Shown here in pieces: positions 1-41,032 of a DNA stretch of 41,032 bases. Location of the stretch: the IMG/VR virus record IMGVR_UViG_3300048061_000701, positions 1 through 41,032 of that record. The stretch is one strand, 5' to 3'. The position numbers and the translations under genes were made by a program. Numbering within the stretch: position 1 is the stretch's first letter; each line of letters starts with the position of its first letter. Under the pieces are notes generated by a model. That model was given only the letters and a program-made list of their open reading frames with translations. It did not search any database and was not told the DNA's origin. This DNA is from a virus.

Positions 1-3000
1 TTGGTTTTTAGATCTCATTACAATCTTCACTTGGAAAGCGTTGAAGTTAAGTCCCCTTGCTTCATATGTATAATCCTTCCAGAGGTATTCTTCTGTAGGA
101 GTTGTATCATATGCTTCACCTAAGTTCTGATTGGAAGTGGGAAGACCCATTTGTGTCCAACCAATAGTATTAGGATCAGTAGCATCACCAACCTTGAATG
201 CCTTGTAGTAGATACGAAGCTCGGTAGCAGGGTGACGGGTAACTTGGAAGTCAATCTTCAGTGAGCGTGCTTCTTTGCCCAAACGTGCCAGACGTGTGAC
301 ATAGACAGCATCATTTTGATCACCAACAGCAAGAGTAGAAACATCTTGATCTCTATCAATTTGTGATTGCTGACCGTAAGTTGATTGTCCACCTGGCCAC
401 ATATTCACGCGGTTAGATGTTGTAATCAGTGACACACGGTCAAGGTCAATACAAGGAGAGAGTGATGATTTTTCAGTCTCAAGTGCGATTGCCATAGTAA
501 GGGACTTGTTACCATCCAGTTTGTTCTGCTCATTAATCTTAGATGCAACCATCTGAGGAGCAGTAAACACGTTTTGCTCATTCAATACAATGTCAACATA
601 AGTGCCATTATTGATGAAGGAGTTTTGGTCAACTACATTAGATCCATCACCAACTGATGTAGCAGTAGTAGTATTCAGTCTTGCTGACAGACTTGTATCT
701 GCCATAACCATCGTAGACACCGTAGGTGTAATGGTTTCAAACTGGACATTCTGAGAAGAATAAACCATGGTGCCACCACCACGAATACCGTTAGTTGCAA
801 CACTATCAATGTGCAACATGTAGGTATCTAACCATGGGCAAGAGATAGTAGTGTGGACCTTATTGATTTGAGTCAGAGGAATGCCATCGAGGTTGTAGCA
901 TTCGACAATTGCACCAGAGGCGTGCTCAACATCAGCAGTGCCACTGTTACCTCTACCAGAGGTTGCCACTGTGATGACTTGACCGTTAACAGAGATTGAG
1001 GAGTATTGAATAATCTCATCTTCAATCTTAAGATAACCTTGGTTGAGGTTACCAATTGGAGATCCACCGATAATTTGATGGAACTGAGATCCATCATTAA
1101 CTTGGATGGAAGTTGCTCCAGCAGTCAGGGTAGTGGTCAATGTAGTAGGAGGCACTTCTGAGATAATGCCCTCAACCTCAACGTTATTACTACGTTGATG
1201 CATACCATGGTTTCTGTGATAAACCAGCACTTCCTTGTCATCGTTAGGATAAGAAGGAGAAGAAGTTGGGAATGAATCGTAGGAATCGCCGCTGTAGACG
1301 ATGCTAGTGATCGTTGCAGATGTGCCACCTGGCTCAGATAGAGTATCTGAAAGATCAAATGCTCTAGTAATGTAGTTGAGTGTCAGAGTCTGCGTGCCTG
1401 TATCATATGCTGTGACAACACCAGTTGAAGCAGATGTAGATCCACTTACAACATCACCAACCTCAAACGTGCCGTTGAAGATCGCAGACAGGATAATCGT
1501 AGCGACAGATTGGGAGGAAGCGATGCCTTGGAATGTGTTGTTGTTGGCATCAAGGAAACCAGCAGACCAGATACCATCAATATCTGTAATAGTAATAGTT
1601 TCAGGATTGGATATAGAATCAAATTCAACAATAGTACCTTCTGCATTAGAAGGTGTTTGAATGATTCTTGCACCAACTGTAAAGGTGTAGTTACTATCAA
1701 CAGGAAGCGTGAGAGTCTGCTTAGGTTTCAGAGTCTGGATTGGATTTTCAATCAGTCTGTGAATACCATTGTTACCCTTACCAAGCTCAGCGTTGTTAAA
1801 GATTGCTGTGCCTAAGTTTGCAGTAAACTCAGCACGATACATGGTAAACTTCAAATCTTCATACTGGTCAGCAGTCCAGGTAGAAGCGTTTTGTGACTTG
1901 AAGAGCACACCAGCATATGGTTGCTCGGAGATTGTCCTTGTACCTGTCACATCAACATCACCCATTCTGGAGATCCAGACGTTATATTCGTTGGAGTCAG
2001 ACAGAAGCACGAAGCAATATTCAATGTTTGACTTAATGTAAACAGGAGATCTAAATGTAAATCTTGTAGGAATACTTGCGTTTTCCGACAATTCAACAGT
2101 GTCAGGATCGATAGTAGTATCAGAGAAAGGAATGATATCCTTAGTAGGATAACCATTCTCCATGGTCCTGATCTGAATTGAGATAGGAATGTTAGCGTCC
2201 TTAGTCCTGAAGAAGATGTCAACACCTGTCAGGAATACGCCGCCTTCCGAATCGCAAATAAAGGATTGTGCAAGAGGGTCATACCAACCAATCTGACGTT
2301 GCTCAGTCCTGGTAGTAATAACAGTCCTTTCGTCATTAACTGTATCGCGGACGATCTCAGCATTACGGACGGCAAGAATGTTTTCTCTAACAGTTTGTAA
2401 GGTGCCAGTTGCGGAGTATGATGCGTCTGCAGAGGAATCCACATTTCCAGGAGTCCTATCATTCGTATCCGAAGTTGTGACTCTAACCGTCCTTGTGCCA
2501 GTTGCCCAGCGTGGGTTTGAATCATTCTTAGGAGAAGGAATGAAGAACGTGCCTTGTAGGTTACCAACGTTATCGGAAAGAAGACGACGATCTCTTACAA
2601 CAGCACGAGCACCAGAGGTCAATCCAAGAAGGACTTCACCCACGTTGACGTTACCGTAGAAGTTAGGATTGACTGTCTCTGCCATTGCAGTGATGTCAAT
2701 ATTCAGGAAGTTGGTTTGTGATGCATAAGACTCAGCGAGTCCAGTTGGACCAATACCATATGGGTCAGTCTTATATCCGTCATTGGCAGGAGCAACTAAT
2801 ACTCTTGCGCCAGAGGTCTGACCTACCACAGTCTCGCCCACCACGAATGGGGTCTCGTTAGAGTTGGGATCAGCAGTAGAAGACTTAGTAAGCTCAATAA
2901 CCTTAGGTGTTACATAACCGCTGACATTAACGCCATCGAAGAAGTAATACATTCTTGTGCGAGGCTTGAGGCGATCGATGTTGAAACCGATGTTTCTAGA

Positions 3001-6000
3001 TCTAATCCAGGGGATTGCTGTTTGTGACAGCATGGTATCACCCAAAGACTTTCTATCAATCTTGGGCGTAACGCGAGTTCTCACGCCTTGACGTGCCTGG
3101 TTGTTAACAACACGATAGGTGCGTCTCTCATGCACAAACAGAGGTTGTCTTCCTTGACCGTGACCCAATCTACCGAGTCTACGACCACCAGAGGAGAAAC
3201 TACCAGACCTGTTTCTAGTTTGAGTGGTTGATTGGAGAGATTCACCAGTCCAGTTAGTTTGCCAACCACCCCATTGGAGAGGAGCAAAACCATTCTGATC
3301 AATCTGAAGGTCTCTAGCAACAGCAGAGAAGTCACCTTCAACGTTCTCAACACGAGCAGGAAGACGCTCGATATCAATCCAGTCGTCAGATGCAGGTGTC
3401 AGGTCAATACGACCAATGAATGTAAACACGTTGAATGGGTTAACATTCTCAGTCCTAGATGCATATGGTTGAGTAATGATTGCCAGATCTTCATAAGGCA
3501 GCATCACCATGTTTCCAGTAGTCTTAACGACGTTGCTGGATGCACCCATGTTAATTTGCAGGGGCACGTTAGAAGTATAGTGCGAAGGACGGAGGTGACC
3601 CTCTTTGAAGTCCATGGAGCACTTATAATCAATGCTGAGAACGTCACCAACAGTGTGGTCGGTGAAGTCATCTACAACGTAACCATTCTTCAGACGGTCG
3701 AAACCGTTATCATCATATGTCTTAGTGTTGTCTGCTTGTACTTCTAGCAGAGACAGTGAAGTGTAATACTCAACGTGGGAGAGTCTGGTCTCCAGATCTC
3801 CGATGTCCTTCATGGTATAACGCTTGATGATCTCAGGATAGATCAGGACATCACGCTCAACGTCATACACATATGGACGCATCTCAATCGTTGCGAGAAG
3901 CATCGCATTGTCAATCTTATCAGGATGAGGAACATCCTCAGAGGACACACCCTTGACAATTTTCAGTTTGTTGTCATGTGTCAAATACAACTTGTCTGCT
4001 CTAGGGAGATAGTAGCAGTAGTCACATCTAAATTGTGTGTTAACCTTAGGGATATCGAAGATGGTAGATCCACCGACACCACCAGAGGTATCAAACTGTC
4101 TAGATCCAAAATCAAGTGACGCACAATTCACAAAGAAAGGTGACGTGATGGTGCCAGATCCAGATGCTAATTCACCGATACCAGGACGGAAGTCAATCTG
4201 GTCACGGATATAGTTAATCGATCCATCTAGTTTATACTTAGGAATCTCCTTATACATGATACCAGTGTAAGACTGGGCTGAGAAGTAATCACCTGAAGAC
4301 TCATGCAAGAAGTAGTCAAAGATTACAAGTATCTTACGAATTGGTGGGGAGAAACCAGGCATCCGAGCCAGTTTACAGACATCATAGAAGTGTGCCTTCT
4401 GACCACTTTCCAATTCAAACTGGGTTGTGACAACTTTAGATCCCTTAGAAACGGATCCGTCAGAGTCATCAACAATTGCCTGCAGAGGAATGCCGTCATC
4501 ATCAACACCATCAATGGTCTCGCCAGGGATGAATGGAATTTCGTTAAGTGCAACGAAGTACAGTCTCAGTGTGCTGTTGACAAACTGGATAACTCGACCA
4601 CGAGCACCAGAGGTCTTACCTACAACAACTGATCCGTTATCAAAGAAGGTAGATTCTGACAACACCATATAAGGTGATTCAGCATCATTATCACCCTCAG
4701 ACTCATATACAGCATGAATCTTATAGACATCATTCAATGCAAATGAAATCTCTTCATCTTCAATACGGGTGCCATACAGGTTACCATATGCCAGACCATA
4801 CTTGGTTTGGTCATTGTTAATACGTGTGCGGGTCACCTTCATTGCACGCATCTTAGCGGCAGTCTTAATCTTTCTGGTGACGATATTCTTAGAGATAAGA
4901 GCAGTCAACTTAACGGTGTTGACGTTAGCCAAACCAGAGATGGTAATAGACTGTGCATCAGCACCGAAGGTAACAGTCAGAGATCCAAGGTCATTGAGAT
5001 TATCAATGTCAAGGTTATCACCAACACTATATGAAGATCCAGACTCAGCAACAATCGTCAACACATAGTTTTCATCATCGAGTGCTGCAAACTGCTCGGA
5101 TTCAGGCAGAGACACAGTAACACCACCAGACACAACGGTCTTGTTAGCGAATGTCCTGTATACAAAGAATGACTCGTCAGAGATAGACTTCATCGAAGTT
5201 CTAGGAGCGTCAATTGACAACTCACCATTCTGATAGTCTTTCTGGAAGATGAAAGGACGCATCCTTACCATCTCAGCATACTCACCATCAGCATTGCCAC
5301 TACCCTTCTTGAGGGAGGCATCCATAATGGCGGTTTGATTAAGGTAATCAAAGACTGGTGTGCCACCTGTAGCGATGTTACCAGTGTTGGTAGCAATCAG
5401 AGTAGGATCAACTCTCTTAATTCTTAAAGTATTGCCACCATTTAGACCAGATGCAGTTGTAGTAACAACATCACCAGGACGGAGATCTTCTGCAAACTTG
5501 GTCCTGAAACCTGTAGAAAGAGCACCAGTGCCACTTACAGTAACGGTAGAAGACTCAATAGAAGCATTATCATTCAGCAACCAGTTTGCTGCAAATGTTA
5601 CAACGTTGCTATCATTTCTACCAACAGAACGACGGACATCGGATAGGTTATAAGTATGTGCTGCTTCCAGTGTGCCGATTACACGACCATCTCTTTCAAC
5701 AACTTCGTTGTTAAGGAAGACACCAGAGACCTGCTCTAGTTTACAGTGAGTGCTGCTACCACTATCAGCAACGAAACCACGGGCACCAGAGGTGCGACCT
5801 CTAAGCACATCACCAATAGAAACAGAGTTGTTACCAGATGCAAAGTTTATAGCAGTAAACATCTGTGGATCAAAGAACCACATGTCATACTGGTTTGCCT
5901 GATCAACTTGAAGTTGGACAATACGAGCCCGACCGATCTGATTACCAACAATTGAGTTGGATACGCCTAGATTCCAGTCATCGTATAATTCGATAACTTG

Positions 6001-7257
6001 GTATGCATCAGACACACCTTCACCAGTTAGGTCAGCCCAACCATACTGATCGTAGACTTTAACAAAGTTGCCAAGTCTGAAGTGGATAATACCGTTTTCT
6101 ACACAAGCAAAATCTCTAGGTTTGGCAGAGTCAACATACTGAGGTGTAAGGAATTCAGTCCTGTATCCTTTCACATACGCTCTACCAGGAGAGATCTCAT
6201 AACTTAGGAGATCATCTGTAGGAATATTGTTTTGCTGAGTCGTTTGAGTAGGAGTGTAGACCCCGTTGTTAAAACCATCATCAAGACATTCTCTTGCCTT
6301 GATACTGAAAGTGTCGATAACATAGTCGCCAGACTCTTCATAGGTCCGACGTGCCATCGACTTCTCAAGCTCTGAGTATGCAGTATGATCAACAAACTGC
6401 TCAACTTTACTATTGTTGATTCGTAGTAATTCAACGAAGTTTTTGTCAGTCGAATCATTGATTGCCTTCTTGACAAGGGTAGTCTTAATCTTAAATCTAT
6501 GACCGCCAGGTGCTGAGTAGTTTGAAGTTCCTGCAGCGTTGTCATTCAGTGACGGATCGTCTTCTGGGGTAACAATAGATTCACTAACTTCCAGACCAAC
6601 CCTGTAAGAAGGGTTATTGCTATATTGCTCAAGGATCAGGTTTGCAGATGCAACATCAACAAAGTGACCTCTAATAAAGTACACACCATTGTTAATGTAT
6701 GCAGCAGATGCAACCGCAGTAGAGTCAACGGGTAGCAACTGTCCAAATGGTGATCCAATTTCGATCAGTGTTGTGCCGAAAGTAATTTCGTTTTGAGCAA
6801 GCAACTGCTCATTAGATTGGAATCCTTTAATGGTTGTGTCAGAAACTGTGTCACCAGACTCGATATACTTAACGTATAGAGTGACGTAACCACGCTCAGA
6901 TTCAGAAGCAGCAATTGAATACAAGACCTTTGCTTTAACGCCAGTCGTGATACCCTCAACAATCTGACCATGCAGTTGAGTCCTGTAGGTTTCGACATCG
7001 ACACCTAGGAATGATTGTTGCAGAATGATTGCCTGCACATTCAGGTCATAACCGACCTGACCAGGGATAACCATCGCGCCTTCTTTGAAGAAGTGTTGAC
7101 CGATGGATTCAATCTGATTCTGGAGAATCGATTGTAGAGTCGTTAATTCACGCGCTTGGATAGGATATCCAGGGCGGAATAACACTCTGTAGAAATTCTT
7201 ATCCTTATCGAAGTCGTCGAAATAAGGAGCAATATTTAGATTGGTATTCTGGGGCAT
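1..7257 (-). CDS. DUF4815-type giant virion structural protein (3' end beyond window)
   Basis: This open frame runs from an ATG at 7257 to the window edge, giving at least 2419 codons with no stop in the stretches I read; the C-terminus is outside. The N-terminus (MPQNTNLNIAPYFDDFD, then RPGYPIQARELTTLQ and the PGGHRF region near residue 240) is the DUF4815 signature known from cyanophage structural proteins. Later segments carry at least four GxTSGARxxV modules (about residues 489, 884, 1481 and 1551) and the block DPLAQSFICDSEGGVFLT (about 1660), which recurs in long phage tail proteins. The last visible residues (YEARGLNFNAFQVKIVMRS) look like the family's C-terminal end, so little is probably missing. 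It starts 3 bases after the gp8 stop and is likely co-transcribed with it. I infer a baseplate-peripheral or fibre role, as it sits where T4 has genes 9-12. Its exact function is unknown. Confidence 0.85.
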   Translation of the reverse strand, partial: MPQNTNLNIAPYFDDFDKDKNFYRVLFRPGYPIQARELTTLQSILQNQIESIGQHFFKEGAMVIPGQVGYDLNVQAIILQQSFLGVDVETYRTQLHGQIVEGITTGVKAKVLYSIAASESERGYVTLYVKYIESGDTVSDTTIKGFQSNEQLLAQNEITFGTTLIEIGSPFGQLLPVDSTAVASAAYINNGVYFIRGHFVDVASANLILEQYSNNPSYRVGLEVSESIVTPEDDPSLNDNAAGTSNYSAPGGHRFKIKTTLVKKAINDSTDKNFVELLRINNSKVEQFVDHTAYSELEKSMARRTYEESGDYVIDTFSIKARECLDDGFNNGVYTPTQTTQQNNIPTDDLLSYEISPGRAYVKGYRTEFLTPQYVDSAKPRDFACVENGIIHFRLGNFVKVYDQYGWADLTGEGVSDAYQVIELYDDWNLGVSNSIVGNQIGRARIVQLQVDQANQYDMWFFDPQMFTAINFASGNNSVSIGDVLRGRTSGARGFVADSGSSTHCKLEQVSGVFLNNEVVERDGRVIGTLEAAHTYNLSDVRRSVGRNDSNVVTFAANWLLNDNASIESSTVTVSGTGALSTGFRTKFAEDLRPGDVVTTTASGLNGGNTLRIKRVDPTLIATNTGNIATGGTPVFDYLNQTAIMDASLKKGSGNADGEYAEMVRMRPFIFQKDYQNGELSIDAPRTSMKSISDESFFVYRTFANKTVVSGGVTVSLPESEQFAALDDENYVLTIVAESGSSYSVGDNLDIDNLNDLGSLTVTFGADAQSITISGLANVNTVKLTALISKNIVTRKIKTAAKMRAMKVTRTRINNDQTKYGLAYGNLYGTRIEDEEISFALNDVYKIHAVYESEGDNDAESPYMVLSESTFFDNGSVVVGKTSGARGRVIQFVNSTLRLYFVALNEIPFIPGETIDGVDDDGIPLQAIVDDSDGSVSKGSKVVTTQFELESGQKAHFYDVCKLARMPGFSPPIRKILVIFDYFLHESSGDYFSAQSYTGIMYKEIPKYKLDGSINYIRDQIDFRPGIGELASGSGTITSPFFVNCASLDFGSRQFDTSGGVGGSTIFDIPKVNTQFRCDYCYYLPRADKLYLTHDNKLKIVKGVSSEDVPHPDKIDNAMLLATIEMRPYVYDVERDVLIYPEIIKRYTMKDIGDLETRLSHVEYYTSLSLLEVQADNTKTYDDNGFDRLKNGYVVDDFTDHTVGDVLSIDYKCSMDFKEGHLRPSHYTSNVPLQINMGASSNVVKTTGNMVMLPYEDLAIITQPYASRTENVNPFNVFTFIGRIDLTPASDDWIDIERLPARVENVEGDFSAVARDLQIDQNGFAPLQWGGWQTNWTGESLQSTTQTRNRSGSFSSGGRRLGRLGHGQGRQPLFVHERRTYRVVNNQARQGVRTRVTPKIDRKSLGDTMLSQTAIPWIRSRNIGFNIDRLKPRTRMYYFFDGVNVSGYVTPKVIELTKSSTADPNSNETPFVVGETVVGQTSGARVLVAPANDGYKTDPYGIGPTGLAESYASQTNFLNIDITAMAETVNPNFYGNVNVGEVLLGLTSGARAVVRDRRLLSDNVGNLQGTFFIPSPKNDSNPRWATGTRTVRVTTSDTNDRTPGNVDSSADASYSATGTLQTVRENILAVRNAEIVRDTVNDERTVITTRTEQRQIGWYDPLAQSFICDSEGGVFLTGVDIFFRTKDANIPISIQIRTMENGYPTKDIIPFSDTTIDPDTVELSENASIPTRFTFRSPVYIKSNIEYCFVLLSDSNEYNVWISRMGDVDVTGTRTISEQPYAGVLFKSQNASTWTADQYEDLKFTMYRAEFTANLGTAIFNNAELGKGNNGIHRLIENPIQTLKPKQTLTLPVDSNYTFTVGARIIQTPSNAEGTIVEFDSISNPETITITDIDGIWSAGFLDANNNTFQGIASSQSVATIILSAIFNGTFEVGDVVSGSTSASTGVVTAYDTGTQTLTLNYITRAFDLSDTLSEPGGTSATITSIVYSGDSYDSFPTSSPSYPNDDKEVLVYHRNHGMHQRSNNVEVEGIISEVPPTTLTTTLTAGATSIQVNDGSQFHQIIGGSPIGNLNQGYLKIEDEIIQYSSISVNGQVITVATSGRGNSGTADVEHASGAIVECYNLDGIPLTQINKVHTTISCPWLDTYMLHIDSVATNGIRGGGTMVYSSQNVQFETITPTVSTMVMADTSLSARLNTTTATSVGDGSNVVDQNSFINNGTYVDIVLNEQNVFTAPQMVASKINEQNKLDGNKSLTMAIALETEKSSLSPCIDLDRVSLITTSNRVNMWPGGQSTYGQQSQIDRDQDVSTLAVGDQNDAVYVTRLARLGKEARSLKIDFQVTRHPATELRIYYKAFKVGDATDPNTIGWTQMGLPTSNQNLGEAYDTTPTEEYLWKDYTYEARGLNFNAFQVKIVMRSKNQ

Positions 7258-7260
7258 CGT

Positions 7261-8796
7261 TTAGAACTCTACTACGATCTTAATGTCTTCGATTTGGTCA
7301 CCAGCACGAGTGATAGCGCCTCTATTATCTATGTAAATAACCCGACCCGAATTTGGCTCAACCTCTGGTCTTGCATAACCGTTGGTAAAAGACATACCCA
7401 AGTCATACTCAGTGTTGTTAATAACACGAGTAGAGGATCCTGATACAATTGGGAAGTTAATATCAGGGTCGGCAGATGCACCAGATGTTGCACCCACGAC
7501 AGGGTTACCACCCTCAAACTCAATTAGACTACCAGTGAATTCAGGGAAGACACCATCAATTCTATTCTGGTAATACTTAAGCACTTTGGTTGTGCTATTC
7601 CATGAGATCACACGTCCACGAGCAGTCACTTGCTGACCACCAATTGTGCGAGACTGTGTGATAATTTCGTCAGTAGCAAAGTTACCTGTGAAGGTAGGAG
7701 CAAAGATAACTGACTTTGTGGCGGACAGAGTAAGATCTGCTGCCAATTCTGTTGTGCCGAATTTGTTAGGGTTGATCACCAAACCAATACGACGGTAGTC
7801 GTTATCAGTTGGGAAGTCACCACTACCCTCAGCATAGGTAAACTTGGTGTTAATCATGACTCGGTATCCACCCATCTCTGTCCCTGGCTCAGCACCATGA
7901 CCGACAGTTGGGGGAATGATCACTTCAACGGTGCCGCCTGATCCTGCACCTGCACCGATACCGTTGACTTCATCGATGATGACTTTACCGAAGGTGTATC
8001 CTGATCCACCCGATGTGACAGTAGCATTAACAATACGCCCCCCATCGACAACCAAAGAAACACGACCGCCAACACCATCTCCTTTGATAGGCACATTCTC
8101 GTAGGTTCCATTGTTATACCCTGCACCAGAAGAAGAAATAATAACTGTATCGATCTCACCACCAATTGCATCGGACACCACAGCGGTGTCACTCAGCACA
8201 GGCATGTATTCATTGGAGAAGAATTTCAGTACAAGACCCACAGGGATCGTATACATATACTTCCAACGATAACCGTCAGCAGTGGTAATAATAGAAGTTG
8301 AAGTACCCGTAGGCTCAACAGTAGAAGGCTTACCGTTAGGATCACTAGGGGATGTCCCGTTATAGATGCACTTATAGACTTGATACGATGAGTTAACAAC
8401 GTAAAAGTCTGCATCATAAAGTTTGGTAGCACCAGAAGACGCGGTTTTAGTTGCGCTGTAGTCATGACGATACATATCGTAAACATAACCCAAGCCACCA
8501 GTGGTTTGCTCAGGAGGAATCCAGTCAGTCCTACGAATAACTTGAATAGTATCATTCGCCAGCACCCGCTTCATTGATATCATGTCAGCGAAGTCATCGC
8601 TAAACTCTTGGAAAGAGTCTACAGGATCGGGCGCTGCATTCTCGTTATCCCAAGGTTGGGGACGACCGATGAAAACATACAGACGATCACGACTACTTCC
8701 AGCTTCACTATCAGTCTGAGCAGGATCGGGTCCTTGCAGAGACTTGATAAGTCGGCTGGCAGTAAAAATTCTAAATTGGTCGGTTAGTAGCGCCAT
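7261..8796 (-). CDS. gp8: Baseplate wedge protein gp8
   Basis: This is a 511-residue homologue of T4 gp8 (334 residues), which joins gp6, gp7 and gp10 in the baseplate wedge. Family landmarks are YVFIGRPQPW (residues 40-49), VIRRTDW (86-92), DGYRWKYMYTIP (174-185), NEY (196-198) and the terminal stretch RVIYIDNRGAITRAGDQIED (485-504), matching the T4 end around IYMENRPPI and DQTEEI. The extra length is mainly an insert at about 210-300 holding two GxGY repeats (GAGY 224-227, GSGY 264-267) and a Gly-rich stretch, of the same type as in the giant protein and the 627-residue protein. The ATG lies 24 bases after a late-promoter motif and has only a weak ribosome-binding site. The gene is followed by DUF4815 after 3 bases, so the two probably form one transcript. 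Confidence 0.93.
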   Translation of the reverse strand: MALLTDQFRIFTASRLIKSLQGPDPAQTDSEAGSSRDRLYVFIGRPQPWDNENAAPDPVDSFQEFSDDFADMISMKRVLANDTIQVIRRTDWIPPEQTTGGLGYVYDMYRHDYSATKTASSGATKLYDADFYVVNSSYQVYKCIYNGTSPSDPNGKPSTVEPTGTSTSIITTADGYRWKYMYTIPVGLVLKFFSNEYMPVLSDTAVVSDAIGGEIDTVIISSSGAGYNNGTYENVPIKGDGVGGRVSLVVDGGRIVNATVTSGGSGYTFGKVIIDEVNGIGAGAGSGGTVEVIIPPTVGHGAEPGTEMGGYRVMINTKFTYAEGSGDFPTDNDYRRIGLVINPNKFGTTELAADLTLSATKSVIFAPTFTGNFATDEIITQSRTIGGQQVTARGRVISWNSTTKVLKYYQNRIDGVFPEFTGSLIEFEGGNPVVGATSGASADPDINFPIVSGSSTRVINNTEYDLGMSFTNGYARPEVEPNSGRVIYIDNRGAITRAGDQIEDIKIVVEF

Positions 8797-8820
8797 TTGT
8801 TACCAATTATCCTATAGTTT

Positions 8821-8828
8821 TATTTATG
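8821..8828 (-). promoter_or_regulatory. T4-type late promoter motif for gp8 unit
   Basis: The minus strand reads CATAAATA, one base from the T4 late consensus TATAAATA. It lies just downstream of the TAA of the preceding gene (8832-8834) and 24 bases upstream of the gp8 ATG. That leaves room for a short leader. It should drive gp8 and the DUF4815 gene. Confidence 0.7.
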
Positions 8829-8831
8829 GGG

Positions 8832-10715
8832 TTAATACTCACCCTCATTTCTGAGGAAGTTGTTATACTCAACTGCGATGATTTTTGCTTGGGCTCCAGA
8901 GGAGTTTCCTTGCAGTGTCTCACCTACAGTAAATTTATATGTTGGGTCATTATCTTGAATCGACTTAACATCTAGATAGAATTGACCATCTTTAGGTCCA
9001 AGTCTTCTATTTGTAGTTGTTGCTGCGACACCAGATGATTGTCCAGTTGCAAGTTCTTCGCCACCAGCATTTGGGACGTTAAAAAGAGCAGCAGTAATAT
9101 ACTCAATTATGATAGTTGCAGTAGCGACATGGGCATCACCATCTCCTAAAGCACCTGCAGACTGGATAGTAGCAACCAATTGGTTAGGACTACCATCATA
9201 GATTTGATCGCCAATCTGGAAGAGCGTGGTGTTGGTGCCACCTAATTCTTCCTCAATACCATATTTAGACGAGGCGATGCCCCCATCTAAGTTGACTTGG
9301 TTTTCAAAATCTGTGCCGTCATTCAGAATGTCAGGAATGCCATCTCCAAACTGCTGCACACCATCGGCATCAACAAACTCCTCATCGTCATCTTCAAACC
9401 TTCTGTTTTGAATGACTGACAAAGGTGTAGTAAATGCAACAATTTCGCTGCCTTCTGCTTCAACCAAAGTATGTGGTGCGACACCAGTTGAAGATGATCC
9501 AGAAGTACCTGCAAAGAATGCAATGATCTTTGACTTCTCACCTGATCTACCAGCATCAATAAATGCCAACTCATCAACCTGGAATGTCAGATATAATGCT
9601 CTCTCGGTCTCATTCCAATCATAAACAATAGCGACTCTGTTACTTGCAGATTCAATAACACGTCTTACTTTATCCGTAACTTGGAAGTCGTAAAGTGTGT
9701 CTCCTGTATTGATATCATTTTGGAGAGTGTCAAGAATGACTTTCTGATCAAATCTAAAGTTTGTGCCCCTGTCACACCCAATAAATGATGTGGCAGTTTT
9801 ACCTGTATATCTGACAACTTCTCTACCGAGAAGGAATTTACCAGATCCAGGATAAGGTGCAGTTGACTCAACGTGAATAGTTTCATCACCAGTGCCAACG
9901 TCAGTCAGAATACCTGCTAAATTGTAAACAACAGAGTTTAGAGACTGTCTGTTTCTTGCAGTCTTGATCAGGTTTGTATCTCTTGTGAAGATAACCTGAG
10001 GAGGATTTACATAACCAGCACCACCTGCTATGAGATCAATAGTGGTAATAGCACCAAGATCAATAAATGCTGCAGCACTGGCACCAGATCCACCACCACC
10101 AATAATTTGAATTAGAGGAGGATCTTCAAAGAACTCACCAGAATCGGTGAGGGTAATTGCAGTAACTTTACCGAATGGGTTGACACCCGCAACGCCAGTT
10201 GCACCTTGTCCACCACCACCTGAGATGATAATGTTGACATCTTCTTCGGTATAGTTTCTACCAAACTCTTCAATGGCAAGACCTGTAACCAGACCTGTAA
10301 TAGGCACCAACTCGGATCCAGATCCACCACCACCTTTAACTTCTGCTTCAGCAGTAAAGTATTCATCACCAAACTGAGTCATCTGGATGAAGTCAATACC
10401 ACCGTTATCCTTCAGGAAGATCTTTCCTTCAGCAGGGACAGTTGCATTTTCATCAGTAATTTCCAGACGCATGGGATCATACCCTTCACCTGGATCCAAT
10501 ACTTCTACAGCAGTGACTTCACCATTGACACCATCAATGACTGGTCTAAGCACAGCATCCCTGATGGGAGTGCCACAATTTTCAACACGAAGTCTAGGGG
10601 GGTCAGCAGGATCATACCCACTACCTCCCGCAGTAACATAAACTTCTCTTACCCCAAATATACTATTAAATACAGGGAAAATTGAAGCACCAGATCCAGG
10701 GACTGTTCTTGTCAT
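8832..10715 (-). CDS. GSGY-repeat virion structural protein
   Basis: A 627-residue protein I cannot name by T4 homology. The N-terminal 250 residues consist of GSGY-type repeats: GGSGYDPADPP near residue 30, GEGYDP near 78, GRNYTEED near 152 and GAGYVNPP near 230, alternating with GGGGSGA-type turns. The middle has a module around LGREVVRYTGKT followed by GCDRGTNF, of a type also found in the giant and in DUF4815. The C-terminus ends with a GxSSGAQAKIIAVEY module. No signal peptide or membrane segment is visible. The ATG overlaps the stop of the upstream fibre gene by one base (TAATG), which indicates translational coupling. I infer a virion component that decorates the baseplate or fibres, because the same repeats occur in gp8 and the giant. 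Confidence 0.85.
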   Translation of the reverse strand: MTRTVPGSGASIFPVFNSIFGVREVYVTAGGSGYDPADPPRLRVENCGTPIRDAVLRPVIDGVNGEVTAVEVLDPGEGYDPMRLEITDENATVPAEGKIFLKDNGGIDFIQMTQFGDEYFTAEAEVKGGGGSGSELVPITGLVTGLAIEEFGRNYTEEDVNIIISGGGGQGATGVAGVNPFGKVTAITLTDSGEFFEDPPLIQIIGGGGSGASAAAFIDLGAITTIDLIAGGAGYVNPPQVIFTRDTNLIKTARNRQSLNSVVYNLAGILTDVGTGDETIHVESTAPYPGSGKFLLGREVVRYTGKTATSFIGCDRGTNFRFDQKVILDTLQNDINTGDTLYDFQVTDKVRRVIESASNRVAIVYDWNETERALYLTFQVDELAFIDAGRSGEKSKIIAFFAGTSGSSSTGVAPHTLVEAEGSEIVAFTTPLSVIQNRRFEDDDEEFVDADGVQQFGDGIPDILNDGTDFENQVNLDGGIASSKYGIEEELGGTNTTLFQIGDQIYDGSPNQLVATIQSAGALGDGDAHVATATIIIEYITAALFNVPNAGGEELATGQSSGVAATTTNRRLGPKDGQFYLDVKSIQDNDPTYKFTVGETLQGNSSGAQAKIIAVEYNNFLRNEGEY

Positions 10716-12199
10716 TAGACAACCACGAGATTACCGACCATTCCAGAGTGAATGGTGCATTGATAGACATATGTTGTGCCTGCTGCAAGGGTCATAGGCA
10801 CGGTCCAATATTGGACTGCAGTTTGGGATCCACTCACACCAGCAGTTACAGCAGATCCAGCATTTGTCTGTCTCAGAGCAAATGGGTGTCCACTACCAGT
10901 AGTGTTATTAAATCTATACGTGAAACCACGATAGACATAGATGGTTGGGTTTCCAGTTCCACTCCATCCATTGTTGTTGAAGGAATATCCACCACCTGTC
11001 GTCCCAGAAATCTCGAAACCCACAGCAGGAGTTGCAACCGCTTCAACTTCACCACTTGTATTAGTAATGAAACTCTGATTCTCTGACAGAGACTGACCAC
11101 TAGCAAGAAACAATTCAGCAGCAATGCTGACGTTATTCTCAGTAACAGTTGTCGTTACGCCGTTGCCACCAACGACTGCCAATGATCCAGTAGTGGAATT
11201 GGAAGTAGTAGTGCCAGAATCGCCAGTTACCGTAGCAAAAATATTTTGATCAACGTTAGGGGAATCATTAGTGATTGTTAGATTATCACCACCCACAGCA
11301 GTGGAGATCCCAGTACCGCCAACAAAGTTAACAGTAGTAGTAGCACTGCCAGCCGTTTTGGATCCCGAATCAGATCCGATAACAGAGAAAAGATTTTGAT
11401 CAGGATCACCTAACGTCCCCGTCATTGCAATTGTTAATGTATCTCCAGCAATGGTCGTGGAAATATTTGTGCCACCAGATACAGTGAGGACATCAGTAGC
11501 AGCACTCGCAGTAGTAGATCCCGTATCAGCATTAAAACCTTCAAATAAATTCTGTGTAGATCCACCGCCTCCAGATGCAGTGGCATCGTTGTCTGGATAC
11601 CAATTGCTATTGGCAGCAGACCATTTAAGGACTTGACCATCGGAGGGACCACCACCAACTGTCATGTCAACATCGGTTAACTCACCAACGCTAGATCCAG
11701 AATCAATCAGTTGGACCCAAGCACCGCCATGTGCAAAGTATCCATGATTCTCAGCATGGACATGTGCAAACATACCATGATGATCTGCTGCAGCAGGAAG
11801 ATCTGCGGTTTCAGCAAAATGGTTTGAATACTTTAGTTTACCGTCTGTGCCATCAATATATGTCAGAGCACTTCCAGTGCCACCTGCCCAAAACTTAATA
11901 TGACCACTACCGTTAGGTTTTATGACGACATCGCCATTGTTTGTTGAGCTGACTTGGAATCCACCAACATCTAAATTAGAAGTTAACGTATCAAAATCTC
12001 CCTCAGCAAATTGGGATCCATTCCATTTTAATAATTGTCCTGAGGTAGGACTGCCAATATTCACCAACAGGTTGGTGTCATTACCAAGAGCGGTATAAAC
12101 TTCGTCAATGACGCTATTCAGTTTGATAGCACCATCTCTGAGACTATCACCTGTTCCGTCATTTGCTGACGATCCAATACTAAGATTCTGTTTTGCCAT
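10715..12199 (-). CDS. gp10-like fibre with C-terminal cupredoxin-like domain
   Basis: A 494-residue fibre protein. Residues 1-40 (QNLSIGSSANDGTGDSLRDG, then IKLNSVIDEVY) match the N-terminal baseplate-attachment motif of T4 gp10 (QNINIGNVVDDGTGDYLR as I recall it). A His-rich patch follows at 139-161 (H140, H141, H146, H148, H152, H157). Three tandem repeats of about 50 residues start near 216, 268 and 318, each opening with QN(L/I)F and closing with a GGxxIxTxVxGDxLTI-type strand. Residues 415-494 look like a cupredoxin: TIYVYRGFTYRF, then GHPFALR (H438), then YQCTIHSGMVG (C481, H484, M487). C-x2-H-x2-M is the amicyanin-type copper loop. The late promoter is at 12222; no Shine-Dalgarno is obvious. 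Attachment through the N-terminus with a metal-binding tip is my inference. Confidence 0.85.
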   Translation of the reverse strand: MAKQNLSIGSSANDGTGDSLRDGAIKLNSVIDEVYTALGNDTNLLVNIGSPTSGQLLKWNGSQFAEGDFDTLTSNLDVGGFQVSSTNNGDVVIKPNGSGHIKFWAGGTGSALTYIDGTDGKLKYSNHFAETADLPAAADHHGMFAHVHAENHGYFAHGGAWVQLIDSGSSVGELTDVDMTVGGGPSDGQVLKWSAANSNWYPDNDATASGGGGSTQNLFEGFNADTGSTTASAATDVLTVSGGTNISTTIAGDTLTIAMTGTLGDPDQNLFSVIGSDSGSKTAGSATTTVNFVGGTGISTAVGGDNLTITNDSPNVDQNIFATVTGDSGTTTSNSTTGSLAVVGGNGVTTTVTENNVSIAAELFLASGQSLSENQSFITNTSGEVEAVATPAVGFEISGTTGGGYSFNNNGWSGTGNPTIYVYRGFTYRFNNTTGSGHPFALRQTNAGSAVTAGVSGSQTAVQYWTVPMTLAAGTTYVYQCTIHSGMVGNLVVV

Positions 12200-12221
12200 G
12201 GTGGGTAGATTTCTACAGTGT

Positions 12222-12228
12222 TATTTAG
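12222..12228 (-). promoter_or_regulatory. Late promoter motif sharing a stop codon
   Basis: The minus strand reads CTAAATA. The TAA in it (12225-12227) is also the stop codon of the YHYH gene upstream. The motif ends 22 bases before the ATG of the gp10-like fibre gene at 12199. It is the likely late promoter of the fibre and 627-residue genes. Confidence 0.65.
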
Positions 12229-13817
12229 GTGCCATCGAAGGTTTGTGCCGTAGAGTCGAGAGTACTCTGCGTGCTATCGAATCTATTAGCGGTAGATCCG
12301 CTTCCACCGCCAGATCCAGTAACAGTCAATACTGCTGCATTGGAATCAAGTGGTGAGTTTTCTGCTTGAATTGATACTCCCAAAGGACCGATGATACGGC
12401 AACGGAATCTGTATCCCGTCATGTATGCAAGAGTGCTGAGTGTATAGGAGTTTGCAGTTGCTCCTGTAATAGCAGCGAATGCGAAACCGCCGTCTGTGGA
12501 GCGATACCACTGATATGCAATAGGTCCGTTTTCTGGACTGATCTCTGCCTGCACAGTAAACGTTGCCGTTTCTCCAGGGTTTGTTGTTGCATTCTGAGGT
12601 TGTGATGTAAACACCAGAGTTGGAAGTACTGGTGGTCCACCATCACCACCACCGCCACTGGGTGGAGCAGCAGGTGCTTGTAATGTAAAGTTTGTATTGA
12701 TGGTCTCCCTAGTGGAAGATCCAATCATGTATGGAAACTCAGGGAGATCAATGTCGTCTGGGTCTACAGATAAGAAATATGCAAAGGTGCCACCCTGGAA
12801 TTCTGGAGTAATGCAAAATCTACCATTATGGATGTCTAGGTCACCCGTTGCCTCTACATACTCCCAGTCCTCCACCAGAGCGCCTGCAGGGGGGTTTTGG
12901 ATGGTGTTACCATAGTCAGGTCTATCTGTCGTTTCAACTGATTTAGTTGAGTAGGAAGACTTCATAATTCTGGGAGTAGTCAGATTGTCCCATGGAGATG
13001 CATAAGCATAAGGTCCATAAATGGGGAATCCATCAAATGCAATACCGATGATCTTAGAATGACCATCAGGATGTCTCAGGTTATCGCCGTTATATTGTGT
13101 AGTGCCATAGTAATCATTGTATCCTGCCATCGAGGACCCTTCCCGCCAGCAATCTAAGAAGTGTGTATCGTGATAATGATACTGACCACTTTGCTCAGGA
13201 TGTCCACCACAATCATCATCACCAAAATCTACAGGAGACTGTGGATAGTGGGCATTCCAACTGAATCCTACTGGGGGGTTTCCACCAGCACCAGCAGAAG
13301 GGTTAAACAAAGCAACGCCATTAGCGGCAATGCCAATAGTACCAAGAGGAGTTGCGCTCCGACCATTTCGCTGATCATAATACTCATATGTGCCGCTAGT
13401 TAGAGACTCTTGGTCTCTCATAATAAAGTCAAGTCTATCTGATGTTGCCAACCAACATTCGTCTTCGATGGATGTAAATGTAGTACCCTTATAGAGGAAT
13501 ACTCTTTTAATACCATCACTGAAGGTAACCATAAGTCTGTCACCCACTTGAATCTCATTGTTAAACAACGAGTTATCATTACCAGATATGACTATAGACC
13601 TAAGGAACCCGTCTTGATTCCAAACGTTAGTATCGAATGTGCGACTAATACCAAAGGTCCCACCACGGTAAGTAAAAGCATGATCGAAATCTTGCTCCGT
13701 TACTGTGTTTGGGTTGTTGGCATTAGGAAACGTGCCAAACCCTACAGGAGAGGGAAGACCATCCGCCTCTACTGTAAGAATGTCAGTGGCATCGTTATAA
13801 CTTGCAGTTGCCCCCAT
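12225..13817 (-). CDS. YHYH-domain and Ig-like structural protein
   Basis: A 530-residue protein. Residues 1-160 form an unassigned beta-rich start. Residues about 160-400 are a YHYH family domain, with the literal motif QYHYHDTHF near 210, HSKIIGIAFDGFPIYGPYAY near 252-271 and a GxFAYFL..EFPYMIG closing segment. A Gly/Pro linker (PPSGGGGDGGPP) leads to an Ig-like domain (SQPQNATTNPGETATFTV, then YQWYRS), followed by a short FDST/LDST/FDGT tail repeat. The giant protein has both a YHYH-like and an Ig-like domain, so this gene may have arisen from part of it. YHYH function is not established. The ATG is only 11 bases from the late-promoter motif, so the mRNA may be nearly leaderless. I expect an exposed baseplate or fibre-associated adhesin. 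Confidence 0.85.
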   Translation of the reverse strand: MGATASYNDATDILTVEADGLPSPVGFGTFPNANNPNTVTEQDFDHAFTYRGGTFGISRTFDTNVWNQDGFLRSIVISGNDNSLFNNEIQVGDRLMVTFSDGIKRVFLYKGTTFTSIEDECWLATSDRLDFIMRDQESLTSGTYEYYDQRNGRSATPLGTIGIAANGVALFNPSAGAGGNPPVGFSWNAHYPQSPVDFGDDDCGGHPEQSGQYHYHDTHFLDCWREGSSMAGYNDYYGTTQYNGDNLRHPDGHSKIIGIAFDGFPIYGPYAYASPWDNLTTPRIMKSSYSTKSVETTDRPDYGNTIQNPPAGALVEDWEYVEATGDLDIHNGRFCITPEFQGGTFAYFLSVDPDDIDLPEFPYMIGSSTRETINTNFTLQAPAAPPSGGGGDGGPPVLPTLVFTSQPQNATTNPGETATFTVQAEISPENGPIAYQWYRSTDGGFAFAAITGATANSYTLSTLAYMTGYRFRCRIIGPLGVSIQAENSPLDSNAAVLTVTGSGGGSGSTANRFDSTQSTLDSTAQTFDGT

Positions 13818-13828
13818 GGTTTTACTTT

Positions 13829-13835
13829 TATTTAG
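13829..13835 (-). promoter_or_regulatory. Late promoter motif sharing the giant gene's stop
   Basis: The minus strand reads CTAAATA, with its TAA (13832-13834) serving as the stop codon of the 7072-residue gene. The motif ends only 11 bases before the ATG at 13817. A T4-type start site a few bases downstream of the motif would give a very short leader without a Shine-Dalgarno. Confidence 0.65.
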
Positions 13836-16800
13836 ATGTCGTCGAAGATTTGATCTGGAGTGAAGTTACTAATCACAGTAGCACCAGTCTGGACCGTGAG
13901 GATAGCAGACAGTGAGTAAACAGGTGTAGCACCTGCAGCAGTAATTGCAACTCTGTATTCATCACCATCGTCTGCCTGAGCAGCATCGTTGGTATTGAAT
14001 GTTGACTGGTTAGCACCGATGATGTTACTCCAGGTCTGAGTGCCGTATTCCTTCTTCTGCCACTGGTAGTTGAGTTGCTGACTGTTGGAGACAGTAGCAG
14101 CAACCGTGAAGGATGCAGTCTGACCTTGGTTAACCGTTACGTTTACAGGATCCTGAGAGATCGCAATCGCGCCAGGAGTAATCGTAGTGGTGTCGCCATC
14201 AATTGCCTCATCAGCGTTGTAGATATCTCTACCACCGTTGACAGGCGTGCCTGAAGGATTAACAAAGTCGTCTGGGACAATATTGTCAATCTCAACTAAT
14301 GGTTGTAGATAAGAAACACCAGGGGTCTTCACGTCAATGCGTGTGATACCCATGAGTGCCTTGATACGACCATCGAAACCTGAGGATGAAATCACGTCCA
14401 CGTTGGGGCGTGAGGTGTAACCATCGCCAGAGTTGGTGAGGATTGCACTATTCAACTGACCAGAGCGGATTGTTGCCAATGCAGCAGCGTTACGTCCCTT
14501 AACAGATCCTGTGTATTCAAAGGTGATCAAGGAGTTTGAAGATTCGATCAGAGCAACGTCACGAGCGAATTCCTCACCATCAATCTCAAGTTTGTCACCT
14601 GCTTCCACAGGTGGCACAACGGTTGCAGCGATCACGTCAGTATCAGATCCAATGTAGGAGAATCCAACAAAGGTTGATCCTGCGCGAGGCACTTCAGCAA
14701 AGATGATTCTAGATCCGACGATCTCGTATGCGACGCCAGGTTCTTGAATAATACCGTTGAGTGAAACGATGATGTTGTTTTCTGGGCGAATCACGTTAGA
14801 AGAAACACCTTCAGTCAGAGTCAGCGAGTAGAAGAGACCTTCACGTCTGAGGTTGAAGGACGAGCGCAAGGAGTCAAACTCGAAGCTGATATCGTCCATC
14901 TGACGGAGTTTACCAACGTAGTAACCAACGAATTCAGATCCAATGTCAGGTGCCTCAGAGAAGTTAATCTTGTCTGAGAATGCAACGTAGGAGTTGTTAC
15001 CACCAGGAGGTTGTAGGATGCCATTGACGAAGATGAGCATGTGACCAGCGGGATCTGGGAAGTATGCTTCACCATTGCTGATCGTGAGATCAAACTGTGT
15101 CTGACTACCGTCGAAACCACGGAAGTAACGATCAACGCGACCCTCAAGCGTGCGTGCCTTAGCAACCACACCACCCCAACCATAGTCGGAGACGACGGTC
15201 ATATTGTTAAGGAAGTCACCCTTGACATTTTCCAACCAGACGGTTGCTGTGATACCCTGCTGGTCAATAGCAGCCACGCGCCCGTAGGAGTTATATGTAG
15301 TGTCTATGACCGAGGTAACGTTAGCGTAGATGCTTGGGAAGTTAGATCCAAGATCAAGTTTACCGATGTTATTAGATCCAATGGTAAGAGCAGTGATATC
15401 TTCACCCGTGCCTATAGGAATCAAGTTACCGATAAACAAGCGATGGATGCCATAGTTTGGATCAGCAGGATCTGCGTTGATGCCATTGATATATTCAGTT
15501 ACCGTTGCACGGAACCCAGGATCCTTCAGTGTGGTGCCTTGCAGGAGGACGACCTCATCACCAACACGGAATGTATCGGAAATGCCAGTGTCAACGATTG
15601 CAGTGCCAAGCTCCAACTGATAGATGTTGGTGCCGTGGATATACTGGTTAAGTTGAATCTGTGTGCCAGAGAGACCCTTAATTTCGAGGATGTAGTCAGT
15701 GACGCTACCGTAGATGATATCGCCAGCATCCCATGCATCTCCGATGGTTTCAACGTCAATCGTAATACGACCACCGTCATTACCTGTAAGAGATCCAGAC
15801 TTATTGAGATATGTGTTAGCGTATGCCTCAGTAGCAGATGCCTTGTCAAACAACCAGTCGCCCTGTGCGAATGATCCTCTCTCAACGTTAATCAACATGC
15901 GAGAATCGAAGGAGGTAACTTCGGCAGTCGTGCCACTATCAGCACCAACCAAGATATCGCCTACGTTGATCACACCCGCGACAGTAGTTAGATTGACGAA
16001 GTTGAGACCGTCGTTATCGGTCCTATCAGACTGGAGAATTATGCCAGAAACAGCAGGATTTGATTGGACTGTGATTTGCTCACCGTTCTGGAAGTTTTCA
16101 TAAACACCCAGATTCTGACTTACGTTATTCAGATTATAACGAGTATAGAGTCTGTTAATCTCTGCTTGGTTGAGCGAGATGCTACCAACTTCAGATGAAG
16201 ATTCAGACGTGGTGCCGTAGATAACATCTGCGGGGTTGAATCCACCCTGGATAGGAGTCTGTGAAGGATCTGCTGGGAAGAGAGAAGCAGACCTATCGAT
16301 ACCAGTACGTCTGACGACGGAGAAGATCTGCTGACCAGTGTTGGCAGTGTTAACTTCAATTCTTCTAAATCTACCATCGTGCATGTAGTGAGCACCAACT
16401 TCAAACCACTGTGCAGTGGCAGTCATCACATACCAGTACGTCTGACCAGTAAATGCTGCGACTGAAGTCTCAGATGCTGGGATATACTGTAGGATGTCAC
16501 CACGACGGAAGGAGTTAACGCGGTTAATTCTGACTCTATATTCAGCGCGGTCGAAACCAACGGGGACGATAGGAGTAAGAGTAACCAGAGCAGGATCAGT
16601 GTTATAGTCATAACCCAATTCATACTTGGTGTTGATGTTAACTGCATCGCTACTTGGGACCCAAGTAACGCTACCTTCTGTTGGGAATTTAGATGTCTCT
16701 AATGAATACTCAATGGCATTGATAGAGGAGTCAATGATAAATTCAGATGCCTCACGGTTGTAATCCAAACGACCATCGATACCTAACTGATAGGTATTGT

Positions 16801-19800
16801 AGGTTGTCCAACCAGGATCTTCAGTCAACTGATACAACACAGACTTGATATACTCACGCACGCGAGTGTTTGCATAGATCAAGTGTGTGCGAGCTATATC
16901 CTGGAATGCAATGAAGTTCCCTTCACCGTCAAACCAGTTTTGGACCAGTCTAAATGCACCTGCGTTACCGCCAGTGATCATGTCATATCTGACTGCCTTG
17001 AGGATGTCAGCACAGAAGTCCACTGTCATTTCAGTGGTGCCATAGTAAGTCACAGTTTCATCAAACGCTCTCTGTGCGATAGCATCTTTGTTAAAGAGCA
17101 GCATGTTAGCGATAGATTTGTCGGTATTTAATCCAGCGCCAAGAGTATCAACCATGATGTCAAACAAGGTGTCGATCGCGGATTGTGGTCCTTCACATGT
17201 ACCTTGCTGATAGTTGCTATTTGTGTAAGCGTCAAGTCTAGTTGTCCTAACGATGGAATCCAACTGATTTGTGTTGTTGTTTGCTGCGTTTTCAATTGTA
17301 TCGATGTAAATCTCAAGAAGTGTATCGATAGCAGAAGCAACTTCAGCACAAGTCTGATTCCACTCAGCAGCAGAGGAGTCGTAGGTAAGACCAGTGTCCC
17401 TAACCGCAATATCAGGCGTATATTTAATAGGCCAGATCTTAGGTAGGATGCTAACGCGGTTTGTAACATCAGCAGGATTGCTAATTGCATCTGTGACCAG
17501 TTGCATTAGAGTATCAACTTCGGTTGCAACATTATCAGACTCACTACCTGTGTAGATAGGATCGACCAGACGTGATCTGTAGTATGACATATCACCTGTT
17601 GTGTATGCCCATGATGCTGTAGGCTCTCCTTGTGGGACGGTGCTGTCAGAAGACATTGTGGCAAAACCACCAGTAGATCCCCCTGCCAGCAATCCACCTG
17701 CCTCATAAAGACCAGTGTTTAGTCCAGGAGTTGAAGCTTCACCAATAAGGTTGCCGTCAATCCAGAGTTTGACACGACCAGATCCAGAAGCAACTGTGCC
17801 GCCAACTCTAATTTCCCAAGTGATCTCATGCTCACCACCATCGAAGTAATCTGAGAGAGTAGAGACTTGGACATCAAGGAGTGCAAGACCGTTGTCGCTA
17901 GCAGTAGATGCACCACCTGCATAGGAGTTAGCACCATTACCAGCACGGAGACGGAGGTATGTGCCGCTGTCTCTGATACCAATGAATGCACCAGCACCGT
18001 TTCCACCAAGCTCCCAGAGGACGCCATCGCTAGGTGTGCCAGCAGGAAGCACGGTTACACAACTACAAACCAGATCTTCGTCATTGGTAATACCAGTTGC
18101 AGAAGCAGATCCACTTGCAATGTTGTTTGTGCCGTTGGTAAATGTGCGAGTAACGACGTTATTGTAATCTCCACCAAGAGTGATACCCTCATCAACCAAT
18201 GAATTGCGGAGCACCGTAGTAGGTTTGGGGACTGCCTCGGAGAATGCCTGGACGCCACCGCTGTATGATGCAACGTTAGTAATAATTTGACCACGCATTG
18301 CACGCTTCACAAGCCTCTTCGCTTCTTCCAGAATCCAATTTACCTCTGTTGCCAGAGATGTAACGTGTGCGAGAGATCCACTGTATGTTGTATAGAACTC
18401 AGATACCCAGTTGATCCAGTTGTCTCCATCGTACTTGAGGTTGAAGACCAGTGCTCTGAGGATGTCAGTCACGTCATGGACGCAATCGATGCTACCGTTA
18501 GAAACAACAGCACCTTCATGTGCATTGACAAAGGTATGAGTATATTGCTCACCTGCAGGAGATGCACCAACGTTGATCGTAATCGTATCAGTGGTATGTG
18601 CAGTAATTAATCTAGATGTGGTGTATGCAGGGTCACCTTTACGGGGATAGTAGTTGGTAACGTTGTTACCATCAAGTGTGCATGTAAATCCAATAGAATC
18701 AGGTCTAACGGTAACTCTGTTACCTGTAACCAAACCATGACCTGCCATGGTAATGACCATCTCACCACTTGATGCAATGTAAGTTGCATCCGATGGAGTG
18801 TATTGCTGACCACCGTAAATTCCACCGTTAATACTCAGTGAAGGATACTGTGTCTGACCTGCCTTAACTGCTTGCTCAGCAATCCAACGAATGTTTGCAT
18901 CAATAGCATCGGCACAATCAGCAAAGATTTGCTCTTTGGGATTTGCCTCGTATGTAGAAGGATCAACGTTATTAGGATCGTTGCCAGGGATATAATCTCT
19001 ACCGAAACCATTTCTCATGGTTATGGTTGCAATATCCTTAACAATTTTCATGACGGAGACAGTTGCTTCCCAATCGTCTTCGATGTGCTTCAGAGAATTA
19101 TTCTCTGGCTCAACGTAGAGATTTGCAGCATCCCATGTTCTTTCATTACAGTTGTAGTTGAGGTCATGGACAAGAGCCTTAAGGATATCCTTAACGTCAT
19201 CACTACAGTTAACAGGACCACCCTTGATTTGGAATAGGGCATACTTGGACATGTCATTCATTGTCTCGACTGCCTCATGTGCAATCAGATCAATGTTTGC
19301 CGCGATAGCATTGGTAGCATCCTTATAACGATTCCAGTTAGAAACGTTATCCTGAGGATATCCTTCATCATCGATAATGATGGTATCATCTCTAAATGCA
19401 CCACGGGAAGTATACAGAGGTGTATGGTAATCATCTTGTGCCCATGCTGGGATACCAAGATCTCCAGAAACTTCTCCAGGAGAAAGGAGCAAGTTGTTAC
19501 CTGCTTTCTGTGTGAGATACTTGGCATGATGGAATGCATCAAGCATTGGATTCAACTCATGCTCAACATGAAGGATGTTGTTTTGATCATCCAGATAATT
19601 ATCAATGACTGCTTCCACATTGTATGTGCCACCCGTGCAAAGGTCAGCAATCACAGCAGGGAGAATGAATTGCTTAACATCCCTCTCGCAGTATGGTTGA
19701 CCATAACCAGGCATTTCCAAGAACTGTGTGAGCGTGCCATTGAGGTCAATCTCATACTTATTAAGGATGTATCCAGCAACTTCTTCTGCGATATAGTCGC

Positions 19801-22800
19801 GGTTTTTCCAGACCAAGACACCAGTGTCTCTGAAAATATCAGGATTAGGTGCAAGGACTTCTAGCACTTCACGACCCAGAGTATCAAACTCATCTTGGAT
19901 GGATTGAGATGCAGGAGTTGCGAAGTTGTTGGGAAGTCTCAATCTGTTTGTATAGGTGCCAGTCAGAGTTGTGTCAGTTGTAGTAATTACATACTTACAA
20001 AGGACGAATGCCTGATCCCATGCATACAGAGTTTGTAGAATCTCGTTACCAACGTGCTTCAGTTTGCCTGATGCTTCGAGGTAAGTACGAGCGGTGTATA
20101 GTGAGTTGTAGTTACCACCGTCTCTCAAGTCCTTGACAAGAGCGCCGATGATGTAGTCTTTAGTATCCCTGATACACTTGTTGGTGCCACCATAACTACC
20201 TTCGGCCACGTTGTTGCCTGGGATGACAAAATCAGGGAATGCTGCTTCCATTCTACCGACTGCTTCTTCAGCAATCCAGGCAGCGTTAAGATCGATAATA
20301 TCAGCACAGTTTCTGTGATCTGATCTACCAAGATCAACGTTTTCAATGATTGCAAAGTTTTGATCGTAGTTAAGTTCCTTGATAGCAGCAGAGGAGATAC
20401 GCTGACCAGTGTAGATAGCATATGTTTCCTGATTATCCATGACGAATGGTTGCTCACCGTCAAGACCAAACTTCACATACTGGTTAGAGTAGTCGATCTG
20501 AGTAGGAGGCACGAATCCAGTGTTGAAGTCGGACTCTCCATTCTTAACAACCACGTTGTCCATGTAACCAGTAAACTGATTGGCAGCGTTGAAGTCAGCG
20601 CCGACGTAGATAGCAGCATAACCATAATCGTTGGTATCAGCGTAGTTGCCACCAACCTGCACGCCATCAACATAGAGTTGTAAGACGCTAGTAGTCCTGA
20701 CAACTGCAACGTGATGCCAGTTATTAGCAAGCAGCGTGCCACCAGTCAGCAGTTGAGATGTGCCGTTGTAGACAGTGATTGCACCAGAAGTCTGCAGAGT
20801 AATTCTCAAACCAGCGGTAGCAGACAGACGACGGAAGTCAAACAGATGCTGAGTTGTGCTCAGGTTATCTGCTCTAAACCAACCTTGGACAGTAAAGTCT
20901 GCAGTATTGCCGAAGGAGAAGTCGTAACTATCTTTAGTGACCAAATATCCAGTAGATGGGAATTTGATAGACTTCTTACCGCTAAGTCTCTTGTATTTCT
21001 CGATAACACTTAGAGAAACACCGTTTTGGTTAGCAGTGGTGGAGTTGGTAATATACTCACCATCCTGGAATGATCCAGTAACAGCGTCAGCAAAGATCCA
21101 CTTCAAACCAGAGTTAGATCCAATTGCTTCAAATTGGGCACCGCTAGTAATACCAGTAATGGTGTCGCCAACGATAAACAAACCACCCGCACGATCCTTA
21201 TATGCAATCTTCGTGGTGCGGATGTTTTCACCAGCAACGAAGGTGCCATCAGTGATGCTTGCGAGAGCGTTAATATTATTGAGATTTTGTGCTGCAATCG
21301 CAGTCGTAGAGATGTCTACGAGCGTAGCGATATATGCCTGGACGTTAGCACAATTCTGGATTGTTTCATTTCGGCCTGAGTAGTAATTAGGGTCGAAATA
21401 CTTGGCAGTTGTGCCACCGCCAGTGAAGACTGCATTATCCAGTCCCTTGACGAATGTATGTGTATATCCACCGCCACTACTGACTGAATTGGCAGAAGCA
21501 GAAACGAATGTGTGAGCATACTGCTGATCAGCAGGAGATGCTGCAACGTTAACCGTAATGGTGGTTGCATCAGCACCATGGATAAACAGACGCTTGCCAG
21601 ATGCAGGGTCAGTAGATCTAGGATATGTGTGAGTGGTGCCATTAGCATCCATATCACATGTGAATACCAACGAATCGTTAGCAATAGTCACATAGTCATT
21701 GATTTCAAGACTGTGGGATCCAATAGTCAATACCATATCACCCGTTGCTGGATTGTAGGTAGCAGCAGTTGGTGTGAATTGGACCAGAGGAGATGCGCCA
21801 ACGTTGACTGTGATTGTAGTGCCAGTCTCAGCACTAATAGCAAGAGGAGTGTTGAATGCAGGATCTCCAGCACGAGGATAGTCGTGGAAGGATGCATCGT
21901 TATCCGAATCACAAGTAAACTTCAGAGAGTGTGGACGGATCGTAACAGTATCCGAAGTTGTCAGTGAGTGAGTGCCAATGGTAAGAACCATTTGACCATT
22001 TGAAGGTGTGTAGACTGCAGCAGACACATCGAATTCTTGCAGGTCATCTTCACCACCGCTGTAGGATCCTTGATATGTTGTAGGATCTTTCAGCATGAAT
22101 CCAGTGACAGAAGTCCTGGAATTGACTTGATAATAGAGGAGGTTGTTGATTGCCTGGAAGGACAAGTGCATTGCCTTATCGATAGCAGTCAGAGATTCTG
22201 CATACTCACCGATTAGACCGTTAGCAATAGGTGCTCCAGCAGCATCGAAATACTTCTTAGTGAATTCGATGATGTTGTAGTTACCACCCTGAGAAACGTC
22301 TTCTGCCAAGGCATCGATCATCAGACCGATGTCACGACGACACTTGATTTGACCAGGAGAATAGGTGCCTTTCGACTCATCAGGGAGGTCAACCAGCGTG
22401 CCATTCAGCAGAGTCTCATCAACCACATCATAGAGAGTGGTGATTGCTGCTTGGACATCGCTGCAGTTGTCAGTGCCATTGTTAGACTGGTTAGCACCGT
22501 TAGTGCCATAAGGATCGTTAGGTGATGGGTCAGCAGTGATACCGTTGCCATCATAACCACCATGATCTACCTCGCTCCAAGGAACGTAAGTGATACCTTG
22601 ATTAGGTTGACCACTTGGCACAGTGAAACTATTAGTCAGATTGTTGACGATTGCCAACTTCATCATGTCTTTTGCTTTTTCAAATCCATAACGAGTCTCA
22701 GCAGACTCATTGTTGACATACACAAAGTTGCCATCTACATCAAAATACTTGGCACAAAGTTTACGAGTATAGACATTACCACCACGGAAAATGTCAATGG

Positions 22801-25800
22801 AGATAGCATCGATATACAACTCAAGGTCACGGATGCACTTATTAGGATCAGGAACGGTGAGTGACGTATATTGCGTCATCATCTCATCGTATGCCTTATT
22901 AGCAATGTATGATTTATTTTTCTGGATCAAACGATATGCATCAGAATACCTACTCCAGGAGTTGGTAATGATATCACCAGGGAAGTAGAATCTGGGGTGC
23001 TTGACAGCAATTTCTGCTTCAGCAAAATCAATGATTTGATCTTTGTTACCAAGGATCATTGCCGAGGCATCTTTGAATCTGTTGGTAGCAACACCATGGA
23101 AGACAGAGCTTGGGTTGCCGTAGTTTGCTCTATTGTTAATGACAATATCGCCTTCAGAGAAGTTGCCACCTGCCAACTGAGTATACTGGACTTCAGTATT
23201 TCTAACTTCTTCAAAGTCAAGGAAGTCAGCATTGATTCTGCTACTAGAATCGTAAAGCTCAGTAGGTGTAATAGAAGATTGTGAAATGTTATCGATGATA
23301 ACGTTAGGATTAGTAATACTAACCAGACGCTCAAACAGCAGACCGTAGAATGTAGATCCTGGGTTGATAATCAACTCATCAACAGCATCCTGGGTGGCAG
23401 GATCAATATAAGGAGAGATGAATGTAATCTGACCAGCAATCTTAGATGATGCTGAGTAAACAAACTCATTAAGTCTTAGATCAAAGATACCAGTTTCAAA
23501 CTGTGCAGTACCTGAGGTCTTACTAACCACGATAGCATCAGTGACATTACCATCTCCATCAATATTAGTTTCTTCGATAATAGCAGTGTCACCTTCAAGG
23601 TTAGTGATAGATTCACCAAACTGGAAGATAGTATCGCTATTAATAGCAGTAACACTCTGGACAAGTGCCGAGAAGAGGGTGCCACGAGTGATCTCTTCAT
23701 TCAAGTTGAATGATCCACCAACCAAGTTGATAACGTCGATATGAGTCGTGCCAGAGTCGATAATAGTAGCAACAACGTCGCTATCTTTACCTTGGACTTG
23801 CTGACCCAGAGTTGGGAAGATGCCGAAGTTTGGTGGACCTGCCTGACCAGAATACAATTCAATTCTGTAAATTACGGTAGGAGTAATCTCCAGAGATCTG
23901 TAGTTGACTCTAGACGCTGGTTTTGGTGGCTCGCCAAATACAATTTGTCCACCAACAATAGTATAGGAAACGCCAGGTGCCTGAATCACACCGTTAATAG
24001 TAATCAGCAACTGATTCTGTTGGACGATAACCTGCTCACCTTCTACAGTAATTGGGAATTGCTTATCAATACCGTTAAACTGAGGTGAAATGTCGTCAAG
24101 TTTCTTCACGATAGAGGTCAAGATTTCCTCAGAGGAAGTCAGACGCTTTTTACGGAAGAGGACTTCAGTATTGTTGTAATCGGTGTAAATTGGTTGTGCT
24201 GCACCGAAAGATGTGATCTGGTTGACGTTGGAGTAGTTATTGATGTTAACTTCCTTCGTAAACTCAGTACCGACCTTTCTACCCGAAACATCCTTACCAC
24301 CGACCAATTGCAACTGTCCAAACAGTTGGAATCCAGCAGGGTGATTGTTTTCAAGGATTTGAGTCTTCCATTTTGTGATGGGAATCTCAGACTTGATAAC
24401 ATAAGAGAAGTTCTGATAGAAGAAGGAATCTTGAATCTTTTGGACAATTTCGGAAGGTTTGCCGACGTTATCGATAAACTTACCAGGAGTCTTAGTCAAA
24501 GATCCGATATTCAACACACCACGAGCAATACTCATGTTATCGATAACACCAGATGCTTTGGAGATGGATCCAGTGACTTTTTCGCCCATTTTCCAATCTC
24601 CGTCATAATCGACGATCTTGAGGATCTTAGGACCGATTTGCCAACCAGTATTAGTAGAAACCTTACCAGTTGCACTTGCAAGCTCAATTGCACTACCTTG
24701 GAAGACTTCTTCGCCTTCAAGGAAGCGAGATGTTGCAACAACTGCTTCTGCTTTACCACCGAAGACTTCGGTAAGCAATACTTGACGACCACTACCTTGA
24801 GTCAGGAATGTAATGTAATCACCTGCTTGTGCTGACTGTAGAGTCAATCCAAAGCGGATTTGGTCGGATTCTAGTGAGTTTGCCTGACCAGCGATTGCAT
24901 AATAGACCTGACCAGCAATCAATGCAGTCAAACCTGCACTGGATGGTTTGGGAAGGATGCCTTCAGTGCTACCAACATCTTCAGAGCGGAATTGGATTTC
25001 TGCACCAGTTGTGATACCGTGAGGGAAGTTAAACTGCAGATAGTTGAGGTCGAGGTTAACAACATAGTTAAACTCAGACTTCAGAGTCACAACAGGCTCA
25101 GATGAGTATCCAGCACCAGGATTCTTGATGATGATCTCATTGAGTCGGTTATTCTTGATAACTGCGACTGCATCTGCACCTGTACCACCGCCACCGTCAA
25201 TAACAACTGCAGGAGTCGATGTATAACCAGCACCAGGATCTGTGATCTTGATTTCGGAAAGAATCGAAGTATTGAAGAGTTGAAGGTTAACAGGGAAGGT
25301 AATTTCAGGTTTCAGGGTATAATCATGGGAATATCCGAAACCAAACTCATTATTCTTAAGTCTCTTGATCTTACCAATGTTTCTACCTGTCAGGAAGACA
25401 GATGCACCAGTACCTTCGCTAGGAATGTTAACGCTGACAGCACCACCAGATCCAGACAGTGTGGGACCAAGAATACCAGTGATAGCGTCAATATCAACAC
25501 TAGCAACGGTATAACCTTTACCTGGGTCTGCAACAGCGACACTAGAGATTGCACCAGACCCAGTTTCATCATCTAGAAGGACTGTGACGGTAACTTTACC
25601 GCCTTCGCCGTCTCCATTAACAGGAACGTCGTAGTAGACGCCAGGTGCGTATTCTGTGCCGCCATCAATAACCTCAACCTTCTCAATTTGACGGAAGGAT
25701 GCAATATCGGAGATGATAGGCAGTTTCTTATAGAATCCACCAGGAGAAACAAGTTTGATCGTATTAATAGGACCAACTGCTCTGGTAGATGTCGTGGAGT

Positions 25801-28800
25801 AGTATGAATACTCATTTCCTTGATCATCAGATCCAATCTCAGCATTATTACGCTCAGGTTCTCTGTTGAGTGGGAATTTGAATTCAGTATCACTTACAAT
25901 CTCACTAATTCTGAATCTACCTTGATATGGAGTTGTGATAACATCAATGTATGAGTTTTCTCCAACTGGGGAGTTAGATCCAGTCCTTGATGGGTCAAAG
26001 TAGTAAGAGATGTTAGTAACATCACCAAGCACCAAGAATTTAACGAATGGTGTGCTTGCACCTGCACCTTGGATACCAGGAGTGCCCTCTCTAACAGTAT
26101 TGTTGAAGGAATACTCCAGTTTATACTGGTTGTCCTGAGAGAATGACAGATAGTAACCGAAGTTGGAAGGATCGCTAAGCTCGAAGTTATACTGGTGATT
26201 TCTAGTGAAAATCAGAGTAGGATGCTTAGCATAGATGTTGACGTTTGCAATTCCATTGTTTACAAACGTTGGATCGGACACTGCGGTGTCTCTAATACCA
26301 AATGTGAATTCTCTAGATCCAATAACATCATCGATGAAGAATGATCCGTTATATTGAGCACCAGAGAATCCTTCAGCAAAGATAATCTCGCCTTCCTTAT
26401 AGAAGTGTGGGGAATTGGATGTGCAATAGACTTTATCAGTTCTAACGCTGCTAGCAAGAAGAATATCTTTCTCAAGACGTGCAGTAACACGAATCTTCTT
26501 AACAGATGCAAAACCAGAGATCTCTACAGACTTCTCATCTTCTGCCAACGTAATATTGTTGGTGTTGACACTAACAACGTCATTAGGAATGAAGTTTGAT
26601 CCAGGTTGGACTTCTAAGATCTCAATACTATAGTTGTTACCTTGATCATAAGGCATCAAACGGGTGTACTGACTGATTGCCTCGTTAGTTTCAACGAAGG
26701 ACCAAGTAACACTACCATCAGATACATCACCAGTAGTATGTGTGGGAGGAGTGGGTGTAGTAACACCACCGCCACCAACAGCAACCTGATAAACGTTGAG
26801 TTTATACCACACACGCTGACCAACAGCGTATAGACGATGTGGCAACCATTCAGGCATATCCAGACCAGTATATTGAGGTCTGGGGAAGGGGTGCTCAGTC
26901 AGATCAAGAGTAAATTTACCTGCGTCGTCGATGAATGCCCAGTTAATGACACCATCAGTAACAACACCAGTGTTGTGCTGAGGTGAAATTGTGCCAGATG
27001 TGCCAGCACCCTGTGCTTCATAGATTCTCTTTTGGTTGTAGACACGATCACCTTGTGCATATGCAGTTGATGCTACCCAAGGAGATTCCTCTTCAATAGT
27101 ATCGAAGTAAGTGCCTTCAATCTGGTTGATATCTCCACCAAGAGTTGTAGTGCGGAATCTATCAGTATTATTAAATGTGCCAAAGATCTTACCAACTCTA
27201 TACTTGGTGCCAATACCAGGATTCCTCAGACTACCTGCAGGAACCTCTGTAATAGTTGCAAAGGCAGTCGTAGTGCCAACGTTGTTAAACTGTTGCAGTA
27301 TAGAATACTGAGTAAGTTTAAGTGGTTGGGTAAACGTAAATTCTTGGACGTTATCAATTTTCTGATATAGAGCATCCCTCAGATAGAATTTGGGGATAAC
27401 ATCAGCAGAGATAATTAATCTCTTACCACGAGGTGATGGGATGGTAGAAGTCTTGGATGCATACTGGTCATACGCTGAAGATAGTGTATATGTACCAGGG
27501 ATCAACGTGGAGAAAGTCTGGGACATGTCCAGAATTTGCAGACCACCAGGACCCTCTAACCATGTAGAAATTGCACCTGGAGAAACACTCGTCCAAGTCA
27601 TACCGATAGTGTGATCGGTGAATGCAATATTACTGTAATTGCTAAGACCAGTCAGAGTGTATGCTGCACGCTGAGTATGTGCTCTATCAAACTTGATCAG
27701 TGCAACGTCAGAGTTGGACGTAGTGATTGCAATCTCAGAAGTGGGCACAGTATAAGAAGTGCCAGAATATGGAGCAGCATCATCGAGCACAAAGTCATCG
27801 ATGTTACCACGGAAACTATTTGCAACTGTTGGAGAACTGACAGGACCACAGATAACAACATCATCAAGAGCAACATCAGTAGTGCTCTGATAACTGATCT
27901 GCTGGTTACCGCCAACGAATACCTCATAACGATACAGACCCAGAGATTCTTGACGCTTCTGGACAGTAATATGGACCCATGCTGCAGCAGCAAAGGCATC
28001 CCAGTTAGTTGCAGCAACAGAAGAAGCAACCTGAGTGCCATTCAAGTAAAGGATAACCTTCTGATAGTCAGGATCAGTGTTATCACCTTTGATAGTTGCA
28101 GTAATTGAGTTGGTATTAGTTGCATCGTTAAAATGCAGTAATGTGGGCTCATGTGCAGTGTTCCATGCTGTCGTATTCATGGACATCCACATTCTGCCAC
28201 TCCACTCAAGAGGGGTCAGACCCAAATCAGCAATAGTAATAGGTGCAACGTCGTTAAACTTCAGAGATCCGCCGTCAAACTTGTAAACAGCAGCATCATG
28301 AGTAATATCAGACTGACTGAAGTAGTTGTAAGTGCCAAGTTGTTGCTTGGTTGTATCCTCTACAGGATTTGCACTGTTGCCCATTCTCCAAGAGGCAAGC
28401 TGATCAGATTGCTGACGGTTGACAGCAAGAATAGTATCACCAGAGTTATCCAGGGCATGAGTAGTTGCTTGGAAACCAATGTTTGTAGTATCATCAACCT
28501 TTGTTTGATGCAGCAGAGTCCCGTCATACTTCATATAAGTGATAACTGAATATCTCTGATTCTGTGCTTCAGTTACATCAGAAACTAGAGTGTAGTTACC
28601 CCACTGATCATATGAGATACCTGCATGATGCATTCCCAGGAAATCACCAGCGGTAGTAACAGTCTTACTCCAGTCCCACTCAGTTTGTGCAGTGGAAAGT
28701 AGGAACTTGTTGATCTGGATCTTATCATACTTAGATGCTGCAGAGTTGAAGATATCCCAAGCAACAATAATTGCACCATAGTCATCCATGACCATTGTTG

Positions 28801-31800
28801 GGTTGACAACACGTCCACCCACCGTAGGAATCTGCTTGATCCAATCCATCTCAAGGTTTGCACCATCGTAGAAGAATTCACCGAAGATCAAGTCATCATT
28901 TTGATCATTAACACCAATAAAGAAGAATCTATCATCGGAGATCATCATGATCTGATGCATTTTCTCAGAATCATCCTGAGATGCAACCTTACGCTTCTCA
29001 ACCAGATCGCCTTCAATACCACACTGGATGATCCACATGTCATCGGGATCAACAGAGTTAGTATCGGTATAACCGCAAAGGTAGATACGTTGCTCCTGAT
29101 CAAGAGCGATAGAAGTTACAAAGTCTCTTCTGGTGCTACCAGAGATACCAGCAATTGCTCTCTGCCACTGCAGGATACCGTCAGGATCGTTTGCATTGTT
29201 GAATCCAGACTCATAAAGTCCTAACCAGATGTCTGGGTTGTACGTGTCGTTGTCAGGATTCTTTGTTTGGCCTGTAACATATATGAGGTCGTTTTCTGGA
29301 GCAGCATTGACCACCATCTTGAGGAATTCAGCCCTCTTCTGGTTGGCATTGGTAGGAATGAGAGTTCTCTCCCAGATCTTCTGACCCAAGTCGTCAAACT
29401 TGGCAAGGAACGCAGACTCATCTCCATCTGTCTCGGTAATCTTACCGCAGATATAGGTATTGCGTTGTGAGGTTACCTTGATATCATTAACATTAATGAT
29501 ACCATCTGCTTCCATGTATTCGGTCAACCAATAGCGAGTTTTCTTAAACTGCTGTGGATGGGAAACACGGATTTGTGGAGGATTCTCAGGATCATAACCA
29601 TTACCAGAGTTGATAATGTTGACACTGCTGATCTGACCAGTATTTTGTAGGACAATCTCTAGTTGACCATCCTGACCAGCAGATGTGATCAATTCAAACG
29701 TAGGAGGAATATCTTCGTTGTAACCAACACCACCCTGAGTTACATTGATACGCTCAATGCCAGACACAACCTTAACTTTGAAGTTTTTGTTGGTGTTATC
29801 AATAACAGGGGATGAGTTAAGAATCAACTCATCTTGCTGACGCAAGTCGTGATTAGCTGATGTATTAATCACACCATATGGACGATCACCAATGATCTCC
29901 TTACTGTATGATTGGATGCTTTGACCCTTAACAGATTCGATGAATGCCGAAGCACCGAAACCACCAGTATCTCCATCGTCAAAGAAGATGGTATCATTAA
30001 CCTGATAGGAAACACCAGGGTTTTCAATAACGAAACCGTCGATCTGAGCATCTTCAAACTGAGTAGTTGTCTCAACTTCGATGTCAACTCTAGACTCTTC
30101 AGAAACCTGAGGGAAGTAATCATAGATTTGTAGAGTTGCCTCTTCAGACATCTCTAGGACTTCTTGTTGCTCATTAGCATCAATGATTCCGTCGTTATTA
30201 CTGTCCTGGATCTCAAAGATGAGAGGATATCCTTCAATCTCAGTCGTCAGTACATCTGCTTCCTGGTTAGGTTGACGATCAACATCAATATCAACGTTGA
30301 CATAAGGATCTCTATATCTTACAACGTCTTGAGGAATGTTTTCCTGGGTTGCACCCTGAGTAAAGTTCCATGGATCAGGCAGTGAGTTAAACTGAGGACC
30401 AAGGATATATGGGAATTCAGCAATACCTGCTTCCGATGCATCAATAGTAATAAAGTATGCATAGGTGCCATCAGGATACTGAGGTGTCTTACAGAAACGA
30501 CCGTTATAGTTGTCGAGATCGCCAGACTGGAAGTCATACTCATAGTCAGCAACAAACGATCCAGCAGGATATGAGGACAGCTCAGGTCCATCAACACGAG
30601 CAGGATTGGGGTTAGTTGCTAAGTCATATACAACGTTATCTTTTAGTTTATATGAAGTGCGAAGTCTTCTGATTCCGCTATTCTGGTCAGTTGGGTCAAT
30701 GTAACCGTAGGGACCGTAGATTGGGTTACCATCATACGCCCAACCCAGAATAGGAGAGTGCTCATAGTTGGATTCAACTTCTTGGAATTGTTGTGTAACT
30801 GCATTAAGGAAGACGTTATCGCCAACCACATAGCGGAGTTCTTTAGGATCACTAAGGTGAGCATATTCACCACCGAACTGGTTATTACGACCAGTAAAGA
30901 CGTATCCTCGTGCTCCATCATAATTAGTGGCAAGATCATACTGAAGGTTTTTATTCCACTCAAAAACTTGTGGAGTAAACTCAGCAAAGTCACCGACAGA
31001 CTCAAGTCTGACAGTAGTAAGACCTTGGGTATATCCAATACCTCTGTTAGTGATCTCAACACTAAGGACTCTACCTTTATCTTCGCCAATAGTGCCAATT
31101 ACTGCTCGTGCAATAGCACCAAAACCATCACCATTAATGATGATCGTGGGAGCAGTAGTATAACCACTACCAGAGTTAATAATAGCAATAGAAACAATAC
31201 GACCATTGATAACAATGGGTTGTGCCAAAGCACCTTCACCAGAGTTAACTCGGATACTAGGTAACTCAGTATATCCACTACCATTGGCAGTGATGCTAAC
31301 ACTCTGAATAGGACCACGGACGTTTGCCTTTGCTAAGGCACCTGTACCACCGCCACCAGTAACTGAGACGCTAGGTTGTGAAGTATACCCTGTGCCTGGT
31401 TGCTCAACCAGGATTCTGGTGACACGACCACCTGTTACGATAGCTTGTGCAGTTGCTCCGATACCACCACCGCCAACGATGGAGACCAGAGGAGATTCTG
31501 TGTATCCGCTACCTTGTTCAGTAACGTCAAATGAAGTTAGACTACCATTAACAACAACTTCACCAGTAGCACCTGTACCGCCACCACCAGTGATTTCCAG
31601 AGCAGGTTTGGATCCTGCATCATAGTCCTGACCAGTGTTACTAACTGTGATGCCAGTCAGTGGACCGAATCTAACAAAGTCGCCAGACTTATATGCCCAG
31701 ATAGACACACCATTCACCCAAGCACCAATCGAGGTGTTTGCTGAGATGTCTTGACGCTCGGAAATCGTTTGGACTAAACGGGGGAAACGGAGCAGCTTGC

Positions 31801-34800
31801 GCTGGTTACCAGGAATCAGTGCTGATCCTGTGAAAGGACCAACCTTATAGTTGGGTAGACCAGAGGAAGCAACATAAACATAATCAGCATTGAAGAAGGA
31901 GTTTTGGATGTTCGTTGTAAACTCACTAACAACACTGTTAATGGAATTGATATCGGACTTACCTCTGTTAAGGTCCACAGAGAGAAGAATGTTACCTTCT
32001 GGAATAATTTCTGTAGGTGTATTAATCTGATATGTAAACTGCAGTGTATCGATACGGGAAGTAACGGTAAACGTGCCGTTGAATACAACAGGGTTAGCAC
32101 CATAAATCGTCACCTGATCAGATACCAGGAGACCATGTGGGTTATCACAAACAACTGTAGCAGTTTGGTTGTTAACACCACCAGGAGTGACAGTATTAAC
32201 CTGAATCAGTTTCTTAACGTTGTATAACCAAGAAGATAATCTCTCATCTTCAGATGAAGATCCGAGTTTAGCAACTTTTAGTTTGTCGCCTTGCAGATAG
32301 TAAGATCCAGTATCTTCCAGGATCGTTGTACCTGCTTCTGCAATACCAAGCACTCTGAGTTTACACTCAGTAGATGTACCCTTATTGACATAGACAAAAA
32401 TGTCAGAGTATACAATCGTGCCAGGATCCCAATCTTCTACAACACCATTTTGAGATCTGGTGCATTCGATAAACTGGTTAAGTGATTTCTCCTTATACTG
32501 TGCAGTCTCTACATCGTTAATACGAATGGTGCCGTTTCTTTCTGGCCATCCAATCGTGGAGTCAACGGTAATAATCTGACCTGTGGTGGTCAGTGGCTCA
32601 ACTAGAGTAGTCTTATAAGGGATGATGAAACTACCAGATAGCGTCTCTTCTGAGATTGCCAATTCGTAGATAGTGTCCTTACCTTCAATAATGGTAATGA
32701 CGTTTTCAATCAGAGCATTTGCTGCCTTGACACTAAGGTCAACAGGATCAGCATACTGAATAAGTTGAGAATCGATGAGATTTCCAGGATCACCTGAAAT
32801 CAATTCAGCACGCAGAACAGTATCAACAACCCATGTTGCAGCAGATGGGGAAATGATCTCATCTCTAGGATAGTAGATCTCCACCTGCTCACCAAACATG
32901 ATCTTAAACAGATACTGTGTGGAAAGCTCAGTACCTTTACTGATGTAGAAATCAGTAATGCTCTTAATTACTTGAATTGGATTGATTGAAGAGTAATCAA
33001 TCTCAATAGTGGGGAGATATTGTCTTCTAAACTTATCAAAGACTTCTCTGATGAACAAAGAGTCTAGGTTGATAACTGTAGACGCTGCTGGGTGAGTAGA
33101 CTGACGCAGTGTTGCTTCACCAGCGTAGATCTCATTATGGAGGTTGTCATATCCAACAGCACCAGATACACCACGACTACATCCTAGGAATGCAGAAGGG
33201 GAATATCCACTACCTCTTTCAATGATCTCGTAACCAGTCAGTTCATTGAAACCAACAGCAACAGATGCTCTTGCCGATTTAGGCTCGGCAATGTAAATTT
33301 TAGGGGGCTCTGTTTCAGAATATCCACTACCGAAGTTGGTAATGTTGATATCCGTGATCTGACCATTAAAGATAGTTGCAGCAGCAGTTGCTCCTGTGCC
33401 ACCAATAGGATCGCCATATGGATCCTTTCTATCGTCAACAATGTACACAGAAGGAGCATCGGTATAACCGTTGCCACCTGTTAGCATTTCAATATTGGTG
33501 ACGTTACCAGATGCAACAGTAACATCGAGAACCTGAGCACCAATAGGTTGAATGATCCTTGCTCTAGGTGGGGTTGCATACCCTCTACCTCTATTCGTAA
33601 TAACGATCTCGTAGACTTGACCGTCTTGGTTGATTCTAGAGATTGCCTGAGCGTTGATGCCGCCTTCAGGTGCAGGATCTAGATAAACAATAGGAGGATT
33701 GCTATAGTTCAGTCCAAATTCTTCGACAGCAATACTGTCAATGTTTACACGACCTTCACTATCAATTGTAGGTTGACCAATTTTACAACCACCAGGATTG
33801 GCAAAAGAAATTGCAGGGATAAAATCATATCCACTACCAGAATTCATGATAGTTAGACTATCAACCTGACCAGTTACATCATCTACGGTTAGGGCAACCT
33901 TTGCCAGTGTACCACCTGTAGGAGCGCCTACAAGAGCGATAGGAGGGTTATATGACGTGTAACCCTGTCCACCATCAATTAGGTTAATATTCTTGATGCC
34001 ACTAACCAAAGTTTTGGCAGTCGCACCCACACCTTCACTGTGTTGGACTACAACTTTAGGTGCAAAATCTAGTCTATAACCACTACCACCAGTTTTAGGA
34101 ATTAGGCGGTCAACTTGACCAAAATTATCGACAGAGACAACTGCAGATGCTCCAGATCCAAAATTTGGGGCAATATACTCAACAGAGCGAATATGAATAT
34201 TATCAGCGCCACCCAGTGGGAATCTAAAGATAATTTCACTTCCATATACGGTATAGTCGGTATATGGCTCAAGTTGGCGATTGTTTTTCTTGACAATCAG
34301 ACCAATCGCTGAAGTTGGGGTATATGGTTGTGTATTTACTCTGAGGGGATATTCTTTCTTACTTTGATATTCTTCAAAGGGTACTGCATCAGTTGTGACG
34401 ATCGTTTGATCGGCATACCCAACCAAATATATAATTTCAGTGAATGCAGAGTCGTCAGCACCAGATCTTTCACGGGGAGCAACGGCAAAGCGAATCTCAT
34501 CGCCCTCAAGGAAATAATCAGTCCCAGGGACTAACATTTCATTGTATACAACAACAATTAGGTGATCTACTGAAGGGGGATTTACAGGAGTGCCTAAAAA
34601 GTTAAGAGGGAATTTATTTCTAGTCCCATCGAACAACTGGAAAGGATTTTCTAGTTGTTGTTTCTTTTTATCAAATTGTGCAGGAGAAACACCTGGAGTG
34701 ACAATAGCATCAGGTCCACGAGTAACATTCTCGTAGTAAATTACCTCATTATCAATCTTGATAGATCCATCGGTCGCTTTGAAACCATCAATCGCCTCAA

Positions 34801-35050
34801 TTCTGATAGTCTTATCGTTCAGACCAATATCACTCAATAAGAGTGTATCATTTGACAGTTCGTCTGAGGTATAACTATCGAGATCCAAATAACCCAGAAG
34901 GTTATTCAGGATATCGTAAGGACGACCTGTTTTTTCTTGAGACTTGTAATATTGTAAGAGAAAGTCAACAAATTGTTGATCTTCCTCCCTAATAAATTCT
35001 GGGAGTTGATTTGCAACTCTATCCGAAATGTTAATATTCTTGTGTGGCAT
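13832..35050 (-). CDS. gp7: Giant gp7-like baseplate wedge/adhesin, 7072 residues
   Basis: A single uninterrupted 21.2-kb frame between gp6 and the gp10/gp8 group, the position of T4 gene 7 (1032 residues). Residues 1-45 (PEFIREEDQQFVDFLLQYY) and 657-764 (DFYISKGTELSTQYLFKIMF, then GEQVEIYYPRDE) match the T4 gp7 segments I recall (DFYSTKGIEASYKFLFKVLY, NEEVEI). Residues 3534-3587 (YVIKSEIPITKWKTQI, HPAGFQLFG) match T4 YVMKIKSNLPSSRWKSDVI and HPVGFGF. Approximate order: GSGY block 296-640; gp7 segment; GSGY 1130-1350; YHYH-like 1363-1560; GSGY 1660-1830; seven-bladed propeller-like 1860-2225; LamG-like 2243-2440; two CBM5/12-like units 2652-2787; degenerate cupredoxin-like 2940-3064; GSGY 3090-3325; gp7 segment 3534-3587; Cys helical array 4043-6080 with LamG-like inserts; NGIIQEPG modules; GSGY; Ig-like 6962-7055. 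I infer a wedge protein expanded with receptor- or glycan-binding modules. Confidence 0.9.
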   Translation of the reverse strand: MPHKNINISDRVANQLPEFIREEDQQFVDFLLQYYKSQEKTGRPYDILNNLLGYLDLDSYTSDELSNDTLLLSDIGLNDKTIRIEAIDGFKATDGSIKIDNEVIYYENVTRGPDAIVTPGVSPAQFDKKKQQLENPFQLFDGTRNKFPLNFLGTPVNPPSVDHLIVVVYNEMLVPGTDYFLEGDEIRFAVAPRERSGADDSAFTEIIYLVGYADQTIVTTDAVPFEEYQSKKEYPLRVNTQPYTPTSAIGLIVKKNNRQLEPYTDYTVYGSEIIFRFPLGGADNIHIRSVEYIAPNFGSGASAVVSVDNFGQVDRLIPKTGGSGYRLDFAPKVVVQHSEGVGATAKTLVSGIKNINLIDGGQGYTSYNPPIALVGAPTGGTLAKVALTVDDVTGQVDSLTIMNSGSGYDFIPAISFANPGGCKIGQPTIDSEGRVNIDSIAVEEFGLNYSNPPIVYLDPAPEGGINAQAISRINQDGQVYEIVITNRGRGYATPPRARIIQPIGAQVLDVTVASGNVTNIEMLTGGNGYTDAPSVYIVDDRKDPYGDPIGGTGATAAATIFNGQITDINITNFGSGYSETEPPKIYIAEPKSARASVAVGFNELTGYEIIERGSGYSPSAFLGCSRGVSGAVGYDNLHNEIYAGEATLRQSTHPAASTVINLDSLFIREVFDKFRRQYLPTIEIDYSSINPIQVIKSITDFYISKGTELSTQYLFKIMFGEQVEIYYPRDEIISPSAATWVVDTVLRAELISGDPGNLIDSQLIQYADPVDLSVKAANALIENVITIIEGKDTIYELAISEETLSGSFIIPYKTTLVEPLTTTGQIITVDSTIGWPERNGTIRINDVETAQYKEKSLNQFIECTRSQNGVVEDWDPGTIVYSDIFVYVNKGTSTECKLRVLGIAEAGTTILEDTGSYYLQGDKLKVAKLGSSSEDERLSSWLYNVKKLIQVNTVTPGGVNNQTATVVCDNPHGLLVSDQVTIYGANPVVFNGTFTVTSRIDTLQFTYQINTPTEIIPEGNILLSVDLNRGKSDINSINSVVSEFTTNIQNSFFNADYVYVASSGLPNYKVGPFTGSALIPGNQRKLLRFPRLVQTISERQDISANTSIGAWVNGVSIWAYKSGDFVRFGPLTGITVSNTGQDYDAGSKPALEITGGGGTGATGEVVVNGSLTSFDVTEQGSGYTESPLVSIVGGGGIGATAQAIVTGGRVTRILVEQPGTGYTSQPSVSVTGGGGTGALAKANVRGPIQSVSITANGSGYTELPSIRVNSGEGALAQPIVINGRIVSIAIINSGSGYTTAPTIIINGDGFGAIARAVIGTIGEDKGRVLSVEITNRGIGYTQGLTTVRLESVGDFAEFTPQVFEWNKNLQYDLATNYDGARGYVFTGRNNQFGGEYAHLSDPKELRYVVGDNVFLNAVTQQFQEVESNYEHSPILGWAYDGNPIYGPYGYIDPTDQNSGIRRLRTSYKLKDNVVYDLATNPNPARVDGPELSSYPAGSFVADYEYDFQSGDLDNYNGRFCKTPQYPDGTYAYFITIDASEAGIAEFPYILGPQFNSLPDPWNFTQGATQENIPQDVVRYRDPYVNVDIDVDRQPNQEADVLTTEIEGYPLIFEIQDSNNDGIIDANEQQEVLEMSEEATLQIYDYFPQVSEESRVDIEVETTTQFEDAQIDGFVIENPGVSYQVNDTIFFDDGDTGGFGASAFIESVKGQSIQSYSKEIIGDRPYGVINTSANHDLRQQDELILNSSPVIDNTNKNFKVKVVSGIERINVTQGGVGYNEDIPPTFELITSAGQDGQLEIVLQNTGQISSVNIINSGNGYDPENPPQIRVSHPQQFKKTRYWLTEYMEADGIINVNDIKVTSQRNTYICGKITETDGDESAFLAKFDDLGQKIWERTLIPTNANQKRAEFLKMVVNAAPENDLIYVTGQTKNPDNDTYNPDIWLGLYESGFNNANDPDGILQWQRAIAGISGSTRRDFVTSIALDQEQRIYLCGYTDTNSVDPDDMWIIQCGIEGDLVEKRKVASQDDSEKMHQIMMISDDRFFFIGVNDQNDDLIFGEFFYDGANLEMDWIKQIPTVGGRVVNPTMVMDDYGAIIVAWDIFNSAASKYDKIQINKFLLSTAQTEWDWSKTVTTAGDFLGMHHAGISYDQWGNYTLVSDVTEAQNQRYSVITYMKYDGTLLHQTKVDDTTNIGFQATTHALDNSGDTILAVNRQQSDQLASWRMGNSANPVEDTTKQQLGTYNYFSQSDITHDAAVYKFDGGSLKFNDVAPITIADLGLTPLEWSGRMWMSMNTTAWNTAHEPTLLHFNDATNTNSITATIKGDNTDPDYQKVILYLNGTQVASSVAATNWDAFAAAAWVHITVQKRQESLGLYRYEVFVGGNQQISYQSTTDVALDDVVICGPVSSPTVANSFRGNIDDFVLDDAAPYSGTSYTVPTSEIAITTSNSDVALIKFDRAHTQRAAYTLTGLSNYSNIAFTDHTIGMTWTSVSPGAISTWLEGPGGLQILDMSQTFSTLIPGTYTLSSAYDQYASKTSTIPSPRGKRLIISADVIPKFYLRDALYQKIDNVQEFTFTQPLKLTQYSILQQFNNVGTTTAFATITEVPAGSLRNPGIGTKYRVGKIFGTFNNTDRFRTTTLGGDINQIEGTYFDTIEEESPWVASTAYAQGDRVYNQKRIYEAQGAGTSGTISPQHNTGVVTDGVINWAFIDDAGKFTLDLTEHPFPRPQYTGLDMPEWLPHRLYAVGQRVWYKLNVYQVAVGGGGVTTPTPPTHTTGDVSDGSVTWSFVETNEAISQYTRLMPYDQGNNYSIEILEVQPGSNFIPNDVVSVNTNNITLAEDEKSVEISGFASVKKIRVTARLEKDILLASSVRTDKVYCTSNSPHFYKEGEIIFAEGFSGAQYNGSFFIDDVIGSREFTFGIRDTAVSDPTFVNNGIANVNIYAKHPTLIFTRNHQYNFELSDPSNFGYYLSFSQDNQYKLEYSFNNTVREGTPGIQGAGASTPFVKFLVLGDVTNISYYFDPSRTGSNSPVGENSYIDVITTPYQGRFRISEIVSDTEFKFPLNREPERNNAEIGSDDQGNEYSYYSTTSTRAVGPINTIKLVSPGGFYKKLPIISDIASFRQIEKVEVIDGGTEYAPGVYYDVPVNGDGEGGKVTVTVLLDDETGSGAISSVAVADPGKGYTVASVDIDAITGILGPTLSGSGGAVSVNIPSEGTGASVFLTGRNIGKIKRLKNNEFGFGYSHDYTLKPEITFPVNLQLFNTSILSEIKITDPGAGYTSTPAVVIDGGGGTGADAVAVIKNNRLNEIIIKNPGAGYSSEPVVTLKSEFNYVVNLDLNYLQFNFPHGITTGAEIQFRSEDVGSTEGILPKPSSAGLTALIAGQVYYAIAGQANSLESDQIRFGLTLQSAQAGDYITFLTQGSGRQVLLTEVFGGKAEAVVATSRFLEGEEVFQGSAIELASATGKVSTNTGWQIGPKILKIVDYDGDWKMGEKVTGSISKASGVIDNMSIARGVLNIGSLTKTPGKFIDNVGKPSEIVQKIQDSFFYQNFSYVIKSEIPITKWKTQILENNHPAGFQLFGQLQLVGGKDVSGRKVGTEFTKEVNINNYSNVNQITSFGAAQPIYTDYNNTEVLFRKKRLTSSEEILTSIVKKLDDISPQFNGIDKQFPITVEGEQVIVQQNQLLITINGVIQAPGVSYTIVGGQIVFGEPPKPASRVNYRSLEITPTVIYRIELYSGQAGPPNFGIFPTLGQQVQGKDSDVVATIIDSGTTHIDVINLVGGSFNLNEEITRGTLFSALVQSVTAINSDTIFQFGESITNLEGDTAIIEETNIDGDGNVTDAIVVSKTSGTAQFETGIFDLRLNEFVYSASSKIAGQITFISPYIDPATQDAVDELIINPGSTFYGLLFERLVSITNPNVIIDNISQSSITPTELYDSSSRINADFLDFEEVRNTEVQYTQLAGGNFSEGDIVINNRANYGNPSSVFHGVATNRFKDASAMILGNKDQIIDFAEAEIAVKHPRFYFPGDIITNSWSRYSDAYRLIQKNKSYIANKAYDEMMTQYTSLTVPDPNKCIRDLELYIDAISIDIFRGGNVYTRKLCAKYFDVDGNFVYVNNESAETRYGFEKAKDMMKLAIVNNLTNSFTVPSGQPNQGITYVPWSEVDHGGYDGNGITADPSPNDPYGTNGANQSNNGTDNCSDVQAAITTLYDVVDETLLNGTLVDLPDESKGTYSPGQIKCRRDIGLMIDALAEDVSQGGNYNIIEFTKKYFDAAGAPIANGLIGEYAESLTAIDKAMHLSFQAINNLLYYQVNSRTSVTGFMLKDPTTYQGSYSGGEDDLQEFDVSAAVYTPSNGQMVLTIGTHSLTTSDTVTIRPHSLKFTCDSDNDASFHDYPRAGDPAFNTPLAISAETGTTITVNVGASPLVQFTPTAATYNPATGDMVLTIGSHSLEINDYVTIANDSLVFTCDMDANGTTHTYPRSTDPASGKRLFIHGADATTITVNVAASPADQQYAHTFVSASANSVSSGGGYTHTFVKGLDNAVFTGGGTTAKYFDPNYYSGRNETIQNCANVQAYIATLVDISTTAIAAQNLNNINALASITDGTFVAGENIRTTKIAYKDRAGGLFIVGDTITGITSGAQFEAIGSNSGLKWIFADAVTGSFQDGEYITNSTTANQNGVSLSVIEKYKRLSGKKSIKFPSTGYLVTKDSYDFSFGNTADFTVQGWFRADNLSTTQHLFDFRRLSATAGLRITLQTSGAITVYNGTSQLLTGGTLLANNWHHVAVVRTTSVLQLYVDGVQVGGNYADTNDYGYAAIYVGADFNAANQFTGYMDNVVVKNGESDFNTGFVPPTQIDYSNQYVKFGLDGEQPFVMDNQETYAIYTGQRISSAAIKELNYDQNFAIIENVDLGRSDHRNCADIIDLNAAWIAEEAVGRMEAAFPDFVIPGNNVAEGSYGGTNKCIRDTKDYIIGALVKDLRDGGNYNSLYTARTYLEASGKLKHVGNEILQTLYAWDQAFVLCKYVITTTDTTLTGTYTNRLRLPNNFATPASQSIQDEFDTLGREVLEVLAPNPDIFRDTGVLVWKNRDYIAEEVAGYILNKYEIDLNGTLTQFLEMPGYGQPYCERDVKQFILPAVIADLCTGGTYNVEAVIDNYLDDQNNILHVEHELNPMLDAFHHAKYLTQKAGNNLLLSPGEVSGDLGIPAWAQDDYHTPLYTSRGAFRDDTIIIDDEGYPQDNVSNWNRYKDATNAIAANIDLIAHEAVETMNDMSKYALFQIKGGPVNCSDDVKDILKALVHDLNYNCNERTWDAANLYVEPENNSLKHIEDDWEATVSVMKIVKDIATITMRNGFGRDYIPGNDPNNVDPSTYEANPKEQIFADCADAIDANIRWIAEQAVKAGQTQYPSLSINGGIYGGQQYTPSDATYIASSGEMVITMAGHGLVTGNRVTVRPDSIGFTCTLDGNNVTNYYPRKGDPAYTTSRLITAHTTDTITINVGASPAGEQYTHTFVNAHEGAVVSNGSIDCVHDVTDILRALVFNLKYDGDNWINWVSEFYTTYSGSLAHVTSLATEVNWILEEAKRLVKRAMRGQIITNVASYSGGVQAFSEAVPKPTTVLRNSLVDEGITLGGDYNNVVTRTFTNGTNNIASGSASATGITNDEDLVCSCVTVLPAGTPSDGVLWELGGNGAGAFIGIRDSGTYLRLRAGNGANSYAGGASTASDNGLALLDVQVSTLSDYFDGGEHEITWEIRVGGTVASGSGRVKLWIDGNLIGEASTPGLNTGLYEAGGLLAGGSTGGFATMSSDSTVPQGEPTASWAYTTGDMSYYRSRLVDPIYTGSESDNVATEVDTLMQLVTDAISNPADVTNRVSILPKIWPIKYTPDIAVRDTGLTYDSSAAEWNQTCAEVASAIDTLLEIYIDTIENAANNNTNQLDSIVRTTRLDAYTNSNYQQGTCEGPQSAIDTLFDIMVDTLGAGLNTDKSIANMLLFNKDAIAQRAFDETVTYYGTTEMTVDFCADILKAVRYDMITGGNAGAFRLVQNWFDGEGNFIAFQDIARTHLIYANTRVREYIKSVLYQLTEDPGWTTYNTYQLGIDGRLDYNREASEFIIDSSINAIEYSLETSKFPTEGSVTWVPSSDAVNINTKYELGYDYNTDPALVTLTPIVPVGFDRAEYRVRINRVNSFRRGDILQYIPASETSVAAFTGQTYWYVMTATAQWFEVGAHYMHDGRFRRIEVNTANTGQQIFSVVRRTGIDRSASLFPADPSQTPIQGGFNPADVIYGTTSESSSEVGSISLNQAEINRLYTRYNLNNVSQNLGVYENFQNGEQITVQSNPAVSGIILQSDRTDNDGLNFVNLTTVAGVINVGDILVGADSGTTAEVTSFDSRMLINVERGSFAQGDWLFDKASATEAYANTYLNKSGSLTGNDGGRITIDVETIGDAWDAGDIIYGSVTDYILEIKGLSGTQIQLNQYIHGTNIYQLELGTAIVDTGISDTFRVGDEVVLLQGTTLKDPGFRATVTEYINGINADPADPNYGIHRLFIGNLIPIGTGEDITALTIGSNNIGKLDLGSNFPSIYANVTSVIDTTYNSYGRVAAIDQQGITATVWLENVKGDFLNNMTVVSDYGWGGVVAKARTLEGRVDRYFRGFDGSQTQFDLTISNGEAYFPDPAGHMLIFVNGILQPPGGNNSYVAFSDKINFSEAPDIGSEFVGYYVGKLRQMDDISFEFDSLRSSFNLRREGLFYSLTLTEGVSSNVIRPENNIIVSLNGIIQEPGVAYEIVGSRIIFAEVPRAGSTFVGFSYIGSDTDVIAATVVPPVEAGDKLEIDGEEFARDVALIESSNSLITFEYTGSVKGRNAAALATIRSGQLNSAILTNSGDGYTSRPNVDVISSSGFDGRIKALMGITRIDVKTPGVSYLQPLVEIDNIVPDDFVNPSGTPVNGGRDIYNADEAIDGDTTTITPGAIAISQDPVNVTVNQGQTASFTVAATVSNSQQLNYQWQKKEYGTQTWSNIIGANQSTFNTNDAAQADDGDEYRVAITAAGATPVYSLSAILTVQTGATVISNFTPDQIFDDI
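13890..14165 (-). other. C-terminal Ig-like domain of the giant
   Basis: Residues about 6962-7055 read VTVNQGQTASFTVAATVS, then YQWQKK and IIGANQSTF, ending in LSAILTV. This is the phage-type Ig-like fold seen again at the C-terminus of the next gene. Such domains usually decorate virion surfaces and bind weakly to carbohydrates or cell surfaces. Confidence 0.75.
14270..14500 (-). repeat. GSGY repeat block E in the giant
   Basis: Two units near the C-terminus of the giant: ILTNSGDGYTSRPNVDV and IDVKTPGVSYLQPLVEI. They are separated by a Gly-containing turn and sit just before the terminal Ig-like domain. Confidence 0.65.
17600..18160 (-). other. LamG-like domain 3 in the giant
   Basis: Residues about 5630-5817 have a jelly-roll pattern: LWELGGNGAGAFIGIRDSG, then GGEHEITWEIRVGG, VKLWIDGNLIGEAST and a Gly-rich end. 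This is the concanavalin/LamG layout with the typical xLxIDGxLIG strand. The call is from pattern only. Confidence 0.55.
18510..18810 (-). repeat. Beta repeat, copy 3
   Basis: The third copy of a roughly 90-residue unit: GEMVITMAGHGLVTGNRVTV, FTCTLDGN, YPRKGDPA, TTDTITINVGASP, YTHTFVNA. It is inserted inside the sixth helical module, between its two Cys helices, so the two repeat families are nested. Confidence 0.75.
20490..20995 (-). other. LamG-like lectin domain 2 in the giant
   Basis: Residues about 4685-4853 carry the full LamG_3-type pattern: KSIKFPSTGYL, DFTVQGWFRADN, NWHHVAVVRTTSVLQLYVDG, and FTGYMDNVVVKNG. This is the most convincing of the three jelly-roll domains. LamG_3 domains are common carbohydrate- or protein-binding modules, so a receptor-binding role is plausible but inferred. 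Confidence 0.8.
21510..22025 (-). repeat. Beta repeat, copies 1 and 2 in tandem
   Basis: Two tandem units: GQMVLTIGTHSLTTSDTVTI with FTCDSDND, YPRAGDPA and TITVNVGASP; and GDMVLTIGSHSLEINDYVTI with FTCDMDANG, YPRSTDPA and TITVNVAASP. The nucleotide sequences are also alike (for example around 21533 and 21788 on the plus strand), which suggests recent duplication. Confidence 0.8.
23880..24320 (-). other. Region after the distal gp7-like segment
   Basis: Following the gp7-like HPAGF segment, residues about 3577-3724 include LTSSEEILTSIVKKLDD and a module LLITINGVIQAPGVSYTIVG ending IVFGEPPKPAS. The NGVIQAPG/IxF module recurs twice near the C-terminus (NGILQPPG and NGIIQEPG) and once near residue 170 in variant form. 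It is a common phage fibre or baseplate module. Confidence 0.6.
25080..25780 (-). repeat. GSGY repeat block D in the giant
   Basis: Residues about 3090-3325 contain units VEVIDGGTEYAPG, VAVADPGKGYTVASV, IKITDPGAGYTSTPAVVI and IIIKNPGAGYSSEPVVTL, with GGGGTGADAVAVI-type turns between them. The spacing is close to 38 residues in the regular part. Confidence 0.75.
25860..26240 (-). other. Degenerate cupredoxin-like domain in the giant
   Basis: Residues about 2940-3064 follow the cupredoxin pattern seen in phage fibres: PTLIFTRNHQYNFELSDPSN, GYYLSFS, then VKFLVLGDVTNISYYF. The positions that would carry the His and the Cys-His-Met loop are absent, so it should not bind copper. The comparison with the intact-looking domain at 10715-10960 supports a shared fold. 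Confidence 0.5.
26690..27095 (-). repeat. Two CBM5/12-like modules in the giant
   Basis: Two units at residues about 2652-2707 and 2732-2787: SPWVASTAYAQGDRVYNQ with IYEAQGAG and GVINWAFID; and PEWLPHRLYAVGQRVWYK with VYQVAVGG and GSVTWSFVE. The WxxxxxYxxGxxVxYxxxxY...W layout is that of short aromatic carbohydrate-binding (CBM5/12-like) modules, which in other proteins bind chitin or related glycans. Confidence 0.7.
27730..28320 (-). other. LamG-like domain 1 in the giant
   Basis: Residues about 2243-2440: AAVYKFDGGSLKFND, then LEWSGRMWMSMNTTA, VILYLNGTQVASS, AAWVHITVQKRQ, and FRGNIDDFVLDDA. The order of strands and the closing IDDFxLxDxAxY segment are typical of LamG-like jelly rolls. Confidence 0.75.
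28370..29470 (-). repeat. Seven-bladed propeller-like repeat in the giant
   Basis: Residues about 1860-2225 hold seven consecutive units of a blade pattern: YICGKITETDGDESAFLAKF, IYVTGQTKNPDN, IYLCGYTDTNSVDPDDMWII, FFFIGVNDQND, AIIVAWDIFN, YTLVSDVTEAQ and TILAVNRQQSD. Most are followed by a segment of the form xKxDxxGxxxWxRxI. This resembles SBBP-type or quinoprotein-like beta-propellers. Seven units would close one propeller. Confidence 0.7.
29560..30070 (-). repeat. GSGY repeat block C in the giant
   Basis: Residues about 1660-1830 include FVIENPGVSYQVNDTIFF, INVTQGGVGYNEDIPPTF and VNIINSGNGYDPENPPQI. The units are less regular here, with a longer insertion between the first and second. 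Confidence 0.7.
30380..30960 (-). other. YHYH-like domain in the giant
   Basis: Residues about 1363-1560 include YEHSPILGWAYDGNPIYGPY, a TSYKLKDN segment, SGDLDNYNGRFCKTPQ and AYFITIDASEAGIAEFPYIL. These match the YHYH-family half found in the 530-residue gene (AFDGFPIYGPYAY, GDLDIHNGRFCITPE). The literal YHYH tetrapeptide is missing here. Confidence 0.75.
31000..31660 (-). repeat. GSGY repeat block B in the giant
   Basis: This is the most regular block, residues about 1130-1350: VTEQGSGYTESPLVSIVGGG, VEQPGTGYTSQPSVSVTGGG, ITANGSGYTELPSIRVNSGE, IINSGSGYTTAPTIIINGDG and ITNRGIGYTQG. The period is about 38 residues. The consensus is [VI]xxxGxGYxxxPx[VI]x[VI]xGGGGxGAxAxAx[VI]. Confidence 0.85.
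32760..33080 (-). other. T4 gp7-like segment, proximal
   Basis: Residues about 657-764 of the giant (FIREVFDKFRRQYLP, DFYISKGTELSTQYLFKIMF, GEQVEIYYPRDE). These align by eye with the C-terminal third of T4 gp7 as I recall it, including KG-x-E-x-S-x3-LFK and E-x-VEI. Confidence 0.7.
33150..34160 (-). repeat. GSGY repeat block A in the giant
   Basis: Residues about 296-640 contain about eight units, including IPKTGGSGYRLDFAPKVV, LIDGGQGYTSYNPPIALV, IMNSGSGYDFIPAISFAN, ITNRGRGYATPPRARII, LTGGNGYTDAPSVYIVDD and ITNFGSGYSETEPPKIYI. They alternate with GGTGATAAA-type turns. Confidence 0.85.
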
Positions 35051-35055
35051 CTATC

Positions 35056-37290
35056 TCAGAAACAGGAGGTATCTACTGGATATGTAAAACTATCCGTGGG
35101 ATAATCAATGATATTTATCCCACTTGGGTCACCGAAGTTGTAACCGCTAAAGTTGTTTGGATCGAAGTTGGGGATTGAGATGTCATTGGTCTTCCAATCG
35201 ATTGGGAAGACATTAACATCAAATAATGTGGGATCAACGCCAGGTGGAATAGTGAGAGATCCGCCATAAGGTAATACTTGAATAGGAAGACGAGTTGTAT
35301 CGTCTGGTGTTCCTTCAATTGCAATGGGACCTACACAAACCTGACCTGTACTATAGTCAACGCTACCAACAGCATTATTTAACACAACTTCAACCTCGTC
35401 TCTTTTTGTGACAAGGAGAAGATTGCCTTTTCCATCATCTCTAATGTTGACGGGGACCAAAACTTGATTTTCGTCTGTAACAGACTGAGATGACGCAACA
35501 GGACTGGTTGAATTAGTGCCAGAACCTTGCAAGGTCAAGTTAACAAGGTCTTCGGTGTAACCTGTTGCATAGAATGTGCCAGATTTGACCACAGAGAAAG
35601 CAGGAGCACACTTCCCATCGTCACCATTGCCTCCACCAGCATTTGGATCATCTTGACATCTACCATCTATACAAATTTGACCTTCTGGACAATCTGCATC
35701 GGTAGAACAAGGACCGTCTTTGTTATCGCCGCTACCATCGCCAGGATCATATCCACCACTACCGCCACTACCACCAGGGGTGCCTGAATAATCGCCAGGG
35801 TTATAAAGTGGGTTACCATAGTCAAGACATTGAGTGAAAACACTTCCCATCTCGAATTGGTCAAGATTTTGACCGACTGTCAGTTGAGTAACGCTACCAG
35901 AAATCGCAGGGTCGCTATTATCGACCATTGAGTTATATTTGGACGTATCAATACGACCACCAAAGCGATTATTCTGACCATTCTTGTTAAATTGGTCAAC
36001 ATTACGCAAAACGTCACTTGCGAGTTGTGCGCCACTCTTATTAGTGTTATTACCGTCGTAGTAAACGTAAGATTTGGGAATAACGTAGAATACAGTAGGA
36101 TCAATGATCACAGGATCAATTGATGCAACCGTATAACGCTTCAGATCATTCCTGATCTTTGCTTTTGTTGTCTCATTCAGTTTATTACCCGTTTTTGGAC
36201 GGATGGCAACATAAACTTTACCGTAAATTGGTGGATTGAGTTTCTCACCACCGTATGCGGTCACGGCAGCTGCTTGAGGATAGATTTCTGAGACAATATG
36301 CTCATAGTCCGTCTCAGTCACTGCTCTGTTCTGAGTAGCGAATGCTCTAGGTGCTCTAAATTTAATTGATAGCGCACTTTCGCGTGCTTCACCATCTGCT
36401 GCTGCCTCTCTAGTGACGACTGCGATGTTTGCAGGTCCAATTGCACGTTGGTCACTATCTCTAATAGTGCCAATGAAGGCAAAGTCCTTACAACCGTTTG
36501 CTTCTTCGCCAAAAGTGGTCACATAGGACAGTCTGATGAATTCGCCATCAATCAATTTACGTCCAAGGACGCCATCACCGAAGACTAGACGGTATCTAAG
36601 GTCATCAGACTCCTCAAGGAAGTAAACACGAGAAGTATCGTTAAGCGTAGTTACGTTTGCAGCAAGGTTGTATGTGTCAATCTCTTGCGACTGTGCATTA
36701 GGTGAGATATCAACGTAAACCAAGGCGGTGTCTACATCTTCCGTGGGGATGATATAGTCTTGTCTCTTTGTATAGTCAACTGTATAATTAAATTTAAGTA
36801 AATTGCCCTGATAAACGAGCACAGGGTCAAACACTGCGATACCAGTTGCGGGATTTACCGTAGTTTGCAACTCTCTGGTTACACAGAAGGTGTAAGTATC
36901 ATTAAAGTTACGGGCAACAAACACATCTCCTGCAGCAAGTGTGCAGAATTCTGGATATGTGGTGCCATTCAGTGAAAGTTGTGTCTGCACACGGATAGTT
37001 ACACACGCTCTAGGTGCTTTAATTGACCTAGGAGTGTAATTTAACTGCTTCGCAATGCGGACAATGTTATCTCTGACCGTAGCACTCTCAAGAAATGCTT
37101 CATTCAGCGCCATGTTAGCGTTGAATGCCGTATAATATGTGTTATAAGCGAGGGTATCAATAAGATACGCCGCAGCACTACCTTCAAAGTCGTAATCTGT
37201 AAACTCGTTACGCGTTCTGAGGTAGGATTTGATAGACTCTTTAATCTCAAAGAAGTCTAGCGATGTTAGTTGTGATGGGATAGCAGCCAT
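35056..37290 (-). CDS. gp6: Baseplate wedge protein gp6
   Basis: A 744-residue baseplate_J-type homologue of T4 gp6 (660 residues), the protein that forms the inner ring of the wedge and contacts gp25, gp53 and gp7. The N-terminus (PSQLTSLDFFEIKESIKSYL, then TDYDFEGSAAAYLIDTLAYN and AFLESATVRDNIVRIAKQLN) is the typical wedge start. The central region (ALSIKFRAPRAFATQNRAVT, TETDYEHIV, PPIYGKVYVAIRPK) is the conserved core. Residues about 500-565 hold a Gly/Asp-rich linker with a Cys motif, CSTDADCPEGQICIDGRC, which T4 gp6 lacks as far as I know. It starts one base after the gp25 stop and ends 5 bases before the giant gene, so gp25, gp6 and gp7-like form a wedge operon. There is no strong Shine-Dalgarno. 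Confidence 0.95.
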   Translation of the reverse strand: MAAIPSQLTSLDFFEIKESIKSYLRTRNEFTDYDFEGSAAAYLIDTLAYNTYYTAFNANMALNEAFLESATVRDNIVRIAKQLNYTPRSIKAPRACVTIRVQTQLSLNGTTYPEFCTLAAGDVFVARNFNDTYTFCVTRELQTTVNPATGIAVFDPVLVYQGNLLKFNYTVDYTKRQDYIIPTEDVDTALVYVDISPNAQSQEIDTYNLAANVTTLNDTSRVYFLEESDDLRYRLVFGDGVLGRKLIDGEFIRLSYVTTFGEEANGCKDFAFIGTIRDSDQRAIGPANIAVVTREAAADGEARESALSIKFRAPRAFATQNRAVTETDYEHIVSEIYPQAAAVTAYGGEKLNPPIYGKVYVAIRPKTGNKLNETTKAKIRNDLKRYTVASIDPVIIDPTVFYVIPKSYVYYDGNNTNKSGAQLASDVLRNVDQFNKNGQNNRFGGRIDTSKYNSMVDNSDPAISGSVTQLTVGQNLDQFEMGSVFTQCLDYGNPLYNPGDYSGTPGGSGGSGGYDPGDGSGDNKDGPCSTDADCPEGQICIDGRCQDDPNAGGGNGDDGKCAPAFSVVKSGTFYATGYTEDLVNLTLQGSGTNSTSPVASSQSVTDENQVLVPVNIRDDGKGNLLLVTKRDEVEVVLNNAVGSVDYSTGQVCVGPIAIEGTPDDTTRLPIQVLPYGGSLTIPPGVDPTLFDVNVFPIDWKTNDISIPNFDPNNFSGYNFGDPSGINIIDYPTDSFTYPVDTSCF
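35112..35119 (-). promoter_or_regulatory. Candidate late promoter for the giant gene
   Basis: The minus strand reads GATAAATA (within GGATAAATATC) inside the 3' end of gp6. It ends 61 bases before the ATG of the giant gene. The same octamer with the same 61-base spacing lies upstream of gp25. No other late motif is visible before the giant gene. Confidence 0.5.
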
Positions 37291-37291
37291 T

Positions 37292-37705
37292 TCAGGTCTT
37301 CTCTAAGAGGAATGTTACTTCTTGGGTTATGTTTTCTCCAGTAATCAAGTATTCAAGCTCAACTTGAATTTCATTTAGATCACTGTTGTCTTCAACCCGC
37401 ACATCCTGTACAGTAATCCGTGGCTCGAGACGCTCAAGGCAATCTTCAATTTCAGTCCTAATAGCGTCTTTTGAGAATGGATCCCATGGCTCAAAAAGAA
37501 GACCTTTCACCCGACTTCCAATGCTCGGCTGAAAAGGTCTTTCACCTAATATAGTCAATAATAAATTTCTTACAGATTGATTGATTGCTCTCTCATTCTT
37601 GACAGCACCAAAGTCGTCGGTAGAAGGATTTGAATTAAAGGAAATTGCTAAGTCCTTAAACCCTCTACTGACGTACTTGTCTGATCTGAATCTGTAAGCA
37701 GGCAT
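37292..37705 (-). CDS. gp25: Baseplate wedge protein gp25
   Basis: A 137-residue protein of the GPW_gp25 family, close to T4 gp25 in length. GERPFQPSIGSRV (54-66) and LEPRI (93-97, the family EPR motif) are present, followed by the strand-rich end. gp25 binds gp6 and the sheath-initiating part of the wedge; it is the counterpart of TssE in type VI secretion. The ATG abuts the TAA of the 48-residue gene (TAAATG), with a GAGG Shine-Dalgarno about 5 bases upstream. In T4, gene 25 lies apart from gene 6; here the two are adjacent. Confidence 0.96.
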   Translation of the reverse strand: MPAYRFRSDKYVSRGFKDLAISFNSNPSTDDFGAVKNERAINQSVRNLLLTILGERPFQPSIGSRVKGLLFEPWDPFSKDAIRTEIEDCLERLEPRITVQDVRVEDNSDLNEIQVELEYLITGENITQEVTFLLEKT

Positions 37706-37852
37706 TTAACCCTCTTTTTTCTTTGGTCTCTCAGGTGGTTGAATGTTACGACTCACCTTATGAAGATATTTATCACTTCGTGGGTCGGTTATTAGACGCA
37801 TACCCGATTTGATAAAGTCTTCGCTCTGGTCAGGTACTGGACTGTTGGCCAC
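37706..37852 (-). CDS. Small conserved phage protein, 48 residues, GTG start
   Basis: A short frame starting with GTG at 37852 and ending TAA at 37706-37708. It reads (V/M)ANSPVPDQSEDFIKSGMR, then LITDPRSDKYLHKVS and a basic PPERPKKKEG end. The GTG is chosen because a perfect GGAGG lies 7 bases upstream; no ATG lies upstream in frame before the stop, and the internal ATG at codon 18 would remove the best-formed part. It follows a late-promoter motif and is stop-to-start coupled to gp25. The function is not known. Its position just before gp25 suggests an assembly or wedge accessory role. Confidence 0.75.
   Translation of the reverse strand: MANSPVPDQSEDFIKSGMRLITDPRSDKYLHKVSRNIQPPERPKKKEG
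37767..37774 (-). promoter_or_regulatory. Candidate late promoter for gp25
   Basis: GATAAATA on the minus strand, inside the 48-residue gene, ends 61 bases before the gp25 ATG. The context GATAAATATC and the spacing match the motif in front of the giant gene. Confidence 0.45.
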
Positions 37853-37876
37853 GATGATTCCTCCACATGGTAATTT

Positions 37877-37884
37877 TATTTATG
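37877..37884 (-). promoter_or_regulatory. Late promoter motif overlapping a stop codon
   Basis: CATAAATA on the minus strand; its TAA (37880-37882) is the stop of the 174-residue gene. It lies 24 bases upstream of the GTG start at 37852, with a GGAGG between them. It is likely the main late promoter of the 48-residue, gp25 and gp6 genes. Confidence 0.7.
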
Positions 37885-38404
37885 GACATTCCCAATGGTT
37901 ATTAGGACGCTCCCACCAGAAGTGTAAATCTTCTTTGGTATTGTCATAATAATGGGAAACGAAGTCAGACTTAAATCTGCTTCCTGTATTCTCACAAAGA
38001 GCAACAGTATAGTAAGGTGTGTGATCACCAACTACTTGATACTCTTTCATGATATTTGTGATCCAAGTGTAGTTGCCACCTCTAATGACACCTGCTTCGA
38101 TCAACACAAAGTTGTCCCAGTCTAGAGTCCATGACAAAAAGTCTATGGTGAATCTCTTAGCATATGCTTCAGTAGATTCATCTGGGAATGGAACATTCAC
38201 TGCTTCAATGTGATAAATCTCACCATCCTTACTTAGTGCATGACTCAAATGTTGAGTCACAATACTGGAATAATCTGGTGAGACACATAAGAAACAAGTG
38301 TTACTCGGATGAATGTCTGGATCCTCCATTTGGATCCGATAGATCATTTCCTGAATCAGTGCCATCTCCTTGTCTTGGGAAATGAAATTGAGTTTCCTCT
38401 TCAT
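37880..38404 (-). CDS. Conserved hypothetical protein, possibly phosphoribosyltransferase-like
   Basis: A 174-residue protein of unproven function. Residues 98-115 read NFVLIEAGVIRGGNYTWI, a hydrophobic strand followed by an acidic residue and a Gly-rich loop, similar in layout to the PRPP loop of type I phosphoribosyltransferases. A second strand-plus-Cys region is FLCVSPDYSSIV (38-49). Aromatic residues cluster at the C-terminus (FWWERPNNHWECP). The fold assignment is weak and no catalytic DD pair is present. The start is uncertain: ATG at 38404 lacks a Shine-Dalgarno and overlaps the upstream gene by 104 bases; ATGs at codons 14, 20 and 26 would shorten the overlap, and only codon 14 is preceded by AAGGAG, at too short a distance. 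Confidence 0.75.
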   Translation of the reverse strand: MKRKLNFISQDKEMALIQEMIYRIQMEDPDIHPSNTCFLCVSPDYSSIVTQHLSHALSKDGEIYHIEAVNVPFPDESTEAYAKRFTIDFLSWTLDWDNFVLIEAGVIRGGNYTWITNIMKEYQVVGDHTPYYTVALCENTGSRFKSDFVSHYYDNTKEDLHFWWERPNNHWECP

Positions 38405-38552
38405 GATTATATGTTGCTGGATGGAAATTACAATACTCGTTAAAGGTAATCTTCATCTCTTTGTAAGAGAGTCCGCAGTGATTTGCTGCTTTTGGAAGAT
38501 TCCACTTAGCAGACCAAAGCATCTCCATAGACTCTCTGGTCTCAGATCTCAT
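38301..38552 (-). CDS. Small protein with possible helix-turn-helix, 83 residues
   Basis: The ATG overlaps the stop of the 49-residue gene (ATGA), with AAGG upstream. The first 60 residues (TRESMEMLWSAKWNLPKAAN, then CGLSYKEMKITFNEYC) look conserved and have a helix-turn-helix-like rhythm around LPKAANHCGLSYKEMKITF (residues 19-37). The last 30 residues are Ser/Gly/Asp-rich and lie within the overlap with the 174-residue gene, so they may be less constrained. I infer a possible DNA- or RNA-binding accessory, unusual inside a structural block. Confidence 0.65.
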   Translation of the reverse strand: MRSETRESMEMLWSAKWNLPKAANHCGLSYKEMKITFNEYCNFHPATYNHEEETQFHFPRQGDGTDSGNDLSDPNGGSRHSSE

Positions 38553-38698
38553 CGACCTTGACCACGATACCGCTTACCTTTACTGTTACGAGATGTTGCA
38601 GAATATTTAGTATTTTTAGAGGTACCCTGTCGAGTCATTTTTGGTTTACCAGGCACCCATCCATCTTTAACCAGTCCTGTCGTTGCGCGTGCGGGCAT
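38549..38698 (-). CDS. Very basic small protein, 49 residues
   Basis: ATG at 38698 to TGA at 38549-38551; too short for many gene callers. It reads MPARATTGLVKDGWVPGKPK, then TRQGTSKNTKYSATSRNSKG and KRYRGQGR. About a quarter of the residues are Lys or Arg. The AAAGGGA upstream of the ATG is a good ribosome-binding site. Its stop overlaps the next start (ATGA). The sequence looks conserved in phages of this type. Basic, Ser/Thr-rich composition suggests nucleic-acid or acidic-protein binding, but no function is established. Confidence 0.75.
   Translation of the reverse strand: MPARATTGLVKDGWVPGKPKMTRQGTSKNTKYSATSRNSKGKRYRGQGR
38604..38610 (-). promoter_or_regulatory. Possible late promoter motif
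   Basis: CTAAATA on the minus strand lies inside the 49-residue gene and 51 bases before the ATG of the 83-residue gene. Because the sequence is also coding (NTKYS), chance occurrence is possible. Confidence 0.3.
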
Positions 38699-38717
38699 TA
38701 GTCCCTTTCAAACTACC

Positions 38718-39251
38718 TTAGGATGATAGCACAGTTGGATGCCCAAAAGCAACCACTGAGGAGCATGGATATGAGAATCCAGGGAATCCGACACCCAGTG
38801 GATCTAGAATCCTTGCAATAGGAATCTTGAATGCAAACACTGTCAACGTAGTTGGGAAGAGCACTCTAGGATGTCCCACTCCACCAGCGTCTTCAATAGT
38901 CAGTGTGCTGCATGGGATAGGTGTAGGAATAGGACACACACCCTTACCGCAAGGGCAGATGTAAATCACAATATTTGTACACAAAGCAATGTGTGGAGTG
39001 AATGTATCGCCACCAATCATGATGGGAATAAACTGCACAAGAACCGTTGCTCGTATTGGGTTAACCGCTGTAAGTGGAATTAGAGGTGTGGGTGGCCACC
39101 AGCATGTAAAATTCTTAATAACGATGCTGTAGGGCACTGGAGGGGTGCCACACGCTTGTACTGAGTGGACAGTGGATGGTAGACAAAGACCATGCCCTGA
39201 GCAGGGTAGACCATTCAGTGATGCAACTGGTTTTAGAAATCCGTATGCCAT
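38718..39251 (-). CDS. Cys-rich, possibly PAAR-like spike-tip protein
   Basis: A 177-residue, strongly hydrophobic beta-type protein with ten cysteines (17, 23, 34, 50, 91, 99, 101, 106, 114, 163). Motifs include NGLPCSGHGLCLPS near the start, GGDTFTPH (80-87) and CPCGKGVCPIP (99-109). It ends GVGHPRV (124-130) and CSSVVAFGHPTVLSS (163-177), where the GHPTVL turn resembles PAAR-type spike-tip sequences. T4 has its PAAR protein gp5.4 between genes 5 and 6, which fits this position upstream of gp6. The assignment is inferred from motif and synteny. The ATG overlaps the upstream stop by one base (TAATG). Confidence 0.6.
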   Translation of the reverse strand: MAYGFLKPVASLNGLPCSGHGLCLPSTVHSVQACGTPPVPYSIVIKNFTCWWPPTPLIPLTAVNPIRATVLVQFIPIMIGGDTFTPHIALCTNIVIYICPCGKGVCPIPTPIPCSTLTIEDAGGVGHPRVLFPTTLTVFAFKIPIARILDPLGVGFPGFSYPCSSVVAFGHPTVLSS

Positions 39252-41032
39252 TAAAATTCTTGGTTAATATCTTTACCTGCAGTATCAGGTCTAGCAACAT
39301 CACATTCAGTGAAGTATGGGTTGCCAAAGTTATTTAATGCGTTACTCAGTGCCTGGATACCGCCAGTCAACCAATTCCTTACACGCATTGTTCCGCTGTA
39401 AGATCCCATCTTGAATACCTTGTCGCCATCTGAGTTGGTATACATTCTTGATGGGTCAATAGCAATAGACGCATCATTAACATTCTCCAAACCAGCAGCA
39501 GGAGGTCCACCAAAGATCCAAGCATAGTAAGTGGATGCAGCAGGTGTGCAGGTTGCACAGAATGGATTGACGGGTCCTGTAGGACTATTCTGCACAGTGC
39601 CTACGCCTGGTCCTGTGATCTCCCAGAAGCGGTTTCCAGGGATTGGGTTACCTTCGCTATCATATCCACAGTAAACGTCTAGAGGGGCGTCTGAGGGCGC
39701 TCCTGTCTTCCTTGTATAGGTATCCCAGCACTCATGGTTAGGCACATTGGTAGAAGCAGGGTTAGGATTGCAATCTACACTGAATGCAGTGTATGATCCA
39801 TTGCCAGAATACGAATTAGTCGTAGATGTGGCGTTACCATTCTCATCTGGAGGTCCTGCTGTGGTCACATCCCATGCCCAACTCACTGATGCGCCACCTG
39901 TGAGTGCTCCACCAGTCAAATTGTCACCCAACCAGAGCTGGAATTGCTCATATTCACTAAAACCTAGACGGTTATAGTCAAAAGTGTTCTCATCTAACCC
40001 CACTGGGACGAAAATAATGTCATTTTGGTCATTAGGATCGCGATAGCAGCGCCCATTGACCGCTCCATTGTTACAATTCCACGTTTTATAACCACCAGAC
40101 ACCTTTCTGCGCGGTGTTACCTTGGGTTTTTTGAAACTTTCCATGAAATCCATGAAAGCTGCGCCCTGAGATCCAGTAACTTTGCCTTCAATCATGATTG
40201 ATACGTTAAATTCTGCCTCTTTGACCTTAGAAGCGCAATATTTATAAGGCAAATAACCGAAAGCACGCTCATCAGTGAGGTTTCTACCCTTCTCAATCAT
40301 GTCAAGAGTGGCAGATCCCTTCTCAGTGTTGCTAACATACGCACATGGCATGTCAAACCAGCGTTTAATGTTGTAAACCTTAGGTTGACCCATGGTCAAA
40401 CAGCGGTCTTTCTGGAAAGGACCGTAAACATGAGACGTAGATTCCTGAAATTCACCCAATCTTGTGACTGTAGTGTAAACATCAGGCATAACTTGCGACT
40501 CAAACTTGCGAATGCGGTCATCTCTGCCACTCATAAGCTCCCAGAAGTCCTTTTTAGGGATAGCATCAAGCACATCACCGCGACCATCTACATCTAAACA
40601 GTTAGGTGGGAGGTCAAAACACAGTTTTGTTTCGTTTTCATTGTCAAGCTCCGCCATTCTGATGTAAGAATCAGGTGCTGCAGAGGCAACAGGGGTATTC
40701 ATAATAGTGAAACCCGTGTTTGCTACTTGATTGGGGGAGGTCGCAGACCCAAGACCCGTAGTTCCTAGGCTCTGAAACTTAGTAGGTGCGCCCCTAAAGT
40801 CATTTTCGGTGTTGGTATTGATCCAATCTGTGGGGTCTTGCTTCTTACCCTTCCGTCCACCAGTAGGTAAACTACTGTCAATGTTAGTAAACTGGTCAGA
40901 GATACCCTGTCCTAGTGCAGCAATGTCCCCAATGTTTGGACTTTCATACTCAATGTATTCAGGATCAGTCACAAATACATCAGGTGGCTCTTCAGCATCG
41001 TATCCTGATCCAGGTTTGACCACTCTAATTGC
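39251..41032 (-). CDS. Unrecognised structural protein, N-terminus beyond window
   Basis: The open frame continues to the window edge. The first visible residues are AIRVVKPGSGYDAEEPPDVF, a GSGY-type repeat unit, so the GTG at 41023 is internal and not a start. About 590 residues follow, including a Cys pair region (LCFDLPPNCLD), RWFDMPCAYVSNTEKGSATL, GYLPYKYCASKVKEAEFNV, a NCNNGAVNGRCYRD segment and a C-terminal stretch rich in Gly, Asn and Cys. I do not recognise the family. It is 1-base coupled to the possible spike-tip gene and occupies the place of T4 gene 5, but I see no gp5 lysozyme or OB-fold motif. Confidence 0.8.
   Translation of the reverse strand, partial: AIRVVKPGSGYDAEEPPDVFVTDPEYIEYESPNIGDIAALGQGISDQFTNIDSSLPTGGRKGKKQDPTDWINTNTENDFRGAPTKFQSLGTTGLGSATSPNQVANTGFTIMNTPVASAAPDSYIRMAELDNENETKLCFDLPPNCLDVDGRGDVLDAIPKKDFWELMSGRDDRIRKFESQVMPDVYTTVTRLGEFQESTSHVYGPFQKDRCLTMGQPKVYNIKRWFDMPCAYVSNTEKGSATLDMIEKGRNLTDERAFGYLPYKYCASKVKEAEFNVSIMIEGKVTGSQGAAFMDFMESFKKPKVTPRRKVSGGYKTWNCNNGAVNGRCYRDPNDQNDIIFVPVGLDENTFDYNRLGFSEYEQFQLWLGDNLTGGALTGGASVSWAWDVTTAGPPDENGNATSTTNSYSGNGSYTAFSVDCNPNPASTNVPNHECWDTYTRKTGAPSDAPLDVYCGYDSEGNPIPGNRFWEITGPGVGTVQNSPTGPVNPFCATCTPAASTYYAWIFGGPPAAGLENVNDASIAIDPSRMYTNSDGDKVFKMGSYSGTMRVRNWLTGGIQALSNALNNFGNPYFTECDVARPDTAGKDINQEF

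Follow-up and report, generated by a model that had tools for sequence, protein, structure and literature searches.

gp7 is the initiator of the baseplate wedge, and giant forms of it are already known: they make up the family phrog_701, and a 7312-aa protein of phage P-SSM4 (AAX46881.1) is annotated as gp7, 'baseplate wedge initiator'. For four more giant proteins, from P-TIM40, S-SZBM1, S-WAM1 and P-RSM6, the annotation goes no further than 'virion structural protein', 'hypothetical protein' or 'baseplate wedge initiator', and the annotation rows examined do not mention phycobiliproteins. For S-SZBM1 the name 'baseplate wedge initiator' stands on two genes, 208 and 205. The product of gene 208 appears in the structural proteome of this phage, in a table row giving 724.20, 6619, 71 and 13.5% (PMC9146016), figures taken as kDa, residues, peptides and coverage, respectively.

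The protein described here is encoded in a window of 41,032 bases (the whole stretch analysed, IMG/VR virus record IMGVR_UViG_3300048061_000701) from a virus of ocean cyanobacteria. Every large frame of the window lies on one strand. The giant frame and its main neighbours are as follows:

37292..37705, minus strand: gp25-like baseplate wedge protein (Pfam GPW_gp25, E 1.1e-16)
35056..37290, minus strand: gp6-like baseplate wedge protein (Pfam Gp6-like_1st, E 5.6e-17; also PHROG)
13832..35050, minus strand: giant gp7-like baseplate wedge protein, 7072 aa, matched by phrog_701 end to end, piecewise
12225-13817: separate YHYH protein adjoining the giant, with an Ig-like domain at its end
8832-10715: phrog_708 protein, carrying G.GA.A repeats
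7261-8796: gp8 (phrog_438)
1-7257: further giant frame, phrog_358, at least 2419 aa, cut by the window end

ORF analysis of the giant gave 7072 codons with an ATG start and zero internal stops, in agreement with the single uninterrupted frame reported in the first-pass annotation, and a predicted mass of 769 kDa. The frame is unlikely to be an assembly artefact: a 441-aa stretch of it recurs with 100% identity on four other viral contigs, within open frames of 3390-4168 aa, and orthologues of 6180-8573 aa are present in isolate genomes. The genes are arranged in the order phrog_22792 protein, PAAR protein, unknown, gp25, gp6, giant, YHYH protein, gp9-like protein, phrog_708 protein, gp8 and phrog_358 protein. 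The giant is thus the gene directly after gp6 in the gp25, gp6, giant order of the baseplate cluster. The gene-7 place that had been assigned to it between gp6 and gp8 is correct on the gp6 side, but gp8 is not adjacent, as the YHYH, gp9-like and phrog_708 genes intervene.

A YHYH module occurs both in the separate protein at 12225-13817 and in the giant (30437-30880), and by their sequence matches YHYH and Ig modules seem common to these neighbours, the Ig match near the end of the giant being weak. The G.GA.A repeats of the phrog_708 protein (8832-10715) resemble those in the giant. A part of gp6 at about 35596-35778 (residues ~505-565) is glycine- and cysteine-rich, with weak EGF-like Pfam matches below the cut-off.

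The giant was divided into three core segments, two inserts and a C-terminal extension:

34856..35032, minus strand: core segment N, residues 7-65, a helix with FVDFLLQYY; its profile is common to 17 other gp7s
33077..34855, minus strand: insert 1, residues 66-658; in compact gp7s no equivalent separates N from M
32540..33076, minus strand: core segment M, residues 659-837, KGTELSTQYLFKIMF and the stretch after it; matched to T4 gp7 in PDB, E 3.2e-7
24503..32539, minus strand: insert 2, residues 838-3516, with Pfam matches to YHYH (1391-1538) and, weakly, to a beta-propeller repeat (1970-1997)
24134..24502, minus strand: core segment C, residues 3517-3639, from FSYVIKSEIPITKW to HPAGF
13835..24133, minus strand: C-terminal extension, residues 3640-7072, missing from compact gp7s

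The gp7-like strings quoted previously were all located in the giant, FVDFLLQYY at residue 27, KGTELSTQYLFKIMF at 705, YVIKSEIPITKWKTQI at 3550 and HPAGF at 3570. The three segments were traced in 21 more gp7-position proteins from 20 phages (B23 contributing two frames), and search profiles were made without Straboviridae sequences. Among 177,635 PDB sequences the M profile matched two T4-type gp7 proteins (E 3.2e-7 and 2e-6), the sole matches below E 1 (next 1.3). The C profile placed the same two on top but weakly (E 0.03 and 0.057; next 0.48). In a further search, of 54 ORFs encoded by the corresponding stretches of T4, V09 and AS-yj, T4 gp7 was found with E 3.7e-8 by the M profile (next unrelated frame 3) and with E 4.3e-4 by the C profile (next unrelated frame 4.3); it was also the top match of the N profile, at a non-significant E of 10. 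The expected resemblance of all three segments to T4 gp7 therefore held by profile for M and weakly for C, and was not significant for N on its own. In an hhalign comparison of the pf16, Marzo and XG4 proteins with those of T4, V09 and AS-yj, pf16 1-207 was aligned onto T4 640-834 with a probability of 96.7, the separate alignment of the C segment being weak (probability 3.9). Judged by these comparisons, homology to gp7 is strong for M and weaker for C, and the assignment of N would follow from collinearity and from the hhalign alignment of compact with T4-type gp7s.

No counterpart of the first ~640 residues of T4 gp7 was found in the giant, and a PDB search with residues 1-1000 alone gave a single insignificant match (E 0.62). 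A predicted fold of a compact gp7 relative had a pLDDT of 35.8, too low for use on the packing of the core. The Pfam domains Gp7_helical, Gp7_5th and Gp7_6th, present in T4 gp7, were not matched by the giant at E 0.1. This lack of T4-type gp7 domains, together with the match of most of the length to modules common to tail fibres and other virion families, would suit an unrelated tail-fibre-like protein standing in the gene-7 place, with motif matches due to chance. The same three domains were likewise absent from all five other non-T4 gp7s tested (pf16, XG4, Marzo, phiM7 and S-CRM01). Chance resemblance is ruled out by the matches to T4-type gp7 in PDB and in the ORF set and by the collinear segments, which continue through the compact gp7 series, and we regard an unrelated fibre as highly improbable.

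In T4-type gp7 the M and C profiles matched positions 720-759 and 862-911, with ~100 residues between them. In the giant, N and M are ~590 residues apart, the gap from M to C amounts to ~2,680 and another ~3,430 follow C. The split of the core was thus upheld, and a second interruption, the ~590 residues between N and M, was added to the single one noted before. The core is considered to be interrupted twice because compact gp7s (419-1006 aa) keep the same segments close together. Segments N, M and C occupy residues 6-66, 59-202 and 358-459 in pf16, 12-69, 67-200 and 310-400 in XG4, and 8-53, 77-188 and 377-443 in Marzo; M comes directly after N in pf16, XG4, phiM7 and most compact gp7s on other contigs. 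The Gp7_5th domain of T4 (766-861) lies at the position taken by insert 2 in the giant.

The three segments are collinear across the compact and giant gp7s compared. The gene after gp6 encodes 419 aa in XG4, 503 in Marzo, 523 in pf16, 1006 in phiM7, 1032 in T4, 1165 in V09, 1167 in AS-yj, 1454 in S-CRM01, 1942 in S-H34, 3515 in S-RSM4, 3884 in S-CAM9, 4314 in S-CAM7, 4458 in MED4-213, 6180 in S-SM1, 6619 in S-SZBM1, 6737 in S-WAM1, 7072 in the window, 7312 in P-SSM4, 7351 in P-TIM40 and 8573 in P-RSM6. The gp7 of B23 consists of two frames of 2845 and 1081 aa; the frame break (stretch 7014-18793) falls behind segment C, giving the impression that the extension can be detached from the core. 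We infer, from how widely compact forms are distributed and without a rooted tree, that insertion rather than loss produced these differences. A conserved wedge core can apparently be stretched from 419 to more than 8,500 residues with its order kept. Residues 1-1000 of the giant match 476 of 50,697 phage records, 290 of them covering at least 80% of the query. The expansion, put forward earlier as the unusual feature, belongs to an already annotated family, and the unusual content of the protein is its C-terminal extension.

The extension contains seven copies of a repeat unit of ~105 residues, with an additional half unit at residue 3991, and two other recognizable domains:

22667..22951, minus strand: unit 1, residues 4034-4128, CIRD at 4072
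22166..22468, minus strand: unit 2, residues 4195-4295, CRRD at 4237
20546..20947, minus strand: concanavalin-like LamG domain, residues 4702-4835 (Pfam Laminin_G_3, E 2.7e-18)
20006..20320, minus strand: unit 3, residues 4911-5015, CIRD at 4959, covered by the structural match
19517..19837, minus strand: unit 4, residues 5072-5178, CERD at 5121
19034..19330, minus strand: unit 5, residues 5241-5339, CSDD at 5282
18314..18928, minus strand: unit 6 in two matched parts, residues 5375-5428 and 5496-5579, CVHD at 5523
16853..17119, minus strand: unit 7, residues 5978-6066, cysteine absent
13955..14161, minus strand: weak Ig-like domain, residues 6964-7032 (Pfam Ig_3, E 0.0033, below cut-off)

Pfam PF00502 (Phycobilisome) matched residues 4037-4101 above cut-off (E 3e-7). 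A unit profile was built from 42 units, six from the window and 36 from eight named cyanophages. Searched against PDB, it gave 131 matches at E up to 10, the best being phycocyanin alpha (1.6e-6), and the 60 of these that were listed are all phycobiliproteins except one 'bacterial fluorescent protein'. In the PDB alignment the cysteine of the unit falls on the chromophore cysteine of kCxRD. Taken one by one, the units matched PF00502 weakly: 13 of the 42 had a match at E 1 or lower, the strongest being 2.4e-4. Whole phage records matched PF00502 in 8 of 18 cases at E 0.01, above cut-off in 3, and among 14 control genomes Synechococcus elongatus was the only one matched.

An AlphaFold2 model of the three units in residues 4905-5345, made with 47 sequences, had a pLDDT of 82.1 and a pTM of 0.65. 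Model residues 1-163 were matched by VIA-align to phycoerythrin 7ssf_F with Z 17.4 and an rmsd of 1.9 Å over 140 residues. Rank 50 still had Z 15.7, whereas chance matches between helical proteins are put at about 14 for the top row and between 6 and 13 for rank 50, and 49 of the 50 listed rows were phycobiliproteins or phycobilisomes, the remaining one being a bacterial fluorescent protein. These rows cover one of the seven units; the others were assigned by sequence. Foldseek with the three-domain model gave no PDB match with E below 0.1, its listed rows comprising 36 phycobiliproteins out of 50 and four haemoglobins. Among viral models there were 22 matches at E 0.001 or better, to Synechococcus-phage, uncultured-phage or unnamed proteins. 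The phycobiliprotein fold is identified, for one unit by the model and for the family by the profile. No prior report of such domains in the virion proteins of phages was found among titles and abstract openings of the open-licence literature, and the novel element is the array of units in the extension, not giant gp7 itself.

A tblastn search of 50,697 phage records at E 0.01 found the three-unit region in 362. Cyanophages account for 361 of these (283 Synechococcus, 60 Cyanophage and 18 Prochlorococcus entries), the last record being 1 Marine virus, and with a single unit as query at E 1 there were 361 records of the same make-up. With the unit profile, units were detected in 10 of 18 records and then in 3 of 4 further ones; none were found in T4, pf16, phiM7, V09, Marzo, S-CRM01, S-CAM9, S-H34 and P-SSP7. 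A second large frame also bears units in S-RSM4, MED4-213, P-HM1, P-HM2 and S-PM2, and in B23 and S-CAM7 the units are confined to frames differing in length from the gp7 frame. Since units lie outside the gp7 frame in several phages, the module is mobile among giant proteins of the virion. A scan of genome contigs for host copies, whose reach was limited to close relatives, with distant copies beyond it, gave 5 loci, four of them in marine MAGs and one in a Nonlabens assembly. The 188-kb contig of the Nonlabens xiamenensis assembly, with a three-unit region of 49% identity, is probably a cyanophage contaminant, and we infer that all five loci are phage contigs.

The Asp of phycobiliproteins contacts the chromophore. 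In the giant, Cys is kept in 6 of 7 units and full CxRD in 4 of 7, unit 7 having lost both Cys and Asp. Among the 42 units of the window and the named phages Cys is present in 33, Asp in 38 and CxRD in 22. Of 335 distinct, nearly complete units on 80 marine contigs belonging to one clade, 302 have Cys, 316 Asp and 191 CxRD; loss of the two residues is coupled in this set (302/0/14/19), which reflects few events. These units fall into nine clusters: six large ones with Cys in 98-100%, one of 31 units of the unit-7 type with none, and two singletons. In P-SSM4 the cysteine is present in 0 of 3 units and none of the three keeps the chromophore residues, so that a pigment role common to all units is less likely.

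Of the 13 records with units, 12 encode a CpeT-family lyase, compared with 0 of 9 unit-less ones (Fisher 2e-5, kinship not corrected), and for cyanophages only in 12 of 13 compared with 0 of 4 (12/1/0/4; 0.002, kinship likewise not corrected). B23 is the sole unit-bearing record without CpeT. A bilin reductase is encoded in 6 of 22 records, namely all six unit-bearing Prochlorococcus phages and none of the seven unit-bearing Synechococcus phages. P-SSM4 possesses both reductase and CpeT and has no cysteine-bearing unit, and this mismatch is the clearest result against a simple link between units and bilin genes. A link of units to a CpeS lyase was rejected, as CpeS was found in 1 of 22 records. 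That record, S-H34, has neither units nor CpeT and carries the CpeS-type lyase instead.

We lean towards the explanation that the units are pigment-free, serving as stiff helical spacers or adhesion domains derived from a cyanobacterial gene, with the Cys used for a disulfide, a metal site or packing. The units kept by P-SSM4 without Cys and Asp, and unit 7 without either, are in line with it, as are two large clusters in which Asp or His stands in place of the Arg of CxRD; a metal might be bound by the His that 52% of distinct units have at unit column 79. Against it stand the near-complete retention of Cys in six large clusters whose units have diverged and the retention of the chromophore-contact Asp together with it, and one highly conserved Cys column per unit is ill-suited to an intra-domain disulfide. 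A covalent bilin on the units is possible, though less likely than not. It is on balance unlikely that host or phage bilin enzymes load the units so that they sense light or give photoprotection while the phage adsorbs. For this speak CxRD itself, described in PMC10151467 as the motif through which phycobiliproteins and related bilin-binding globins attach their bilin, the distribution of CpeT and the reductase in all unit-bearing Prochlorococcus phages. Against it stand the small, kinship-uncorrected co-occurrence counts, the reductase and CpeT of P-SSM4 beside units without cysteine, the units of B23 without CpeT and the CpeS of unit-less S-H34.

Light-dependent adsorption has been described for cyanophages (PMC2984593, PMC7112961). 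P-HM2, a myovirus with 6 units, was modelled with near-zero adsorption in the dark and the podovirus P-SSP7, without units, showed no light effect (PMC7112961), which favours bilin-bearing units. The effect has been ascribed to host photosynthesis (PMC9229316), which weakens that case. P-HM1 and P-HM2 have 6 units each and are the same species by the P-HM1 record. P-HM1 reportedly adsorbs in the dark, a further point against pigmented units. The tie of the array to light-dependent adsorption is circumstantial, and its action as a light sensor of adsorption is improbable. The fullest form of the bilin reading, in which units of gp7 and of other giant tail proteins (S-PM2, P-HM2) would receive covalent bilins through host or phage reductases and CpeT-type lyases and would be the missing acceptor and possibly a light sensor, seems rather unlikely. 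If true, it would explain the bilin genes of cyanophages, the role of which is called a mystery in PMC3037559, and could underlie light-dependent adsorption. A bilin-attachment fold with its cysteine in a virion protein makes both questions directly testable.

Whatever the units carry, the giant is very probably a cyanophage gp7, the wedge initiator, with its core in the wedge, two long insertions and an extension with phycobiliprotein-fold units and LamG. As in T4, segments N, M and C would most likely pack together with gp25 and gp6 to form each wedge. The core would initiate the wedge and keep it together, and the two insertions would project from it as arms. The 3,430-residue extension, with seven units and a lectin-like LamG domain, would probably form the outer, cell-facing part of the baseplate used for adsorption. 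The presence of six copies, their position in the virion and the adsorption role of the extension are presumed.

Compared with known systems, T4 gp7 (1032 aa; PDB 5hx2, 5iv5) shares with the giant the M and C segments and the gene order after gp6. It differs in the ~100 residues between M and C, in its own N-terminal 640 residues and in the T4 record being without phycobiliprotein-fold units. The gp7 of P-SSM4 resembles the giant in its place after gp25 and gp6, segment order, size and the presence of units (three), whereas its units are without cysteine and its next gene is gp9 instead of the YHYH protein. The orthologues of P-TIM40, S-SZBM1, S-WAM1 and P-RSM6 are the nearest named relatives, with 57.6-63.4% identity over residues 1-1000 and the unit order of the giant. 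In relation to phycobiliproteins (phycocyanin, phycoerythrin, allophycocyanin; PF00502), the match of a unit begins near residue 26 and the VIA-align rows at 25-35; any N-terminal X-Y helical hairpin would lie before residue 4905, where the model starts. The units differ from these proteins in their low identity (10-17% in the VIA-align rows) and in their tandem fusion inside a virion protein, and share with them the fold over 140 residues, Cys and Asp in most cases and CxRD in part.
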